From contig JADZCV010000044.1 in NCBI GenBank assembly GCA_020851375.1, positions 124,001-188,000 on the forward strand: 64,000 nt of DNA, given 5' to 3'. The stretch comes from Nitrospirota bacterium. GTDB lineage: Bacteria; Nitrospirota; 9FT-COMBO-42-15; HDB-SIOI813. Made by a program: the position numbers and the translations under genes. Below the pieces are notes generated by a model. That model saw nothing but the letters and a program-made list of their open reading frames with translations. It had not been told where the DNA came from and made no database searches. Each line of letters starts with the position of its first letter. Positions within the stretch are counted from its first letter, which is position 1. This document shows, in pieces, positions 1 through 64,000 of the stretch.

Positions 1-1637
1 TTACAATAGGTCCTGCCATTGAGGAGGGATTTTATTATGACTTTGACTATGACAGGACATTTACGCCTGATGACCTTGTCCGGATAGAAAAGCGGATGAG
101 GGAGCTGGCAGATAAGAACATGGCAGTCACCCGTATGGAAATGTTGCGGGAAGATGCCATAAAGCTCTTTGACAATATGGGAGAGAAGTACAAGGTCGAG
201 ATAATCAACGAAATACCTGACAAGACCGTATCTTGTTATAAACAGGGGGATTTTATAGACCTGTGCAGGGGGCCGCATGTCCCGTCTACAGGTTGGATAA
301 GGTCATTTAAACTCCTTCATACTGCAGGCGCATACTGGCGTGGTGATGAAAACAACAGGATGCTCCAGAGGATATACGGGACCGCGTTTCCCGGACAGGT
401 TGAACTTGACAACTATCTTACTAAATTAGAGGAAATAAAGAAAAGGGACCATCGCAAGCTGGGGAGGGAATTGGATCTCTTCAGCGTTCATGATGAGATA
501 GGTGCAGGCCTGATCCTATGGCATCCGAGAGGCGCCATAATCCGCAAGACGATTGAGGACTTCTGGAGGGAGGAACACCTGAGGCACGGATATAAGCTAC
601 TCTACACCCCCCATGTGGCAAAACTGGACCTCTGGAAGACGAGCGGCCATACGGAATTCTATCAGGGGAATATGTATAAGCCTATGGATGTAGAGGGTCA
701 GGACTTCCAGCTGAAACCTATGAACTGTCCTTTTCATATAATGATTTATAAGTCTAAACTGAACAGTTACAGGGAGCTTCCGATAAGATGGGCTGAACTC
801 GGCACTGTATACCGTTACGAACGGTCTGGAGTTTTACACGGACTTCTGAGGGTAAGGGGTTTTACACAGGATGATGCACACATATTCTGCAGGCCAGATC
901 AGATTCAGGATGAGATAACTTCTATTCTGGACTTTACTGTTGAGTTGCTGACCACTTACGGTTTCGACAGGTATGATATCTATCTCTCTACAAGGCCGGA
1001 GAAGTATGTCGGGACACTTGACAACTGGGAAAAGGCGACTAATGCCCTTCGCAATGCCCTCGAACTGAAGGGCCTTCCTTATCAGATAGACCCTGGCGAG
1101 GGGGTGTTTTACGGACCCAAGATAGATATAAAGATAAAGGATGTGCTGGACCGTGCCTGGCAGTGCACCACGATCCAGGTTGATTTTAACCTGCCTGAGC
1201 GGTTCTCCCTGACGTATGCAGGAGAAGACGGTCTGCAGCACCAGCCGATCATGATACACAGGGCGCTGATGGGGTCATTGGAGAGATTCTTCGGCATATT
1301 GATAGAGCACTATGCCGGCGCCTTCCCATTATGGCTGTCGCCTGTGCAGGTTAAGGTGCTCCCGATAACGGAAAAGCAGAAAGAATATGCGGAAGAGATA
1401 AGAAATTTACTTGCTAATGAAGGTATCCGGGTGGAGGTGGACGTCAGAAACGAGAAGATAGGACACAAGATACGTGAGGCACAGTTGGAAAAAATCCCAT
1501 ATATGTTTATAATAGGCGGCAGGGAGGCTGAGTCCCGTGCAGTTGCAGTAAGGACTCGTAAGGAAGGCGACACAGGGGCAATGCCGCTTCAAGATGCTGT
1601 TAACAAGGTGAAACAAGAAATTAACCTGAAGTCATAA
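1..1637 (+). CDS. thrS: threonyl-tRNA synthetase, 5' end outside the window
   Basis: Charges tRNA-Thr with threonine in the cytoplasm. The reading frame is open from base 3, upstream of the first ATG at 96, and reads [16 protein letters not shown], the end of the N2 editing domain; so about 95 N-terminal residues, including the TGS domain and the first editing histidines, lie outside the window. Seen inside: the editing motif DLCRGPH (Cys codon 264, His codon 276), class II catalytic motifs, and the three zinc ligands of the ThrRS active site (Cys codon 726 in PMNCPFH, His 879 in DDAHIF, His 1257 in IHRALMG). The C-terminal anticodon-binding domain is complete and ends in TAA. It is followed by infC, rpmI and rplT, the usual bacterial order. 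Confidence 0.96.
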
Positions 1638-1644
1638 CTAAACC

Positions 1645-1754
1645 GTTGACGCTCAAAAATGTCCAGATGCAAGGAAGGCGGGCCGTCCTGACGCCGCATG
1701 ACCCATTGCACTTGCTTCGCAAGCAATGGGTGCCCCGCATTTTTCAGCGTCAAC
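1645..1754. repeat. palindromic repeat, copy A (thrS-infC spacer)
   Basis: The outer arms GTTGACGCT and AGCGTCAAC (1645-1653, 1746-1754) are perfect complements, continuing as cAAAAATG against CATTTTTc. The element has the family core tCCAGaTGCaaggAAGG on the left and CCtgacGCcGCA on the right, shared with copies at 22973-23342. This copy carries an extra hairpin on its right side (ACCCATTG...CAATGGGT around CTTGC-TTC-GCAAG). It ends only two bases before the infC Shine-Dalgarno sequence, so it forms most of the thrS-infC spacer. Confidence 0.8.
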
Positions 1755-1772
1755 AAGAGGGGGTGATATAAC

Positions 1773-2363
1773 ATCGCTGAGCCAAGAATAAGGGTAAACA
1801 GAGAAATAAGAATCAAAGAAGTTCGTGTAATCGGCCCTGAGGGTGAGCAGTTAGGGATATTGCCGACATATGAGGCTATTAAGAAAGCCGGAGAATACGG
1901 CCTGGACCTCGTTGAGGTAGCACCTACAGCCAAACCACCAGTATGCCGTATCATGGACTTTGGGAAATATAAATATGAACTTGCAAAAAAGCAGCATGGC
2001 GCACGATTGCACCAGCGGACCATGCAGCTCAAAGAGGTGAAGGTTAGACCTTACACTGACAAGCATGATATTGAAATAAAGATCCGAAATGTCAGGAGAT
2101 TCCTTGAAGATAAGAACAAGGCAAAGATTACACTTACTTTCAGGGGAAGGGAGATGGCATACAGGGAGACTGCCAGGGGGATCATGATATCCTTCGCAGA
2201 AGGAGTCAAGGATATAGGAATGGTGGAAGTGCCTGCCAAGATGGAGGGAAACAGTATGATTATGATAATCTCTCCAAGGTCAGATGCACAGAAGTCAAAG
2301 GGTACAGGTACGGAAGCTGTAGCGACTGCAGAAGGGAGGGAAGATGTCCAAAACCAAACTTAA
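1773..2363 (+). CDS. infC: translation initiation factor IF-3 (ATC start)
   Basis: Binds the 30S subunit and controls start-codon and initiator tRNA selection. The first ATG in frame is at 1860, but the conserved IF3 N-terminus (AEPRIRVNREIRIKEVRVIG) is encoded upstream of it. It begins at ATC 1773, preceded by a strong purine-rich ribosome site AGAGGGGG at 1757-1763. Rare AUU or AUC starts are a known hallmark of infC, because IF3 rejects such codons and so represses its own synthesis; the sequence agrees with that autoregulation. The product is 196 residues, normal for the family, with the DFGKYKYE linker motif. Its last 20 bases overlap the start of rpmI, suggesting translational coupling. 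Confidence 0.95.
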   Translation: MAEPRIRVNREIRIKEVRVIGPEGEQLGILPTYEAIKKAGEYGLDLVEVAPTAKPPVCRIMDFGKYKYELAKKQHGARLHQRTMQLKEVKVRPYTDKHDIEIKIRNVRRFLEDKNKAKITLTFRGREMAYRETARGIMISFAEGVKDIGMVEVPAKMEGNSMIMIISPRSDAQKSKGTGTEAVATAEGREDVQNQT

Positions 2364-2547
2364 GACACACAAGGGCGCATCAAAGCGCTTTAAACTTACA
2401 GGAAGCGGTAAGGTAAAAAGGAGCAGGGCCTCTGGAAACCATTTGCTGACCAAGAAGAGCTCGCGCAGAAAGAGGGCCCTTAAACAGGCAGCGCTGGTTC
2501 ATGAAAGCAACGAGAGGAATGTAAAGAAACTTATACCGTACGGATAA
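2344..2547 (+). CDS. rpmI: 50S ribosomal protein L35
   Basis: Structural protein of the large ribosomal subunit. It has 67 residues, the usual size, and is very basic. It begins MSKTKLKTHKGASKRF, the standard L35 N-terminus, and ends in NVKKLIPYG. The ATG lies inside the end of infC and is preceded by GGGAGGG, which is also infC coding sequence. It sits between infC and rplT as in most bacteria, where the genes are expressed together. Confidence 0.97.
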   Translation: MSKTKLKTHKGASKRFKLTGSGKVKRSRASGNHLLTKKSSRRKRALKQAALVHESNERNVKKLIPYG

Positions 2548-2576
2548 TTTTTTTATTGGAAGGAGGTTAATCAGCA

Positions 2577-2930
2577 ATGCCACGCGCAAAAGGTGGATCA
2601 AAGACAAGACAACGCCGCAAGAAGGTAATGAAGGCGGCGAAAGGATACTGGGGAGGCAGACACCGCTTATACAGGAGCGCCACAGAGGCAGTTGACAGGG
2701 CACTGTGCTATGCCTACAGAGACAGGCGGCAGAAGAAACGCAGTTTCAGAAGCCTCTGGATCGCAAGGATAAATGCAGCAATAAGACTGCACGGCCTTTC
2801 ATACAGCACATTTATCAGCGGCCTAAAAAAGGCAGGCATTAACTTAGACCGCAAGGTGCTTGCAGACATAGCAGTTAATGACCCGGCAGGATTTGCAAAG
2901 ATTGCACAGACAGTAAAAGAAGCAGCGTAG
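2577..2930 (+). CDS. rplT: 50S ribosomal protein L20
   Basis: Binds 23S rRNA early in large-subunit assembly and in many bacteria also represses its own operon. It has 117 residues with the typical start [16 protein letters not shown] and the conserved middle segment [13 protein letters not shown] strong AAGGAGG ribosome site lies ten bases before the ATG. It closes the thrS-infC-rpmI-rplT cluster. In many genomes pheST would follow here; instead there is a repeat and then genes on the other strand. Confidence 0.97.
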
Positions 2931-2952
2931 TAAGTATCCGAAAAGCCACGTG

Positions 2953-3039
2953 CAAATCCCCCCTTTACTAAAGGGGGGAACTAATTCTCCATTCTCTATT
3001 AAATATCCCCCTTTGAAAAAGGGGGACTAAGGGGGATTT
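2953..3039. repeat. dispersed CCCCCTTT/AAAGGGGG repeat
   Basis: Two imperfect G-run/C-run hairpins, CCCCCCTTTACTAAAGGGGGG and CCCCCTTTGAAAAAGGGGG, with the trailing ACTAAGGGGGATTT. Related copies occur at 8141, 13486, 16185, 25851, 26979, 27532 and 28812. It fills the gap between two convergent genes. Confidence 0.85.
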
Positions 3040-3041
3040 CT

Positions 3042-4250
3042 TTATTCATACCGCAATGCTGTGATCGGATCCATCTGAGCCGCCCTGTACGCAGGATACA
3101 CGCCAAAGAATATCCCTACACATGCAGAAAAAAAAGTAGCCAGTGCAACAGCCCACGGTGTTACAACAGGCGGGATGTGGGGTAAAAACAGGCCGATTAT
3201 GATACCGCCTATGAATGCTATAAGTATGCCGATACCGCCGCCTATAAGGCTTAACATGATAGATTCAACAAGAAACTGAAGCAGGATGTCGCGTCTGGTT
3301 GCTCCGACCGCCTTTCTTATACCAATCTCCTTTGTCCTCTCTCTAACCGTAACAAGCATGATATTCATTATCCCTATACCGCCGACCAGTAATGAAATTG
3401 CGGCAATCCCTGCAAGAACAGATGAAAGGGTGTTCAGGATCGAGTCAAGGCTCGATAGCAGGGCACGCTGCGTAAGAATGGTAAAATCTTCTTTATCATT
3501 GTGTCTTTTTTTAAGGATCTTTGTTATCTGTTGGTTTGCCAGGTTCACCATAGCTGCACTGCGGGCCTTGGCCCTTATGCCAAATAACTTATCCGTGTTA
3601 AAGAGCCCCAATGAAGAAGATACAGGGATATATACAACATCATCCATGTCATCAGTACCCATGAATGTCCCCTTCTTCTCCATAATTCCTATGACCCTGT
3701 AGCCCGAGCCCCCGATCTTCACTATCTCACCAAGCGGATTCCTGCTGCCGAAGAGTTCATTCTTTACGGTATACCCTATTGCACAGACCCTGCGGGATGC
3801 ATCAACATCATCCCTTGTAAAATACCTTCCGGCGTCAATACCGATATTAATTACTGTTGTAAATTCCTGATCAGTCCCTACTATCATTACCTTTCTTTCC
3901 CTGTTTGCATACCTCACATCTGCCGTTCCTGCAGTTATAGAAGATACGGCTTCAAGGGCTGTTGCATGCCTGCGTAATGCCTCTGTATCACCAACCGTCA
4001 TCTTCTGAACGCCTTCCAATCCAGGGTGTCCCATACCCTGAGTCTCTGTCTTGCCAGGACTTATAATTATCAGGTTTGTCCCTATGCCCATAAATTGTTT
4101 GACCAGATATTCCCTGAATCCGGCAGTCATTGAGACAAGGAGGATTACAGAGCCTACGCCGATCATTATGCCAAGCATGGTCAGAAAGGCACGTATCCTG
4201 TTTTCCAGGATGGATGCAACCGCAATTCTGAGAAATTCAACAAGGCTCAC
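3042..4250 (-). CDS. MacB/LolC-like ABC transporter permease
   Basis: Inner-membrane subunit of a MacAB-type exporter, which uses ATP to drive export across the cell envelope; the substrate cannot be told from sequence. 402 residues: an N-terminal membrane segment (about 22-42) typical of MacB-type permeases, a large periplasmic core domain, then an FtsX-like domain with three membrane segments from about residue 280 to the end (motif RERTKEIGIRKAVGATRRDILLQF region). The start is GTG at 4250, nine bases after AGGAG; both lie in the end of the dispersed repeat that separates this gene from its ATPase. The gene follows the adaptor and ATPase on the same strand. Confidence 0.88.
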   Translation of the reverse strand: MSLVEFLRIAVASILENRIRAFLTMLGIMIGVGSVILLVSMTAGFREYLVKQFMGIGTNLIIISPGKTETQGMGHPGLEGVQKMTVGDTEALRRHATALEAVSSITAGTADVRYANRERKVMIVGTDQEFTTVINIGIDAGRYFTRDDVDASRRVCAIGYTVKNELFGSRNPLGEIVKIGGSGYRVIGIMEKKGTFMGTDDMDDVVYIPVSSSLGLFNTDKLFGIRAKARSAAMVNLANQQITKILKKRHNDKEDFTILTQRALLSSLDSILNTLSSVLAGIAAISLLVGGIGIMNIMLVTVRERTKEIGIRKAVGATRRDILLQFLVESIMLSLIGGGIGILIAFIGGIIIGLFLPHIPPVVTPWAVALATFFSACVGIFFGVYPAYRAAQMDPITALRYE

Positions 4251-4440
4251 CTGAAAATGCTCCTATTCACCTGTCATTCCCACGGAACCTGTCCCCGCAG
4301 GATTTTTCACCCCGTCATTCCCACGGAAGTGGGAATCCAGAATCTGGCCCCCGGTCTGGATTCCCGCTTATGCGGGAATGACGTTTTCATGAACCCTGGT
4401 GAGCCTGAGGCTCATGACGGTTCACTTGAAAATCTCCGTT
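4249..4440. repeat. GTCATTCCC/GGGAATGAC hairpin repeat, copy R1
   Basis: Contains GTCATTCCCAC...GTGGGAATCCAGA and TCTGGATTCCCGC...GCGGGAATGAC hairpin halves, flanked by a conserved tail that reads on the minus strand GGTGAATAGGAGCATTTTC and then AGGTGA. The tail provides the AGGAG and GTG start of the permease gene. The unit separates ATPase and permease in one operon. Related copies lie at 16884, 36728, 41115, 55745 and 63003. Confidence 0.85.
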
Positions 4441-4469
4441 CTTTCACTTCATTGCCCATCACCCGCTAC

Positions 4470-5168
4470 TCATTGCTTGTGTATAACATCTTCCACAATC
4501 CTGGCATCACGGATAAATATCCTCCGCCTCGCCTCATCAGCAATTTCAGGATTATGTGTAACCATGATTACCGTGACACCTTCCTCCTGGTTTAGCTTCT
4601 TAAAGAGCGCAATAATCTCCTCACCTGTCTTCGTATCAAGGTTTCCTGTAGGTTCATCAGCAAGGAGTATAGGCGGTTCATTTATCAGAGCCCTTGCAAT
4701 GGCCACTCGCTGGCACTCTCCGCCTGAAAGCTCATTGGGACGATGATGCATGCGCCCCTCAAGCCCCATCTTATTCAGCATTCGTGCAGCCTTATCCCTT
4801 CTTTCATCAGGTCCCACGCCCGAATATACAAGCGGGAGCTGGACATTGAAAAGCGCATTGTGTTTTGCCATGAGGTTGAACATCTGGAATACAAAACCTA
4901 TCTTCCTGTTCCTGATATGGGCAAGCCTCTCATCACTGAGGCTGGATATGTCCTCACCATCCAGCGTGTAAATGCCGGCTGAAGGACGGTCAAGACACCC
5001 GATAATATTCATCAGGGTGGACTTGCCGGAACCGGAAGGTCCAAGGATAGCAACAAACTCACCCCTGTCAATCTTAAGATTAATTTCAGCAATTGCATTA
5101 ACGTGAACCGTACCGGAACCATAGACCTTACTGACATTTTCAAGAGATATAAGTACAGCGCTACTCAT
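4470..5168 (-). CDS. MacB/LolD-like ABC transporter ATP-binding protein
   Basis: Cytoplasmic ATPase of the MacAB-like exporter. 232 residues with Walker A GPSGSGKST (43-51), Q-loop Gln95, signature LSGGE (147-151), Walker B ILLADE (167-172), D-loop GNLD and switch His in MVTHNPE. The spacing and the FNLM and ALFNVQLPL segments match the MacB/LolD subgroup. It starts ten bases after the adaptor gene stop, so the two are very likely co-transcribed. A repeat of about 200 bases separates it from the permease gene downstream. Confidence 0.92.
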   Translation of the reverse strand: MSSAVLISLENVSKVYGSGTVHVNAIAEINLKIDRGEFVAILGPSGSGKSTLMNIIGCLDRPSAGIYTLDGEDISSLSDERLAHIRNRKIGFVFQMFNLMAKHNALFNVQLPLVYSGVGPDERRDKAARMLNKMGLEGRMHHRPNELSGGECQRVAIARALINEPPILLADEPTGNLDTKTGEEIIALFKKLNQEEGVTVIMVTHNPEIADEARRRIFIRDARIVEDVIHKQ

Positions 5169-5178
5169 TGCTCATTAC

Positions 5179-6390
5179 TCATTGTTTTCGACTCATTGCC
5201 TTCGGCTCATTGCTGACCTTTACCCTCTTCCCTTCCTCCAGCCCTGCAACATCAAGTGAAGTAATGACCTCATCCCCTTCTGCAACACCTTCAAGTATCT
5301 CTATATTTTCCCAGCCTGAAATACCGGTCTGAACAGATTTCTTCTTTATCCTGCCCCCTGCAATGGTGTAAACAAATCTGACTGAATCCCTTTCTATCAC
5401 CGCATTTGTAGGCACTATAACAGCATCCCTCTTAGTCTCGAGGATTATCTCTGCATCAACAGAAGCGCCTACCGGCAGCCTCTCCTGATTTAACCGGCTA
5501 AAATTAATTTCTACATCCACGGTGCGGTTCTGCTCGGCTGTTTTCGAAACAACAGGCGAGACATACATCACACTGCCATAGAATGCCTTATCCGGACTGG
5601 CATCACTCGTCATTATTACCTTCTGATCGCGTTTTATCACCATAACATCCGTCTCATCAAAAGGGACTTCAACCTTTAAAACCGAGTCGTCTATCAACTC
5701 ACAGAACGGCTCTGTTTCAATAGTCGTGGCAACGTTAGCCTGGGAAACCATGCTTGTCTGACTGTTTAGATAATATTCAGGGAGTTCTCCTGCAGTGGCG
5801 TTCAGAAAGGATATAACACCATTAAAGGGTGCCCGGATGTTTGTCTTTTCAAGTCCTTCTTCCGCAAGCCTGATCCCGAGCCTCGCCTCATTCAGGGCAT
5901 TCTTTGCTATCTCATGTTCCTTCCCTGTCACTGTTAACTGGCTCTTTATCTCATCAAAGGTGCTGTCCGGCATAATTCCCTCATCAAACAGCGGCTTTGC
6001 CCTGTCAAAATTCTGCTTTGCCAGCCTGTACCTTTCCTCTGTTTCATGCAGCCTGAACTCTGCAGATGCAAGGGCATTCTTTCTTATTTCAAGATTGATG
6101 AGTGACTCCGCATCATCCAGTTTAACTATTACATCACCCTTTCTGACGCGATCACCTTCCCTGAAATTGACCTCTTTGACCTTTAGCGCAAGGAGGGGCT
6201 GAAGCTTTACACGCTGCAGCGGCTCTACAGAACCGCTCGACACACCTGTAATCGTCCTCTCAATAGACCCCTTTTTTACAACAAAGACGTGAACTTCAAT
6301 TATATTGCGGCGATAATATAAGAAGGCAAGCAGGGCGATAATGACAACTGTGATTCCAATATATAAGAGCCTTTTTGTCCGTGTAGTCAT
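5179..6390 (-). CDS. HlyD/MacA-type periplasmic adaptor subunit
   Basis: Membrane-fusion protein that links an inner-membrane exporter to an outer-membrane channel. A single N-terminal membrane anchor (LLYIGITVVIIALLAFLYY) precedes a biotinyl-lipoyl-like barrel half (VKEVNFREGDRVRKGDVIVKL), a long heptad-rich hairpin of about 90 residues, then the second half and beta-barrel domains. The frame can be opened further upstream at a TTG (6441) that overlaps pheT. I prefer ATG 6390 because it places the anchor a few residues from the N-terminus, giving 403 residues; neither start has a strong ribosome site. It sits directly after pheT on the same strand and before the ATPase. Confidence 0.85.
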   Translation of the reverse strand: MTTRTKRLLYIGITVVIIALLAFLYYRRNIIEVHVFVVKKGSIERTITGVSSGSVEPLQRVKLQPLLALKVKEVNFREGDRVRKGDVIVKLDDAESLINLEIRKNALASAEFRLHETEERYRLAKQNFDRAKPLFDEGIMPDSTFDEIKSQLTVTGKEHEIAKNALNEARLGIRLAEEGLEKTNIRAPFNGVISFLNATAGELPEYYLNSQTSMVSQANVATTIETEPFCELIDDSVLKVEVPFDETDVMVIKRDQKVIMTSDASPDKAFYGSVMYVSPVVSKTAEQNRTVDVEINFSRLNQERLPVGASVDAEIILETKRDAVIVPTNAVIERDSVRFVYTIAGGRIKKKSVQTGISGWENIEILEGVAEGDEVITSLDVAGLEEGKRVKVSNEPKAMSRKQ

Positions 6391-6421
6391 ACCGTAATTG
6401 TCATTTGATTGTGTTTGGCAA

Positions 6422-8122
6422 CTATAACTGGCAAAGTGCAAGGACTTTGTCTATGTCTATTTCGCAGGCGCTGCATGGCGAATGTATTTCCCATTCAGTC
6501 AGCACCTTTGGATGTATCTCTCCTATCATGCCTATGACATCCCCGCCTGCATGTATCCATCCCATTCTCCCCTGAATAAAGGAGGGGTGGTCTCCGGGCA
6601 CAAGCCTGTAATCCATCTGGAGATAGTACATCAGGGTTTCGAGGATTGAATGGATCTCGGAGAAATTTGCGGTGTGATGGGATATCAGGGCAGCGCACTT
6701 TACAACTGTTTTGCTTGAGAGGTTTTTTGTCTCATCAAATACAGCAACCTCTCCTGCCTCAAATATCCTGTGCGGATAGAAGCTCTCACTGCTTGCTGAC
6801 TCAGCCCTCAGCAAAGACGGCAGGATCCAGTGCCTCAGCACTGAATAGCTGAGTGACATTATATTATCCACCTCAATGACCCTCTCTTCACCAAGCCCCA
6901 TCTTATATAGATTGTCTTCCCTCGAAGTCAGTATGTTCGAGATAATTTCCTGGAATCCTGCACCAACCATATATCCCCTGATCCTGTCAGAGAACTTCTC
7001 ACTCTCAGACAGGGCGCCTACTGTCATCCTTGAAGGCATAACAGGCCTGAAGCTTCCGTACCCCCGGCTTATGGCAATATCTTCGCACAGGTCAACAGGG
7101 TGCATGATGTCATCCCTGTATGGCGGGGGGGTAACATGCAGCATATCACCATCTATCTTTACCCAAAGGCCATAGCTGTCAAGCAGGTTCGAAATGTCTT
7201 CCGCCTTCAGTTTCTCTCCAATTACCCGTTCAGCATCATTAACATTTATGGAAATGTGTTCTGCAAAATCACACGGGATGCTTATGTCCCTGCCGAATTC
7301 CGTATCATAGGGGTACCTGACATCAACCATGTCTATCCGTGCGCCCCGGTCATAGAGGTTCACCGACAGGATATTCAGGACCAACAACACCAGCCTGATA
7401 TCTGTGCCGGTAACTTCTACAAACAACTCGCTATCCCCTGCCTTTACCTCGCCAACCTCCCTGCTGTTGATTACAGGCGGGAATGAGAGTACACTCCCCC
7501 TGCTGTCAATAAGTACGGGGTACTCACGCATCCCTTTTAATATATCTCCATAAGCCTGGCCCTTGGGGTGCTTCTCAAGTATTTCCTGCAAAGTCATCTC
7601 TTCATCAAATCCGAGCGGCGTAAATCTCATATCCTCCGGCCCAACGGCCTTATAGTGCACCGGGAAGGTTATCCTGGCAAGGTTGTATATCCCGATTGAA
7701 ATCCTCCTCCTCTTGCTGCCGAATATTTCTGATATCTTCTCCTGCGTCTGGATCATCTGGACCAGCATCTCTTCATCAACAGTAACACCTGTGGCAATAA
7801 AACCACCTACATAGGGGCGTATCCTGTTCATTGCTTCAGATACTATTATCACACCGCTTTTGTCACAACCGTCAGAATAGAAAAATTCATAATCCCTCCA
7901 TGAGGAGGTCAGCTTCCCCTTAATCTGCCGTGCAATCCCCTCACAGCACCAGAGGTCGGGCCTGTTGCTGTCACTCAACTCAATCTTAAGCTCATCAGTC
8001 CCGGACTCATAACCCTTCAGTTCACCCTTTACAAGCTGAAGGTGATGCTCAAGGTCATGGAGGGGAAAAGACATGCCTGTGAGATGCTCAAGATCTTTCT
8101 TTTTTATACTTATAGTTGGCAT
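6422..8122 (-). CDS. pheT: phenylalanyl-tRNA synthetase beta subunit, archaeal/eukaryotic type
   Basis: Beta chain of the alpha2-beta2 enzyme that charges tRNA-Phe; it carries the editing (B3/4) site and helps bind tRNA. It has 566 residues, the length of the archaeal and eukaryotic form rather than the roughly 800 of ordinary bacterial PheT, and lacks the N-terminal EMAP-like tRNA-binding domain and the C-terminal anticodon-binding domain. It starts MPTISIKKKDLEHLTG. Archaeal-type segments seen include DSNRPDLWCCEGIARQIKG, RRRISIGIYNL, a PPVINS segment and PPPYRDDIMHPVDLCEDIAI. It follows pheS on the same strand after a repeat-filled gap of 137 bases. Confidence 0.93.
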   Translation of the reverse strand: MPTISIKKKDLEHLTGMSFPLHDLEHHLQLVKGELKGYESGTDELKIELSDSNRPDLWCCEGIARQIKGKLTSSWRDYEFFYSDGCDKSGVIIVSEAMNRIRPYVGGFIATGVTVDEEMLVQMIQTQEKISEIFGSKRRRISIGIYNLARITFPVHYKAVGPEDMRFTPLGFDEEMTLQEILEKHPKGQAYGDILKGMREYPVLIDSRGSVLSFPPVINSREVGEVKAGDSELFVEVTGTDIRLVLLVLNILSVNLYDRGARIDMVDVRYPYDTEFGRDISIPCDFAEHISINVNDAERVIGEKLKAEDISNLLDSYGLWVKIDGDMLHVTPPPYRDDIMHPVDLCEDIAISRGYGSFRPVMPSRMTVGALSESEKFSDRIRGYMVGAGFQEIISNILTSREDNLYKMGLGEERVIEVDNIMSLSYSVLRHWILPSLLRAESASSESFYPHRIFEAGEVAVFDETKNLSSKTVVKCAALISHHTANFSEIHSILETLMYYLQMDYRLVPGDHPSFIQGRMGWIHAGGDVIGMIGEIHPKVLTEWEIHSPCSACEIDIDKVLALCQL

Positions 8123-8140
8123 CTAAAAACTCCGGTTTTA

Positions 8141-8236
8141 CCTGAAAATCCCCGTTCAAATCCCCCCTGTCCCCCCTTTACTAAAGGGGGGTAATGACTC
8201 CCCCTTTGAAAAAGGTGGACCAAGGGGGGATTTTCA
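8141..8236. repeat. dispersed CCCCCTTT/AAAGGGGG repeat (pheS-pheT spacer)
   Basis: Carries CCCCCCTTTACTAAAGGGGGG and CCCCCTTTGAAAAAGG hairpins and the AAATCC ends of the family. It occupies nearly all of the spacer between pheS and pheT, two genes whose products are needed in equal amounts. Confidence 0.85.
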
Positions 8237-8259
8237 TCGTCCTTTATGAACCCCTTGCT

Positions 8260-9825
8260 CTACACCCACTGTACGCGCTTTGTCCTGATCATATCAAGGT
8301 CGCCTGAGAACAGGTCTCTTATGTCATGAATCTCCAGCGCCACCATTGCCATCCTGTCGAGGCCGAGCCCCCATGCTATTACCGGGACATTAACACCGAG
8401 CGGAATGGTAACCTCAGGTCTGAATATCCCTGCCCCGCCAAGCTCCATCCAGCCGAGCTTCGGATGTTTGACATGAAGCTCCACTGACGGCTCGGTGAAT
8501 GGAAAGTATGCAGGCAGGAACTCTATCTCCTTTGCCTTTGCAACCTCCACTGCAAACAGCTCGAGCAGTCCGAGCAGTGTGCGGAAATTGATGTCGTCGC
8601 CAAGGACTATCCCTTCTATCTGAAAGAAGTCCTGTGCATGCGTGGCATCCACCTGCTCATACCTAAAACATCTTGCTATGGAAAAATACTTGCCTGGGAT
8701 CTTCGGGCCGCCGGCAAGGGTTCTTGCTGATACTGCCGTTCCCTGACTCCGCAGCATGAGCCGCTTTGCCTTCTCTATGTCAAAGTGATACTTCCAGCCC
8801 CGTGAGCCTGTGCCGCCTCCTGAGTAGTGTGCCTCTGACACCCTTGTCCGGAATGGTTCTTCTATCTCTCCTGATAATCCGGGTTCCTTTACATAATAGA
8901 CATCGTGTATGTCCCTTGCAGGATGGAATTGCGGCATATAGAGGGCATCCATATTCCAGAACTCATTCTCAACAAGTCCCCCCCTCATCTCCTCAAATCC
9001 CATTGCAACAAACTTGTATTTTACATTGTCGAGGAATTCCCTGTAAGGATGTTTTCTGCCCGGGGGTACCCTCGGCGGCGGCAGTGAGATGTTGTATTTC
9101 CTGAATGACTTACCTTCCCACGAGCCGTCTTTCAACATCTGTGGAGTCAACTGGGAAATCTCACCAACAGGATTCCCCTTCTGCAGTACTGCACTGTGGA
9201 TATCAGCCCCGTTGTCTGTCAGGAGATAGGTACGGTTTGTCTTTTCATTGATCCTGAATATCCCCTTGGACTTCCCCCTCTTTCTGTGCAACCCTTCTAT
9301 GACCGTCTGTTCATCATCAGACAACTCATTCAGCCTGATCTCACTTTTGCCTTTCACAAGATCTATCAGCCTCTGAATATCCTCAAACTCTGATATTAAC
9401 GCTGCATCGCCCATTTCAAGACGGCCGCCTGCTGCAATCCTGATTATCCCCTTTTCCTTAAGAAGACCTACGGCAGAGCTTACCTCAGCCGGCTCAATAT
9501 CATCGCGCCCTTTGACATCCGACATGCTGTATGCAGGGTTTTCCTTCACAGACTGAAAGATCCTTAGTTCCGGTATCCTGATGTCCGAATATCTATCCCC
9601 TGTCTCAGTAAGGACAACAGAGCGTTCCACGGTTTCGCTGGCAACAGTCAGAATGCCCTTTGCAAGCAGCCACCCTATGGCCATATCTTTTTGCGACGGC
9701 TCTATTGATGCCTCTTTGATCAGGTTATCATCATCAACAGCCTTACCTGCCACAAAGGCAAAGAGGAGCTTTGTCTCAAGCGGGTGCAGGCTGTCAACTA
9801 TATTATTCAGGTCTTCTGCATTCAT
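8260..9825 (-). CDS. pheS: phenylalanyl-tRNA synthetase alpha subunit, archaeal/eukaryotic type
   Basis: Catalytic alpha chain of PheRS. The 521 residues are far longer than bacterial PheS (about 340). The N-terminal 200 residues hold the winged-helix DNA-binding-like repeats of the archaeal and eukaryotic enzyme. The class II core has RCFRYEQVDATHAQDFFQIE, AYFPFTEPSVE, and the C-terminal motif 3 ELGGAGIFRPEV followed by VIAWGLGLDRMAM, all close to the archaeal consensus. The gene overlaps the end of rpe by four bases (ATGA), so it is translationally coupled to a carbon-metabolism gene. Spirochaetes are a known example of bacteria with this PheRS type. Confidence 0.94.
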   Translation of the reverse strand: MNAEDLNNIVDSLHPLETKLLFAFVAGKAVDDDNLIKEASIEPSQKDMAIGWLLAKGILTVASETVERSVVLTETGDRYSDIRIPELRIFQSVKENPAYSMSDVKGRDDIEPAEVSSAVGLLKEKGIIRIAAGGRLEMGDAALISEFEDIQRLIDLVKGKSEIRLNELSDDEQTVIEGLHRKRGKSKGIFRINEKTNRTYLLTDNGADIHSAVLQKGNPVGEISQLTPQMLKDGSWEGKSFRKYNISLPPPRVPPGRKHPYREFLDNVKYKFVAMGFEEMRGGLVENEFWNMDALYMPQFHPARDIHDVYYVKEPGLSGEIEEPFRTRVSEAHYSGGGTGSRGWKYHFDIEKAKRLMLRSQGTAVSARTLAGGPKIPGKYFSIARCFRYEQVDATHAQDFFQIEGIVLGDDINFRTLLGLLELFAVEVAKAKEIEFLPAYFPFTEPSVELHVKHPKLGWMELGGAGIFRPEVTIPLGVNVPVIAWGLGLDRMAMVALEIHDIRDLFSGDLDMIRTKRVQWV

Positions 9826-10490
9826 CTGAGAATCCTCTTCCTCATCTCCTCAATTGTCTTCTTGTAATCCTGAGTCCCGAATACACCTGACCCTGATACA
9901 AACATATCAGCGCCGGCAGACGCAACCTCTGCTATATTGTCCAGTTTTATCCCTCCGTCAACTTCAAGGTATGCCCTGGAACCAGCCTTATCAAGCATCC
10001 GCCTTGCCTCCCGTATCTTCTCCATGGCAAATGGAATAAACTTCTGACCGCTGAAGCCAGGATTGACCGACATGATAAGCAGCAGGTCAATATCTTCAAT
10101 TACGCATCCGGCCATAACAAGGGGGGTTGAAGGATTTAAGGACACACCAGCCTTCTTCCCCTTCTCCCTGATATACTGGATAGTCCTGTGCAGATGAATT
10201 GCTGCCTCGACATGCACAGTAATTATGTCCGCACCTGCATCGGCAAATGCAGATATGTAGTCATCAGGCCCCTCAATCATCAAATGGACATCGAGCGGCA
10301 GCGACGTCGCCTTACGGACTGCTTCAACAACGAACGGCCCGACAGTGATATTGGGGACAAAATGTCCGTCCATCACATCTATGTGGACCAGATCAGCCCC
10401 TGCATCCTCTATCTTCTTAAGCTCCTCACCTAATTGCACAAAATCAGCAGAAAGGATAGACGGAGCTATTTTTATCTCCTTCATGGCCAT
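9822..10490 (-). CDS. rpe: ribulose-phosphate 3-epimerase
   Basis: Interconverts ribulose 5-phosphate and xylulose 5-phosphate in the pentose phosphate and Calvin pathways. A TIM barrel with all family motifs: APSILSADF, HIDVMDGHFVPNITVGP, DVHLMIEGP, LIMSVNPGFSGQKF (metal-binding Asp/His region) and LEVDGGIK. The frame opens at 10526, but the family N-terminus fits the ATG at 10490 (MAMKEIKIAPS), giving 222 residues; ATG 10484 is equally possible. It is the first gene of the minus-strand run into pheS, pheT and the exporter, and is divergent from the acyltransferase gene. Confidence 0.93.
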   Translation of the reverse strand: MAMKEIKIAPSILSADFVQLGEELKKIEDAGADLVHIDVMDGHFVPNITVGPFVVEAVRKATSLPLDVHLMIEGPDDYISAFADAGADIITVHVEAAIHLHRTIQYIREKGKKAGVSLNPSTPLVMAGCVIEDIDLLLIMSVNPGFSGQKFIPFAMEKIREARRMLDKAGSRAYLEVDGGIKLDNIAEVASAGADMFVSGSGVFGTQDYKKTIEEMRKRILR

Positions 10491-10551
10491 AATATAAAAA
10501 CACAAGCGCCATTCAAAGTCAATCAAAGGGTAAAACCCTGTATAAATTTCC

Positions 10552-10580
10552 TTGACGCCTGAAATTCCGGATAGTAGAAT
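10552..10580 (+). promoter_or_regulatory. sigma70-type promoter for the MBOAT gene
   Basis: The -35 TTGACG (10552-10557) and -10 TAGAAT (10575-10580) are separated by exactly 17 bases and lie in the divergent gap upstream of the acyltransferase. The predicted start near 10587 leaves a leader of about 37 bases. Confidence 0.65.
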
Positions 10581-10623
10581 GGGCTATAAGACACCGATTT
10601 TCCTGTAGAATATTGAATGCTTC

Positions 10624-12081
10624 ATGCTTTTTAACTCTTTTGAATTTATCTTTCTGTTTTTACCCCTGACCCTGATCGTCTACTTTTTTCTTAACAGACA
10701 TAGACTGACATTGGCCGCGAAGTCGTGGCTTGTCTTCGCCTCGCTCTTCTTTTACAGCTGGTGGAATGTCAAATACCTCCCCCTGATACTTGGCAGCATC
10801 CTGTTCAACTACGCTATAGGCACAAATTTCACAAGAGTAAAAGAGAGTAAAAGAAAATGGATGCTCGTAATAGGGATATGCTCGAACATAGGACTTCTGG
10901 CGGTCTTTAAGTACACCGATTTTTTCATATCAGATATAAATCAACTTTTCGCCGCGCACTTCGAGCTGATTCACATCGGCTTACCTCTGGGGATAAGCTT
11001 CTTCACTTTCACCCAGATAGCATACCTGGCCGATTCCTATTACGCCAGGGTAGAAGAGTACGACCTGTTAAACTACGCTTTATTTGTAACATTCTTCCCC
11101 CACCTCATTGCAGGTCCCATAATCCACCACAGGGAGATGATGCCGCAGTTCGTTAACTTAAAGAATAAGCTTCTTAATAACAGAAACCTGTTCCCCGGTA
11201 TACTGTTGTTTTTCATCGGCCTGTTCAAAAAAACTTCCATCGCAGACGTCCTGGCGCAATGGGCCAATAATGGCTTTGATAATTCAGTGTCTCTTACGCT
11301 TGTAGAGGCCTGGGTTACAAGCCTTTCATACACATTCGAGATATATTTCGACTTCAGTGGTTATACGGACATGGCCCTTGGGGCTGCCCTGATGTTTAAT
11401 ATAAGACTCCCGATAAACTTCAATTCGCCCTACAAGGCTACGTCCATCCAGGACTTCTGGAGAAGATGGCACATCACCTTGAGCAGGTTTCTGCGGGATT
11501 ACATCTATATACCCCTGGGCGGTAACCGGGAGGGGGACTACAGGACATACTCCAACATGATGATCACTTTTTTGGTAGGCGGGCTTTGGCACGGAGCCGG
11601 GTGGACGTTTGTTCTCTGGGGGCTCCTGCACGGTACGGCGCTGATAATCCAAAAGGCCTGGCAGAAGTCCGGAATAAGACTCAACTCTGTTGTCTCATGG
11701 TTCATCACATTTAACTTCGTAAATCTGACATGGATATTTTTCAGGGCCAATAACTGGCATGATGCTGTGAAGGTCCTCAAAGGGATGTTTAATCTCAATG
11801 GCGCAGAACTTCCAAACCTGCTTTTGGATGTACTGCCTTTTTTGAAGTCTTTCTTCCACGGTACCGACGCTTTAAGGTACGTCGCGGACGGGACTTTTAT
11901 GGGCTTTATGGAAGCCCTCTGCTTTATCGCAGTAGTGTTCACAATAGCGGTATTTTTTACAAATACCAATCAGCTTTCATACAGGCAATCCATTTTCGTT
12001 TTTTCCGTGACCTTTGTCTTCTCGATACAGAATATATTTTTCAGACAGATTCCTTCAGAGTTTTTGTATTTCAGGTTTTAG
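10624..12081 (+). CDS. MBOAT family O-acyltransferase, AlgI-like
   Basis: Polytopic inner-membrane protein expected to pass acyl groups to an exported polysaccharide or other envelope substrate. 485 residues with about ten membrane segments. It shows the AlgI/DltB hallmarks: AGPIIHHREMMPQF, DFSGYTDMALG, the block FWRRWHITLSRFLRDYIYIP, and the GGLWHGAGWTFVLWGLLHG segment holding the conserved active-site His. The start ATG lies 44 bases after a good promoter. The next gene begins on the very next base after its stop codon and encodes an SGNH-like protein; such pairs usually act together, as AlgI with AlgJ/AlgX. The substrate is unknown. Confidence 0.92.
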   Translation: MLFNSFEFIFLFLPLTLIVYFFLNRHRLTLAAKSWLVFASLFFYSWWNVKYLPLILGSILFNYAIGTNFTRVKESKRKWMLVIGICSNIGLLAVFKYTDFFISDINQLFAAHFELIHIGLPLGISFFTFTQIAYLADSYYARVEEYDLLNYALFVTFFPHLIAGPIIHHREMMPQFVNLKNKLLNNRNLFPGILLFFIGLFKKTSIADVLAQWANNGFDNSVSLTLVEAWVTSLSYTFEIYFDFSGYTDMALGAALMFNIRLPINFNSPYKATSIQDFWRRWHITLSRFLRDYIYIPLGGNREGDYRTYSNMMITFLVGGLWHGAGWTFVLWGLLHGTALIIQKAWQKSGIRLNSVVSWFITFNFVNLTWIFFRANNWHDAVKVLKGMFNLNGAELPNLLLDVLPFLKSFFHGTDALRYVADGTFMGFMEALCFIAVVFTIAVFFTNTNQLSYRQSIFVFSVTFVFSIQNIFFRQIPSEFLYFRF

Positions 12082-13062
12082 ATGAAGCTTATAAAGAAAA
12101 TCGCAGTCCTGATACTTGCCTCACTCGCTCTGTACGTGAGCACGTTCTCACTGTTTAAAAAGCCGATTTCTCTCGGCCATTTCAGCACCCACTACTCGAA
12201 CAAGCTTGCATACAGCAAATCCATAGACGGCAGAAGAAAGGTGGTTTTGATCGGGGGGAGCAACGGGCTGTACAGCCACAGCTGCAGGGAGATTGAGGAT
12301 CTGACGGGATTAAAATGCGTAAACACGTCCATGTCCGCTGCCCTCGGATTAGACTTCATGCTGGAAAAAAGCAAGGAGTTCATAAACAAGGGAGATATTG
12401 TCATCCTTGCGCTGGAGTACGAGTTTTATTCGCAAACGAAAAAAGAGGTCATGTACATGCTGACGGGCAATAATTATATCTTTCAAAATGATCCGGATTA
12501 TCTTCTGAAATTGCCCCCTGAAAAAGCGCTGGCATCGGTCTTCTCTTTCGATTTCAAATACATTTTTTCATCGGTCGTGGAGATGGTCGGTAATTTTATC
12601 GTACCCAACAAGTTCCTGATCATTTTGAATGATAACGGGGATGTGATAAACAATACGAGTGCAAACGGAAGGGTCTACGAACAGACCATTCGTGAGAGTG
12701 TGCAGGAAACACCTTCGGATAGGCTTCTGAACGATAATGAAGCCTTTTATTCCCAAAAGGTCATCGCTGACTTCATAGGATGGTGCAGGGATAAGAAGGT
12801 CGTCGTTTACGGGTCACTTCCTACGACGTTTAACGACAAAAAGATTGATGGAAGGATTTTAAGAAGGATAAAAGGCTTGTATTATGGCAACGGCGCAAAG
12901 TTCATAGAGCTGGATAACGATTCCCAGTATGAAAGGAGCTGCTTTTACGACACCCCCTATCACTTAAACAAAGAATGCCAGACGAAACATACTGAAAAAA
13001 TTGCCAACTACCTTATCATGTATTCCCCCAAAAAAACCTGGAATTTACATAAATTATATTGA
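12082..13062 (+). CDS. SGNH/GDSL-like envelope protein paired with the MBOAT transferase
   Basis: 326 residues. An N-terminal membrane anchor or signal (IAVLILASLALYVSTFSLF) suggests a periplasmic domain. The VVLIGGSNG segment (about residues 53-61) looks like the block I serine motif of SGNH hydrolases, and DTPYHLN near the C-terminus resembles the catalytic Asp-x-x-His block. Proteins of this kind next to MBOAT enzymes accept or deliver the acyl group outside the membrane. There is no gap to the MBOAT gene, so translation is probably coupled. I see similarity of layout rather than a specific named family member. Confidence 0.7.
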   Translation: MKLIKKIAVLILASLALYVSTFSLFKKPISLGHFSTHYSNKLAYSKSIDGRRKVVLIGGSNGLYSHSCREIEDLTGLKCVNTSMSAALGLDFMLEKSKEFINKGDIVILALEYEFYSQTKKEVMYMLTGNNYIFQNDPDYLLKLPPEKALASVFSFDFKYIFSSVVEMVGNFIVPNKFLIILNDNGDVINNTSANGRVYEQTIRESVQETPSDRLLNDNEAFYSQKVIADFIGWCRDKKVVVYGSLPTTFNDKKIDGRILRRIKGLYYGNGAKFIELDNDSQYERSCFYDTPYHLNKECQTKHTEKIANYLIMYSPKKTWNLHKLY

Positions 13063-13099
13063 CCATGCAATAGGTTTTCTGTCATAATTTTGTCAGGTT

Positions 13100-13477
13100 A
13101 TGATCATCGGCACAGGAACAGACATCGTTTCCATAAAGCGTATTAAAGATGCAGAAAAGCGATGGGGACGGAGATTTCTGGACAGGGTCTATACTGCAGG
13201 TGAAACTAAATATGCAATGCTTCAACTATACCCGCATCCCCGCCTTGCAGCCCGATTTGCCGCAAAGGAGGCAACTGTCAAGGCACTTGGCACTGGCTTC
13301 ACCGGTGGAATAACCTGGAAGGACATTGAGGTTCAGAACAAAGACAGCGGCAGACCTGAAATAGTTCTGCATGGAAAGGTACAGGATACGGCAGGGGCTA
13401 TGGGGGTCAGGAAAATTCACCTGAGCATTTCACATGACGGTGATTACGCGGTTGCACAGGTAGTGTTGGAGGGATGA
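13100..13477 (+). CDS. acpS: holo-[acyl-carrier-protein] synthase
   Basis: Moves the 4'-phosphopantetheine group from coenzyme A to a serine of acyl carrier protein. 125 residues, normal for the family. Magnesium ligands Asp8 (GTGTDIV) and Glu57 are visible, the latter in the signature RFAAKEATVKALG; it ends with SISHDGDYAVAQ. A possible promoter (TTGACC 13059-13064, CATAAT 13083-13088, 18-base spacing) ends only about a dozen bases before the ATG, so the leader would be very short if it is used. It is followed by nnr after a repeat. Confidence 0.94.
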   Translation: MIIGTGTDIVSIKRIKDAEKRWGRRFLDRVYTAGETKYAMLQLYPHPRLAARFAAKEATVKALGTGFTGGITWKDIEVQNKDSGRPEIVLHGKVQDTAGAMGVRKIHLSISHDGDYAVAQVVLEG

Positions 13478-13485
13478 ACCAGACA

Positions 13486-13583
13486 GATGAAAATCCCCCT
13501 TAGTCCCCCTTTTTCAAAGAGGGAAATCAGTTCCCCCCTTTAGTAAAGGGGGGATAGGGGGGATTTGAACGGAGATATTCGGA
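13486..13583. repeat. dispersed CCCCCTTT/AAAGGGGG repeat
   Basis: Full-length copy: AAATCCCCCTTAGTCCCCC, a TTTTTCAAAGAGGG half, then CCCCCCTTTAGTAAAGGGGGG and a GGATTTGAACGGAGATATTC end. The same order of parts, ending in GAGATATTC or GAAGATATTC, is read in frame inside the uracil-DNA glycosylase gene 2.6 kb downstream. It separates acpS from nnr. Confidence 0.85.
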
Positions 13584-13593
13584 AGAACTGACA

Positions 13594-15147
13594 ATGTACA
13601 TAGCAACGGCACAGGAGATGAATAACATAGACCGCCGGACAAGGGATGAGTATGGAATTCCCACCCTCCTCCTGATGGAAAATGCCGCATCAGCAATTAC
13701 TCATATTGCAGAGCAGACCCTCGGCACAGTAAAAGGAAAGCGAATCTCCGTCATATGCGGCAAGGGTAACAACGGAGGCGACGGTCTCGCCTCTGCCCGG
13801 CAGTTGCACAACATGGGGGCTGAGGTTTCCATTTACCTCATATCAGATGCAGCAGCCTTCACAGCAGAGCCTGCTGCAAATCTTCAAATTGCATTAAAGA
13901 TGGGCGTTGAGGTAAATGAAAAGGGTAAGTATGAGATCAGAAGGTTTAGGTCAGCATTAAACCACAGCCACCTGATTATAGACGCCATAATAGGCACAGG
14001 GCTTTCTTCAACAGTCAAAGACGAATATAAGGAAGTGATCGAACTAATTAATGCGTCCGGACGACCGGTTGTCTCAGCAGATATCCCCACTGGTGTCAAT
14101 TCTGACACTGGTGAGATAATGGGAGCAGCAGTAAGGGCTGCAGCAACTGTGACCTTTGCCATTCCAAAGAGGGGACATTACCTGCATCCAGGCTGCGTCA
14201 ATGCAGGGACCCTGCATATAGCAGACATATCCATACCTGCACAGGCTATTGAAAAAGAGTCAATCCTGTTAAGACTCCTCACTGAGAAGGAGATGTCGGC
14301 TTTAGTGCCATTGAGGTACGCTGATTCCCACAAGGGATCAAACGGACACGCACTTGTCATTGCCGGCTCCATAGGCAAAGGCGGGGCAGCAGCAATGACA
14401 GCGTTATCATGCATGCGGACAGGAGCAGGGCTTCTGACTCTTGCCGTGCCTGAAAGTGTTCAACCCATAATTGCCGGCAAACTAACTGAGGTAATGACCC
14501 ATCCCCTTTCCGAAACAAGTGAACATACCATCGCCGCATCTTCAACCGGCGAGATCATTGCGCTCGCAGGGGACAAGGATGCAGTTGCAATCGGACCTGG
14601 TCTTACGACAAACAAAGAGACTGTATCAATTGTAAAAAAACTCGTAAGAGAGGTCACAGCCCCGCTGGTGATAGATGCAGATGCAATAAACGCGCTTGCT
14701 GATTCACCCGGACTGCTCAGGGACAGAAGGTCTGCCACCATACTGACCCCACATCCCGGAGAGATGGGCAGGCTGACCGGCAAAAGCGCATCAGAAATTC
14801 AAACGGACCGCATAGGCGCTGCCAGCGGTTTTGCCACTGAGTATGGCGTCTGCCTTGTTCTAAAGGGGGCTAATACTGTAATTGCCGAACCATCCGGTTT
14901 AGTGCATATATCCCCTACCGGCAATCCCGGGATGGCAACCGGCGGCACCGGGGATGCATTGACAGGAATAATCACAGGCCTCATCGCACAGGGGCTTACA
15001 CCTGCAGATGCGGCCAGGCTTGGCGTATACATCCACGGGCTTGCAGGAGACCTGGCAGCAAAGGAAAAAGGGATGATCGGCATGATTGCCGGCGACCTGA
15101 TTGAACGCATACCAGCAGCAATAAGACAGGTAGCAGACAGGAGATAA
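13594..15147 (+). CDS. nnr: bifunctional NAD(P)H-hydrate epimerase / ADP-dependent dehydratase
   Basis: Repairs damaged NADH and NADPH: the N-terminal YjeF_N domain (about 1-215) epimerises R- and S-NAD(P)HX, and the C-terminal kinase-like domain dehydrates the S form using ADP. 517 residues, the usual length of the fused protein. Seen: GKGNNGGDGL (56-65), DAIIGTGL, and in the C-terminal half PHPGEMGRLTG and NPGMATGGTGDALTG, the nucleotide site with its catalytic Asp. The order acpS-nnr-CBS-tsaE is common in anaerobic bacteria. Confidence 0.95.
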   Translation: MYIATAQEMNNIDRRTRDEYGIPTLLLMENAASAITHIAEQTLGTVKGKRISVICGKGNNGGDGLASARQLHNMGAEVSIYLISDAAAFTAEPAANLQIALKMGVEVNEKGKYEIRRFRSALNHSHLIIDAIIGTGLSSTVKDEYKEVIELINASGRPVVSADIPTGVNSDTGEIMGAAVRAAATVTFAIPKRGHYLHPGCVNAGTLHIADISIPAQAIEKESILLRLLTEKEMSALVPLRYADSHKGSNGHALVIAGSIGKGGAAAMTALSCMRTGAGLLTLAVPESVQPIIAGKLTEVMTHPLSETSEHTIAASSTGEIIALAGDKDAVAIGPGLTTNKETVSIVKKLVREVTAPLVIDADAINALADSPGLLRDRRSATILTPHPGEMGRLTGKSASEIQTDRIGAASGFATEYGVCLVLKGANTVIAEPSGLVHISPTGNPGMATGGTGDALTGIITGLIAQGLTPADAARLGVYIHGLAGDLAAKEKGMIGMIAGDLIERIPAAIRQVADRR

Positions 15148-15196
15148 AGATTCAACTCAGCCCAACAAGAATGTAATAAATGGATAAGGAGAATAC

Positions 15197-15649
15197 ATGG
15201 CAACAGCCAAAGATATCATGACCAGAGAGGTCATCACAGTCACAACTGATGTAACAATTGAAGGTCTTGCCAGGATCTTTACAAGGCATGACATCAGCGG
15301 TGCGGCAGTGGTAGATAAAGAGGGCCAGCTTATAGGCATTGTTACAGAAAATGACCTTATAAAAATGGAGCAAAAGCTCCATATCCCCACAGTAATCAAC
15401 ATCTTTGACGCAGTAATATATCTCGGCAGCTCAAAGAAATTCGAGGAAGACATCAAGAGGATGGCGGCAACAAAGGTAGAGGATATCTTCAGAAGAGATG
15501 TAGTTACGATAACAGAAAGCTCAACTATTGAAGAAATAGCAACCATCATGAGCGAAAAAAATATTCACCACCTCCCGGTGGTCAAGAAGGGAAAGCTTGT
15601 CGGGATAGTGGGAAAGAAGGATATTGTTAAGGCAATCGCAAAACGTTAA
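15197..15649 (+). CDS. CBS-domain pair protein
   Basis: 150 residues made almost entirely of two CBS domains (about 8-65 and 92-148), a fold that binds adenine nucleotides and acts as an energy sensor. Both have the typical ITxxTTIEEIA and HLPVVKKGKLVGIVGKKDI pattern. There is no attached catalytic domain, so the target is unknown. An AAGGAG ribosome site precedes the ATG. Its last 26 bases overlap tsaE. Confidence 0.9.
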   Translation: MATAKDIMTREVITVTTDVTIEGLARIFTRHDISGAAVVDKEGQLIGIVTENDLIKMEQKLHIPTVINIFDAVIYLGSSKKFEEDIKRMAATKVEDIFRRDVVTITESSTIEEIATIMSEKNIHHLPVVKKGKLVGIVGKKDIVKAIAKR

Positions 15650-16091
15650 AGAAACGATAGCCATTGGGGAGAGATTGGGCAGGCTCCTGTCACCAGGCGA
15701 TGTGATATGCCTGACAGGCGAACTTGGGGCAGGCAAGACCTGTTTTGTGAAAGGCATTGCAGAGGGACTTGGGATAAAAGGAAAGGCCATTACAAGCCCT
15801 ACCTTCATTATCATTAATGAATATAAAGGAAAGGTCCCTCTCTGGCACATTGACCTCTACAGAATAGGAGTCGTCGAGGATTTAAGAGACATCGGGATGG
15901 AAGAAATCGTGTATGGCAATGGGGTAACGGCGATTGAATGGGCAGAAAGGATAAAGGACAGACTGCCGGAGGAGAGGATGGATATAACGTTGAAGTGGGT
16001 GGATGAGGAGACACGCTCTATAAAAATAGAGGCGTTTGGACAGCACCATAAAGAGGTATTGAAGAAATTGTCAAAGGTTACGGAAATATAA
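15624..16091 (+). CDS. tsaE: tRNA threonylcarbamoyladenosine biosynthesis ATPase TsaE
   Basis: ATPase of the TsaBDE complex that makes t6A at position 37 of ANN-decoding tRNAs. 155 residues with Walker A GELGAGKT (32-39), the switch-like SPTFIIINEY, and HIDLYR plus the GVTAIEWAERI region, all typical of TsaE. The start is a TTG inside the end of the CBS gene, with AAGAAGGA just upstream; no ATG is available before the Walker motif, so the overlap appears real. The gene ends one base before the next start. Confidence 0.93.
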   Translation: MLRQSQNVKETIAIGERLGRLLSPGDVICLTGELGAGKTCFVKGIAEGLGIKGKAITSPTFIIINEYKGKVPLWHIDLYRIGVVEDLRDIGMEEIVYGNGVTAIEWAERIKDRLPEERMDITLKWVDEETRSIKIEAFGQHHKEVLKKLSKVTEI

Positions 16092-16877
16092 ATGGCTTAT
16101 CGCAGCGAATTTCTTGAGACAATAAAAGATGTGAGGGAATACCTGCTTTCGTTGAAGGAGACAGGTGTGGAAGAGATGGAGACTGAAATCCCCCTTAGTC
16201 CCCCTTTTTCAAAGGGGGAAATTAATGCTCACGTGTCAGTAAATCTTCCCCCTTTAGTAAAGGGGGGACAGGGTGGATTTGAGCGAAGATATTCATATGT
16301 AAAACCAGGCCACAAACCTGAGCAGCTTCAGGCACTCCGTGATAAGATCGGAGACTGCAAGCGGTGTAAGCTTTGGAGCAGCCGGACCAACATAGTCTTC
16401 GGAACCGGCAACCCTGATACATCCCTGATGTTCGTCGGCGAGGGGCCAGGCCAGGAAGAAGACAGGCAGGGTGAACCATTTGTCGGAAGGGCTGGAGAAT
16501 TGCTGACAAGGATGATAACGGCCATGGGTCTCAAACGTGATGACGTATATATAGCAAATGTGATAAAATGCAGGCCTCCTGGCAACAGGAATCCGGAACC
16601 TGATGAGATTGCTGCCTGCAGGCCATTTCTGAATGAACAGATAGAAATAATCAGGCCTGACATCATATGCGCCCTCGGCGCCTTTGCGGCACATACCCTG
16701 CTTGACACTGCAACAAGGATCAGTGATTTGAGGGGGAAGGTTCACGATAAAGGCGGGCATAAGATTGTGGCGACATTCCATCCTGCTTACTTATTGAGAA
16801 ATCCGAATGAAAAGGGGCGGGCGTGGCAGGACTTGCAGATTGTAATGCGGGAGCTGGGGCTTGAAAGGAACATGTAA
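16092..16877 (+). CDS. family 4 uracil-DNA glycosylase with repeat-encoded insert
   Basis: Removes uracil from DNA to start base excision repair. 261 residues. The four iron-sulphur cysteines are visible at 89, 92, 160 and 176; the catalytic block is FVGEGPGQEEDRQGEPFVGRAG and the second motif is TFHPAYLLRNP. Residues about 32-68 (IPLSPPFSKGE, NLPPLVKGGQGGFER) are the in-frame translation of a complete dispersed DNA repeat. They sit in the linker between a short N-terminal helix and the catalytic domain, where length varies in relatives, so the enzyme is likely still active. It starts immediately after the tsaE stop. Confidence 0.93.
   Translation: MAYRSEFLETIKDVREYLLSLKETGVEEMETEIPLSPPFSKGEINAHVSVNLPPLVKGGQGGFERRYSYVKPGHKPEQLQALRDKIGDCKRCKLWSSRTNIVFGTGNPDTSLMFVGEGPGQEEDRQGEPFVGRAGELLTRMITAMGLKRDDVYIANVIKCRPPGNRNPEPDEIAACRPFLNEQIEIIRPDIICALGAFAAHTLLDTATRISDLRGKVHDKGGHKIVATFHPAYLLRNPNEKGRAWQDLQIVMRELGLERNM
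16185..16294. repeat. dispersed CCCCCTTT/AAAGGGGG repeat inside a coding sequence
   Basis: A full-length copy of the family (compare 13486-13583) lies wholly within the uracil-DNA glycosylase gene and keeps an open frame on the plus strand. Confidence 0.88.
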
Positions 16878-16883
16878 GGTATC

Positions 16884-17023
16884 ATGAAAACGTCATTCCC
16901 GCGGAAGCGGGAATCCAGACCGATGGCATGATTCTGGATTCCCACTTACGTGGGAATGACGGGGTGAAAAATCCTGCGGGGACAGGGTCCGTGGGAATGA
17001 CGGGTACATAGGAGCATTTTCGA
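16884..17023. repeat. GTCATTCCC/GGGAATGAC hairpin repeat, copy R2
   Basis: GTCATTCCCGCG...CGCGGAAGCGGGAATCCAGA, a matching second half GATTCTGGATTCCCAC...GTGGGAATGACGGG, and a GGGACAGG segment, ending in ATAGGAGCATTTTCGA directly before a GTG start. It fills the gap between the glycosylase and HIT genes. Confidence 0.85.
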
Positions 17024-17509
17024 GTGAAGCAGATATGGGCGCCGTGGAGACTTACTTACATACTGGAAGGAAATAGAGAGGAGTGTATCTTCTGCGCAAA
17101 GCCAAAGGAAGAAAAAGACAGGGACAACCTTATCCTGTTCAGGGGAAGGCACTCATTTGTTATAATGAATCTCTACCCGTATGGCAATGGACATCTTATG
17201 GTAGTTCCCTACGAACATGCACGGGAATTGAACGGGCTGTCAGAAGACACCCTGCTTGACCTGATGCTCCTGACAAGGAAGTCTGAGGGCATCCTCAGAA
17301 ATGTATTTCAGGCGCAGGGATTTAACATAGGCATAAACCTTGGCAAGGCAGCCGGCGCAGGCATAGATGAACATCTTCATATTCACATAGTGCCGAGATG
17401 GGCAGGAGACACCAACTTCATGCCGGTGCTCGCTGACATAAAGATTATACCTCAGCACATTTTTGCGACCTATGACCTGCTTATGCCATTTTTCCGGGAA
17501 CAAGGCTGA
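17024..17509 (+). CDS. HIT-family nucleotide hydrolase or phosphorylase
   Basis: 161 residues. The histidine triad HLHIHIVPRW (His 117, 119, 121) and a CIFC pair (Cys21, Cys24) that probably binds zinc match the Ap4A-phosphorylase-like branch of HIT proteins, which cleave dinucleoside polyphosphates or nucleoside phosphoramidates. GNGHLMVVPYEH is the other conserved block. The start is GTG 17024, nine bases after AGGAG, both supplied by the upstream repeat; the family N-terminus (MKQIWAPWR) begins exactly here. Confidence 0.92.
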   Translation: MKQIWAPWRLTYILEGNREECIFCAKPKEEKDRDNLILFRGRHSFVIMNLYPYGNGHLMVVPYEHARELNGLSEDTLLDLMLLTRKSEGILRNVFQAQGFNIGINLGKAAGAGIDEHLHIHIVPRWAGDTNFMPVLADIKIIPQHIFATYDLLMPFFREQG

Positions 17510-17569
17510 TAAGGCACGGTTAACACCTTAAGCGCCGCGGCTCACTGTGAGCCAGAAGGGATAAAGTAA

Positions 17570-17824
17570 ATGCTGCGACTTATTTTTGCCCTCATTATTG
17601 TAATCATATTTGCCATTATGGCAATAACCAACACAGAGTTGGTTCAGATCAACTACATCCTCGGCTCAACTTCTCCCCTGCCCCTCTATCTCGTGCTTAT
17701 AATAAGTTTTCTTGCCAGCGGATGCCTGTACACTTTGATCCTGCTGCCATCATGGATCCACGACAAGATGGAAATCAGGCGCCTCAGGCGTAGACTGAAA
17801 GATCTCGAAGAAACAAGAGGCTGA
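17570..17824 (+). CDS. LapA-like (DUF1049) small membrane protein
   Basis: 84 residues. Two membrane helices (about 3-22 and 36-60) are followed by a short charged C-terminal helix on the cytoplasmic side, the layout of the LapA/DUF1049 family, which in E. coli works with LapB in regulating lipopolysaccharide synthesis. No LapB follows here; mutS starts 13 bases downstream. The family call rests on topology and the conserved NTELVQINYILG segment. Confidence 0.8.
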   Translation: MLRLIFALIIVIIFAIMAITNTELVQINYILGSTSPLPLYLVLIISFLASGCLYTLILLPSWIHDKMEIRRLRRRLKDLEETRG

Positions 17825-17836
17825 TGGAATCGGCAT

Positions 17837-20479
17837 ATGACAAATCAGGATCATTTAACCCCTCTGTTACGTCAGTACCAAAGTATAAAACAGCAACACA
17901 CTGATGCAATATTATTCTTCAGGATGGGCGATTTCTATGAGATGTTCTTTGATGATGCCGTCACTGCATCAAAGATCCTTGAAATAGCGCTCACTACACG
18001 GGACAAACGGAATGAAAACCCCATCCCTATGTGCGGCATACCGTACCATTCAGTTGACTCATACCTGCCTAAACTTATAAAGGCAGGACACAGGGTGGCA
18101 ATCTGCGAACAGGTGGAAGACCCTGCAACAGCAAAGGGGATAGTACGGCGTGAGGTAATAAGGGTTGTCAGTCCCGGAACAGTGCTTGACGGAAACCTCC
18201 TTGATTCAAAGGAGAATAATTATATCGCTTCTGTTTATCCCGGGAAGGACATATCTGGTCTGGCATTCGTTGACATTTCGACAGGAGATTTCCACGTTGC
18301 AGAGATCAGGGCACCCTTTACATTTGACGACGAATTATCCCGCATATCACCTAAAGAATTAATTATACCACAAGGTGTGGATAGCTCACTTTTTCCAAAC
18401 ACCAGTCAACTGCAAACATTATGCATCAACACCTGCCCTCAAGAGATGTTTGAATCAGGCAGGGCTTTATCAATATTCGATGAACATACCAGGTGGAAAC
18501 AGACCGGTATGGAAGATATTGATGCATCGAGTCCTGTAATAAATGCAGCAGGCGGCCTCCTTGGCTACCTTGCTGAAACCCAGAAGACCTCTCTCAGGAA
18601 TATCAACAGCGTCAATGTCTGGAAGCGCGATCGGCATATGATAGTAGACGAACATGTTCAGCGGACGCTCGAGCTCGTAAAGTCCCAGCAATCCGGACAA
18701 CGCAGGGGCACACTGTTTCAAATCCTGGATAAGACAATGACGCCAATGGGCGGGAGGCTTCTCAGACACTGGATTCTAAATCCTCTTATGGACTGTAATG
18801 AGATCATAAAAAGGCAGGATGCCATCGAAGAGATAAAAAACAATTTTACGTTGAGATACAAACTGCGTGAGCTTTTGTCAAATATAAATGACATGGAACG
18901 TACAATCAGCAGGATTACGCTAAAGGCTGCCAATGCAAGGGACCTCGCATCCCTTAATCAGTGCCTTGGGATCATACCTGAGCTGAAAGGACTCCTTTCC
19001 GGTTGTTCAGACCAATTTATAAGTAATGCAATCAATATGACAGACGAAGTCGGGGAATTAAAGAAGCTTATATCCGACGCCATCTCAGACTCCCCTCCCC
19101 TCTCAATAACTGACGGAGGTATTATAAGAGATGGCTTTAACCATGACCTCGACAGACTCAGGGGGATAAGCCGTGAGGGGAAAGGATGGATCGCAAGGCT
19201 TGAGGCAAAGGAACGTCAGAGGACCGGCATAGATTCCATGAAGATCCGCTACAACCGGGTCTTCGGTTATTACATAGAAGTGACAAAGACTAAACTGCAG
19301 GGTGTGCCTCAGGACTATATTAGAAAGCAGACACTGGCAGGCGCTGAACGCTACATCACCCCTGAGCTTAAAGAATATGAAGAAACCGTGCTTGGTGCGG
19401 ATGAAAAGACAAAGAGGCTTGAACAACAATTATTTGAAGAGGTAAGGGAGGCAGCAGCCCGGGATGCCAGCCGGATACAGAAGTGCGCCAGGGGGATAGC
19501 CGGGATAGACGTAATTGCAGCACTGGCAGAGGCAGCCCATACTTATCATTACGTCCGGCCCGTGATAAACCACGGACTTTCCATAAAGATAAAAGAAGGC
19601 AGGCATCCTGTCATAGAGCAGATGGGATACGGCGGGCGCTTTGTGCCAAATGACATTGAACTCGATTGCGAAAAGAACCGGCTGATGATCCTGACCGGCC
19701 CCAACATGGCCGGAAAGTCTACATACATGAGACAGACTGCAATTATAGTCCTGATGGCCCAGGCAGGAAGCTTCGTCCCTGCTGAAGATGCGAGGATAGG
19801 CGTTGTGGATCGCATATTCACACGCATTGGCGCATCAGACAATATCAGTGAGGGACGAAGCACCTTTATGGTTGAAATGGAGGAGACCGCAAACATACTG
19901 CGCAATGCAACACACAGAAGCCTTATACTGCTCGATGAGATAGGGCGCGGAACCAGCACCTTTGACGGAATAAGCATAGCATGGGCAGCCGCTGAGTTCA
20001 TAAACAGGAGGCTTAAGGCAAAGACCCTGTTCGCCACCCACTATCATGAACTGACTGAACTTGCCCTCACCACCGAAGGTATATTCAATTCACACATGTC
20101 AGTGCGTGAATGGAACGATGAGGTCATATTCCTCCGAAAGGTCATGCCAGGTATGGCTGACAAAAGCTATGGGATTCAGGTAGCAAGACTTGCAGGCATC
20201 CCCATGGAGGTCATAAACAGATCCAAAGAGGTGCTTGCAAACCTGGAAAAAGAGGAGCTTGATGACTCAGGCATGCCCAAACTTGCCCACTCAGAGGTGA
20301 ACAGAGGAAGGCGGCCTGCTCAGACAGATATATTCAGTTCACATGAAACACACCCTGTCCTGACAGAACTTAAAGATCTGGACATAATGAATATGACACC
20401 GCTTGAGGCGCTGTCAAAACTCGAGGAACTTAGGGGGAAGGTGGAAGGTAGAAGGTGGAAGGTAGAAGGTCAAAGGTAG
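17837..20479 (+). CDS. mutS: DNA mismatch repair protein MutS
   Basis: Recognises mismatches and small loops in DNA and recruits MutL. 880 residues. The mismatch-reading F-x-E motif is in GDFYEMF near residue 38; clamp and lever domains follow; the ATPase has Walker A GPNMAGKST (about 620), the EEMEETANILRNAT-like block, Walker B LILLDEIGRGTS, and the ATHYHEL switch. The last 12 or so residues (GKVEGRRWKVEGQR) are encoded by a GGTAGAAG/GGTGGAAG tandem repeat and look like a recent extension. It follows the LapA-like gene closely. Confidence 0.96.
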   Translation: MTNQDHLTPLLRQYQSIKQQHTDAILFFRMGDFYEMFFDDAVTASKILEIALTTRDKRNENPIPMCGIPYHSVDSYLPKLIKAGHRVAICEQVEDPATAKGIVRREVIRVVSPGTVLDGNLLDSKENNYIASVYPGKDISGLAFVDISTGDFHVAEIRAPFTFDDELSRISPKELIIPQGVDSSLFPNTSQLQTLCINTCPQEMFESGRALSIFDEHTRWKQTGMEDIDASSPVINAAGGLLGYLAETQKTSLRNINSVNVWKRDRHMIVDEHVQRTLELVKSQQSGQRRGTLFQILDKTMTPMGGRLLRHWILNPLMDCNEIIKRQDAIEEIKNNFTLRYKLRELLSNINDMERTISRITLKAANARDLASLNQCLGIIPELKGLLSGCSDQFISNAINMTDEVGELKKLISDAISDSPPLSITDGGIIRDGFNHDLDRLRGISREGKGWIARLEAKERQRTGIDSMKIRYNRVFGYYIEVTKTKLQGVPQDYIRKQTLAGAERYITPELKEYEETVLGADEKTKRLEQQLFEEVREAAARDASRIQKCARGIAGIDVIAALAEAAHTYHYVRPVINHGLSIKIKEGRHPVIEQMGYGGRFVPNDIELDCEKNRLMILTGPNMAGKSTYMRQTAIIVLMAQAGSFVPAEDARIGVVDRIFTRIGASDNISEGRSTFMVEMEETANILRNATHRSLILLDEIGRGTSTFDGISIAWAAAEFINRRLKAKTLFATHYHELTELALTTEGIFNSHMSVREWNDEVIFLRKVMPGMADKSYGIQVARLAGIPMEVINRSKEVLANLEKEELDDSGMPKLAHSEVNRGRRPAQTDIFSSHETHPVLTELKDLDIMNMTPLEALSKLEELRGKVEGRRWKVEGQR

Positions 20480-20480
20480 A
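20437..20480 (+). repeat. GGTGGAAGGTAGAAGGT microsatellite-like tandem
   Basis: About five imperfect eight- or nine-base units (GGTGGAAG, GGTAGAAG, GGTCAAAG) span the end of mutS and its stop codon. Slippage here would change the C-terminal tail of MutS. Confidence 0.7.
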
Positions 20481-20500
20481 AGCCACTCCTTTTTTTCTGA

Positions 20501-21343
20501 CTACCGGCCGAACAGAAGGATTTTATTTCCTGCCTTTATCAGATACCTGCTCAGGCTTCCAACCATAAAATCGAGCAGGCCTTTTTTAGAATGGACACCA
20601 AGCACTACCATATCGGCCCACTGCAGATGTTTTTCTGCCATAACCTGGATAATATCATCAGATGTCATTTGAACATTGATGTTGCGGAAGGAATGGGCAT
20701 TCAGATATGATGTTGCGCCATCGAGATGGAATCTTGCAATAGCCTCTTCAGTCTCGGACATCAGCAGAGTAATGTCCATTTGAGCGGCAGTTGGCTCAAA
20801 CAGATATGCAAACTCCTGCATGGCCTTTGCTGAAGGATGGCTCCCGTTAAAGGCTATCAGGACATTCATTCTTTCTCCAGGCAGAAAATGTTCCGGCACT
20901 GTGATGATCGGGGTAACGGCATTCTTCAGTATAAGCTCAATGGAATCGCCTGGCTTCTGCTCTGTCTCGAAGTGAAAGTGGGTGCGTACCCCCATTACAA
21001 CAAGGTCATAGAACATAGAGTCCTGGACAATATGATCAATGGGAGATCCCTGGCGTTGAGCCTCCCGGTGGACAACCCCCTCCCTTTGACATATCTGCCG
21101 GAACTTTTCAAGCAATAACTCAATATGTTCATGTGCCTTTTGTTCCTTTGCCTTCTCCAGCTTCTCAGCAAAGTAAATCCCGCCAAGCGGTACAGGTCCG
21201 ATGGACTTCTCAATACCAGGCATATCCAGAACAACAACGCCTGTGATTTCTGCATTATCCCGTCTGGCAAGCAGGCAGGCATATTCAAGGGCAGAAACAG
21301 CATATGGAGATGGGTCAAAAGGTACCAGAATCCGGCTCGGCAT
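20501..21343 (-). CDS. tandem-domain universal stress protein
   Basis: 280 residues in two UspA-like domains (about 1-148 and 155-280). The first starts SRILVPFDPSPYAVSALEYA; the second ends VVLGVHSKKGLLDFMVGSLSRYLIKAG, which keeps the G-x2-(S)-x-G/GS nucleotide-loop pattern, while the first loop (GVRTHFHFE) is degenerate. Such proteins accumulate under starvation or oxidative stress; the exact role is unknown. A GGGAGG ribosome site stands before the ATG. It is divergent from the antiporter gene. Confidence 0.9.
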   Translation of the reverse strand: MPSRILVPFDPSPYAVSALEYACLLARRDNAEITGVVVLDMPGIEKSIGPVPLGGIYFAEKLEKAKEQKAHEHIELLLEKFRQICQREGVVHREAQRQGSPIDHIVQDSMFYDLVVMGVRTHFHFETEQKPGDSIELILKNAVTPIITVPEHFLPGERMNVLIAFNGSHPSAKAMQEFAYLFEPTAAQMDITLLMSETEEAIARFHLDGATSYLNAHSFRNINVQMTSDDIIQVMAEKHLQWADMVVLGVHSKKGLLDFMVGSLSRYLIKAGNKILLFGR

Positions 21344-21424
21344 TAATCCTCCCTTTTTATTGAAATGAAAACAGCGCTACATCTGGAATGCAATAATATC
21401 AGGATGCGATTTTTCAGTCAACCG

Positions 21425-21453
21425 TTGACTTAAACACTTCAATGGGGTAGTAT
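21425..21453 (+). promoter_or_regulatory. sigma70-type promoter for the antiporter gene
   Basis: TTGACT (21425-21430), exactly 17 bases, TAGTAT (21448-21453). The predicted start lies about 31 bases before the ATG at 21491, which has an AAGGGA ribosome site. Confidence 0.65.
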
Positions 21454-21490
21454 ATGACACTTTTAGTCGCATAATGGCAAGGGAAAATAT

Positions 21491-22972
21491 ATGAGAAGGT
21501 TCCCCATATATATAATTTTGTCAGTTCTGATAGTCATGTTCACATCGGGTATTTCGCTTGCCGGTGAATTTGAGATGCATAGCATGGCACATTTCAGCGC
21601 CTCTATGATTATCCCGTTTGCACTCCTGCTCTGTGCAATAGCTGTAATGCCTTTTCTTAACAGGCACTGGTGGGAACACAACTATCATCTGGTCTCCTTC
21701 GGACTTGGCTTACTGGTAATATTGTACTATCTCATCTACATCAGGGCATCAAATGGTTTTGCCGACGTTACCGGAATAACATCATACGGATGGCACAAGC
21801 TTATACATACCGGAGTTGAATATTACAGCTTCATAGCACTGATAGGCTCGCTCTTTGTAGTATCAGGCGGAATTTTCATCAGGGTCAACAACAACTCAAC
21901 CCCCCTTGTAAACACGGCAATACTCCTCATCGGCGCCATAGCCGCAAATTTCCTGGGCACTACCGGCGCATCAATGCTTCTTATAAGACCTTTTTTGAGG
22001 ATCAACAAAGACAGGGTAAAGGGTTATCAGGTAGTATTCTTCATCTTTATAGTGAGCAACATAGGCGGGTCGCTGACGCCCATAGGGGACCCTCCGCTGT
22101 TTCTGGGCTATCTAAAGGGAGTTCCATTTTTCTGGGTCATTGGCAAGGTATGGCATATATGGCTCCTGACAACGGCAATAGTCCTGATCATTTTCTACTT
22201 GATAGACTCAAGATATTATGCCAGGGTCAAGGGGAAGATATCCAAAGCCAGGACAGAGGGAAAGATGGAGATTCTTGGAAAAAAGAATTTCATATATCTC
22301 TTTATGGTCCTTGTTTTAGTGCTGCTTCAGAAGGCAGAATTTATTAAACATATCGAAGAGGGCATAGGAGCAAATGGCCAGCTGTATATCACAATTATAA
22401 TAGCAACACTCATGATTATTGTATCAGCTATAGCATATAAAAGTTCAAACAGAGAGGCCATAGAGGCAAACGAATTTAATTTCGGGCCTATTAAAGAAGT
22501 GGCGATACTCTTCATAGGCATATTTGCCACCATGATACCTGCACTCGACTACCTCGAGCAGAATGCAGCAGCGCTTGGCATAAATACCTACGGCCAATTC
22601 TACTGGGGGTCAGGGATACTGTCCAGCGTGCTTGATAATGCACCCACATATCTGAACTTCCTCAGTGCATCCTTCGGGCTTGCCAACCTGTCCGTAGACA
22701 CAGACATGGCAAAGTTTCTCGACCCAGGTCATGTCATAACATTAGGCAACGGAATGGCAGTCCATACATGGAAATATGTCCAGGCCATCTCTCTCGGATC
22801 AGTATTCTTCGGTGCAAACACATATATTGGCAACGGCCCCAACTTTATGGTAAAATCAATCGCTGAACAGTCTGGAGTAGAATGCCCCAGCTTCTTTGCA
22901 TACGTTTACAAGTATTCGCTGCCAGTCCTGATACCGGTCTATGCATTAGTATGGTTTCTATTTTTCAGATAG
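21491..22972 (+). CDS. NhaD-like sodium:proton antiporter
   Basis: Inner-membrane transporter of the ion transporter (CitM/NhaD) superfamily, expected to exchange sodium for protons. 493 residues with about 12 membrane helices and a probable cleavable or first-helix signal at the N-terminus. Key re-entrant segments: NIGGSLTPIGDPPLFLGY, typical of NhaD, and the second repeat VLDNAPTYLNFLSASFG. It has its own promoter. The stop codon is followed at once by a palindromic repeat array and tRNA-Glu. Confidence 0.88.
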   Translation: MRRFPIYIILSVLIVMFTSGISLAGEFEMHSMAHFSASMIIPFALLLCAIAVMPFLNRHWWEHNYHLVSFGLGLLVILYYLIYIRASNGFADVTGITSYGWHKLIHTGVEYYSFIALIGSLFVVSGGIFIRVNNNSTPLVNTAILLIGAIAANFLGTTGASMLLIRPFLRINKDRVKGYQVVFFIFIVSNIGGSLTPIGDPPLFLGYLKGVPFFWVIGKVWHIWLLTTAIVLIIFYLIDSRYYARVKGKISKARTEGKMEILGKKNFIYLFMVLVLVLLQKAEFIKHIEEGIGANGQLYITIIIATLMIIVSAIAYKSSNREAIEANEFNFGPIKEVAILFIGIFATMIPALDYLEQNAAALGINTYGQFYWGSGILSSVLDNAPTYLNFLSASFGLANLSVDTDMAKFLDPGHVITLGNGMAVHTWKYVQAISLGSVFFGANTYIGNGPNFMVKSIAEQSGVECPSFFAYVYKYSLPVLIPVYALVWFLFFR

Positions 22973-23086
22973 CAAACGCCGCAAATGGGCGTTTAACAAG
23001 GAAGGACGATATATTTGAGCCGCAGGCGTACTGTGTCTCGTACATTGAGTTGAACAGACCTGCCGCGCCTAATAAAGTAAGGAGTT
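22973..23086. repeat. palindromic repeat, copy B (rearranged fragment)
   Basis: Begins with the right-arm end of the family (ACGCCGCAAATGGGCGTTTAA) directly after the antiporter stop, then a left-arm segment identical to copy D over some 33 bases (AAGGACGATATATTTGAGCC and onwards). It lacks the matching halves, so it looks like pieces of two elements joined. The rest, to 23086, holds no gene that I can recognise. Confidence 0.7.
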
Positions 23087-23198
23087 TTTGCTCAAAAATG
23101 TCCAGTTGCAAGGAAGGAATAATTATTTGAGCTGAGGCGTACTGTGTCGTACGTTGAAGCTCAAATAATTATTCCTGACGCCGCAAATGGGCGTTTAA
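23087..23198. repeat. palindromic repeat, copy C
   Basis: Family core tCCAGtTGCaaggAAGG, then an 18-base perfect stem GGAATAATTATTTGAGCT (23116-23133) with AGCTCAAATAATTATTCC (23158-23175), inner GTAC pairs, then CCtgacGCCGCAaATGGGCGTTT. The stem sequence differs from copy D on both sides. Confidence 0.85.
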
Positions 23199-23213
23199 CA
23201 AGGTAGTCAGGTC

Positions 23214-23342
23214 TAATTTGTGCTCAAAAGTGTCCAGGTGCAAGGAAGGACGATATATTTGAGCCGCAGGCGTACTTCCTGTACGCTGAGGCGCAAATAT
23301 ATCGTCCTGACGCCGCAGATGGGCACTTTTCAGCACAAATTA
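23214..23342. repeat. palindromic repeat, copy D, abutting tRNA-Glu
   Basis: Most complete copy. Outer arms TAATTTGTGCT and AGCACAAATTA are perfect; they continue AAAAGTG/CACTTTT around single C bulges. The inner arms GGACGATATATTTG (23248-23261) and CAAATATATCGTCC (23294-23307) are a perfect 14-base match, capped by GCGTAC-TTCCT-GTACGC. Its last base is one base before the tRNA. Confidence 0.88.
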
Positions 23343-23343
23343 T

Positions 23344-23419
23344 GGTCCCATCGTCTAGTGGCCCAGGACGCTGGCCTCTCACGCCGGAAACACGGGTTCG
23401 AACCCCGTTGGGATCACCA
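23344..23419 (+). tRNA. tRNA-Glu (anticodon CTC)
   Basis: 76 bases including an encoded CCA. Acceptor GGTCCCA pairs with TGGGATC; anticodon stem CTGGC/GCCGG with loop CTCTCAC gives anticodon CTC; the T loop GGTTCGAACCCC is standard. There is no room for a promoter between the tRNA and the palindromic repeat upstream, so it is probably cut from a longer transcript. A protein-coding ATG follows after five bases. Confidence 0.96.
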
Positions 23420-23424
23420 AATCT

Positions 23425-24396
23425 ATGAACAACCCTTCCAAAACGGTTGCATTAGCCTATTGTCCTGACTACCAGAGGGGAAACATTGAAAAGTCCATAC
23501 TAAACACACTGGATCACCTCGGTGGTTTAGGACAATACATACCGAAAGACAGCCGGGTACTGATTAAACCCAACCTGCTCAAGGCCTCCTTGCCAGGTGA
23601 ATGCATTACAACGCACCCGGCGTTTGTCGAGGCTGTCGTACGGATCGTCCTTGATTACGGCTGCAGGCCTTTTATCGGCGACAGTCCTGCATTCGGAGAT
23701 CTCTCCGCTGTTGCCAGAACCACAGGCATAGCCGACATCTGCAGGAGATATGATATCCGGCTGCAGCCATTTAACTCTCCGGTTACTGTCAGGGTATCAG
23801 ACCCTTTTGTCAGGAGTCTGGATATTGACAAGGCTGTCCTTGAAGCAGACAAGATTATCAACATCCCGAAGTTAAAGACTCATGTTCAGGTAGGGTTCAG
23901 CGGTGCTGTAAAAAACCTGTTCGGCTGTCTCAGCGGTAAGAAGAAGGTCCTGTGGCATTTTAAGGCAGGGGATAAGGAATACAGGTTCGGCAGGGTGCTT
24001 CTCGAAATCTATAATTCGGTCACCCCTGCCCTGCACATTGTTGATGGGGTTACTGCATTGGAGGGACATGGACCAACGAGAGGAAATCCCAAGGAGACCG
24101 GCCTGATTGCAGCATCTGCTGACGCAATCTCTCTGGACAGGGTGCTGTGCGAAATTATAGGACTGCCTGTCGCATCTTCTGAAGTGTTAAACGCACTAAA
24201 GTATCATTACGGAATTTCGATAGACACAGGAGACATCAAAATCAAGGGCGACAGCCTTGACAACTTTACCGGAAGACCATTTATCCTGCCTGAATGGATG
24301 CCGATACGCTTCAGCCTGATCAGGATAACAGGGAGTATGTTTAAGCATCTCAGGCTTAAGGCTGCGGCAAGAATTGGGACAACACACCCTCCATGA
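23425..24396 (+). CDS. DUF362 family protein
   Basis: 323 residues. It matches the DUF362 family (VLIKPNLLKASLPGECITTHP, ADKIINIPKLKTHVQVGFSGAVKNLFGCL, VVDGV-like TALEGHGPTRG), a group found in many anaerobes, often fused to ferredoxin domains; its reaction is not established. No ferredoxin cysteine motif is present here. The family N-terminus requires a start at or very near ATG 23425, only five bases after the tRNA-Glu CCA, and there is no ribosome site. Processing of the tRNA would therefore leave an almost leaderless messenger. The 3' end overlaps the convergent phosphomannomutase gene by 41 bases. Confidence 0.85.
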   Translation: MNNPSKTVALAYCPDYQRGNIEKSILNTLDHLGGLGQYIPKDSRVLIKPNLLKASLPGECITTHPAFVEAVVRIVLDYGCRPFIGDSPAFGDLSAVARTTGIADICRRYDIRLQPFNSPVTVRVSDPFVRSLDIDKAVLEADKIINIPKLKTHVQVGFSGAVKNLFGCLSGKKKVLWHFKAGDKEYRFGRVLLEIYNSVTPALHIVDGVTALEGHGPTRGNPKETGLIAASADAISLDRVLCEIIGLPVASSEVLNALKYHYGISIDTGDIKIKGDSLDNFTGRPFILPEWMPIRFSLIRITGSMFKHLRLKAAARIGTTHPP

Positions 24397-25819
24397 ATGT
24401 CCTGATCCTGGCCATGTTCTCCTCTGTATCTGCCTCATAACGCAGCACCAGCACAGGCTGTGTATTTGATGGCCGGATCAGACCCCAGCCAAACTCAAAC
24501 AGGACGCGGACACCGTCAATTGTAATTATGTCCCTTATAGCCATAGGTTTTACAGAAGGCGGTATATCACCTGCAGTCAATACCTCCTGGACACTGTCCA
24601 CTACCTGAAATTTTTCTTCATCAGGACAGGAGACCCTTATCTCAGGGGTCGTGTATGTTGCAGCAACGCCTTCAAGCAGAAAACTTATGCCCCTCCTGCT
24701 TCCCTTTATCCTCTCCCTTTTAAGTATTTCGACCAGCCTGCACGTCGCATAAATGGCATCATCATAACCGTAGAAACGGTCTGCAAAGAATATATGACCG
24801 CTCACCTCTCCGCCAAGCACCGCCTCTTCATCTTTCATCTTTGCCTTAATCAGGGAATGACCTGCCTTCCACATGACAGGCACACCGCCTGCCTTCGCTA
24901 TTTCGTCATATAATACCTGAGATGCCTTTACCTCTGAGACTATGATTGCGCCGGGCCATTCCTTCAATATATCCCTTGCATATATTGTCAAAAGCCTGTC
25001 GCCCCAGACAATATTGCCGTGTTCATCTACAATACCGATCCTGTCTGCATCACCGTCATAGGCAACACCGAAATCAGCGTCTTTTTCTCTGACAGTCTTA
25101 ATCAGATCAGTAAGATTTTCAGGGACAGTTGGATCAGGATGGTGATTGGGGAACCGGCCGTCAGGTTTGGAATAGAGCTCGATAACCTCACACCCCATCT
25201 CACGAAGTACGCGCGGCGCAATTACACCTGCTGTACCATTACCGGAATCAACTACGACCTTAACAGGAGGCTGAAGTGGCCTGCTGTCAAAGACAAACTG
25301 CTCCCTGATGTAAGTAAAATATGTTTCAATTATCGGGACAAACTCGACCTGGCCGATCATCTTCAGGCTTCCCAGTTCCCTTTGCCACTTATCCTTTTCC
25401 TCAATAATCCGTCTTATCCCCTGAACTGCATCTCCATGCAGCGCCTCTTTCCCGACACATAGTTTGAAACCGTTGAATTCAGGGGGATTGTGACTCCCTG
25501 TGATCATTATCCCGCCGTTTACATCAATATTAAAGAGTGAAAAGTATAACAGCGGTGTAGGGCATACACCGAGCTCAACGACATTAACACCTGTTGATAT
25601 TATCCCTTCAATCAACCTGTTGCAGAGCTTCTCTGAATGGAGCCTCACATCCCTTCCGATCGCCACTTTAAGCTCCCCTGCGTCTTCAGGAGACATGTCA
25701 TTGACAAGAAGGAGATTAACTGCGAATGCCCACCCAATAAGGCGTGCAGCATCATCCGTCAGGTCCTCCCCTACCACACCCCTTATGTCATATTCTCTGA
25801 AAATCTTAGGTGAAATCAT
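24356..25819 (-). CDS. manB: phosphomannomutase/phosphoglucomutase
   Basis: Interconverts hexose 6-phosphate and hexose 1-phosphate, here probably mannose for the GDP-mannose made by the next enzyme. 487 residues with the four domains of the alpha-D-phosphohexomutase family: catalytic phosphoserine in TGSHNPPE (Ser109), metal loop DGDADR (about 255), sugar-binding GEVSGHIFF, and phosphate-binding FGWGLIRPSNTQP near the C-terminus. Either sugar could be used; the neighbour supports mannose. The C-terminal coding region overlaps the DUF362 gene tail to tail. Confidence 0.92.
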   Translation of the reverse strand: MISPKIFREYDIRGVVGEDLTDDAARLIGWAFAVNLLLVNDMSPEDAGELKVAIGRDVRLHSEKLCNRLIEGIISTGVNVVELGVCPTPLLYFSLFNIDVNGGIMITGSHNPPEFNGFKLCVGKEALHGDAVQGIRRIIEEKDKWQRELGSLKMIGQVEFVPIIETYFTYIREQFVFDSRPLQPPVKVVVDSGNGTAGVIAPRVLREMGCEVIELYSKPDGRFPNHHPDPTVPENLTDLIKTVREKDADFGVAYDGDADRIGIVDEHGNIVWGDRLLTIYARDILKEWPGAIIVSEVKASQVLYDEIAKAGGVPVMWKAGHSLIKAKMKDEEAVLGGEVSGHIFFADRFYGYDDAIYATCRLVEILKRERIKGSRRGISFLLEGVAATYTTPEIRVSCPDEEKFQVVDSVQEVLTAGDIPPSVKPMAIRDIITIDGVRVLFEFGWGLIRPSNTQPVLVLRYEADTEENMARIRTFMEGVLSQFLPQP

Positions 25820-25850
25820 TGCGCAAGTCCTCCTTATCTGATTAGCACAT

Positions 25851-25972
25851 CTGAAAATCCCCGTCCAAATCCCCCCTCCCCCCCTTTACTAAAGGGGGGG
25901 AACTAATTTCCCTTTGAAAAAGCGGGGAACTAATTTCCCCCTTTGAAAAAGGGGGACTAAGGGGAATTTTCA
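25851..25972. repeat. dispersed CCCCCTTT/AAAGGGGG repeat
   Basis: Three hairpin halves: CCCCCCTTTACTAAAGGGGGG, a decayed CCCTTTGAAAAAGCGGGG and CCCCCTTTGAAAAAGGGGG, ending ACTAAGGGGAATTTTC. It lies between phosphomannomutase and the guanylyltransferase. Confidence 0.85.
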
Positions 25973-25979
25973 TCAACCT

Positions 25980-26045
25980 TTGCAAGCCCTGAGCTGTGAG
26001 CGTGCCGAACAGTCGAAGGGCTCATGACGGTTCACTCAGAAATGT
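25980..26045. repeat. GAGCCCT...AGGGCTC repeat
   Basis: AGCCCTGAGCTGTGAGCG, a GTCGAA-like element and GAAGGGCTCATGACGGTTCAC. An almost identical block is at 55897-55950, where it is joined to the GTCATTCCC repeat. Confidence 0.7.
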
Positions 26046-26052
26046 ATACCTG

Positions 26053-27513
26053 TCATACCCTGCCGTAGGCATCATCAAACCTGACGATATCGTCCTCTTC
26101 AAGATATTCGCCATTCTGCACCTCTATTATCTGGAGCGGTATCCTGCCTGGATTCTCAAGCCTGTGACTGGTCTCCATCGGTATGTAAGTGCTTTCATTC
26201 GGATTGACGAAAAACTCCTCATCACCCCGCCTTACCTTTGCCGTACCGGAGACTACTACCCAGTGTTCACTGCGGTGATAATGCATCTGCAGGGAAAGAC
26301 GGGCCCCTGGATTTACCACTATCCTCTTTATTTTGTACCTGTCACCCTTCTCAAGCAAAGTATATGAACCCCACGGCCTTATCACAGTCCTGTGAGTCAG
26401 ATGCTCCTCAGCCCCGCGCTTCTTCAACTCCTCCACTATCTTTTTTACATCCTGAGCCCTGTCTTTATGACAGACAAGCGTTGCATCTTCCGTATCAACC
26501 ACCACCATGTCACTCAACCCTGCAGTGGCAACAAGCCGGTTTGACGCATAGATGATCGAATCCCTGCTCTCCACATCAACAACATTTCCGGCTATGACAT
26601 TTCCCCTGGTGTCCTTAGCTGTTATCTCGTCAAGGGCGGTCCAGCTGCCAACATCACTCCAGCCAAGGTCTGCCGGGATGACAACAACCTTGTCAGACTT
26701 CTCCATTACGCCGTAATCAATAGATACTGATTCCAATCCTGAAAACACCTTGCTGACGACAGATGCCTCATCACCCTTTCCTATCGCCTCTTTAATCTCT
26801 CTTAGCCCCTTTCCGAGAGAAGGCATGTGACGTTCTATCTCATCAAGGATAACCGAGGTCTTCCAGACAAACATGCCACTGTTCCAGAAATAGCTTCCAT
26901 CAGCGAGATATGCCCTTGCTGTCTCAATGTCCGGCTTTTCAGTAAAGCGGTCAACGCAGAATACCGGGGTGGAGAATGTTTCCCCCTTTGAAAAAGGGGG
27001 ATTAAGGGGGATTTTCAGGGAAGTTCCTGCATGTATGTATCCGTACCCTGTCTCGGGTCTCGATGGCTTTATGCCTATAGTTACGAGATAGCCGTCACTG
27101 GCAGTTTTGAATGCATTTCTCATTGTCTCAATAAATTTCTCTTTATTCTTTACAACATGGTCAGCCGGAAGAATACCCATTACAGAATCAGGATTTTGGT
27201 GGTTCAGATAAACCGCTGCAAGACCTATTGCTGCAGCAGTATTCCTGGCAGCCGGTTCAATGATGAAATTATCTCTGTTGAGTTCCTGGACCTGATATTT
27301 TATCTGTTCAGCCTGGGACTTATTGGTTACGACATGTATATGCCCAGGCGCGATAAGCGGTCTGACCCTTGCTATGGTCTGCTGTATCAGCGTCTCGTCA
27401 CCGTCAATCCTTAGGAGCTGTTTGGGCATGGCCTCCCTGCTCAAAGGCCAGAAGCGGGTGCCGCTGCCGCCTGCCATGATGACTATGTAGTTGTTATTTG
27501 ATTCCTGGGTCAC
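26053..27513 (-). CDS. manC: mannose-1-phosphate guanylyltransferase / mannose-6-phosphate isomerase
   Basis: Two-domain enzyme: the N-terminal nucleotidyltransferase makes GDP-mannose from mannose 1-phosphate and GTP; the C-terminal cupin (about 370-485) isomerises fructose 6-phosphate to mannose 6-phosphate. 486 residues. Seen: GGSGTRFWPLSR (15-26), GILPADHV, RPETGYGYI, FVEKP-like FTEKPD, and WNSGMFVWK; cupin motifs VIRPWGSYTLLEKG and QMHYHRSEHWVVVSG. Residues 166-178 (LKIPLNPPFSKGE) are a translated dispersed repeat. The start is GTG 27513 with no clear ribosome site; ATG 27477 would cut into the conserved first strand. Confidence 0.93.
   Translation of the reverse strand: MTQESNNNYIVIMAGGSGTRFWPLSREAMPKQLLRIDGDETLIQQTIARVRPLIAPGHIHVVTNKSQAEQIKYQVQELNRDNFIIEPAARNTAAAIGLAAVYLNHQNPDSVMGILPADHVVKNKEKFIETMRNAFKTASDGYLVTIGIKPSRPETGYGYIHAGTSLKIPLNPPFSKGETFSTPVFCVDRFTEKPDIETARAYLADGSYFWNSGMFVWKTSVILDEIERHMPSLGKGLREIKEAIGKGDEASVVSKVFSGLESVSIDYGVMEKSDKVVVIPADLGWSDVGSWTALDEITAKDTRGNVIAGNVVDVESRDSIIYASNRLVATAGLSDMVVVDTEDATLVCHKDRAQDVKKIVEELKKRGAEEHLTHRTVIRPWGSYTLLEKGDRYKIKRIVVNPGARLSLQMHYHRSEHWVVVSGTAKVRRGDEEFFVNPNESTYIPMETSHRLENPGRIPLQIIEVQNGEYLEEDDIVRFDDAYGRV
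26979..27017. repeat. half copy of the CCCCCTTT/AAAGGGGG repeat inside manC
   Basis: A 39-base half element (CCCCCTTTGAAAAAGGGGG, then ATTAAGGGGGATTTTC) sits exactly in frame, 13 codons, in a surface loop between two conserved blocks of the guanylyltransferase domain. Confidence 0.85.
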
Positions 27514-27531
27514 TATATGAAAATCCCCCGT

Positions 27532-27694
27532 TCAAATCCCCCCTCCCCCCCTTTAATAAAGGGGGGAGCTGATTTCCCTCCTTTATACAGAGAAGAATTA
27601 CTTTCCTCCTTTGTAAAGTGTGGGAGCTGATTTCCCTCTTTTATGCAGTGAAGAATTACTTTCCCCCTTTGTAAAGGGGGACTAAGGGGGATTT
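27532..27694. repeat. 163-bp direct repeat, left copy
   Basis: Matches 28812-28974 at a constant offset of 1280 bases with only four mismatches. It is built from CCCCCTTT/AAAGGGGG family hairpins joined by AGCTGATTTCCCTC and GAAGAATTACTTTCC linkers. Its right end touches the stop codon of the aminotransferase gene. Confidence 0.92.
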
Positions 27695-28797
27695 TACCTG
27701 CCTGCATAAAACTCCTTCACCTTCTCAATCACGTAATCCTGCTCATCCTGTGTAATAAACGGCGACATGGGCAGGGACAGGATTCCCTTCGATGTCTTCT
27801 CGCTTACCGGAAAAGCGCCTTCCCTGTAACCCAGATAGCTGAATGCCTCCTGAAGATGCAATGGCTGAGGATAGTGAATTGCCGTAGGCACCCCATTGTC
27901 ATTGAGGTATTTGCTCAAGGCATCCCTTTTATCTGACATGACAGAATACTGGGCATATACTGAGGTATTGTACGGCTCTATATACGGTGTTACTACTGCA
28001 TCTTTCAGCCCCTCACTATAATATGCACCCTTTTGTTGTCTCAGCTTAACCTCTTCATCAAGATGCTTAAACTTGGCCAGCAGAACCGCTGCCTGTATAG
28101 CATCAATCCTTCCATTGATGCCTATATATTTGTGCTGATACCTCTTAATCTCTCCATGAACGTGCAGGCTGTTGATGATACCTGCAATTTCCTGATTGTC
28201 TGTAAAGACCATCCCGGCGTCGCCATATGCGCCAAGAGGCTTTGACGGAAAAAATGAGGTGACACCAATGTCCGGCAGGCCGCACGACCTCCGCCCCCTG
28301 TATGTAGCACCAAATGACTGGCATCCATCTTCAATTACGAACAACCCCCTTTGCTTCGCAATAGTATATATAGCATCCATGTCTGCAACCTGACCGTAGA
28401 GGCCAACGGGGATAATACCTCTTGTCTTTTCAGTAATTTTTGCTTCAATAAGGGATGGGTTTATATTGTAAGTCCTTTCATCAATGTCAACGAACACTGG
28501 CTTCGCGCCAAGAAGGGCTATGACCTCTGCAGTTGCTATAAAGGTAAACGGAGGGCATATAATCTCGTCACCGCTTTTGACTCCATAGGCCATGAGTCCA
28601 AGAAGAAGGGCATCTGTACCTGAGCTTACACCTATTCCAAAACGGACGCCCACATAGGCGGCAAGCTGTTTCTCGAGTTCAGCAACCTTGCTGCCAAGGA
28701 TAAACTGGGTACTCTCAAGCACCTCTGAGATTTCCCTGTCAATATCTGACTTATACTTGATATACTGGCTTTTAAGGTCTATGAAATTTATCTTCAT
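27694..28797 (-). CDS. DegT/DnrJ/EryC1/StrS family sugar aminotransferase
   Basis: PLP-dependent enzyme that transaminates a nucleotide-linked keto sugar. 367 residues from ATG 28797 (MKINFIDLKSQY, the family N-terminus; an upstream TTG at 28815 is less likely). The PLP-binding lysine is Lys186 in SFFPSKPLGAYGDAG; SSGTDALLLGL, FTFIATAEVI and EDGCQSFGA are the other PLP contacts. The likely product is an amino sugar for a surface glycan, but the substrate is not evident: no dehydratase besides Gmd is close. It is tightly bracketed by two nearly identical 163-bp direct repeats. Confidence 0.92.
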   Translation of the reverse strand: MKINFIDLKSQYIKYKSDIDREISEVLESTQFILGSKVAELEKQLAAYVGVRFGIGVSSGTDALLLGLMAYGVKSGDEIICPPFTFIATAEVIALLGAKPVFVDIDERTYNINPSLIEAKITEKTRGIIPVGLYGQVADMDAIYTIAKQRGLFVIEDGCQSFGATYRGRRSCGLPDIGVTSFFPSKPLGAYGDAGMVFTDNQEIAGIINSLHVHGEIKRYQHKYIGINGRIDAIQAAVLLAKFKHLDEEVKLRQQKGAYYSEGLKDAVVTPYIEPYNTSVYAQYSVMSDKRDALSKYLNDNGVPTAIHYPQPLHLQEAFSYLGYREGAFPVSEKTSKGILSLPMSPFITQDEQDYVIEKVKEFYAGR

Positions 28798-28811
28798 CCA
28801 ATAATCCCCGA

Positions 28812-28974
28812 TCAAATCCCCCCTCCCCCCCTTTACTAAAGGGGGGAGCTGATTTCCCTCCTTTATACAGAGAAGAATTACTGTCCTCCTTTGTAAAGTG
28901 TGGGAGCTGATTTCCCTCTTTTATGCAGAGAAGAATTACTTTCCCCCTTTGTAAAGGGGGACTAAGGTGGATTT
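28812..28974. repeat. 163-bp direct repeat, right copy
   Basis: Counterpart of 27532-27694 (four mismatches). It starts about 15 bases upstream of the aminotransferase ATG. Confidence 0.92.
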
Positions 28975-28989
28975 CATTTCCCTCACATT

Positions 28990-29023
28990 AAAAAGGCCAT
29001 AGAAGGGTTACCTCCCATGGCCT
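28990..29023 (-). terminator. rho-independent terminator after the CooT-like gene
   Basis: Read on the minus strand, stem AGGCCAT pairs with ATGGCCT and is followed directly by five T residues (28994-28990). It lies 25 bases after the CooT stop codon and would end the DUF3842-CooT transcript. Confidence 0.7.
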
Positions 29024-29047
29024 CCAATACACAACATATTGCACTTT

Positions 29048-29245
29048 TTATCCTTCTGTCTTCTCAAGGATAATCTTATGCTCAACAAGCCGGATCTTCT
29101 TAATGCGGGCAGTCAACGTCTTTTGCTCGCCAGAAAGGTTTCTGATATATATCCTGCCCCCTTCCTGGGGCTCTAAGACATCCACACTGTCCAGGAGGAG
29201 TTCTTCTCTTCCATTTTTCTCGATGTAAACGCTTGCCTCACACAT
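29048..29245 (-). CDS. CooT-family nickel-binding protein
   Basis: 65 residues starting MCEASVYIEKNGREELLLDSVDVLEPQEGG. The Met-Cys-Glu/Leu start with Cys2, followed by the small beta-rich domain, is the mark of the CooT family; CooT helps deliver nickel to carbon monoxide dehydrogenase, and Cys2 is the nickel site in the characterised protein. No CODH gene is in this window. It follows the DUF3842 gene by about two dozen bases and ends at a terminator, so the two form a small operon. Confidence 0.82.
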   Translation of the reverse strand: MCEASVYIEKNGREELLLDSVDVLEPQEGGRIYIRNLSGEQKTLTARIKKIRLVEHKIILEKTEG

Positions 29246-29268
29246 GCTGCATCTCCTTTTAAGATAGA

Positions 29269-29697
29269 TTAAAGGATTCTCTTCAACCTGTCAATCAGTT
29301 TGTCTATTAAATGAGGAAAGGGCTCAGGGGTAACACCTATCATCTCAATACCCTGCTGCGGAAGGGGTACCAGCAGCTTCTTCGCCTTGCTGGCGGCAAC
29401 TGCATCAGCCATCACCTGAGTATACTCCCCAAGCATTGAATTTGGTATCACGATCGCCCATGAGCCAATAATAATGTCTGCATACCTGCATACCTGAACT
29501 ATGGAATTTTCTCCGCTTGCTGCTTTGTTTGCACCTGCCTTCATCATTAATGATGTAGCTATTGCATTGGTACCGATAGCAATAATGTCCATCTTCTCAA
29601 CATAAGCCTCAGGCAGGTTCTTCTGCATCTTTTCTATTATGTGGGCGCCGATACCTCCACCCTGTCCGTCTATCACCAATACAGTAATTTCATCCAT
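29269..29697 (-). CDS. DUF3842 family protein
   Basis: 142 residues from ATG 29697 (MDEITVLVIDGQGGGIG); a longer reading to 29733 adds residues not typical of the family. The G-rich N-terminal loop GQGGGIGA looks like a nucleotide or cofactor loop, and the rest (GANKAASGENSIV, IPNSMLGEYTQVMADA) matches the DUF3842 group of anaerobes. Function is unknown. The pairing with a CooT-like nickel protein suggests a role in metal or one-carbon metabolism, but this is only inference. Confidence 0.78.
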   Translation of the reverse strand: MDEITVLVIDGQGGGIGAHIIEKMQKNLPEAYVEKMDIIAIGTNAIATSLMMKAGANKAASGENSIVQVCRYADIIIGSWAIVIPNSMLGEYTQVMADAVAASKAKKLLVPLPQQGIEMIGVTPEPFPHLIDKLIDRLKRIL

Positions 29698-29759
29698 ATT
29701 GAGTATAATACATATTACTGGCCGACAATGCAACCTTATGCTAAAATAACGTCCTGAAA

Positions 29760-30086
29760 ATGACGACAGTAATATTGTTAACCATCTCCAATATTTTCAT
29801 GACCTTCGCATGGTACGGCCATCTAAAATACAAAGACTCTGCGCTCTGGAAGGTGATAATCATAAGCTGGCTCATAGCATTCCTTGAATATTGCTTCCAG
29901 GTGCCAGCCAACCGTATCGGACATTACCACTTTTCTGCTGCACAGCTAAAGACCATACAGGAGGTTATTACGCTGATTGTATTTTCAGTGTTTTCAATCC
30001 TGTACCTGAAAGAGGAGTTCCGGTGGAATTATCTGGTTGGTTTTCTGTTTATAATTGGGGCTGTCTTTTTTATGTTCAAAAAGTAA
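29760..30086 (+). CDS. DMT-like small membrane protein (DUF486)
   Basis: 108 residues with four membrane helices; FAWYGHLKY, SWLIAFLEYCFQVPANRIGH and LKTIQEVITL are typical of the DUF486 family, members of the drug/metabolite transporter fold with unknown substrate. It is the only plus-strand gene in this stretch, lying divergent from DUF3842 and ending three bases before the convergent fcl stop. Confidence 0.85.
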   Translation: MTTVILLTISNIFMTFAWYGHLKYKDSALWKVIIISWLIAFLEYCFQVPANRIGHYHFSAAQLKTIQEVITLIVFSVFSILYLKEEFRWNYLVGFLFIIGAVFFMFKK

Positions 30087-30089
30087 TGA

Positions 30090-31136
30090 TTACTGCATAT
30101 TGCCAAGATACCACTCATACGTCTTCATTATTCCTTCCGCAAGACTGGTAACAGGGGCCCAGCCCATGGACCTGATTTTTGAAGTATCAAGGAGCTTGCG
30201 CGGCGTTCCTTCAGGTTTAGAAAGGTCATGCCTTATATCGCCTGTAAAGCCGGTTAATTCTCTTACAATATTTGCAAGTTCCTTTATCTTCAGATCCTCG
30301 CCCATCCCTATATTCACAAACTCCCCGATGTCTTTATAATCGTAATTCTCCATCAGGTATACGCAGGCGCCTGCAAGGTCATCCACATACAGAAACTCCC
30401 TGTAGTGCTCACCGCTGCCCCACAGAAAAACATAGTCTTTTGTAATGCCAAGCCGTTCAAGTATCTGTTCTTCAGACATGAGGGAGGAAGGTGACAGATC
30501 AATGCCAAAACCTAATGGAAAAGTTTTCAGGTCAGTCCTTATCATTTCAAAATCCTTATTCCTTAACAGCTTTGCCAGATGAAATTTCCGTATCAGGGTT
30601 GGCAGGACATGTGCAGTCTCAAGATTAAAGTTATCACCGGGCCCGAAAAGATTAGAAGGCATCACGGATATGAAGTTTGTCCCATACTGCTCATTATAAT
30701 AACGGCACAACTTAATGGCAGATATCTTTGCTATAGCATAAGGTTCATTGGTAGGCTCGAGACTCCCTGTCAGGAGAGATTCCTCCTTCATTGGTTGAGT
30801 GGCAAGCCTTGGATATATGCAGGAGGAACCGAGATTGAGAAACTTCTTTACCCCAAACTTGTAGGCAGAATGAATTACATTTAAGGCAATAGACATATTG
30901 TCGTAAATGAAATCAGCCCTGTAGGTATCGTTTGCCAATATGCCGCCCACTTTTGCCGCAGCCAGATAAACGTGATCCGGCCTTTCCGCTTCAAAAAAGC
31001 TTTCTGTATCAGACTGCCTTCGCAGATCAAGCTCACTGCTCGTTCTGTACACAGTATCCGTATAACCCTTTTTATTTAAGGTCCTGAGAATGGCAGATCC
31101 AACAAGCCCTCTATGACCTGACAGGTATGTCTTCAT
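30090..31136 (-). CDS. fcl: GDP-L-fucose synthase
   Basis: Epimerises and reduces GDP-4-keto-6-deoxymannose to GDP-L-fucose with NADPH. 348 residues. Rossmann motif GHRGLVGSAI (7-16), catalytic Cys106 in LGSSCIYPR, and the Tyr133-Lys137 pair in PYAIAKI; substrate-binding NLFGPGDNF. It is about 30 residues longer than the E. coli enzyme because of an insert near residues 195-240 (DLKTFPLGFGIDL region). It starts seven bases after gmd, so the pathway pair is coupled. Confidence 0.94.
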   Translation of the reverse strand: MKTYLSGHRGLVGSAILRTLNKKGYTDTVYRTSSELDLRRQSDTESFFEAERPDHVYLAAAKVGGILANDTYRADFIYDNMSIALNVIHSAYKFGVKKFLNLGSSCIYPRLATQPMKEESLLTGSLEPTNEPYAIAKISAIKLCRYYNEQYGTNFISVMPSNLFGPGDNFNLETAHVLPTLIRKFHLAKLLRNKDFEMIRTDLKTFPLGFGIDLSPSSLMSEEQILERLGITKDYVFLWGSGEHYREFLYVDDLAGACVYLMENYDYKDIGEFVNIGMGEDLKIKELANIVRELTGFTGDIRHDLSKPEGTPRKLLDTSKIRSMGWAPVTSLAEGIMKTYEWYLGNMQ

Positions 31137-31143
31137 TTTTGCA

Positions 31144-32190
31144 CTAATCCCTCTTCCACCATTTATGCGGATATACCTCTCTTAACATCCTGTCTCCTTC
31201 ACCTTTTGGCTCAACACCCAACTCTCTCATGTCAGCATCCACCATGATCTTTGCGAGCATGGAAAAGTCAACCTTTGGCTCCCACCCCAGTGCCCCTTTT
31301 GTCCTTGCCGGGTTGGCCTTGAGCACATCTACCTCTGTAGGCCTGAAATATTTTGGGTCTATCTTTACATGCTCCTTCCAGTCCAGACCAGCATAGCTGA
31401 AGGTCTCTTCTACAAATTCCCTTACTGAATGGGTCTCCCCAGTCCCTACAACAAAATCACCAGGCTTGTCATGCTGGAGCATTAGATATATGCACTCCAT
31501 ATACTCTGGGGCAAATCCCCAGTCCCTTTTTGCCTCAAGATTGCCTAAATAGAGATATTTCTCTTTCCCGGCAACTATGTTTGCTATTGCCCTTGTGATC
31601 TTTCTTGTAACAAATATCTCCCCGCGCCTCGGTGACTCATGGTTAAACAATATCCCATTGGATGCAAATAAATTGTATGCCTCACGGTAGTTGACCACCA
31701 TCCAGTAGGCATAGACCTTTGCCGCTGCATAGGGGCTCCTCGGATAAAAGGGTGTATCTTCTGCCTGGGGAGGAGGGGCAGCCCCGAACATCTCACTGCT
31801 CGATGCCTGATAGAATCTTACGCTGTTGCCGCTGCGTCTGATCGCCTCCAGTAACCGGGTAGTGCCCAGGCCGGTGATATCCCCTGTATACTCCGGCATA
31901 TCAAAACTAACCCTGACATGGCTCTGCGCACCAAGGTGATAGACCTCATCTGGCTGGATGTTGTATATAAAATGCGTGATCTGCCCTGCATCAGAGAGGT
32001 CTCCATAGTGGAGGAAGAGCCTGGCTGCAGGATCATGAGGGTCTACATAGATATGGTCTATCCTGCCGGTATTAAACGTGCTCGCCCTCCGTATCAACCC
32101 ATGAACCTCATACCCTTTTGACAGCAACAGCTCTGCCATATATGATCCATCCTGACCTGTAATCCCGGTCACCAATGCTTTTTTTGGCAT
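31144..32190 (-). CDS. gmd: GDP-mannose 4,6-dehydratase
   Basis: Converts GDP-mannose to GDP-4-keto-6-deoxymannose. 348 residues from ATG 32190, which has AAAGGA eight bases upstream; an in-frame GTG six bases earlier is possible. Seen: [30 protein letters not shown], the catalytic SSSEMFG and Tyr-x3-Lys in [12 protein letters not shown], and [17 protein letters not shown], specific for this dehydratase. The upstream gap is AT-rich. Together with manB, manC and fcl in this window it completes the route from fructose 6-phosphate to GDP-L-fucose. Confidence 0.95.
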
Positions 32191-32252
32191 AATCACGTCC
32201 TTTCAATTAATATCATTTAGAATCAATAAAATACAAAGCAAATTACATACCA

Positions 32253-34505
32253 TTAATCGGTTCTGCCGTTCATCAATATTCCAAAACCAGGGGCACCGCA
32301 GGGAACCTCCCCGTTACCACCCTCCTGACCTCCGCTGTCACTCAGGGATGATTCTTTGCCGTATTTGTCATAAAGGATGCCGATGCTTCCGCAGGTTGCA
32401 GCCCCTCTTGACAGGACGCCGCCTTTGAAGGTATTGTCCCCGTCAAAATCAGCCAGGACACCTGTGCCATAGTCGTGCCCTGCGCCCTGTGAGACACCGA
32501 AGGTTACAGTGTAGGAATCTTTTCCCCTTTCATCAATCAGGATCCCTGCTGACGTATGTATCCCTGCACCCTGTGCATATCTGCCTGCAATATATGTGTC
32601 ATCTCCACTCATGTCATGGAGAATGCCCAGCGAGTACCAGTAACTCGCACCCTGGGAAAAATAGTCACCTATATATTTATCATTTCCGTCCTTATCAATC
32701 AACAGACCAATGCCGCCTGAGGCGCCTGTTTCTGACTCGTTCGGACGTATCCCTATGGCGAAACCCTGCGACAGGCTCAGTGTGGAGTATCCCGGCTCTC
32801 TGTAGTCAGGATACTTACCCCCGGCAAGGTAAAGATCTCCTCCTTTCAGGTCTATCAAAGCCCCGAATCCCCTGACAGAGGCGAACCCCTGCGATTTCAC
32901 ATGGGACTCATATGTGTCGTTTCCCTGCATATCGAGAAGCATACCTATGCCGAAGATGCCAGCCCCTTCTGCAACAGCGTCTGCCATATATATATCATCC
33001 CCGTGAAGATCAAGCAGGATTCCTCCCCCCAATATGCCAGCCCCCTGGGAAACCCTGTCAGCCATATAAAGGTCATTTCCCTCAATATCCGCCAGTATGC
33101 CCGTTCCCATAAACCCTGCCCCCTGGGATATGTTCTCCCTTGTAATGTACCGGTCATTGCCGGCGAGGTCTATCGTGATACTGAAAGGGTATTCGATCGT
33201 GGATCCCCCTGCATTGTTTTCATACACATCGTCGCCGCCAAAGTCTATAATCATAAAGGCATTGCCTATATAACGGGTACTGCCCGGGCCTCCAACAATA
33301 ATCCTCCCAAAGACCGAATCTATCATGTCGAGGACATCGCCTTCGGCAACATCAGGAGACACTGTATTGTGCCTTTTGATTGCCCCGGGATTTAACTTCT
33401 TCAAGGCCTCTATCACCTGAGGCGATACTGCTTTTGAAGCCTCAACCACAGATCTTAATAACATCGCGAAGTCCACCTTTCCGGCGACTTCAAGCAGCCT
33501 TTCCTGAAGCTCAGGGGCCTCTTTATCCTCTGATAAGATACCCAGCACCTTCTCTTCCAGGAATTTCCTGTCTTCCCCTGACAGCCCCTTAAAGGACTCC
33601 TGTCTATAATACTCTGCCCTGGAAATCGTCTCAGTAATATAGCCTAATATCCCGTCAAGGCTGCCCATAGCCCGAGGATCCTCAGGCCCGCTTTTTACTT
33701 CAACATCAAGCAGCAGTGAAGCCTCTTCAATTAAACCGTTCAGATCGCAGGCATCACCTGAGATGTGACTGAGGACAGAGGCCGTAATTTCCCTGGATAC
33801 AGGAAGGATATTGGTTGGATTTTGTAAAAGATAATTGATCTCACTCAAACGGAAGGAATTGTCGTGCGCCAACTTATCGCTATCAGGGAAAAAGCTCTGC
33901 TCCCTGAGCTGCGCCAGCGTAGTCTGGAAATCCTGCAGTCTGCCGGAATCCTCCATCATATGATAAACAGCAGAGCTGGTCTTATCCATTGTTTTCTGCA
34001 TCGCATCTGTCTCCGGGTGAGGCTTAATCTTCGGTGCAATTTTCCTCCTTACTCCAGGCCTTGCCCCTATGCTCATCTCTTTGCCGTCCCTGATGATGGT
34101 CAACATCAGGTTGTCTCCTCTATTCTTCCCTGTTATAGCCTTTTTCAACTGATCCATTGGTGGAGTCTTATCATCAAAAAGTTCCCCATCAGCGGCAATT
34201 ACAATATCCCCGGGCTTCATGCCTGCCTCTGCCGCAGCGCTGTCAGGTATAATACGATCAATATACACGGCTTTATCCTTCCTGACCGGGTCAGAGAGAT
34301 ATTGATCAGGCACAACCTCCATATGAACTCCGAGGAAGGGTGCTTTTGGTTCCTGCCGGACATCCTCTGTCGCAGGGAAAAAGAAGGGATTAAAGTCAGA
34401 CATCACATTTCCGCTGGTTCGAAGGGCTTTTTGCGTGCAACCGCAGGCGCCAATCAGGGCAACTGCGAGAGTGGCATGGATAATTTTATATTTCAGGTTT
34501 TTCAC
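32253..34505 (-). CDS. PDZ-domain lipoprotein with GDDxY-type tandem repeats
   Basis: 750 residues, function unknown. N-terminal lipoprotein signal with lipobox LIGAC or GACGC near residue 21. Residues about 50-140 form a PDZ domain (YIDRIIPDSAAAEAGMKPGDIVIAADGE). A helical middle region (about 150-410) has no family I recognise. From about 415 to the end there are roughly ten repeats of 22-34 residues with the pattern SQGAGxxGxGILxDxxGNDxY, for example GAGILGGGILLDLHGDDIYM. Regular Gly-Asp-Asp-x-Tyr turns suggest a stacked beta structure, possibly calcium-binding. It is divergent from a GT2 gene and downstream of none of the sugar genes. Confidence 0.8.
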   Translation of the reverse strand: MKNLKYKIIHATLAVALIGACGCTQKALRTSGNVMSDFNPFFFPATEDVRQEPKAPFLGVHMEVVPDQYLSDPVRKDKAVYIDRIIPDSAAAEAGMKPGDIVIAADGELFDDKTPPMDQLKKAITGKNRGDNLMLTIIRDGKEMSIGARPGVRRKIAPKIKPHPETDAMQKTMDKTSSAVYHMMEDSGRLQDFQTTLAQLREQSFFPDSDKLAHDNSFRLSEINYLLQNPTNILPVSREITASVLSHISGDACDLNGLIEEASLLLDVEVKSGPEDPRAMGSLDGILGYITETISRAEYYRQESFKGLSGEDRKFLEEKVLGILSEDKEAPELQERLLEVAGKVDFAMLLRSVVEASKAVSPQVIEALKKLNPGAIKRHNTVSPDVAEGDVLDMIDSVFGRIIVGGPGSTRYIGNAFMIIDFGGDDVYENNAGGSTIEYPFSITIDLAGNDRYITRENISQGAGFMGTGILADIEGNDLYMADRVSQGAGILGGGILLDLHGDDIYMADAVAEGAGIFGIGMLLDMQGNDTYESHVKSQGFASVRGFGALIDLKGGDLYLAGGKYPDYREPGYSTLSLSQGFAIGIRPNESETGASGGIGLLIDKDGNDKYIGDYFSQGASYWYSLGILHDMSGDDTYIAGRYAQGAGIHTSAGILIDERGKDSYTVTFGVSQGAGHDYGTGVLADFDGDNTFKGGVLSRGAATCGSIGILYDKYGKESSLSDSGGQEGGNGEVPCGAPGFGILMNGRTD

Positions 34506-34619
34506 TGTCTCAGCGTTCTATTTTCCTGCTATTGTTTTTTATATCATAACAATAAGCGGCATGGGGGGCAACTTAAGCTGTAACCCCCTGCCGGCAGGTC
34601 ATACCATGGTTTTTCTAAA

Positions 34620-34648
34620 TTGACCTTTATTATCATATAGGTTAACAT
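34620..34648 (+). promoter_or_regulatory. sigma70-type promoter, possibly leaderless
   Basis: TTGACC (34620-34625), 17 bases, TAACAT (34643-34648). The -10 ends ten bases before the GT2 start codon at 34659 and no ribosome site is present, so a transcript from it would have almost no leader. Confidence 0.5.
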
Positions 34649-34658
34649 ACAATTCATT

Positions 34659-35546
34659 ATGAATCCTGGTCAATCAGTATCCGTTGTTATCCCGGCAATG
34701 AATGAGGAAAAGGGCATCGGGAAGGTTATTAAAGGAGTTAAAAATATCCTGGGAGGAAACTGTGAGGTCATCGTTGTAAACGACGGTTCTAAAGACGGCA
34801 CTGAGAAGGCAGCGCTTGAGGCTGGTGCAACCGTCGTTAGCCATCCATATAATCTTGGAAACGGCGCAGCAGTTAAAAGCGGCCTGCGTGCAGCAAAAGG
34901 GGACATAATCGTTCTCATGGATGCTGATGGCCAGCACAAACCTGAAGACATACCAAGGCTTCTTGAACAGATTGGCCCCTATGAAATGGTAATCGGGGCA
35001 CGGACAAGTCAGTCTGAGACATCTGTTCACAGGGATATTGCCAATTCCATATATAACAGATTTGCAAGCTATCTTACCAAGAGAGAAATACCGGACCTTA
35101 CTTCCGGATTCAGGGCAATTAAGGGAAAGATTGCAAAGCGATTTATATACCTGCTGCCAAACACCTTTTCTTATCCGACCACCCTTACACTCTCGCTGAT
35201 CAGGTCAGGACATAGTGTTACCTTTGTCCCTATTGTGGCACTAAAGAGGGAAGGCAAGAGCAAGATCAAGCTTCTCAAGGATGGAATCAGATTTTTCATG
35301 ATCATGCTCAAGATAGCAACGCTTTTTTCGCCTTCAAGGGTCTTTCTTCCTGTAAGCGCCTCCTTCTTTGTTGTCGGCATAGGATATTATATTTACACAT
35401 TCGTAACCACTCAGAGGTTTACAAACATGTCTGCGCTCCTGATTGGAAATGGTGTAATCATCTTTATGATGACCCTTATTGCCGAGCAGATAGCCCAGCT
35501 GCGGTTAGACCGGACAGAGGAATCGGAACAGGAAAATAAACTCTGA
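34659..35546 (+). CDS. GT2 family glycosyltransferase (dolichyl-phosphate mannose synthase-like)
   Basis: 295 residues. GT2 domain with VVIPAMNEEKGIGKVI, the VVNDGSKDGT nucleotide site, DADGQH metal motif and RTSQSETSVHRDIAN; then two C-terminal membrane helices (about 230-280). This layout fits polyprenyl-phosphate sugar synthases, which make lipid-linked sugars on the inner face of the membrane for GT-C enzymes such as the GT39 proteins further along. Sugar unknown. It begins a plus-strand run of glycan genes. Confidence 0.9.
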   Translation: MNPGQSVSVVIPAMNEEKGIGKVIKGVKNILGGNCEVIVVNDGSKDGTEKAALEAGATVVSHPYNLGNGAAVKSGLRAAKGDIIVLMDADGQHKPEDIPRLLEQIGPYEMVIGARTSQSETSVHRDIANSIYNRFASYLTKREIPDLTSGFRAIKGKIAKRFIYLLPNTFSYPTTLTLSLIRSGHSVTFVPIVALKREGKSKIKLLKDGIRFFMIMLKIATLFSPSRVFLPVSASFFVVGIGYYIYTFVTTQRFTNMSALLIGNGVIIFMMTLIAEQIAQLRLDRTEESEQENKL

Positions 35547-35566
35547 AACAAGGGAAAAGCTGGAAA

Positions 35567-36712
35567 TTGCGGGTTTGTTATTTCGGTACCTACTCACTTG
35601 AAGAAGGGTATCCCAGAAACAGGGTGATCATTGAAGGCCTCAGCAAGAACGGCATAGATGTTGTCGAATGTCATGAAGACCTCTGGGGCGGGACTTCAGA
35701 TAAACTTGCAGGCATTCAGGATGGTTTTTCCATCATCACGAAGCTCCTGCGGATCCTGCAGGTCTATTTCAGGCTAATCATTAAATACAGGGGTATCGGG
35801 AAACACGATGCCATCATTGTTGGTTATGCCGGCCATATAGACATATTTCTGGCAAAGTTACTGAACCTATTTAAAAGAAAACCCCTGATCTTTGATGTCT
35901 TCCTTTCAATATATGATACTGCAGTCGTAGACAGGGCAATAGTGCCATCAGGGTCTGTCAGGGCAAAACTGCTCCATATGACAGATGCGTGGTCCTGCTG
36001 GATTGCCGATGCAGTCTTGCTGGATACTCCTGCCCATATTGACTATTTTGTCAGTGAATTCAGCCTGCCTGCCGGGAAATTTCATGCAATACCCGTTGGC
36101 TCCTCGCTCCCTGTCAATAATACAAGCGGCCTTTCTTCAAGCAAGAACAATAAATTTACGGTCCTCTATTTCGGGTCTTATATACCTTTGCATGGGGTGG
36201 ATATTATCCTTAAGGCAGCAGGGATGCTTCAGGAAACAGATAATGGAACGGTTGGATTCACCCTTGTGGGAACCGGACAACTCCTGCCTGAGATGAAGGG
36301 GCTGGCCACAGGACTTGGGTTAAAGAATGTCACTTTTATAGACAGGTTTGTAAAAGAGTCTGAACTCGCAGGCCTTATCAGTAATGCTGATATCTGCCTT
36401 GGAATTTTCGGTAAGAGCGATAAGGCATTGAGGGTTATTCCGTGCAAGGTGTATAACTGTCTGGCAGCAGGAAAACCACTTATTACAGCAAGAACATTAG
36501 CTACAGACAGTGTCCTTACACACAATAAAAATGTATACTTTTGTGATCCCGGTGATCCGGCGTCGCTGGCAAAGGCTGTGCTTGCGTTAAAGGATAATGA
36601 ATCACTCAGAAATAAGATAGCGCAAAACGGTATGACGTATTTTAATAATAACTTTTCTGCTGATGCAATTGGCAGGAAGGTTGCAGAAATTATACAAGGC
36701 ATTGCAGATTGA
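35567..36712 (+). CDS. GT4 family glycosyltransferase
   Basis: 381 residues with a GT-B fold: N-terminal RVCYFGTYSLEEGYPRNRVI, C-terminal donor domain with VLYFGSYIPLHGVDIILKAA, the ADICLGIFGKSDKALRVIPCKVYN stretch and GKPLITARTLA. The E-x7-E motif common in GT4 is partly changed. The start is a TTG 20 bases after the GT2 stop, with AAGGGA upstream; the first strand of the fold begins at once, so no later start fits. The likely role is transfer of one sugar to a lipid-linked intermediate. Confidence 0.88.
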   Translation: MRVCYFGTYSLEEGYPRNRVIIEGLSKNGIDVVECHEDLWGGTSDKLAGIQDGFSIITKLLRILQVYFRLIIKYRGIGKHDAIIVGYAGHIDIFLAKLLNLFKRKPLIFDVFLSIYDTAVVDRAIVPSGSVRAKLLHMTDAWSCWIADAVLLDTPAHIDYFVSEFSLPAGKFHAIPVGSSLPVNNTSGLSSSKNNKFTVLYFGSYIPLHGVDIILKAAGMLQETDNGTVGFTLVGTGQLLPEMKGLATGLGLKNVTFIDRFVKESELAGLISNADICLGIFGKSDKALRVIPCKVYNCLAAGKPLITARTLATDSVLTHNKNVYFCDPGDPASLAKAVLALKDNESLRNKIAQNGMTYFNNNFSADAIGRKVAEIIQGIAD

Positions 36713-36727
36713 ACCTGATTAAACCAG

Positions 36728-36856
36728 GCTTATGAAAACGTCATTCCCGCGTAAGCGGGAATCCAGACCGAGGCTTGATTCTGGATTCCCACTCCCCGCT
36801 TAAATCCTGCGGGGACAGGTTCCGCGGGAATGACGGGTATACAGGGGCATTTTTGG
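36728..36856. repeat. GTCATTCCC/GGGAATGAC hairpin repeat, copy R3
   Basis: GTCATTCCCGCGTAAGCGGGAATCCAGA, GATTCTGGATTCCCAC, a ATCCTGCGGGGACAGG segment and GGGAATGACGGGTATACAGGGGCATTTTTGG directly before a GTG start codon. Confidence 0.85.
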
Positions 36857-37606
36857 GTGAAAAAACATATTCAAACCATCGGTAGTGTGGAAAAACAGGG
36901 ATCGGCTTACAGGAATTACCTCAACAGGGTCGTTGGCGGGAAATCATGCCTTGACCTGCTTCGCTACGAGTTGATCACAGGTTTGTTAGGGGGGATACCG
37001 GGCGCTGCAGGCACGTTTCTTCGTTTGTACTGTTATCGCTTTATTATGAACCTGACTGGCAGGGTTTTCCTCGGCAAAGATATATCCATCCGGTGTCCTG
37101 GAAATATTACCGTCGAAGAGGGGTGTTTTATTGATGATGCCGTACGTCTGGATGCAAAGACAGGCGGCAGTGGTTACATACGAATACGTAAACACTCTGT
37201 AATAAGGTCCTTTACGCTGATATCCACAGGCGGGGACGATGGTTTTGTGGACATTGGGGCTAATTGTTTTATTGGTCAGGCATGTCAGCTTCATGGGTAT
37301 GGAGGCATTAAGATCGGCAACAATGTACTTCTCGCAGGGCAGGTCTTTGTGACTGCCTCAAGTCACGTCACTGCGAGGGTTGATGTCCCTATCAAGGATC
37401 AGGGGATTACAATCGAAGGGGTTGAGATAGGCGATGGGTGCTGGATTGGCGCCGGGGTTACTATTTTGGATGGCGTAAAAATAGGAGAGGGTTCTGTTGT
37501 TGGCGCAGGGGCTGTGGTTACCGGCAGTATACCCCCTTTTAGTGTTGCAGTCGGAATTCCTGCAAGGGTAATCCAGGAAAGATCGGAGAGCATCAGTGGC
37601 AAATAA
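36857..37606 (+). CDS. left-handed beta-helix acyltransferase
   Basis: 249 residues from GTG 36857. Hexapeptide-repeat coils are clear in the C-terminal half (IDIGANCFIGQACQL, IGNNVLLAGQVFVTASSH, IGDGCWIGAGVTILDGVKIGEGSVVGAGAVV), typical of sugar O- or N-acetyltransferases such as colanic acid WcaF-like enzymes. An ATG at 36830 opens the same frame but lies inside the repeat; GTG 36857 has AGGGG nine bases upstream and matches the spacing in two other repeat-started genes. It overlaps the methyltransferase gene by 11 bases. Confidence 0.87.
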   Translation: MKKHIQTIGSVEKQGSAYRNYLNRVVGGKSCLDLLRYELITGLLGGIPGAAGTFLRLYCYRFIMNLTGRVFLGKDISIRCPGNITVEEGCFIDDAVRLDAKTGGSGYIRIRKHSVIRSFTLISTGGDDGFVDIGANCFIGQACQLHGYGGIKIGNNVLLAGQVFVTASSHVTARVDVPIKDQGITIEGVEIGDGCWIGAGVTILDGVKIGEGSVVGAGAVVTGSIPPFSVAVGIPARVIQERSESISGK

Positions 37607-38366
37607 CAAGGGTAAAGAGGTCCACTATGGCACATGGGAGATCGGCGGCCCAAGGCATTTTTACAGGGAGGGGCTGATATTGGAAAACCTCCGCAAATGC
37701 CTCCCTTCAGGCCGTATTCTTGATGTCGGATGCGGTACCGGAAGCCTGATGGCCAAACTTGCCCTGCAGGGCTATCATGTATATGGAATAGACATGTCTG
37801 ACGAGTGTCTTCGTGTTACCGCGGAACGGATGAAGCGCCTGTCACCTGGCATCACGGCTGAGGTCAGGCGCGGCAGTGCATTGGAGGCAGATTATCCTGA
37901 CAGGTTTTTTGATGCCATAATTGCGGCTGAGGTGCTGGAACACCTGGAAGAAGACCATAAGGCTGTCCGGGAGTTCAGCAGATTATTGCGGCCAGGCGGC
38001 CTCTGCCTGATAACTGTCCCATCAAACCAGCGTTTATGGGATAAGTGGGACGAAATGGCAGGGCATAAGCGCAGATACTCCAGGGAAGACATCACAAGAC
38101 TTTTTACTGATCAATCTTTTTCTGTTGAAAAAATATTCACCTGGGGATTTCCACTGATGCGCTTTTATCACCGCATCGTCTTTCTCATGTGGGCCCGGCA
38201 CATAGATAAAAAAAGCGGCGGGAAGATATCATGTGATGATAGAGCAACGAGGATCGGACTGAGCCGCTGGACCACTTTGATACTGGGGAACCTCTTTCGC
38301 ATTGACAACATCTTCAGTTCATTACCGTGGGGTATAGGAATGCTGCTCGTAGCCAGAAAAAGATAA
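37596..38366 (+). CDS. class I SAM-dependent methyltransferase
   Basis: 256 residues from a GTG inside the end of the acyltransferase gene. SAM-binding motif I ILDVGCGTGSL (about 41-51), motif II VYGIDMSDECL, and DAIIAAEVLEHLEEDHKAV give a Methyltransf_11-type fold. The C-terminal part (KIFTWGFPLMRFYHRIVFLMWA) is hydrophobic and may touch the membrane. A lipid or glycan precursor is a plausible substrate given the neighbours, but nothing fixes it. Confidence 0.87.
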   Translation: MANNKGKEVHYGTWEIGGPRHFYREGLILENLRKCLPSGRILDVGCGTGSLMAKLALQGYHVYGIDMSDECLRVTAERMKRLSPGITAEVRRGSALEADYPDRFFDAIIAAEVLEHLEEDHKAVREFSRLLRPGGLCLITVPSNQRLWDKWDEMAGHKRRYSREDITRLFTDQSFSVEKIFTWGFPLMRFYHRIVFLMWARHIDKKSGGKISCDDRATRIGLSRWTTLILGNLFRIDNIFSSLPWGIGMLLVARKR

Positions 38367-38392
38367 CCTCATAAGAAGACACAAGCAACTTA

Positions 38393-39322
38393 ATGAAAAT
38401 TCCCTATAAAAAACTTACAGGCATAATATTAGTTATAATCATATGTTATTTCCTGGGAGCTGCCTTCTATAAAGAGTGGGACAACCTGTCCAAATATAAT
38501 TGGTCCCCCCAGCCTGTCTGGCTTGTGATTTCTATCCCCGCTATAATTTTTGCCTACGTATTCTGTGGCATTGGCTGGACAATAATTTTGCAAATGATCG
38601 GTGTAAAGATAGGGAAGGCTAAAGGGACAATAATATTTTTATTATCTTTATTCGGAAGATACATCCCCGGCGGCATCTGGTCGGCCCTCGGAAGACTATA
38701 CCTGTGCAGGCTTGAAGGGATTCCAGACTCTAAATCAGGGATCAGCATCCTGCTGGAACAGGCTTATCCGGTTGTAGCCGCATGTATTGTGTTTGTTTTT
38801 TCACTCCTTTTCTGGCCTGCGGCAGATTTGCTGGTAAAGGTATTGCCCCTGATCTTTATCCTGCCGGTATTTGTCTTGTTCCTCCACCCAAAACCATTTC
38901 TTAAAATTGTGAATCCTGTTCTGGCATGGGCCGGCAAAAAACCGGTTAAGATATCCCTCTCTTTTAAGGATATGTTATTACTAACCTGTTACTATTCCTG
39001 CTACTGGATAATAACAGGCACTGCCTTTTATTTTTTTGTTAATGCATTTTATACTTTGGAACTAATCCACATCCCAATACTGGCAGGTATTTTTGCTATT
39101 TCATTTACAGCAGGATATCTGGCGTTCATTACGCCTGCAGGCCTTGGTGTACGTGAGGGGCTGCTCTCGGTTCTGCTCAGTCAGTTTTTACCTGCATCTG
39201 TAGCTATTGGTCTGTCGTTTTTATCGAGACTGTGGCTTATCGGCATTGAGATCCTTATTTTGATGGCACTTCTTATTAATCCCAAGACGAGAAAAATGAC
39301 TAAAACTGCGATTGGGTTATAG
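38393..39322 (+). CDS. flippase-like membrane protein (UPF0104/LPG synthase TM family)
   Basis: 309 residues with about eight membrane helices. Matches the lysylphosphatidylglycerol synthase transmembrane superfamily (GRYIPGGIWSALGRLYLCRLEG, a GLGVREGLLSVLLSQFLP segment near the C-terminus), many members of which stand alone in polysaccharide loci. Lipid-linked sugar flipping has been proposed for some; not shown here. The stop overlaps the convergent gene by six bases. Confidence 0.83.
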   Translation: MKIPYKKLTGIILVIIICYFLGAAFYKEWDNLSKYNWSPQPVWLVISIPAIIFAYVFCGIGWTIILQMIGVKIGKAKGTIIFLLSLFGRYIPGGIWSALGRLYLCRLEGIPDSKSGISILLEQAYPVVAACIVFVFSLLFWPAADLLVKVLPLIFILPVFVLFLHPKPFLKIVNPVLAWAGKKPVKISLSFKDMLLLTCYYSCYWIITGTAFYFFVNAFYTLELIHIPILAGIFAISFTAGYLAFITPAGLGVREGLLSVLLSQFLPASVAIGLSFLSRLWLIGIEILILMALLINPKTRKMTKTAIGL

Positions 39323-40912
39323 CCGGCCTTTCCAACCGTACCACACAATTTTTTGTGATTCTTCTTCCTTTTTGCTGTAATCACGAAAATGGCCATTCAG
39401 ATATAATAATAGAATATCTTTTCCAGAGTCATACGAGTGGAAAAACTCTCCATAACTGGAAAACCAACTGACAGGAACATTGCCCTTTGGCTTGCCAGGG
39501 TACAGGTAATAGACCTCCATCCGCGGGTTGTTATAGAAGAGTTTCAGCAGATGCTCTCCAATGAAGTGGAGTTTATACTCCTCGCCACCGGGACTGGCAG
39601 AAACATATACATCGCTGTAGTAGCTGGCAATGAATACATTTGAATTTTGCCCAATTTCCGGCGCTATATGTTTAATCTCATATAACATAGTGGCCAGCCG
39701 TGCAGAATCTGCTGTCCTGAGGTAACCGCCAGTCCAGATACGGTCTTTATATTTCAACTGTATAACCTGCCAGTTTAAAAAGAGGTACACTAATAATGCC
39801 AGGATAGCTACAGGTTTATATAATGCATTTCTCTTTGTGAAGATTGTTACACCATGCGATACAAAGACCCCGATGAGAAGATACGAAGGAATTATCGTAT
39901 AATGAACCGCATACCTGCCGGGCTGCAGTAACATCGGTGATATCGTAATAGTGAACCATATTAGCGCCAGTGTCATCTGATTCCGCAGATTTCTGTTGTT
40001 CAACGCAGCGATACAAATAATGAATATTATGAAACCGGCATATAACTCAAGAAAATTGGCATACTGCAGCTGGCTCTTAAAAGGGAGAGTATAATGGTAT
40101 CCCAGCAGGCTGTACGCAATATATATGAAGAAGCGGATGGGAATTAAAAAATCTATTTGCAGTCTGCTCGGGAAACCCGCAGTTTGCTGCAGGGTCATTC
40201 TCCAGACAACAAAGAGACATGTCACAACCAATGGGAATATGAGATGCCTCATTTTATTAAGTTCAATTTTGCCTTTTAAGACGACCAAATGATGATAGCA
40301 AAAGACCAGGATAAGTAATCCAAACAGGGTGACTGCAATTTCCTTGCACAGAAAGGACAGGATATAGAACAGATAGACAAAGAAAAGGTGGACCCGCCTT
40401 CCGCCCTTCAGATATTTAAAGTAGAATAGAAGGCTGGAAATCATGGTCGTCTGGACTAGTAAATCTGCGCTTCCTGCTACGGAATAGGCCAGAAGCGCAT
40501 AGTGGTAATCCCGTACCCCATACAACAGCGCTGACAGGGATGCGGTGATCTTATTTTTGAAAATGGTTTGAATCAGAAAGAAGAACAGAATGGTATTAAG
40601 GATATGAAGAAACAGATTGACAAGATGATACCCAAAGGGGTTCAGGGCAAAGACCTTTAACAAAAAAGCCGGATAAAGCATCACAGAAAGCGGCCTGTAG
40701 GCCAGGTCAAAAGTACTCGGAGTGGTCAGTATCGTTGTCAGGTAATCTATCTTTGAGGATGAAATACCGAGGGTTTTTTCAGCGCCATAGAGGATGGTGA
40801 GGTCGTCATTGATAAAGAAGAGTCTCAGCAGGGGACTGAAGCAGAAAATGATTAAGGCTATTGCGATGACGATTAAGGCAGCAGATGAAGGTTGTTTCAG
40901 GATATTGCGCAA
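39317..40912 (-). CDS. polytopic membrane protein, GT-C glycosyltransferase-like
   Basis: 531 residues with about ten membrane helices and a C-terminal soluble domain of some 110 residues. The FFINDDLTILYGAE loop after the first helix resembles the acidic catalytic loop of GT-C enzymes that use polyprenyl-phosphate sugars, and HLVNLFLHILNTILF is shared with TPR-linked members such as the protein at 43483. No closer family name is justified. The start is TTG 40912, since a stop lies just upstream in frame. It is the only minus-strand gene in this block. Confidence 0.72.
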   Translation of the reverse strand: MRNILKQPSSAALIVIAIALIIFCFSPLLRLFFINDDLTILYGAEKTLGISSSKIDYLTTILTTPSTFDLAYRPLSVMLYPAFLLKVFALNPFGYHLVNLFLHILNTILFFFLIQTIFKNKITASLSALLYGVRDYHYALLAYSVAGSADLLVQTTMISSLLFYFKYLKGGRRVHLFFVYLFYILSFLCKEIAVTLFGLLILVFCYHHLVVLKGKIELNKMRHLIFPLVVTCLFVVWRMTLQQTAGFPSRLQIDFLIPIRFFIYIAYSLLGYHYTLPFKSQLQYANFLELYAGFIIFIICIAALNNRNLRNQMTLALIWFTITISPMLLQPGRYAVHYTIIPSYLLIGVFVSHGVTIFTKRNALYKPVAILALLVYLFLNWQVIQLKYKDRIWTGGYLRTADSARLATMLYEIKHIAPEIGQNSNVFIASYYSDVYVSASPGGEEYKLHFIGEHLLKLFYNNPRMEVYYLYPGKPKGNVPVSWFSSYGEFFHSYDSGKDILLLYLNGHFRDYSKKEEESQKIVWYGWKGRL

Positions 40913-40973
40913 GGGTCTCTGAGTTTCTTGTGGTTACGGTCATCACCTGCTCTTAATTAAGGTTAAATTGTAC

Positions 40974-41023
40974 AGATTAAAGATTAAAGGAAGATTAAAA
41001 GAAGATTAGAAAAAGATTAGAAG
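40974..41023 (+). repeat. AGATTAAAGG/AGATTAGAA low-complexity tandem
   Basis: Six imperfect units built on AGATTA(A/G)A with A-rich spacers. The 388-base gap between the genes at 40912 and 41301 holds this tract, a promoter and a GTCATTCCC repeat, and no gene that I can see. Confidence 0.65.
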
Positions 41024-41044
41024 GGTGGTAGATTTTTTCCTGCC

Positions 41045-41073
41045 TTGATAGTCTTGAGCATATTACCTATAAT
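41045..41073 (+). promoter_or_regulatory. sigma70-type promoter for the YfhO-family gene
   Basis: TTGATA (41045-41050), exactly 17 bases, perfect TATAAT (41068-41073). The leader to GTG 41301 would be about 220 bases and contains the repeat at 41115-41260. Confidence 0.65.
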
Positions 41074-41114
41074 ATTTTGGACTACATGCCAGGCTATGGA
41101 TGCCTGTATAGCTA

Positions 41115-41260
41115 AACCGTCATGAGCCTCAGGCTTACAAAGGTTAATGAAAACGTCATTCCAGCGTATGCGGGATTCCAGACCGTGGGCTTGATTCTGG
41201 ATTCCCACTTCCGTTGGAATGACGGGTGAACAGGAGCATTTTCAGGTTAACCGTAGAGGA
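41115..41260. repeat. GTCATTCCC/GGGAATGAC hairpin repeat, copy R4
   Basis: AACCGTCATGAGCCTCAGGC, GAAAACGTCATTCCAGCG, a GGGATTCCAGA half, GATTCTGGATTCCCAC, then GGAATGACGGGTGAACAGGAGCATTTTCAGG. Here the base after the usual tail is T, not G, so the repeat-end GTG is lost (GTT). Confidence 0.85.
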
Positions 41261-41300
41261 ATGGGGAGGTGGATATGCAATCTTTCAGGGAGGAAGGAAC

Positions 41301-43505
41301 GTGCCTGCCGCTTTGATGTCTAAGGACTTCTGGAAATCAATGGCCGTCATCCTGCTCCTGACGCTTGTGGGGTATGGTTTTCTCTGGAAGCCTGGAAATA
41401 CCCTGTATTCGCCGTATTCCGATTTCATAGCCGAGCATGTCTCAACCAAACAGGTCCTGTATGATTCCATCCATCAGGGCTGGGGAATCCCCTTCTGGCG
41501 GAACGATCAATTTTCAGGTTACGCGGGACTGATAAACCCCATAGCCCAATACACATATCCGCTCCACTTCTTATTTTATCTCCTTCCTCCTCTTGCAGCC
41601 GTTGGGGGAACCTTCTTTCTCCACTTTCTGGTCTCTGCACTGGCCTACTATGCTGTGGCCGCATCACTGGGACTGGGGTTCTGGCCGCGCCTGATGATGG
41701 CTGCCGCAGGACTCTTCAGTTTCAAGCTGATTGTTGCCGTTTATGCAGGATGGCTCCCCAACATCCCGGTCGTCGTCTGCCTGCCTCTGCTCTTTGCAGC
41801 CTTATTTTATCTTGTGAAGAAGCCGTCCCTTGCTTCATCCCTGATCCTGGCAGCAGCCGGAGGTCTTTGCCTTCACTCAGGCCACCTGCAGCTCCTCTAC
41901 TACACATTCTGGTTCCTGCTGGCATGGATTCTAATCCACGCAGCAAGACAAGTCCGGACAAAAAATACCAGGGTATTGGGACCTTTGGTTTTATTTCTGG
42001 CGATCAGCGCCATCCTGGCCGCCGGCATCTCGGCTTATCTCCTGTGGCCGCTCGCTGCAGAGGCGACGCTCATCTCGAGGAGTGAGACGAACTATGCATT
42101 TTTTCTTGGCGGCCATGCCTTGGAACCCAGGCAACTCCTCACATTCCTCTTCCCCGAGGCGCTTGGAACACCGCTGGACGGGAGCTACCAGCGCCGTGAG
42201 TTATGGGAAGACGCTGCATATTTCGGCCTGATCCCCCTGCTGCTGGCAGGAGCTGGAACAGTACTTGGGTGGAGACGGGCATACACGAAGTATCTGGCAG
42301 TCAGTTTCGCAGCAACCGTGTTCCTGTCAATGGATAGCCCTGTCATTCACTTTATTTATGATTATCTGCCCGGATTCAGGCTCTTTCGCATCCCGGGGCG
42401 GTTTCTTTTCCTCAGTACGTTTTTTGGAATTGCCCTGGCCGGCATCGGACTCGACACGCTAATGGAGAGGATAAAAAGGAAAACAAGGGGTTTCAATCCT
42501 GCGACCATCCTCGCCGTCATAATAATCGCCCTTATTTCCGCCGAGGGGATAAGCTACGCGTGGCGGTACCTGACGATGGTTCCTTACGAAAAGGCAGTGC
42601 CGCACACAGCATACCAGAGATACCTGTCTGATGACCGCTCCCTCTTCCGTGTCGCTCCGGTCTTTCGTCCAACGGTCTTATACGGCTGGGCAGCGCCGAT
42701 GGGGCTTCAGTTGGTGACGGGATATGATTCGTTCAATTATCAACATTACAATGCCTACTTTGACCTTTTACGCTGGGGCAGGATCGAGCGCACTGCCGCA
42801 CGGGTATGGAATGATCTGATCCCGGCGCCTGGCCCCTCTCTTCCACGGCTGACTGCCAGGACAGACATGCTGGACACCCTGAATGTGAAATACCTGATCT
42901 CTCCGGTCCCGCTGGATATTCCCAACAACCGCTATGAACTGGCAGAGGTGTTTCCGAATCAGCCGGCATTCGTCTTCTATCAGGGGGAGAGGCGTACTGA
43001 TATCTATCTTTACCGGAATCAACACTTCCTTCCCAGGGCATTCTGGACAGAAAGGGTGATTCAGGCAGATGATGAAGAGGCCGCTATCCGCCAAATACAG
43101 CAGCACAACCTTTCCTCTGCGGCGGTGGTGGAGGGGGGAATTAAAGATATCGCATACCCTGTACCGCAGGGGGGGGGTGGTGTTGAAATTACGGAGACCC
43201 GAAACGGCTATCTCAACATGAACCTCAATCGTCCCACAGAGGGATACCTTGTGATCAGCGAGGTCTGGCATCCAGGCTGGCGTGCAAGTCTCGATGGACA
43301 TGAGGTCCATCTCTACCGCACAAACCTGGCACTCCTTGGGCTGCCGGTTCCGCCTGGACAGCATCAACTTATTCTGGAATTTCGCCCCTTGCGATGGATA
43401 GAAGGGCTCACGACAAGCATTGTTTCAGGCGCACTCTTTGTAATATTAGCGATAGGCGTTCTGATAAGAGTCTTTTTAAACTCTATTGGGCTGAGTCACG
43501 AATAG
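41301..43505 (+). CDS. YfhO family membrane protein
   Basis: 734 residues. About 13 membrane helices and a large C-terminal extracytoplasmic domain; IYDYLPGFRLFRIPGRFLFL and the terminal VISEVWHPGWRASLDGHEV and LLGLPVPPGQHQLILEFRP are diagnostic of YfhO proteins. Bacillus YfhO is linked to lipoteichoic acid glycosylation, so a GT-C-like role in glycan transfer is likely. The frame extends back to a repeat-derived GTG at 41226, but GTG 41301 has GGAGGAAGGA at ideal spacing and is preferred. Its codon use looks GC-richer than the sugar genes before it. It overlaps the convergent TPR gene by 23 bases. Confidence 0.87.
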   Translation: MPAALMSKDFWKSMAVILLLTLVGYGFLWKPGNTLYSPYSDFIAEHVSTKQVLYDSIHQGWGIPFWRNDQFSGYAGLINPIAQYTYPLHFLFYLLPPLAAVGGTFFLHFLVSALAYYAVAASLGLGFWPRLMMAAAGLFSFKLIVAVYAGWLPNIPVVVCLPLLFAALFYLVKKPSLASSLILAAAGGLCLHSGHLQLLYYTFWFLLAWILIHAARQVRTKNTRVLGPLVLFLAISAILAAGISAYLLWPLAAEATLISRSETNYAFFLGGHALEPRQLLTFLFPEALGTPLDGSYQRRELWEDAAYFGLIPLLLAGAGTVLGWRRAYTKYLAVSFAATVFLSMDSPVIHFIYDYLPGFRLFRIPGRFLFLSTFFGIALAGIGLDTLMERIKRKTRGFNPATILAVIIIALISAEGISYAWRYLTMVPYEKAVPHTAYQRYLSDDRSLFRVAPVFRPTVLYGWAAPMGLQLVTGYDSFNYQHYNAYFDLLRWGRIERTAARVWNDLIPAPGPSLPRLTARTDMLDTLNVKYLISPVPLDIPNNRYELAEVFPNQPAFVFYQGERRTDIYLYRNQHFLPRAFWTERVIQADDEEAAIRQIQQHNLSSAAVVEGGIKDIAYPVPQGGGGVEITETRNGYLNMNLNRPTEGYLVISEVWHPGWRASLDGHEVHLYRTNLALLGLPVPPGQHQLILEFRPLRWIEGLTTSIVSGALFVILAIGVLIRVFLNSIGLSHE

Positions 43506-45531
43506 GGTAGCCTGCATTGTAATGTCCGATTTGCACCCGGAGGGCATTGACCAATGCAATGTCGGATTGTGCGGAAGCTAGTTCAATCGCTTCACGCGCT
43601 GTTGTCACAGCTTCAGGAAAACGTCCGGCCTCTGCATAGGCGGCTGCCAGTGTGCCGAGTATTACCGGATTTCTGCCGCCGGTAAGCCGGTTTGCTCTGT
43701 TGGCAAGTTCGATTGCGAGCGCACCATTGCGGACTGATGCCTCAGGACAAGTAGCCAGCATCCAGGCATAGTTGTATAGAATAAAGGGATTGTCAGGCTG
43801 GAGCTTTACGGATGTCTTCTGGTGTTCCATAGCCTCGGTCCACCGCCCCTTCTGGGCCAGGGCCCTGGCAAGGTTACTGTGCGCCGGGGCGTTGCCGGGT
43901 TGGAGTTTCAGAGATGTCTGATAAAGGGGGATTGCCTCATCCACACGTCCTGTCTGCTGAAGGGCATAGGCAAGATTGTTCCAGGCATCTCCGTAACCCG
44001 GGTAGATTTGCAGGGATTTCCTGTAATGAGCGATCGCCTCATCCACCCGTCCTGTCTGAAAGAGGGCAAAGCCGAGGTGGTTGTGTGCCTTGAAATGGTT
44101 GGGTTCGATCTCAATGGCACTCTGGTAATGGGCAATCGCCTCATCCAACTGTCCTCTCCGGCGAAGGGCATTACCCATATTATCGTGGGCGTTTGCATGA
44201 TCGGGTTCCAGATCCAGTGCCTTCTTTATATGGATGATTGCCTCGTCTGTCTGTCCTCTTTCGAGCAAAAGGCCGCCGAGGTTGTTATGTACCATCGCGG
44301 ATCCGGGGTTCCTGGCAATCGTTGTCCGCCACAGCGCTTCGATGCCGGTATACATCGTGCTTTGCCGCCAGGTCAACACAATAAGCGCCAGTAGCAGTGC
44401 CCCGCAGAGGACTGGCTTAAAAAATGAATATCTCTTCTCCCAACGGCTCAATGACATCGTAACCCCGGCTGCCACCAGGGCAATGGGGCCAATGATTGAA
44501 AAATACTGCCAGTGATCTGCTACCAGGGAGTATCGCATGAAATAAATGTTTAAAAATCCAAGTACAGGCAGGAGCATTACCACAAAATAGCCGAGGCTGA
44601 ATAACCATGCCTTTCCCCAGCTGCGCCGGAAGCGCCATAACAGCAGAAATCCTGCAATCACCAATAATCCAGGCACATACGACAAGACATTCGTGTCGTC
44701 AATATGCCACCGGGGATAAACAAAAATCAGATTTAGAGGTAGCAGCGCCTTGAAAAGATAAAACCATATCGCCCATCCGGCGCCGGCCAGACGCGACAAG
44801 AGGCTATCTTCCCGCACAATAGCAGAACCGATGGACTGATGATATTGATACCAGACAGTAACAAGTCCAAGTATCCCAGACGCAATAAAAAAGGGAACAG
44901 TGCGCCACACGTCCTTAAGTCCCACCCTTCCCCGGCGCCACCAGGCAATGCCCAGTAAAACAACGGGCAGGGGCGCCACCGCTGACTTGCTCAACAGGGC
45001 AAGCACAAATGCCCCTGCGGACATCCAATACCATAACCTGCGGTTCGTATCCTCAAACCGCAGATACCAGAGGAGGGTCCATGCGTAGAAGAACATTGCC
45101 AGGGTATTCTTCCGTTCCGTAATCCATGCCACTGATTCGACATTGACCGGGTGCAGGGCAAACAGGGCTGCTGCCAGCCATGCCCCTGGAATTTTAAGCC
45201 TCTCCAGCGCCCGCCAGCACAGTATTGAACTCAGTGCATGCAGCAGCACATTGACTATGTGATAGCCGAGAGGGTTCTCTCCCCACAGTCTCCATTCCAG
45301 CCACAGGGTGGTGGAGGTTGCGGGAAAATAATCAGGGGCGGATGCAGTAAACCAGAACCGGTACAGACCATCGGACATGCGGATAAGGGGGTTATTCAAC
45401 AGAAATTTATCATCGTCCCAGATGAACCCGGCATGCCACACAGGAATATAGGCAATGAAGGTAACGGCTGCCAGAAGCAGCGCCTGCAGCCAGCCCTTGT
45501 AAACCGGAGAAATATGCGTTTTATCAGTCAT
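43483..45531 (-). CDS. polytopic membrane protein with C-terminal TPR repeats
   Basis: 682 residues from ATG 45531. The N-terminal 390 residues have about ten membrane helices and GT-C-like loops (FIWDDDKFLLNNPL, HIVNVLLHALSS). The C-terminal half has about six tetratricopeptide units (MVHNNLGGLLLERGQTDEAI, AHDNMGNALRRRGQLDEAI and so on). Such GT-C/TPR fusions are suspected protein or glycan glycosyltransferases; the reaction is untested. A much longer N-terminal reading to 45783 would run antisense-like through the GT9 gene and lacks a hydrophobic start. It overlaps the GT9 stop by eight bases, so the genes are coupled. Confidence 0.82.
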   Translation of the reverse strand: MTDKTHISPVYKGWLQALLLAAVTFIAYIPVWHAGFIWDDDKFLLNNPLIRMSDGLYRFWFTASAPDYFPATSTTLWLEWRLWGENPLGYHIVNVLLHALSSILCWRALERLKIPGAWLAAALFALHPVNVESVAWITERKNTLAMFFYAWTLLWYLRFEDTNRRLWYWMSAGAFVLALLSKSAVAPLPVVLLGIAWWRRGRVGLKDVWRTVPFFIASGILGLVTVWYQYHQSIGSAIVREDSLLSRLAGAGWAIWFYLFKALLPLNLIFVYPRWHIDDTNVLSYVPGLLVIAGFLLLWRFRRSWGKAWLFSLGYFVVMLLPVLGFLNIYFMRYSLVADHWQYFSIIGPIALVAAGVTMSLSRWEKRYSFFKPVLCGALLLALIVLTWRQSTMYTGIEALWRTTIARNPGSAMVHNNLGGLLLERGQTDEAIIHIKKALDLEPDHANAHDNMGNALRRRGQLDEAIAHYQSAIEIEPNHFKAHNHLGFALFQTGRVDEAIAHYRKSLQIYPGYGDAWNNLAYALQQTGRVDEAIPLYQTSLKLQPGNAPAHSNLARALAQKGRWTEAMEHQKTSVKLQPDNPFILYNYAWMLATCPEASVRNGALAIELANRANRLTGGRNPVILGTLAAAYAEAGRFPEAVTTAREAIELASAQSDIALVNALRVQIGHYNAGYPIRDSAQ

Positions 45532-46744
45532 CTTTGCTGTGTTCATAAGCCCGGCAGACTTCCTCGAATACATGTTCCACTGTAATAGCCTGCATGCACA
45601 GGTTGTTACGGCAGGGTGATTGGCGGTTGTTGTATGCGTTGACGCAGGGACTGCATGCAATTCCAGCCCAGAGAGCCGTGTTCCTGGAAGAACATGCAGA
45701 GAATAACTTCGGGGTCTCAGGGCCAAACAAAGTAACCACGCGAACAGGTGTAAGGGCTGCGAAATGCGACGGACCGCTGTCATTCGTGACGAGGACTTCA
45801 GACAGCGTATAGAGAATCAGCAATTGCCGGAGCGTGGTCATGCCGGCCAGTGAGAAACAACGGTCAGACGCTACTTCTCTGACCAGTTCAGAGGTCGCCC
45901 CAGCCTCACTCGGCGCTCCTGTAAATGCCACATAAACCTCCGGGTATCCTGCCAGCAGCCTGCCTGCCAATTCAACATAGCGATTGTTCGGCCACCGTCG
46001 TAACGGCAGTAAGTCACTGGCATTGGGATTGAGCAGTATCAACGGAGGGCTTCCGCCAGTCTTACGGCGCAGTATTTCCCTGACCTCATCTGTTTCGCCT
46101 GCGCCTGGTGTAAACTGCGGCGAATCATCCCTGGCTGTCTCAGGTTTCCAATCAAACGTCGGCAGCGCCGCCGGGTCACAAAGGGCGGCCTCAACCAGCG
46201 ACAGAAAGGTCTGTGTGGTGTGGATGTGAGGGTTATAGAGCAGCCTGTGAGTCATCAGGTTTCCGCGATAAGGACCGGCCCCAAAAAATGCGTGAAAACC
46301 GATGCGGCATCGTGCACCGCTCAGAAAAGTAAGCGCAGCTGAACCTCGCGAAAAAAATTCCATATCCACAGCAGCGTCAGGTTTCAAAGTACGCAGGCGC
46401 AGTAAGGCAGCGGGCGCGCTGCGAATCATTTCCAGTAAATTCTTAGATGATATGGTGATTACGTTTTGTTCAGGAATGATGCCAAGCGCGTCGAGGATAA
46501 ACCGGTTGTCCTCAAGGGCAATGAAGTAAACGTTTTCACGTCCTGCAATTTCGACTGCCCGCCGCAAGGCAGGAGCTGCAAGAACAGTTGAGCCTTGTTC
46601 TGCCAGTTTTACGAAAAGGAGGCTTCCAGGCGGACGGGGACAGGAAGGGGCACGGCGTCCGGCGAGTGTGCGTATGACGGTTAATATGAAACAGAGTGGA
46701 ACCCCCAGCCACCGGTCGAGCCATTGCAGAGCTTTTACATTCAT
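45524..46744 (-). CDS. GT9 family (heptosyltransferase-like) glycosyltransferase
   Basis: 406 residues from ATG 46744. GT-B fold with LLFVKLAEQGSTVLAAPAL at the N-terminus and the donor-site block ILLNPNASDLLPLRRWP, then VTNDSGPSHFAALTPVRVVTLFGPETP, the ADP-heptose:LPS heptosyltransferase signature. Several cysteines cluster near the C-terminus (IACSPCVNAYNNRQSPCRNNLCMQAI), like the metal-binding-looking tail seen in some GT9 proteins. The frame opens at 46873, but a promoter at 46852-46824 would place transcription start downstream of that, supporting 46744. Confidence 0.87.
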   Translation of the reverse strand: MNVKALQWLDRWLGVPLCFILTVIRTLAGRRAPSCPRPPGSLLFVKLAEQGSTVLAAPALRRAVEIAGRENVYFIALEDNRFILDALGIIPEQNVITISSKNLLEMIRSAPAALLRLRTLKPDAAVDMEFFSRGSAALTFLSGARCRIGFHAFFGAGPYRGNLMTHRLLYNPHIHTTQTFLSLVEAALCDPAALPTFDWKPETARDDSPQFTPGAGETDEVREILRRKTGGSPPLILLNPNASDLLPLRRWPNNRYVELAGRLLAGYPEVYVAFTGAPSEAGATSELVREVASDRCFSLAGMTTLRQLLILYTLSEVLVTNDSGPSHFAALTPVRVVTLFGPETPKLFSACSSRNTALWAGIACSPCVNAYNNRQSPCRNNLCMQAITVEHVFEEVCRAYEHSKDD

Positions 46745-46823
46745 GAGATGAAACCCGAAAGGCCTTGTACATGAATACTGGATGACATGCGCATTGCTGT
46801 ATTTGTCTTCACTGACAAGCAAT

Positions 46824-46852
46824 AAAGTAGCAGAATGAGATTTCTCTGTCAA
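46824..46852 (-). promoter_or_regulatory. sigma70-type promoter for the GT9-TPR operon
   Basis: On the minus strand TTGACA (46852-46847), 17 bases, TACTTT (46829-46824). The predicted start near 46817 gives a leader of about 70 bases to ATG 46744. Confidence 0.6.
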
Positions 46853-46886
46853 TAAACATGCATGCATTCCCATGCCTGAATTCCCA

Positions 46887-46915
46887 TTGACACTTAATTT
46901 TCTTACTGCTATTCT
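46887..46915 (+). promoter_or_regulatory. sigma70-type promoter for the spermidine-synthase-like gene
   Basis: Perfect -35 TTGACA (46887-46892), 17 bases, -10 TATTCT (46910-46915). The leader to ATG 46976 is about 54 bases. It is back to back with the GT9 promoter. Confidence 0.68.
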
Positions 46916-46975
46916 TATGCAGAAAATTATTATGGATTATCATCCGGCAGTCTACAGGGAATATAGATAACAGGC

Positions 46976-49303
46976 ATGGAGGATCAGTTCAACAGTCGGC
47001 AGCAATGGGCGATTCTGACCAGCGTTTTTCTTGTTTCCTTTGCCGTACTGACTTTCGAAATCAGCCTTACCCGCGTCTTTTCAGTGTTGTTTCGCTATCA
47101 TTACGCCTTTCTGGCGGTTTCCGGAGCTGTCTGCGGACTGGGCCTCGGCGGATTCGCCTGGCACTGGATCAGCAAAACCAGGAACCGTCAATTAGAGGCC
47201 GGCTGGGCAGGACTGGGATTTGCACTGTCAGTGCCGGCCAGTATTATAATCCTCTTCGGCACACCTCTTTCTTCGGTTCTTGCAGCACATCTTTGGGCAG
47301 CCTTTATTCCGCTCCTGCCCTTCACCCTTGCAGGTGTATTCCTATCTGAGATTTTTCGACAGCGCGCTGCGGAAAGCGGCCGGATATACCAGGCTGATCT
47401 CATTGGCGCAGCGCTTGCCGCCATACTGATAGTTCCATTAATCAGTATAACCGGCCCGCTCTATCTGGCATTCCTGCTCGGCGGCCTGAGCGCTGTCAGC
47501 ACACTCTGCTGGGCCGTTGCACAGGGCAACCGCCTGCTCCTCCTGGTCAGCGCTGCCAGCGTGGCCATATGCTTCGCATTATGGCCTGTTACAGCCAATT
47601 ACGATCTTCTCAGGGTCCGGCCTGTTACATCAGGCGCCCCGGAAGTAGCCAAACCCATGCTAAAGGACCTTGCGGATCCGGGACTGCATGCGCACATCAT
47701 TGACAGCAAATGGTCTGCCTATGCCCGCACCGACATGGTCCGCTATGGCCTCCCTCATGAAGAGGATTCAAGGGTGCATATATTCACAGACGGGGAGGTC
47801 CCTGCTCCCATGATTCTATTTGATGGAAACCTGAATAATGTACGTTATCTGAGAAGTGTGCTCACATACTTCTCTTTCGCCCTTAATCCACGGGACAGCA
47901 TGCTTTCCATCGGACCTGGCGGCGGGATGGATTTTCTCCTCGGATCACTGGCAGGTTTCAGGAAGATGGATGGAGTTGAGATTAATGCATCTCTGGTCAA
48001 TATGGTGGACCTTCACAGCAAAATAAACGGCGACATTTATCATCTTCCGGGTGTGAATGTCACTGTTGATGATGGACGCAGTTTTGTACGCCGTTCCCCG
48101 GACCAGTATGACCTTATAGTGAGCGCCCTGACCCAGACAGCGACAACCGGCAATGCCGGCGTCGCACTGGTTGAATCCTATATTCACACACAGGAGGCAT
48201 TCGAAGATTATTATCAGCACCTGACAACCAACGGCCGTTATACCCTTGTCACGCAGTCGGAAGAGCTGTTGTTGCGGGCCGCTTTTACTGCCATCGGGGT
48301 CATGGGTGAAAAAGGCATAAACTCTGCCGCAGCAACAGAGCACCTGATAGCCCTTAAAACAACCGATACAGAACCTGTACGCAATCCATACCGGTATCTG
48401 CTTGTCTGGAAGAAATCCCCTTTCAGTCCTGAAGATATTGCCCTGGCAAAACGAGGGGTTGCCTCCGGCCTGGCAGAAGCTGTTTTTATTCCGGGTGCTG
48501 GCGGCAACACTGTTCTGGAACAAATAGGGCAGGGGAAAATCAAACCTGATCAGATTTACAATGAAGGGATACTTAAGGAAGGACGGCTCATAAACCTGCG
48601 TCCTGCTACGGATGAGAAGCCCTTTTTCCTCTATCTGGCCTTTGGTGTACCAGGAGTGCTTAAAGGGCTGCTTACAGGCGCCATTGGGGCTGCTCTGCTC
48701 TATACGATCGTAATGCTCGTGATTCGCGGTCGCGCCGGCAGTCCTGTGCGCGGCTGGCTTATATATTTCAGCGCTCTCGGCATGGGTTTTATGTTAGTCG
48801 AGATCCCTCTGGCTCAGAAATTCATTCTCTTTCTGGGCCACCCCACCTTAAGTCTTGCAGTGATACTCTTTTCATTGCTGATCGGCGCCAGCATCGGCAG
48901 CCGCCTGAGTCAGAACTGGCAAACCGGACAACTCGCTCGACGGGTGAGCCTTACCGGATTGATCGTTGCCCTGCTGGTGATTATCTATGCTTTGCTTCTT
49001 TCCCCTGTCCTGAATCTGTTCCTGCCGCTGCCATTATTTGCCCGCTTAATTATCTCAGCCCTCCTTTTGCTGCCGCTGGGAGTAGCCCTTGGTATTCCCT
49101 TTCCAAGCGGACTGAGACTCATCTCCATATCCGGACAGGATGACATCCCATGGATGTGGGGTCTTAACGGAATGATGTCAGTGGCAGGGAGCGCCCTGGC
49201 TGTTGCCGGCGCATACATAATAGGTTTCAGCGGATGCCTGTTTATCGCTGCGCTGATCTATGCAAGCCTTTTGCTGTTGGTACCGCGCACGCGCACCGTA
49301 TGA
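46976..49303 (+). CDS. membrane-embedded spermidine-synthase-like protein
   Basis: 775 residues. An N-terminal block of about seven membrane helices (starting ILTSVFLVSFAVLTFEISLTRVFS), a central soluble domain of the spermidine/spermine synthase type (LSIGPGGGMDFLLGSLAG, VEINASLVNMV, VNVTVDDGRSFVRR), and a C-terminal block of about six helices. The DxGGG-like loop and acidic residues resemble SAM or decarboxylated-SAM sites, but such membrane-fused proteins are not shown to make polyamines. Substrate unknown. It has its own promoter and ends 19 bases from the convergent NHL gene. Confidence 0.82.
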   Translation: MEDQFNSRQQWAILTSVFLVSFAVLTFEISLTRVFSVLFRYHYAFLAVSGAVCGLGLGGFAWHWISKTRNRQLEAGWAGLGFALSVPASIIILFGTPLSSVLAAHLWAAFIPLLPFTLAGVFLSEIFRQRAAESGRIYQADLIGAALAAILIVPLISITGPLYLAFLLGGLSAVSTLCWAVAQGNRLLLLVSAASVAICFALWPVTANYDLLRVRPVTSGAPEVAKPMLKDLADPGLHAHIIDSKWSAYARTDMVRYGLPHEEDSRVHIFTDGEVPAPMILFDGNLNNVRYLRSVLTYFSFALNPRDSMLSIGPGGGMDFLLGSLAGFRKMDGVEINASLVNMVDLHSKINGDIYHLPGVNVTVDDGRSFVRRSPDQYDLIVSALTQTATTGNAGVALVESYIHTQEAFEDYYQHLTTNGRYTLVTQSEELLLRAAFTAIGVMGEKGINSAAATEHLIALKTTDTEPVRNPYRYLLVWKKSPFSPEDIALAKRGVASGLAEAVFIPGAGGNTVLEQIGQGKIKPDQIYNEGILKEGRLINLRPATDEKPFFLYLAFGVPGVLKGLLTGAIGAALLYTIVMLVIRGRAGSPVRGWLIYFSALGMGFMLVEIPLAQKFILFLGHPTLSLAVILFSLLIGASIGSRLSQNWQTGQLARRVSLTGLIVALLVIIYALLLSPVLNLFLPLPLFARLIISALLLLPLGVALGIPFPSGLRLISISGQDDIPWMWGLNGMMSVAGSALAVAGAYIIGFSGCLFIAALIYASLLLLVPRTRTV

Positions 49304-49322
49304 CTGTTCACATATTGAAGCG

Positions 49323-52300
49323 CTACTTTTCAACCATCCCAACCACATTTTCAACACTGTCTGTAAAATAAAGATAGGGCGAGCCTTGTGACGTGGCAAC
49401 GCTCACAACGTTGTTATATCTTGCATCTTCCCTTACACCCTGTATGATAGAAGATTCCCCCCTCCTGCCTGATAAGGTAAGCACCTCACCTGTATTCTTG
49501 TTGACCCGCCGGAATACATTATTCCCTGTATCAGCCACATACAGATAATCTCCATCAACAGCTATTCCCCTCGGATAATTAAATCTTACATAGAATGTGG
49601 TGCCATCTTTATAACCAGATATACCGGGCATACCGGCTATCGTCTTTACCTGCCCTGTAGAGGCAAGGATTCTCCTGATCGAATGATTGCCGCTGTCTGT
49701 CACATAAAGGTATTTGCCGTCAGTAGTAATACCCCTTGGGTCGTTAAACCCTGCTGCTGCCCCTGTACTGTCAGCAGTTCCTGGCGAACCGGTGCTTGTG
49801 ACGTAATCACTCAAGCCGGCTACAAGTCCCACATACCCGGTAAGCAGATTGATCCTTCGTATAAGATGGTTTCCGGAATCAGCTACATACAGATGATTTC
49901 CAATGATACAAATCCCCCGTGGCGAGTTAAACATGGGGTAGCCAAATTCACTGTTTACAAAACCGGCTGTGCCGGGAACTCCTGCTATCGTAGTTACTTC
50001 TCTGGTGGAAATGACCACTTTTCTTATAGTATGGTTTCCTGTGTCAGCCACATACAGATTCCCCATGCCATCTGCGACAATACCAACCGGATTGTAAAAG
50101 CTGGCAGAATAACCGGCACTATATGTGTAGCCGGACTTCCCGATATTGCCGGCTATCAGAATAAGCGGGGCATTGACCAAGTTTGTTATATTCAACTTGC
50201 GTATGGCCTGGTTGCCTCTGTCTGCTACGTAGAGGATATTACCTGCCAAATCAGCTCCTGCCGGAGAATTCAATGAAACCCCCTTATTTAAGGAGTACGA
50301 AAATGTTGCAGTTTCTCCGGTATTCATCTTTACCCTTCTGATTCTGCTGCTTCCTGTATCCATTACATAGAGATATGTCCCGTCTGTATTAATCCCTGTA
50401 GGAGAAGAAAAGGATGTTGTCTTGCCAGTCCCATCTGTAGAATCACCATAGCTGCTTTCCCCAGCCTGAAGAGCGGTGCACTTCCTTACCACTGTTTCCA
50501 CGCCATTTGTTACTGTAACCTCATCTACGCAGTCTACATCTCCTGCAAGTAAAGATACCTCCCCGGTAGTAAGATTTATTTTTCTGATGATATGGTTTCC
50601 TGTATCTGACACATAAAGAATGTCATTATGCCATGTAATACCTTCAGGCAAATTAAATAATGGAGCACCATCCGCACTTTCCACGAGACCTGAGGTTCCA
50701 CGGCTGCCGGATATGGTTACGACAATTCCTGTATTTGGGTCCACCCTTCTTATGGCATGATTACCCGTATCAGCAACATATAGAAAGGTCCCATCCGTTG
50801 TAATGTCTCCGGGACTATTAAAATGGGCAATACCTGAAGACCCCTCACTTGAGTCATTCAGTCCGGCGACACCGCTCTGACCTGCAAGAGTTGTCACTTC
50901 CTTTGTAAGAATGTCAATGATGCGAATAACATGATTCCCTGAATCAGCTATATACAGCTTCCCATTTATCCTCACACCCCGTTTGGGTGATTTAAACCTT
51001 GCATCTATGCCGATTCCATTCACAGATCCTGATTCAGCAGGGTATCCGGCAAATGTACGCACCTCGCCTGTAGAAATATTCATGCTCCTGATTATATGAT
51101 TGTTCGTATCAACTATATATATGAAATTTCCACTCTCATCTGCTATAACATCTGTAGGGGAGTTAAATACTGCGGAACTCTCTGAACTATCAGTAGCTCC
51201 GGACACGCCGGCTTTACCTGCAATAGTTGTAACCTCACCTGTCTCTCCATCCACTTTTCTTATAAGGTGATTATAGGTATCCGCTACGTACAGGGTATTG
51301 CCATCTATTGCAATACCGCCTGGAGTGCTAAATCTGCTGTTAACACCTGCATCATCTGTAGCGCCTGTATACGATGGCGCCCCTGCTATTGTTTCTATCT
51401 CTCCGGTAGAGATGTTGACACTGCGTATCGTGTTATTATTCATATCAGTAACATAGATGTAGTCGCCTGCAATAGCAATCTCAGCAGGACTGTTGAACCT
51501 GCCAATACCAGGCGGACCATCTAAAAACCCGGGTACCCGCGGTGTTCCGGCCAGAGTAATAACTGTGCCATTAATCAGGTCTATGACCCGGATAAGATCA
51601 TTCCCTATCTCAGAAACAAATAGTTCGCCTCCTTTTAAATAAAGACCAGATGGATAAGAAAATCGTGCATTAAGAAGTGACCCATCTGAAATGCCGCTCT
51701 CCCCGGCTTTTCCTGCCAGTGTAATGACCTCTCCTGTTTGAATATCCAGTCTCCGTATAGTGTGATTATTGGAATCAGCTATGAATAAAAACTCCCCATC
51801 AGTAGTTATACCCAACGGATTGTTAAATCTGGAAGAGTCACCGATACCATCTGCAGAACCACGGGTTTTAACTGAACCTGCTATGGTTAATGTTGTACCG
51901 CTGTTCTTGTCAACACGTCTAATAACCTGATTATCCGTATCCGTAACATAAAGCACACTGCCAATTGCAGTTATTCCTGACGGCATCTGGAACATGGTAT
52001 CCGCGCCAGTTCCATCTGAATAACCAGCCTGACCTCGCCTGCCTGAAAGTGTAGTAACCTCACCACTGTACATCCCGACCTTACGAATAACCTGGTTATA
52101 GGTATCAGTGACAAACAGATTTAAACCATCTGCAACAAGCCCCTCAGGGTAGTTAAATCCGGCATCCCTGCCGGTTCCATCGCTAAAACCCCGCCTGCCG
52201 GGATAACCTGCCAGGGTTGTTACGGATTTAGTGGATAAATCAATCTTTCGTATCGTGTGATTTTGCCTGTCAGTGACATAGATATTGTTTCCATAAACTG

Positions 52301-52532
52301 TCATTCCGGTGGGCGAATAAAATCTTGCAAGTGTGCCTGTAGCATCGGATGTACCTGAACCACCTGGCTTCCCTGCCAGCAATAACATCTTACCGCCGGT
52401 TATACTGTTATTGCCTTCTAATATTGGACCAATTGTTTTATACTCACTGCTACAACCTGTGAGTATATAAGTCAAAAGGCAGGCTGTTAATAGAATGGGA
52501 AGACTGATGAACAAACTATGATGTCTTGACAT
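49323..52532 (-). CDS. lipoprotein with 18 NHL-type beta-propeller repeats
   Basis: 1069 residues. Lipoprotein signal with lipobox ILTGC near residue 27. I count 18 units of about 55 residues with the pattern DGxGxxARFxxPxGI, xxLYVADTGNHxIRR and TGEVxTLAG. NHL propellers usually have six blades, so this would give three propellers in a row. Unit 12 has an insert with two cysteines (DCVDEVTV, RKCTAL) that may form a disulphide. NHL domains bind proteins, glycans or RNA; here it is surface-exposed or periplasmic, probably a scaffold. There is no ribosome site before the ATG. It lies 39 bases after a GT39 gene. Confidence 0.86.
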   Translation of the reverse strand: MSRHHSLFISLPILLTACLLTYILTGCSSEYKTIGPILEGNNSITGGKMLLLAGKPGGSGTSDATGTLARFYSPTGMTVYGNNIYVTDRQNHTIRKIDLSTKSVTTLAGYPGRRGFSDGTGRDAGFNYPEGLVADGLNLFVTDTYNQVIRKVGMYSGEVTTLSGRRGQAGYSDGTGADTMFQMPSGITAIGSVLYVTDTDNQVIRRVDKNSGTTLTIAGSVKTRGSADGIGDSSRFNNPLGITTDGEFLFIADSNNHTIRRLDIQTGEVITLAGKAGESGISDGSLLNARFSYPSGLYLKGGELFVSEIGNDLIRVIDLINGTVITLAGTPRVPGFLDGPPGIGRFNSPAEIAIAGDYIYVTDMNNNTIRSVNISTGEIETIAGAPSYTGATDDAGVNSRFSTPGGIAIDGNTLYVADTYNHLIRKVDGETGEVTTIAGKAGVSGATDSSESSAVFNSPTDVIADESGNFIYIVDTNNHIIRSMNISTGEVRTFAGYPAESGSVNGIGIDARFKSPKRGVRINGKLYIADSGNHVIRIIDILTKEVTTLAGQSGVAGLNDSSEGSSGIAHFNSPGDITTDGTFLYVADTGNHAIRRVDPNTGIVVTISGSRGTSGLVESADGAPLFNLPEGITWHNDILYVSDTGNHIIRKINLTTGEVSLLAGDVDCVDEVTVTNGVETVVRKCTALQAGESSYGDSTDGTGKTTSFSSPTGINTDGTYLYVMDTGSSRIRRVKMNTGETATFSYSLNKGVSLNSPAGADLAGNILYVADRGNQAIRKLNITNLVNAPLILIAGNIGKSGYTYSAGYSASFYNPVGIVADGMGNLYVADTGNHTIRKVVISTREVTTIAGVPGTAGFVNSEFGYPMFNSPRGICIIGNHLYVADSGNHLIRRINLLTGYVGLVAGLSDYVTSTGSPGTADSTGAAAGFNDPRGITTDGKYLYVTDSGNHSIRRILASTGQVKTIAGMPGISGYKDGTTFYVRFNYPRGIAVDGDYLYVADTGNNVFRRVNKNTGEVLTLSGRRGESSIIQGVREDARYNNVVSVATSQGSPYLYFTDSVENVVGMVEK

Positions 52533-52571
52533 TAATACTATTGAAATGCAATAAATATGCCAACTATATCG

Positions 52572-54176
52572 TCATTGCCTGTTAATCTTATATATCCCTA
52601 TTACGAGTTCACTCGTTTTGGAATCATTTACACCATCAATGAATTTAAGATCAGAAGGCGCCAGTTCTTTATGAAACAGGAACCGCAATTCGGGTCTCAG
52701 GAAATAATCATATCTTCTGTCAACTACTATGTAATCAACTCCTTTTTGATTAGCAAGCTCAATAACGGCATTATAAGTAGACGGCGTTAAAAACCAGGTA
52801 GCGCCGGCAAAATAAGGTATATAGGGTTTCCTTGTCATCATCCTGAGGGGATGGGGCAGGTTTGTGTTCATCCATCGCCCGACGATTTTGTCTGGGTCTG
52901 TAAATGCCTTTTTTGTAATCCAGGAGCTGTTAAAGTTGAATGGAAAAACCTGAAGTTGATATATAAATGACACGAGGACAATGCCTGTTGAAACAGGCAC
53001 CATAGCATATCTGACTGCCTTCCATTTAATGGCATCATAGATATGAACGATTCCACCGGATGTTGTAATTAATAGTAGTGGAACAATAGGAGATATATAC
53101 CTGACTCTCTCATCCAACAGAGGAGATAGAGGCTGCACTAAAAGGGCCAAAAAATAGAATATGACAAATAAGAACGGATAAATGGCTTTTCGACCCGGGA
53201 ATAATCCGGCAGCAATAAAAATAATGGTTAAGACAAGCATCTTAAACAATGCAGACAGGTAATTCCTGGCATTATTAATAACCTTGTTAGAGACCCTCTC
53301 AATGACATCCCCCCCTGTTTTTTTTGCATCAAGCCTCTCCCATCCGGACGTGGTAGCAGATCCTTCATACGTGATCGTGCTTTTTATGCTGCCATAGGAT
53401 CCGGCAATGGTCCAATGACCATAAAAAGAATGCAGCTTCACGAGGTAGGCGCTTGTTACAAGGATAAAACCTGCAAAAAAAATCATCAGTGGCACCATAA
53501 CTTTTTTAAACAACTTCTTTAGATTAAAATCACCCTTCCAGCCAGTGCCTGAGACGGCAGATTTAGTAAAATTCAGAGAATAAAATATTACAGAGATGAT
53601 GACTGCAGGAACAGCAACCAGTCCTATGATCCTTGTCATGTACGACAACCCAATGCATGCGCCGCTAAGCAGGAGAAAAACGTTTTTCCTGCCCTCAATT
53701 CCATGCCAGCCAAGGGCAATGCCGGAAAGGAATAGGGTAATGAACAGTGACTCAGTCAGCATGACCCCTGACCAGCGTATCATCAGAGGACTTAACAAAA
53801 TCAATACGGCACTCAACCATGCGGACCTTTCATCATATATTGCCTTCGCAAGATAGAATACAGGGATAACTAACAAGGCCCCTGCTATAACAGAGACCAA
53901 AACACCGGAGAACTCTATATCACCTGTAACAAATGAAAGGACGGCGCTTGAGATTGAATAAAGAGGCGGCAATATGGAATCAATCCCTTCATGGAAGTCA
54001 AATGAGAACTTCCCATTGAGGATTGACTTTGCAAAAGAAAGATACAGACATGAATCCGGGACTACTATTGTCGGGGGTGCACCAAACAATCGCAGGATAA
54101 AGGACAGGAAAACAAATCCTCCTAATGCAATCACCCTGGCAGTTAGAAATCTCTTCATGGCAACTGTGAAACCCAT
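52572..54176 (-). CDS. GT39 family (ArnT/PMT-like) glycosyltransferase, copy 1
   Basis: 534 residues with about 12 membrane helices and a C-terminal extracytoplasmic domain. IVVPDSCLYLSFAKSIL in the first loop holds the acidic residue expected at the GT39 active site; the LMIRWSGVMLTESLFITLFL and GLSYMTRIIGLVAVPA blocks are typical. It should transfer a sugar from a polyprenyl-phosphate donor to an acceptor outside the membrane. An AAGGGAT ribosome site precedes ATG 54176. It is a tandem paralogue of the next upstream gene, which ends two bases away. Confidence 0.88.
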   Translation of the reverse strand: MGFTVAMKRFLTARVIALGGFVFLSFILRLFGAPPTIVVPDSCLYLSFAKSILNGKFSFDFHEGIDSILPPLYSISSAVLSFVTGDIEFSGVLVSVIAGALLVIPVFYLAKAIYDERSAWLSAVLILLSPLMIRWSGVMLTESLFITLFLSGIALGWHGIEGRKNVFLLLSGACIGLSYMTRIIGLVAVPAVIISVIFYSLNFTKSAVSGTGWKGDFNLKKLFKKVMVPLMIFFAGFILVTSAYLVKLHSFYGHWTIAGSYGSIKSTITYEGSATTSGWERLDAKKTGGDVIERVSNKVINNARNYLSALFKMLVLTIIFIAAGLFPGRKAIYPFLFVIFYFLALLVQPLSPLLDERVRYISPIVPLLLITTSGGIVHIYDAIKWKAVRYAMVPVSTGIVLVSFIYQLQVFPFNFNSSWITKKAFTDPDKIVGRWMNTNLPHPLRMMTRKPYIPYFAGATWFLTPSTYNAVIELANQKGVDYIVVDRRYDYFLRPELRFLFHKELAPSDLKFIDGVNDSKTSELVIGIYKINRQ

Positions 54177-54178
54177 CG

Positions 54179-55732
54179 CTATCCCTTAATCTCATACACC
54201 CCGGTCACAAGTTCGCCTGTCCTGGGATTACGCGTTCCATAAATGAGTTTCAGATCAGCAGGCGCCTGTTCTGTCTGAAACAGAAACCGCAGCTCTGGTC
54301 TCAAATAATAATCATACTTTCTGTCAATCACGAGATAATCAATTCCATTTTGATCAGCAAAAGCAATGACAGCATTATAAGTAGGCGGCGTTAAAAACCA
54401 GATAGCATCGGCATAATATGGTATAAAGGGTTTCCTTGCCATAACCCTTGCCGAATGGGGCAGATTCTCCTTCATCCAACGTCCGACATCTTTTTCGGGA
54501 TCTATAAATACCCTTTTTTTTGTCCAGGATTCATTCAGGTTGAGGGGAAATAACCACAACTGTGGTATCCAGGATATCAGGATCATTCCAGCTGCCAGTG
54601 GAATGACTAAATACCTGATTGCCTTCCCTCTAAGCATTTCATAGATGCGGAGTATCCCGCCGGATGCTGCAATCATTAATATAGGGAGAATTGGAGACAG
54701 GTACCTCACCTTCTCCTCTGCCAAAGGAGAGAGCGGCTGCACCAAAAGCGCTAAAAAATAAAAAATGGTAAAGAAAACCAGATAAACAACTTTTCTGTTT
54801 GAAAATAATCCTGCAGCAATAAAAATAATAGTTAAGATAAGCATTTTAAAAAGCGCTGACAAATAACTCTGTATATTAACAATTATCTTTTTTGATACTG
54901 CATCTATAAAATTTGTTTCTGTTTGCTGGGACGCTAACTTTTCCCATCCGTGCAGGGTTTCAGCCCCCTCAAATGTCATCGTGCCTTTTATACTTCCGTA
55001 AGAACCTGAAAGGGTCCAGAATCCATAAAAGGAGTGCATCTTCACCAGATAGACTCCTGTAACAAGGAGAACGCCAACGGATAAAATAATGACAGGTGTT
55101 AACATGTCCCTGAATAGCTTTGAACCGGTTGTTTTACGGGACACCACATAATTATACACGATATACATGACAAGGGCCGGAACAGCAACCAGCCCTATAA
55201 TTCTTGTCATATACGATAGTCCGATAAATGCTCCGCTTAGGAACAACAGGATGTTTTTTTTACCCTCAATTCCATACCAGCCAAAGGCAATGGCGGACAG
55301 GAAGAGCGTAATAAATAAGGATTCTGTCAAAATGACCCCTGACCAGCGTATCAGGGATGGATTCAAAAATATTAAGACGGCACTTATCCATGCTGCCTTT
55401 TCATTATATGTGGCCTTTGCGAGATAGAAGACAGGAATAATCAATAATGCCCCTGCAAGCGCAGATATGAAAATACCTGACAGCTCAATATTCCCTGTAA
55501 AAAATGAAAGGATGGCGCTTGAAATAGAATAAAGCGGCGGCATTATAATATCATCCCCGTTACGAAAATTAAAAGAAAATTGCCCTCTCAGTATGGACTT
55601 TGCGAAAGACAGATACATGCATGAATCCGGGTATAATATCACAGGGGGTGCATTAAAATATCGCACGAGAAAGGATAAGAATGTTAATCCTGATAATATA
55701 AATATCTTATTGTTGCTAAGCCTGTTTTTCAA
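54179..55732 (-). CDS. GT39 family (ArnT/PMT-like) glycosyltransferase, copy 2
   Basis: 517 residues, the same layout as the gene at 52572, with long identical stretches (LTESLFITLFLS, IGLSYMTRIIGLVAVPA, LVQPLSPL). PDSCMYLSFAKSIL is the first-loop catalytic segment. The start is TTG 55732 (MKNRLSNNK) with a GGGGGG ribosome site just upstream. The gene pair clearly arose by tandem duplication; differences across the extracytoplasmic part may reflect different acceptors. Upstream is a 373-base stretch of repeats. Confidence 0.88.
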   Translation of the reverse strand: MKNRLSNNKIFILSGLTFLSFLVRYFNAPPVILYPDSCMYLSFAKSILRGQFSFNFRNGDDIIMPPLYSISSAILSFFTGNIELSGIFISALAGALLIIPVFYLAKATYNEKAAWISAVLIFLNPSLIRWSGVILTESLFITLFLSAIAFGWYGIEGKKNILLFLSGAFIGLSYMTRIIGLVAVPALVMYIVYNYVVSRKTTGSKLFRDMLTPVIILSVGVLLVTGVYLVKMHSFYGFWTLSGSYGSIKGTMTFEGAETLHGWEKLASQQTETNFIDAVSKKIIVNIQSYLSALFKMLILTIIFIAAGLFSNRKVVYLVFFTIFYFLALLVQPLSPLAEEKVRYLSPILPILMIAASGGILRIYEMLRGKAIRYLVIPLAAGMILISWIPQLWLFPLNLNESWTKKRVFIDPEKDVGRWMKENLPHSARVMARKPFIPYYADAIWFLTPPTYNAVIAFADQNGIDYLVIDRKYDYYLRPELRFLFQTEQAPADLKLIYGTRNPRTGELVTGVYEIKG

Positions 55733-55744
55733 TCTGCCCCCCTG

Positions 55745-56100
55745 TTCACCTGAAAATGCTCCTATTCACCCGTCATTCCCACGCAACCTGTCCCCGCAGG
55801 ATTTCATCCGTCATTCCCACGTAAGTGGGAATCCAGAATCAGGCCACCGGTCTGGATTCCCGCTTTCGCGGGAATGACGTTTTCATGAACCCTGGTGAGC
55901 CCTGAGCTGTGAGCTTGTCGAACAGTCGAAGGGCTCATGACGGTTCACCTGAAAATGCTCCTATTCACCCGTCATTCCCACGCAACCTGTCCCCGCATGA
56001 TTTCACCCGTCATTCCCACGTAAGTGGGAATCCAGAATCAGGCCCACGGTCTGGATTCCCGCTTACGCGGGAATGACGATTTATTACCATTTATGAATCA
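55745..56100. repeat. two tandem GTCATTCCC/GGGAATGAC repeats joined by a GAGCCCT/AGGGCTC element
   Basis: Two full units (55745-55890 and 55947-56085), each CACCTGAAAATGCTCCTATT, CACCCGTCATTCCCACGC, the AACCTGTCCCCGCA piece, TAAGTGGGAATCCAGAATC and TCTGGATTCCCGC...GCGGGAATGACG. Between them lies GAGCCCTGAGCTGTGAGC and GTCGAAGGGCTCATGACGG, as at 25980. The 373-base gap between genes contains only these and no coding sequence. Confidence 0.88.
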
Positions 56101-56105
56101 GAGCC

Positions 56106-56462
56106 TCATGACGGTTCACTTGTTTTTCCCTGGACCTCGGTCCTGAGGATTGCCATCTCCTGAGCGAGGTCTTTTACCTGACCATGAAGACTTGATATCT
56201 TGGTTGCATAATATAGATTAACGACCATCAGAAATATCAGGCTGAATAAAAAGAGGGTTGTGGTGGGGAGGACTGCTCCAATGGTATCAGTAATAAACCT
56301 GAGAAGATCATACCATACTGCCAGTACTATAACCAATACACCTGTGAGCAGCCATATCCATGAATACTCCTCCCGGAGCCTTCTCCTCCTTACCAGCTCA
56401 ACTATAATTATAAACAGCAATATGCTTATGCTAATCGCGAATATCTTTTGTTGGAATGGCAT
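56106..56462 (-). CDS. DUF2304 family membrane protein
   Basis: 118 residues with three membrane helices and a short C-terminal coiled segment (LYYATKISSLHGQVKDLAQEM). DUF2304 proteins nearly always sit next to a dolichyl-phosphate-like GT2 gene, as here, and may be a membrane partner of the transferase. The ATG is preceded by GGAGGGATCTC and overlaps the end of the GT2 gene by 32 bases, so translation is coupled. Confidence 0.86.
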   Translation of the reverse strand: MPFQQKIFAISISILLFIIIVELVRRRRLREEYSWIWLLTGVLVIVLAVWYDLLRFITDTIGAVLPTTTLFLFSLIFLMVVNLYYATKISSLHGQVKDLAQEMAILRTEVQGKTSEPS

Positions 56463-57210
56463 GAGATCCCTCCCCCTTCTTTAGTACACGTCTGTCAAAT
56501 TTGTCGTTTCTTAACAGCGTGACAAACATGGATAAAAACATCTTGAATATATAATACACGGGTTTAAGACCGCTGTGCATTGATTGGCCCTGCTTTCTTG
56601 GGTGCATACGCACAGGGATCTCCCTGATGCGCAATCCGGCCCTGTGCAACATTATCATGACATCTGCATCAGGATAATCTGCAGGATAATACGGGCTTGC
56701 ATAAAAACGTATGGCATCCCTGTTTAAAGCCTGATATCCCGAAGTCGGATCAGTAACAGGCTGACCTATAATAACCCCGGCAATCTTACTGAACAAGGCC
56801 ATGCCGATTCTTCGCACCCCTGATGTCTTATATTCACCACTACCCTCTAAAAATCTCGACCCTATAACTACGTCTGCATTTTCCTTTTTTACTTCATCCA
56901 GCAAATCCCTGATGGAATCAGGATCATGCTGGCCGTCGGCATCCATCTGCACCACATACATATACCGCTTCAGCAGGGCATATTTAAATCCCGTCTGCAG
57001 CGCAGCACCATATCCCATATTAAAGGGAAGCCGTATGACCATGGCCCCTGCCTTCTCCGCAACCCTCGCAGTACGATCCCTTGAGCCGTCATCAATCACA
57101 AGGATAGCCGCACCGGACACCTTGTCCTGAATCTCCTTAATCAGGGGTGTGATATTATTTTCCTCATTATAGGCCGGAATGATTATGATAACTTCTTTTG
57201 AGCTCTGCAT
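56431..57210 (-). CDS. GT2 family glycosyltransferase (polyprenyl-phosphate sugar synthase-like)
   Basis: 259 residues. IIIPAYNEENNITPLIKEI, VIDDGSRDRTA, MDADGQHDP and VVIGSRFLEGSGEYKTSG are the GT2 nucleotide and metal sites; there is no strong C-terminal membrane pair, and the coupled DUF2304 protein may supply it. It probably loads a sugar on polyprenyl phosphate for the GT39 enzymes nearby. The start is two bases after the GT4 stop. Confidence 0.9.
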   Translation of the reverse strand: MQSSKEVIIIIPAYNEENNITPLIKEIQDKVSGAAILVIDDGSRDRTARVAEKAGAMVIRLPFNMGYGAALQTGFKYALLKRYMYVVQMDADGQHDPDSIRDLLDEVKKENADVVIGSRFLEGSGEYKTSGVRRIGMALFSKIAGVIIGQPVTDPTSGYQALNRDAIRFYASPYYPADYPDADVMIMLHRAGLRIREIPVRMHPRKQGQSMHSGLKPVYYIFKMFLSMFVTLLRNDKFDRRVLKKGEGSHAIPTKDIRD

Positions 57211-57212
57211 GA

Positions 57213-58427
57213 TTACAATTCCATTATTTCCCTGTAATACTTTTCAGTGGCAATCGCCCTGTCATACTTCTTTATAAAGGCATCCCTGCCATTCCTGCCC
57301 ATCTCTTCCTGCAAAGCATGGTCATGATAAAGCCTTAGAATCTTGCCGGCAAGGTCGTTATCCGTATCAACCAACCCGCACCTGTTTTCTTCTATGATTT
57401 GAGCCACCTCACTGTTTGGAGGACAGATCCCTATGACAGGCTTGCCCACAGCAAGACTGCCATACAGTTTGCTCGGAACCAGCTTCCCTTCCATTCCCCT
57501 TTTTATAGACACCAGGGAGACGTCACAGGCATTGAGGCTGTGCAATATATTCTCTCTTGGCTGAAAAGGGAGAAACATTACATTCTTAAGATTGTTGTCA
57601 GACACAAATTTTTCCAATCTCATCCTCTCAGTGCCATCCCCTATTAATAGAAAAACAATATCTTTTTCACTTTCCAACACCCTGACAGCCTTCTCAACAG
57701 GACGAAAGTCATGGACTATGCCAAAGTTGCCTGAGTAAGACACAATAAATTTATCTTCAAGACCCAGTTTTTTTACAAACGGATTCTTCTCCTTGCGGAT
57801 TGGATACAACTCATTGCTGTTTGCCCAGTTATGGATAACCGTTATCTTTTCCGGTCTGATCCCATGCCGTATAATATCCTCCCGCATGACCTCGCCTATT
57901 GCAATAATCCTGTCCGCCTTTCTGTAATTCCACCGGGTCAAACCTGAAAGTAGATTAACAATTATTTTGTTATTTATCAAACCGAGCCGTGCAGCTACAT
58001 CAGGATAGATATCCTGAACCCCAAATATGAACTTTGATCCCTTTACCATTTTTAAGATCATGCCAACAAACGCTATATATGGAGGGATCGTAAGGGTCAG
58101 GACAACATCATGCTTCGCAAGTACCATGCTTTTAATCAGTCCGGATACATGAAATGAGAGCCAGTTTGGGATCCTGCCAAAAATATTGCTGAGGTTAAAC
58201 CGTGTAGTAAATACCCTGATAATTTTAACGCCCTGATATTCCTCTTCAGGGGGGATTACACTGTGCCCTGATGGCAGGTAATAGGGTCTTGCTGCTATTA
58301 CAGTAACATCAATCCCTTTATGGGCAAGGTCAATAGCAAGATCTGTCATTAGCTGGGCTGTGGCTGCCACCTCAGGATAGAAGTGCTGCGTCACTATAAG
58401 GACTTTTCGTTTCTTCTTTTTATTCAC
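57213..58427 (-). CDS. GT4 family glycosyltransferase, WbuB-like
   Basis: 404 residues in a GT-B fold. KVLIVTQHFYPEVAATAQLM is the acceptor-domain start seen in WbuB-type enzymes, and the donor domain has VIHNWANSNELYPI, VSYSGNFGIVHDF, VMFLPFQPRENI, and GKLVPSKLYGSLAVGKPVI with the ESA-like glutamate replaced. It probably adds an amino sugar to the growing O-unit. It is packed between the radical SAM gene (three bases) and GT2 (two bases). Confidence 0.9.
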   Translation of the reverse strand: MNKKKKRKVLIVTQHFYPEVAATAQLMTDLAIDLAHKGIDVTVIAARPYYLPSGHSVIPPEEEYQGVKIIRVFTTRFNLSNIFGRIPNWLSFHVSGLIKSMVLAKHDVVLTLTIPPYIAFVGMILKMVKGSKFIFGVQDIYPDVAARLGLINNKIIVNLLSGLTRWNYRKADRIIAIGEVMREDIIRHGIRPEKITVIHNWANSNELYPIRKEKNPFVKKLGLEDKFIVSYSGNFGIVHDFRPVEKAVRVLESEKDIVFLLIGDGTERMRLEKFVSDNNLKNVMFLPFQPRENILHSLNACDVSLVSIKRGMEGKLVPSKLYGSLAVGKPVIGICPPNSEVAQIIEENRCGLVDTDNDLAGKILRLYHDHALQEEMGRNGRDAFIKKYDRAIATEKYYREIMEL

Positions 58428-58430
58428 TGA

Positions 58431-59909
58431 CTACATGACAACCTTTTTGATAAATCCTGCAAAGGCCTTTGACAGAGGCACTATAATCCCGGGATTTGTC
58501 ATCACCCGGTTTAAATAATTAAACATGATCCTGGGTCTTAAATAAAATTCCTTTAGAAACTTCTTATTATAGTATTCAAGTTTCTCCTTAGTCAGGCCAT
58601 CCGGCACAAAAACAGTCTCCAGCAGGTTCATGCTCTGCCAGTCCGTATTGATCGTACCATGCTTCTGCCCGATCTCATACATCTGAGAGCCGGGAAACGG
58701 GGTCATCATTGCAACAGATATGTCGTTCAGTCTTAGCCTCTTTGCAAACATGATTGTCCTCTCAATGGTCTCATCACTGTCAAACGGAAATCCAAGGATA
58801 AAAAAGCCTTTACTCAATATCCCTGCCTCTTCAGTCAGTGTTATGGCATGTTCTACCTGTTCCAGTTTTATATGTTTGTCAGCAAAGTCAAGAATACCCT
58901 GGTCACCGCTTTCAATCCCATAGGATATCTGCCAACACCCGGCACGCTTCATCAACTTTAATATCTCCCTGTCCACGCCATGAACCCTGCCATTGCAGCT
59001 CCAGCTTATATCCAATTTCTGTTGAATAAATGATTCGCAGATCTTTACCAATCTCTTTTTAAAAGTCAGGAATGTATCATCTTCAAAGGAAATTTCCCTT
59101 ATGCCATATTTTTTGTAGAGAAGCATTATCATTTCCATCATATATTCTGCAGAAAAATATCTGAATTGCCTTGAGAAAACTGAGGTATCACAGAAAATGC
59201 ATTTGTGCGGACAACCCCTTGAAGTAAGCACATATGTGGCAGGTAATTTCCTGTATTTAAAAGCCGCCGGCTTATATTGATCAGGAAAACCAGGCAGTAA
59301 ATCCCACGCTGGAAATGGGAGGGTATCCAGGTCTTTTATAGTATCCCTCTTGTCTGTTATCTTATATGAACCATTATCACGAAGGATTAGTCCTGGTATT
59401 TTTTCAAGGTCTCCGGACAAGGCATCCCATTGCCTGTTACTGACAAATCCCCCCTCTTTCCCAATATCCCTGAACTTATTGAAGAGTTCCGTAACAGTAG
59501 ATTCCCCTTCTCCGATCACACCTATATCAAATTCCGGAAAACGCTTCATGGTCTCTTCCGGAACAGCGGTGAGATGAGGACCTCCTATGATAATCCTGAT
59601 CCGGCCCTCGCGTCCTTTTACCATTTCAGCAAGTTTGGCAGCCTTGTACACAGATGTTGTCACGGCTGTTATCCCCAGGAAAAGAGGCGGGGCCTCAAAT
59701 ATCCTGTCCATGGTCTCTGAATAGCTGAGGTTCAGTGAGGGGGCATCAATAATTTTTGTGGTAAGGCCCAGTTTTCTTACTACAGCAGCCAGCAAAAGGA
59801 GCCCCATGGAGGGGAGGTTGCTCCCTGCAGCAGACAGGTCGCCGTAACGCTCTTCCAGCGTCAAAGGCGGATTGACGAAGATTACATCCGTTTTGTTTCC
59901 GTTATTCAT
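58431..59909 (-). CDS. B12-binding-domain radical SAM enzyme
   Basis: 492 residues. An N-terminal cobalamin-binding-like domain (about 8-150, DVIFVNPPLTLEERYGDL and IIIGGPHLTAVPEETM) lacks the classical D-x-H-x2-G base-off motif. The radical SAM domain has the cluster motif CPHKCIFC (Cys233, 237, 240) followed by SFEDDTF and YGIESGDQGIL. Members of this family methylate or rearrange unactivated carbons. Here it lies inside a glycosyltransferase operon, so a sugar or lipid carrier could be the substrate, but this is inference. Confidence 0.87.
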   Translation of the reverse strand: MNNGNKTDVIFVNPPLTLEERYGDLSAAGSNLPSMGLLLLAAVVRKLGLTTKIIDAPSLNLSYSETMDRIFEAPPLFLGITAVTTSVYKAAKLAEMVKGREGRIRIIIGGPHLTAVPEETMKRFPEFDIGVIGEGESTVTELFNKFRDIGKEGGFVSNRQWDALSGDLEKIPGLILRDNGSYKITDKRDTIKDLDTLPFPAWDLLPGFPDQYKPAAFKYRKLPATYVLTSRGCPHKCIFCDTSVFSRQFRYFSAEYMMEMIMLLYKKYGIREISFEDDTFLTFKKRLVKICESFIQQKLDISWSCNGRVHGVDREILKLMKRAGCWQISYGIESGDQGILDFADKHIKLEQVEHAITLTEEAGILSKGFFILGFPFDSDETIERTIMFAKRLRLNDISVAMMTPFPGSQMYEIGQKHGTINTDWQSMNLLETVFVPDGLTKEKLEYYNKKFLKEFYLRPRIMFNYLNRVMTNPGIIVPLSKAFAGFIKKVVM

Positions 59910-59934
59910 TGCAGATTCACACCCTCACCCTGAA

Positions 59935-61506
59935 TCATTTCGGGAATATTTCCCACAAGGTTACTACAACCCCTGCAAATTTTTTTACATCCACTGGTCT
60001 TCCGTTCTTTAACAAGAGGGTCATGAGGAGGTCATCCCTTGTTAAATTAGACTCAAAATTCCATACCACCCATAATCTGGGGTACTTTCCGGAAGCAATA
60101 TATCCTGTAATTTCTTCATTATAATCAGGGTTTTTGTTGTTATACATAATTATACCCCATTCCCTTCCAGTCAGCGAATTTTCTGTAATTTCACTGGCTG
60201 GTATAATTGCAGCCTTTTGATCAGTTACTTCAAAGCCATAGGTGGTTAATTTATTATAGCTGTCAAAATTGGCATGATACCTGTGAGGCACTATAATGGC
60301 ATCATTTTGTCTATGATGTTTGTTAACATATTCAGCAGCGCCTCTCCAATCTCCATCAGAATTTTTCTCCCAGCCATACTGATAGCCGGCAGCTAAAACA
60401 GGGAGGTTATTTAAGGCAATAAGCAGGAGAATGCCCCCTGCAATATATTCAATCCTTGTAAAATCCAACTTAACCCTTTGCAACACCTGCAATACCTTTT
60501 CACTGAGTAAGTATATGCCATATGCCGTTATCATCAGGAAAAAAGGGAGAACGAAAAATATATACCTGATATGAAAGAAATTATTCTTTGTGGCTTCATA
60601 CGAGGCTGCAGAGGAAACAAGAATAGTCGTAATGACAAACAAGACATTTTTGTCCCTTCTCAGCAGAAAGCCGGCAAGACCAACAACTGTCAGTATTACC
60701 GGTAAAAACTTGAAGCCCCCTGCATTGAATGTGAAGATGACACCTTTGAGGCCATAATAAATGGTCTGAGGTCCACTGCTCCACGGTGTTAATCCGGAAT
60801 TCTTAAAATATGAAAATAACCAGGGCATGAAAAGTATGACTGAGAGGGAGACAGATAAAATATACTTAAACAAAACACTGATTAGCTCCTTACGGGATTT
60901 TCCATGTAACAGCTCATTGCCTGTCATTATAGTGAAATAAGTCCCATGCGCTAACATAATCCCCAGTGTCAGAAGATGAGAGTAGTAACAGAGGGATAAG
61001 GATATGGAGTATAGCAGCCAGTCTAACGCCTTACCTGTATCCATGGCCCTTAAAAGGAGTATTGATGCAACAGGGACGACGATATTCAATATGGCATAAT
61101 TTCTCCCTTCCTGTGCATAAGCAATATCCAGCGGGTGAAAAGTCAGAAGGACCGCTGTAATAATGGCCACAGGAATTCCAAATAATCTCCTTGCCAGAAA
61201 GAAGGAACATACTATCCCAGACAGGGAAAACATCAATGATGGAAGCATAAAATAGAATGTATTATCCTTACCGAGTTTCATGAATAAATGACGTATCAAT
61301 GGGTCCAGGGGTGGATTTGCAGAAATCTGAAGCTGCTGCATTTTGAGCACATGGCTAAAGGTCGTAGCAGCGGCTGTTATATATGTACGCGCCTCATCAT
61401 CCCAGACGCTGAAATAATCGAGGTGGTATAACCTGATAAACAGCGCAACAGGAAGAATAGCCAATAAAATTAAATTGTGTCTTTGTATTGAATTAAATCT
61501 TTTCAA
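59935..61506 (-). CDS. GT39 family (ArnT/PMT-like) glycosyltransferase, copy 3
   Basis: 523 residues with about 11 membrane helices and a C-terminal soluble domain. YFSVWDDEARTYITAA in the first loop carries the acidic catalytic pair of GT39/PMT_2, and NPPLDPLIRHLF and FHPLDIAYAQEGRNYAIL are the family second-loop motifs. It is not closely similar to the tandem pair at 52572-55732. It overlaps the end of the methyltransferase gene by 14 bases and so belongs to the same operon. Confidence 0.88.
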   Translation of the reverse strand: MKRFNSIQRHNLILLAILPVALFIRLYHLDYFSVWDDEARTYITAAATTFSHVLKMQQLQISANPPLDPLIRHLFMKLGKDNTFYFMLPSLMFSLSGIVCSFFLARRLFGIPVAIITAVLLTFHPLDIAYAQEGRNYAILNIVVPVASILLLRAMDTGKALDWLLYSISLSLCYYSHLLTLGIMLAHGTYFTIMTGNELLHGKSRKELISVLFKYILSVSLSVILFMPWLFSYFKNSGLTPWSSGPQTIYYGLKGVIFTFNAGGFKFLPVILTVVGLAGFLLRRDKNVLFVITTILVSSAASYEATKNNFFHIRYIFFVLPFFLMITAYGIYLLSEKVLQVLQRVKLDFTRIEYIAGGILLLIALNNLPVLAAGYQYGWEKNSDGDWRGAAEYVNKHHRQNDAIIVPHRYHANFDSYNKLTTYGFEVTDQKAAIIPASEITENSLTGREWGIIMYNNKNPDYNEEITGYIASGKYPRLWVVWNFESNLTRDDLLMTLLLKNGRPVDVKKFAGVVVTLWEIFPK

Positions 61507-62245
61507 TTTCGATGGTACAAAACAATCCTAATTGTCTCGCTAATGGAGATAACAGTCTTTCCAAGAGATTAAAACAGCCATACATGAAATCAAACATCAT
61601 GGAACCTCTCGATAGCCCGCCGCTCAACGCATACATGAACGGGGTATGGTACTCTATTCGATTGATCCGTAACCCGGGAAATTCCTTTTTAAACCATTCG
61701 CGGTCCCTTTCAAAATAAATATGGGGCAACGCCTGGTTCGAACGGCTTAGCGGGTTTCCTCCCTCAATTTCCCGCTGGCCCTCTACATCGAATGGTTCGT
61801 GATGAAACCGTTTGTAAATAAACCGGCTTAACACTGAACTGGCAGGTTCAATCATGATAATCTTTCCCCCTTTCATGAGGGTGCGCTGAGCCTCTTTTAA
61901 AAACAGGTACGGTCTCGGAATGTGGTGAAACACATTTAACATCATTATGCAGCCCAGTTCATTTTCTTTGTAGGGAAGATGCTCAGCGCTGAATACTTTA
62001 TCAACCAGGGGGAGGTCAAGAATATCCGAAGTAATGACTTCCGGAAACAGATCTTTTAAAAAACCTCCCCCTGAGCCGATTTCAAGATACCTGCCTTTGC
62101 TGACCGATTTGCAGACACCAATAAAGGTCCTGTACCAATCGCTGTAGAGTCGTTTTAAGAAAGGTTTACCAAGAATAATCTCCCTGTGGGCAAGTGTTGT
62201 CCTCGGATCATCAAGACTAAATGGTATTTTATACGCCCTGACCAT
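61493..62245 (-). CDS. class I SAM-dependent methyltransferase
   Basis: 250 residues. Motif I YLEIGSGGGFLKDLF (about 53-67), acidic ITSDILDLPLVD and MMLNVFHHIPRPYLFLKEA, and the KIIMIEPASS strand give a Methyltransf_11-type enzyme. A C-terminal hydrophobic stretch (MFDFMYGCFNLLERLL) may contact membrane lipid. The start lies inside the FkbM gene end (17-base overlap), and the gene overlaps the GT39 gene. Confidence 0.88.
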   Translation of the reverse strand: MVRAYKIPFSLDDPRTTLAHREIILGKPFLKRLYSDWYRTFIGVCKSVSKGRYLEIGSGGGFLKDLFPEVITSDILDLPLVDKVFSAEHLPYKENELGCIMMLNVFHHIPRPYLFLKEAQRTLMKGGKIIMIEPASSVLSRFIYKRFHHEPFDVEGQREIEGGNPLSRSNQALPHIYFERDREWFKKEFPGLRINRIEYHTPFMYALSGGLSRGSMMFDFMYGCFNLLERLLSPLARQLGLFCTIEIEKI

Positions 62246-62987
62246 TGTCCCGCTTCACAAAGATATTAAAGTAATGCTCTTCACCTGAGTCTTCCAATCG
62301 TTTGACATTTTCCGCAGTTATATTCCTGCATCTCCCTATTTCCAGTAAAAACACCTCGAAACCCATGTCCTTCAGAAAATTATAATACTGGCTCAGGGAA
62401 CTTCCGGCCTTTCTTAGTCCGTATGGCCAGAACTCTGAAAGCAGTTTTATGGTTTTATTGTGCCTTAGTGTCTTCTCCATCCCCTTTATGGCCTGCATCT
62501 CAAAACCCTGTATATCAATTTTTACAAAATCAACCCTTTTATTGTTTGCCAGATACTCATCTATGCTTACAGCCTGAATCTCTATCTCCCTGTCGTAAAC
62601 ATCCGGTTTGTAGGTGCGGTGATCAACGTTCAGACTTTTTGAGGTGTATATCTTTAGCACCCCTGTTTCAGCCCCGACCGCCTTGTTGATTAATTTAATA
62701 TTTTTAAAAGGAAGCGTATTTTTTATTAGATGTGTAAAATTCAGGGGATCCGGTTCAAAACAATGGATTTGTCCTGTACTTCCGGCAAGCTGTGAGAGGA
62801 TCCTCGCGTAAAACCCGATATTAGCTCCGATATCCAGCACAACATCTCCCTGTTTAATATATTGGCGGAGCAATTCTATTTCGAACCTGTCCTGCCTTCT
62901 TTTGAAAAGAGGGTAAATAATGTTATAGACAGGAAAACAGTTTTTATATAAGAAATTACCGACGATTATTTCCGGAGAGGATACCAT
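62229..62987 (-). CDS. FkbM family methyltransferase
   Basis: 252 residues. FkbM domain: VVLDIGANIGFYARILSQ (about 50-67), IHCFEPDPLNFTHLIKN, the VSIDEYL motif and VDFVKIDIQGFEMQAIKGM, the standard C-terminal signature. These enzymes O-methylate sugars in many surface glycans. The ATG lacks a clear ribosome site, and the gap upstream is filled by repeats. Downstream genes overlap it, so it may be the first gene of the operon or follow the GT2 gene across the repeat. Confidence 0.9.
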   Translation of the reverse strand: MVSSPEIIVGNFLYKNCFPVYNIIYPLFKRRQDRFEIELLRQYIKQGDVVLDIGANIGFYARILSQLAGSTGQIHCFEPDPLNFTHLIKNTLPFKNIKLINKAVGAETGVLKIYTSKSLNVDHRTYKPDVYDREIEIQAVSIDEYLANNKRVDFVKIDIQGFEMQAIKGMEKTLRHNKTIKLLSEFWPYGLRKAGSSLSQYYNFLKDMGFEVFLLEIGRCRNITAENVKRLEDSGEEHYFNIFVKRDNGQGV

Positions 62988-63002
62988 TCAACTTGATAAT
63001 TC

Positions 63003-63138
63003 CCTGTAGCTTGCTACAGGGTTTCCTCCTGTAATTCCCACGAAAGTGGGAATCCAGAATCATGCGTAGTTCTGGATTCCTGCTTACGCAGGAATGACGT
63101 TGAAGTTGCTTGAATACCCTGCAGCTTGCTGCAGGGTT
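63003..63138. repeat. GTCATTCCC-type repeat R7 flanked by two matching hairpins
   Basis: The central AATTCCCACGAAAGTGGGAATCCAGA half and TCTGGATTCC...GGAATGACG half are bracketed by two nine-bp stem, two-base loop hairpins: CCCTGTAGC-TT-GCTACAGGG (63002-63021) and CCCTGCAGC-TT-GCTGCAGGG (63117-63136). The flanks differ from those of the other copies. Confidence 0.82.
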
Positions 63139-63148
63139 CTTCATTTCT

Positions 63149-64000
63149 TCACGACAGTTTCAGCTTCTTAAATGCGAGCCAGCTCATCTTAAGCAATATC
63201 ACGCCGTGCCTGAATCTCTCGATCTTGATATTCCCGTATTTTCTTGCCCTGTACCGTATCGGGATCTCCACAATCTTAAGGTTCTGCCTTGCGGCGCCAA
63301 ATAACAGATCAAAATCTCCAAATGGGTCAAAGTCCCCGAAATAATTCCGGTGTTCCCTGATCCTGAGATAGTTCTCTTTTGTCAGCACCTTGGTCCCGCA
63401 GAGAGTGTCTTTGATCGGCTGATCGAGCAACCATGTAAAGATCATGCTGAAAACCTTGTTCCCGGCGATGTTCAATATCCTCATCGCCTCATCTTCCATC
63501 TGATATACCAGTCTCGTCCCGTTGATCAGATCACCCTTTCCTTCAGCAATCGCCTCATAAAACTTGGGCAGATCCTCCGGAGGCACAGTCAGGTCAGAAT
63601 CAAGGATCATCAATACCTCCCCTGCAGCTGCATCAAACCCCTTCCTGACTGCATCCCCCTTGCCAAGTCTCAGCATCTTGTTCGGGGCCTGTTTCAAATC
63701 AGCCGCGCTCTCTTTATCCCGGGTATCTTTCGGAATCTGATGAATGAGTTTGATATCCTTAATCCCATTGTATCTTTTTATCATCTCTTCGATTTTCTCA
63801 ACAGTCCCGTCTGTTGAATTCCCGTCAACGAATATTATCTCAGTGTGACTGCCCATATGAGGGATACGTGCCACTGCGTCCTCAATGTTTCCAACCTCAT
63901 TGCGGCACGGGACGATTACGGAAACAGAATACCCTTTTTCTCCGGCAAGTTTCCTGAAACCCTTCGCCGGCTTTGCCACTATGTACTCCACAAGGCCCAG
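63149..64000 (-). CDS. GT2 family glycosyltransferase, 5' end probably outside the window
   Basis: The visible part has SVIVPCRNEVGNIEDAV, FVDGNSTDGT, a DADG-equivalent LDSDLTVPPEDL, and INGTRLVYQMEDEAMR, followed by DFDLLFGAARQNLKIVEIPIRY; it is a family 2 transferase. The frame is open to the window edge, with GTG 63989-63991 as the only internal start near it. The first residues (LGLVEYIVAKPAKGFRK) resemble the junction of proteins that carry an N-terminal methyltransferase domain before this GT2 domain, so the gene probably begins upstream. The C-terminal WLAFKKLKLS is complete. It precedes FkbM across a 161-base repeat gap. Confidence 0.85.
   Translation of the reverse strand: MGLVEYIVAKPAKGFRKLAGEKGYSVSVIVPCRNEVGNIEDAVARIPHMGSHTEIIFVDGNSTDGTVEKIEEMIKRYNGIKDIKLIHQIPKDTRDKESAADLKQAPNKMLRLGKGDAVRKGFDAAAGEVLMILDSDLTVPPEDLPKFYEAIAEGKGDLINGTRLVYQMEDEAMRILNIAGNKVFSMIFTWLLDQPIKDTLCGTKVLTKENYLRIREHRNYFGDFDPFGDFDLLFGAARQNLKIVEIPIRYRARKYGNIKIERFRHGVILLKMSWLAFKKLKLS

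Follow-up and report, generated by a model that had tools for sequence, protein, structure and literature searches.

Dispersed repeats of a Nitrospirota genome end in a translation start signal and probably rebuild the start codons that they enter

Introduction

Gene starts are sites that mobile elements as a rule either avoid or damage. Some integrative elements restore the gene that they enter, as at tRNA attB sites and in the case of SXT at prfC. The repeats described here resemble these elements in carrying a copy of part of their target with which the gene is restored, but they are multi-copy repeats of 100-600 bp that supply a generic translation start, and not one specific gene end.

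Several small bacterial repeats are also related in structure. Published REPs of the CGTC type, which include dRS3 of Neisseria, lie mostly at the 3' ends of ORFs and at varying distances from the next start (PMC3733652). GTAG-type REPs have ends that provide a TAG stop codon (PMC3733652); there, as here, a repeat terminus doubles as a translation signal, although in our case it is a start signal with a Shine-Dalgarno (SD) sequence and lies at most terminal copies. Bacterial MITEs such as the QMITEs of Coxiella, which affect the 3' ends of functional genes, share with our elements a short, non-coding and dispersed form, imperfect TIRs (here TGAAAA...TTTTCA) and contact with ORF ends (PMC5896051). 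In the IS200/IS605 group the left end adjoins a target tetranucleotide, the right end closes with a final tetranucleotide, and a guide lies on the 5' side of the hairpin foot (PMC6006769). Our elements resemble IS200/IS605-derived elements and REPtrons in their hairpin ends, in insertion 3' of a tetranucleotide that also closes the right end, and in needing no target duplication (PMC6006769, PMC8266576); they differ in having no linked Y1 gene and in a target preference that spans SD and spacer. In open papers, an incomplete coverage of the literature, we found neither an earlier description of start-rebuilding elements nor a reported MITE that regenerates a start codon with its end.

The analysis started from a stretch of 64,000 nucleotides (the window, C44:124001-188000) in the draft genome (2.50 Mb, 49 contigs) of an uncultivated bacterium whose closest named relatives are Nitrospirota MAGs, e.g. 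RBG_16_43_11.

Results

The initial annotation had claimed that one dispersed repeat supplies the ribosome site and GTG start of three genes in the window, and its description is exact: nine bases separate the SD from GTG at the permease (AGGAG-CATTTTCAG-GTG; 4250, minus), the HIT gene (AGGAG-CATTTTCGA-GTG; 17024) and the acyltransferase (AGGGG-CATTTTTGG-GTG; 36857). Judged from sequence, the acyltransferase could possibly start instead at an in-frame ATG (36830) that likewise lies inside the repeat. The fourth copy had been described as having an in-frame GTG and a better site downstream. The better site exists, and is likely GTG 41301 behind GGAGG, but the tail codon is GTT and the in-frame GTG (41226) lies upstream of AGGAG. 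Copies at 55745-56085 had been regarded as not lying next to a start, which holds for the internal tandem unit at 55945 and fails for the copy at 55746, which has TTG 55732 13 nt downstream. The gene beyond the element at 25848..26031 has its own downstream SD and ATG. Table 1 lists these and other elements of the window; in addition, a partial CGTC REP dimer without a tail lies between genes at window positions 63031-63098.

Table 1. Elements, tails and adjoining genes, in window coordinates (a slash marks an insertion junction).
Feature	Position	Strand	Basis
MacB/FtsX-type ABC permease, starts on tail GTG	3042..4250	-	profile match from residue 4
3' tail GGAGCATTTTCAGGTGA; start GTG = 4250-4248	4247..4263	-	sequence
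Composite element: left module ACCGTCATGAGCC..., CGTC-REP dimer and tail; ends at permease start	4247..4421	-	sequence
CCCCCTTT-type element ahead of gene 6422-8122; its tail GGGGATTTTCAGGTAA has lost the start codon	8138..8237	-	
Old HIT start context ATGA, preceded by AAGG; left end of element	16884..16887	+	empty site of L153/G001, GGGGAATGATTAA / ATGAAACAACTATGG
HIT element: REP dimer and tail GGAGCATTTTCGAGTGA	16888..17027	+	
HIT-family protein (VKQIWAPWR...), starts on tail GTG	17024..17509	+	
Left module and CCCCCTTT-type body after GTGA (26035-26032); truncated tail CAGATGTG	25848..26031	-	
Tail CGGGGATTATTGGATGA of CCCCCTTT-type element; ATG 28797 = likely start of gene 27694-28797	28794..28810	-	
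Old acyltransferase start context ATGA, preceded by CCAGG	36732..36735	+	sequence
Acyltransferase element with tail GGGGCATTTTTGGGTGA	36736..36860	+	
Hexapeptide acyltransferase, starts on tail GTG; alternative in-frame ATG 36830 inside repeat	36857..37606	+	
Element, start codon of tail lost (CAGGTTA, 41233-41249); gene likely starts further downstream	41116..41249	+	
Tandem unit 1; its tail precedes by 13 nt a TTG start (gene 54179-55732) with own GGGGGG	55746..55944	-	
Tandem unit 2; internal tail, no gene	55945..56115	-	

Genome-wide, the AGGAG-N9-GTG-A tail forms the 3' terminus of a composite element that resembles REPs and MITEs. Matches to GGAGCATTTTCAGGTGA with up to two mismatches number 110 in the 2.5-Mb genome and the reversed control gives 0; two other tails are present, a related one (GGAGTATTTTCGAGTGA) and a third (CGGGGATTTTCRGRTGA) on CCCCCTTT-type repeats. 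The parts follow one another in the order RTGA / AACnnTCATG-hairpin-CACAAAGG...ATGAAAA / REP body / GGRGNATTTTCRG-RTGA / gene. The body in this genome is a CGTC-type REP dimer with the pattern CGTCATTCCCGCG-N-AAGCGGGAATCCAG...CTGGATTCCC...GGGAATGACG. Like CGTC REPs, it is a head-to-head CGTCATTCCCGCG...GGGAATGACG dimer in high copy, and no dedicated transposase is known for either (PMC3733652). The marks of that class (CGTC tag, stem of 8-9 bp with AT first, CCA tail, head-to-head dimers) are found in the body only, not in the tail or left module. One further difference is the fixed 3' tail, by which an SD and a start codon come to lie on the downstream gene; another is that sister genera have a different repeat as body. 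Typical MITE features are likewise present: the elements are short, non-coding and multi-copy, with TGAAAA...TTTTCA and TGAAAATCCCC...GGGGATTTTCA ends read by eye. With regard to target-site duplication, TGA flanks the elements on both sides but is part of a fixed target, and no parent transposon with the same ends was found. A repeat body, rather than a gene, comes next after 52 of the 54 left modules in this genome. The left module looks like an SD-ATGA and was considered as a second start donor, but was rejected because the 54 copies yield no gene start, with one exception; the open frame of that lone case runs through the repeat body itself. Rfam 15 covariance models matched only the tRNA in the window and no known RNA family for the element, so a known structured RNA was likewise rejected.

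The same composite tail was not found among 84,980 GTDB species genomes, own genome excluded. Exact copies of the 18-mer tail number 64, 28, 20, 10 and 8 in five genomes of the family and 2 each in four others; among the remaining 246 Nitrospirota genomes they occur in a few, mostly at single sites. A search for viral carriage gave only single matches per contig and no multi-copy contig.

To what extent the tails mark gene starts was assessed in stretches covering ∼0.55 Mb of the 2.5-Mb MAG draft, which is not a closed genome. There we read 154 repeat tails, 43 of which lead into another repeat unit and 111 of which are terminal. An ORF of at least 80 aa begins exactly on the tail RTG in 75 of the 110 terminal tails that leave room for an ORF, compared with 1 and 8 in the other frames; this is also contrary to the 3'-end location of CGTC REPs. 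The remaining terminal tails comprise 22 with a same-strand start at most 70 nt away, often with its own SD, and 13 without any start. For comparison, simple gene calling over this single 64-kb window places starts at 14 of 130 non-coding RTGA sites that lie outside repeats, and at 6 of 46 such RTGAA sites (∼11-13%). Against an expectation of 13%, the excess at terminal tails is about five-fold (binomial P∼2×10−40), and the frame and reversed-pattern controls rule out a chance origin. The genome-wide enrichment that the initial annotation had proposed as a check is found. In line with its view that the signal belongs to the repeat, the tail is retained in the 43 internal copies and in the 13 terminal ones that have no gene.

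Composition at these starts is biased. The start codon is GTG in 55 and ATG in 18 of the 75 tail-started ORFs, and RTGA is followed by A in 71 of them, giving Lys (50) or Asn (21) as second codon, as predicted by insertion after RTG-AA. Selection from GTG to ATG after insertion was considered, since ATG is found in 18 of 75 tails at gene starts and in 1 of 43 internal copies (Fisher P 0.001). We do not claim such selection, because terminal copies without a gene start also have ATG more commonly (7 of 36) than internal copies do.

Several features suggest that the tail RTGs are true starts. In 51 of the 75 gene-start tails an in-frame TAG (of TAGGAG) lies 15 nt upstream of RTG and thus makes a longer start impossible, and an upstream in-frame start is possible in 23, including the acyltransferase. 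When HemC, PanE, QueC, AroK, HisB, CysS, PanB, GatB, IspD, Tgt, Alr, RdgB and BioD are read from the tail RTG, their alignment to curated profiles begins at residues 1-7, such that any later start would remove conserved sequence. The genes are real (HIT, HemC, GatB, CysS, HisB, IspD and others), housekeeping ones included, and ribosomes would initiate at the tail RTG. In the predicted fold, the HIT leader as RNA forms strong hairpins (z -5.3), with the SD placed in a weak stem. Separately, most tails, including that at window positions 16990-17027, contain a ATGACGGGTACTTAG-type mini-ORF that ends in a TAG overlapping the tail SD (TAGGAG) and is a possible re-initiation leader.

The opposite ends of the elements show a similar motif. 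In 50 elements the leftmost junction closes with TGA (48/50, 47/50 and 49/50 at the three positions), matching the RTGA of the tail, and their consensus, GG-N-ATTTTC-R-G-R-TGA, is tail-like. This motif may in part represent decayed older insertions and hence be inflated; the left flank at aroK contains one. The few exceptional, non-RTGA junctions are CTAA, CAGAGA and GTAA. Both the permease and acyltransferase inserts retain SD-RTGA at the left end, and a native-like start, CGGAG-ATTTTCAA-GTGA, is kept left of the permease element (4422-4438).

Orthologous loci are empty or differently filled. At HIT, the junction in our genome (G000) reads ...ATGTAAGGTATCATGA / 140 bp...GGAGCATTTTCGAGTGA / AGCAGATATGG, with the old ATGA on the left and the new GTGA on the right. 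A congener (G001/L153) and several other relatives have an empty site in which ATG directly follows the upstream gene (...GGGGAATGATTAA / ATGAAACAACTATGG; TGATTAA / ATGAAACAA). Different repeats lie between TAATGA and GAGTGA in G002, and a CCCCCTTT element lies between GTATGA and ACATGA in G005/L156. Because insert-free relatives start HIT with ATG and have no AGGAG-N9-GTG, the signal arrived with the element and not by descent, in agreement with the initial annotation. Three different bodies occupy the hemC start in G000, G002 and G003, and in G003 and G004 TTTTCARATGA stands at aroK with no body attached.

In other genera of the family this tail recurs on hairpin bodies of unrelated sequence, likewise at start codons. 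The bodies are GTAG-type REPs (GTAGGGACAGACC...GGTTTGTCCCTAC) or CCCTCTCCCC repeats in G006, and CCCCCTTT or CCCTCTCCCC repeats in G003. Testable tails start ORFs in 13 of 27 cases in each of these genomes, against 0 and 5 in the other frames together. Three further observations concern element form. A CCCCTTT-type hairpin with a GGGGGATTTTCAGRTGAA tail occurs also in other families of the phylum, in some cases at gene starts (L361, L365-L371). A nearly body-less element (L082:2032-2120), whose left module is joined directly to AAATCAGGTGA, is an internal deletion form. Finally, one element (L018:1517) was apparently inserted between the arms of an inverted repeat (GCGACTATTTATCGG and CCGATAAATAGTCGC), in its loop, which suggests a single-stranded target.

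An intact matching transposase was not found in the genome, in which the sole Y1 gene is a RAYT fragment. Intact RAYTs of relatives (L230, L236, L224) are not flanked by these repeats. A RAYT was therefore rejected as local mobiliser. The Y1 match at L139:1030-1890 consists of an N-terminal RAYT fragment that continues in frame into an Rhs-like linker and a Tlde1_dom domain. The L230 RAYT has long TIRs of its own (GGGGTCAGGTCTTGAAAT), and ∼100 nt ahead of the gene lies a CGTC REP dimer.

Discussion

These data make it probable that short non-autonomous elements insert 3' of RTGA, end in a copy of their target, and so regenerate a start or overlapping stop. Behind this reading stand the anatomy of the junctions, the enrichment at starts with its frame and codon bias, the orthologous sites that are empty or differently filled, and the recurrence of the tail on other, unrelated bodies in sister genera. 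The elements would insert immediately 3' of RTGA, with a preference for RTGAA in SD-like surroundings, and would thus mostly enter genes that begin with Met-Lys or Met-Asn and RTGA junctions at which stop and start overlap. The original start or stop would stay on the left, and the 3' end of the element, GGRG-N-ATTTTCRG-RTGA, would act as the target copy. With SD and RTG-A in frame at the right end, the downstream protein would be unchanged except for ATG to GTG. The mobile translation-initiation cassette of the initial annotation thus gains support, mobility being suggested by dispersed copies, nested arrays and empty sites. Its account is refined in one respect: as read from sequence, the element would sit on existing RTG-A starts and rebuild them, since it ends in a copy of the start motif that it enters, rather than donate starts to random genes.

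We consider survivorship the strongest competing account, though a considerably less probable one. Insertion might occur randomly at any RTGA, with intragenic copies purged and those at starts surviving through the restoring tail. Starts would tolerate an element with an SD-RTGA end, and the 942 intragenic RTGA sites per window are hardly occupied. Nonetheless, starts make up ∼13% of non-coding RTGAA sites and 68% of terminal tails, and insertions with gene-less tails also show a TTTTCRGRTGA-like left junction. Selective loss of harmful insertions elsewhere could still account for part of the enrichment.

For targeted insertion, the chemistry would presumably be a cut 3' of RTGA, perhaps by a single-strand HUH enzyme of the IS200/IS605 or RAYT kind acting in trans. 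RTGA would flank the left end and close the right, as in the IS200/IS605 rule (PMC6006769). As guide, the first hairpin would offer TCA(T) at its 5' foot. Consistent with this possibility, RTGAAmCnnYCATG-hairpin is retained with different stems in three genera, YCA(T) is kept at the left hairpin foot in all three, and the bodies are REP-like (PMC3733652). On the other hand, the right-end guide is inconsistent, the target motif exceeds a tetranucleotide, no linked transposase was found, and the inner TIR-like TGAAAA/TTTTCA would fit a DDE MITE as well. Because the search yielded no cognate enzyme, only the truncated RAYT, we hold the HUH step tentatively, as a minority prospect.

Very unlikely is a third reading, in which a native, conserved RBS specific to the lineage makes up the tail and the hairpin repeats have only inserted upstream of it: body-less TTTTCARATGA at aroK and tail-like RBSs that occur singly in other families of the phylum speak for it, but internal and gene-less copies keep the tail, repeat-free HIT orthologues lack it, and the old ATGA persists at the insert's left end.

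On balance we favor, with less assurance than the insertion model itself, a lineage-wide group of start-codon-targeting elements with constant ends (RTGA / AACnnTCATG-hairpin and GGRGNATTTTCRG-RTGA) and interchangeable hairpin cargo, such that a sizeable share of Met-Lys and Met-Asn genes, essential ones included, would be started from transposon ends. Such an element would make the start codon itself a safe harbour. As the element's own end repeats its target (SD, U-rich spacer, RTGA), operons and essential genes could be entered with stop and start intact. This would account for the oddly high frequency of GTG starts immediately behind REP arrays, and would offer annotators a marker of true starts. 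It would also provide a natural experiment in which sequence-generic 5' leaders can be set against the expression of dozens of unrelated genes.
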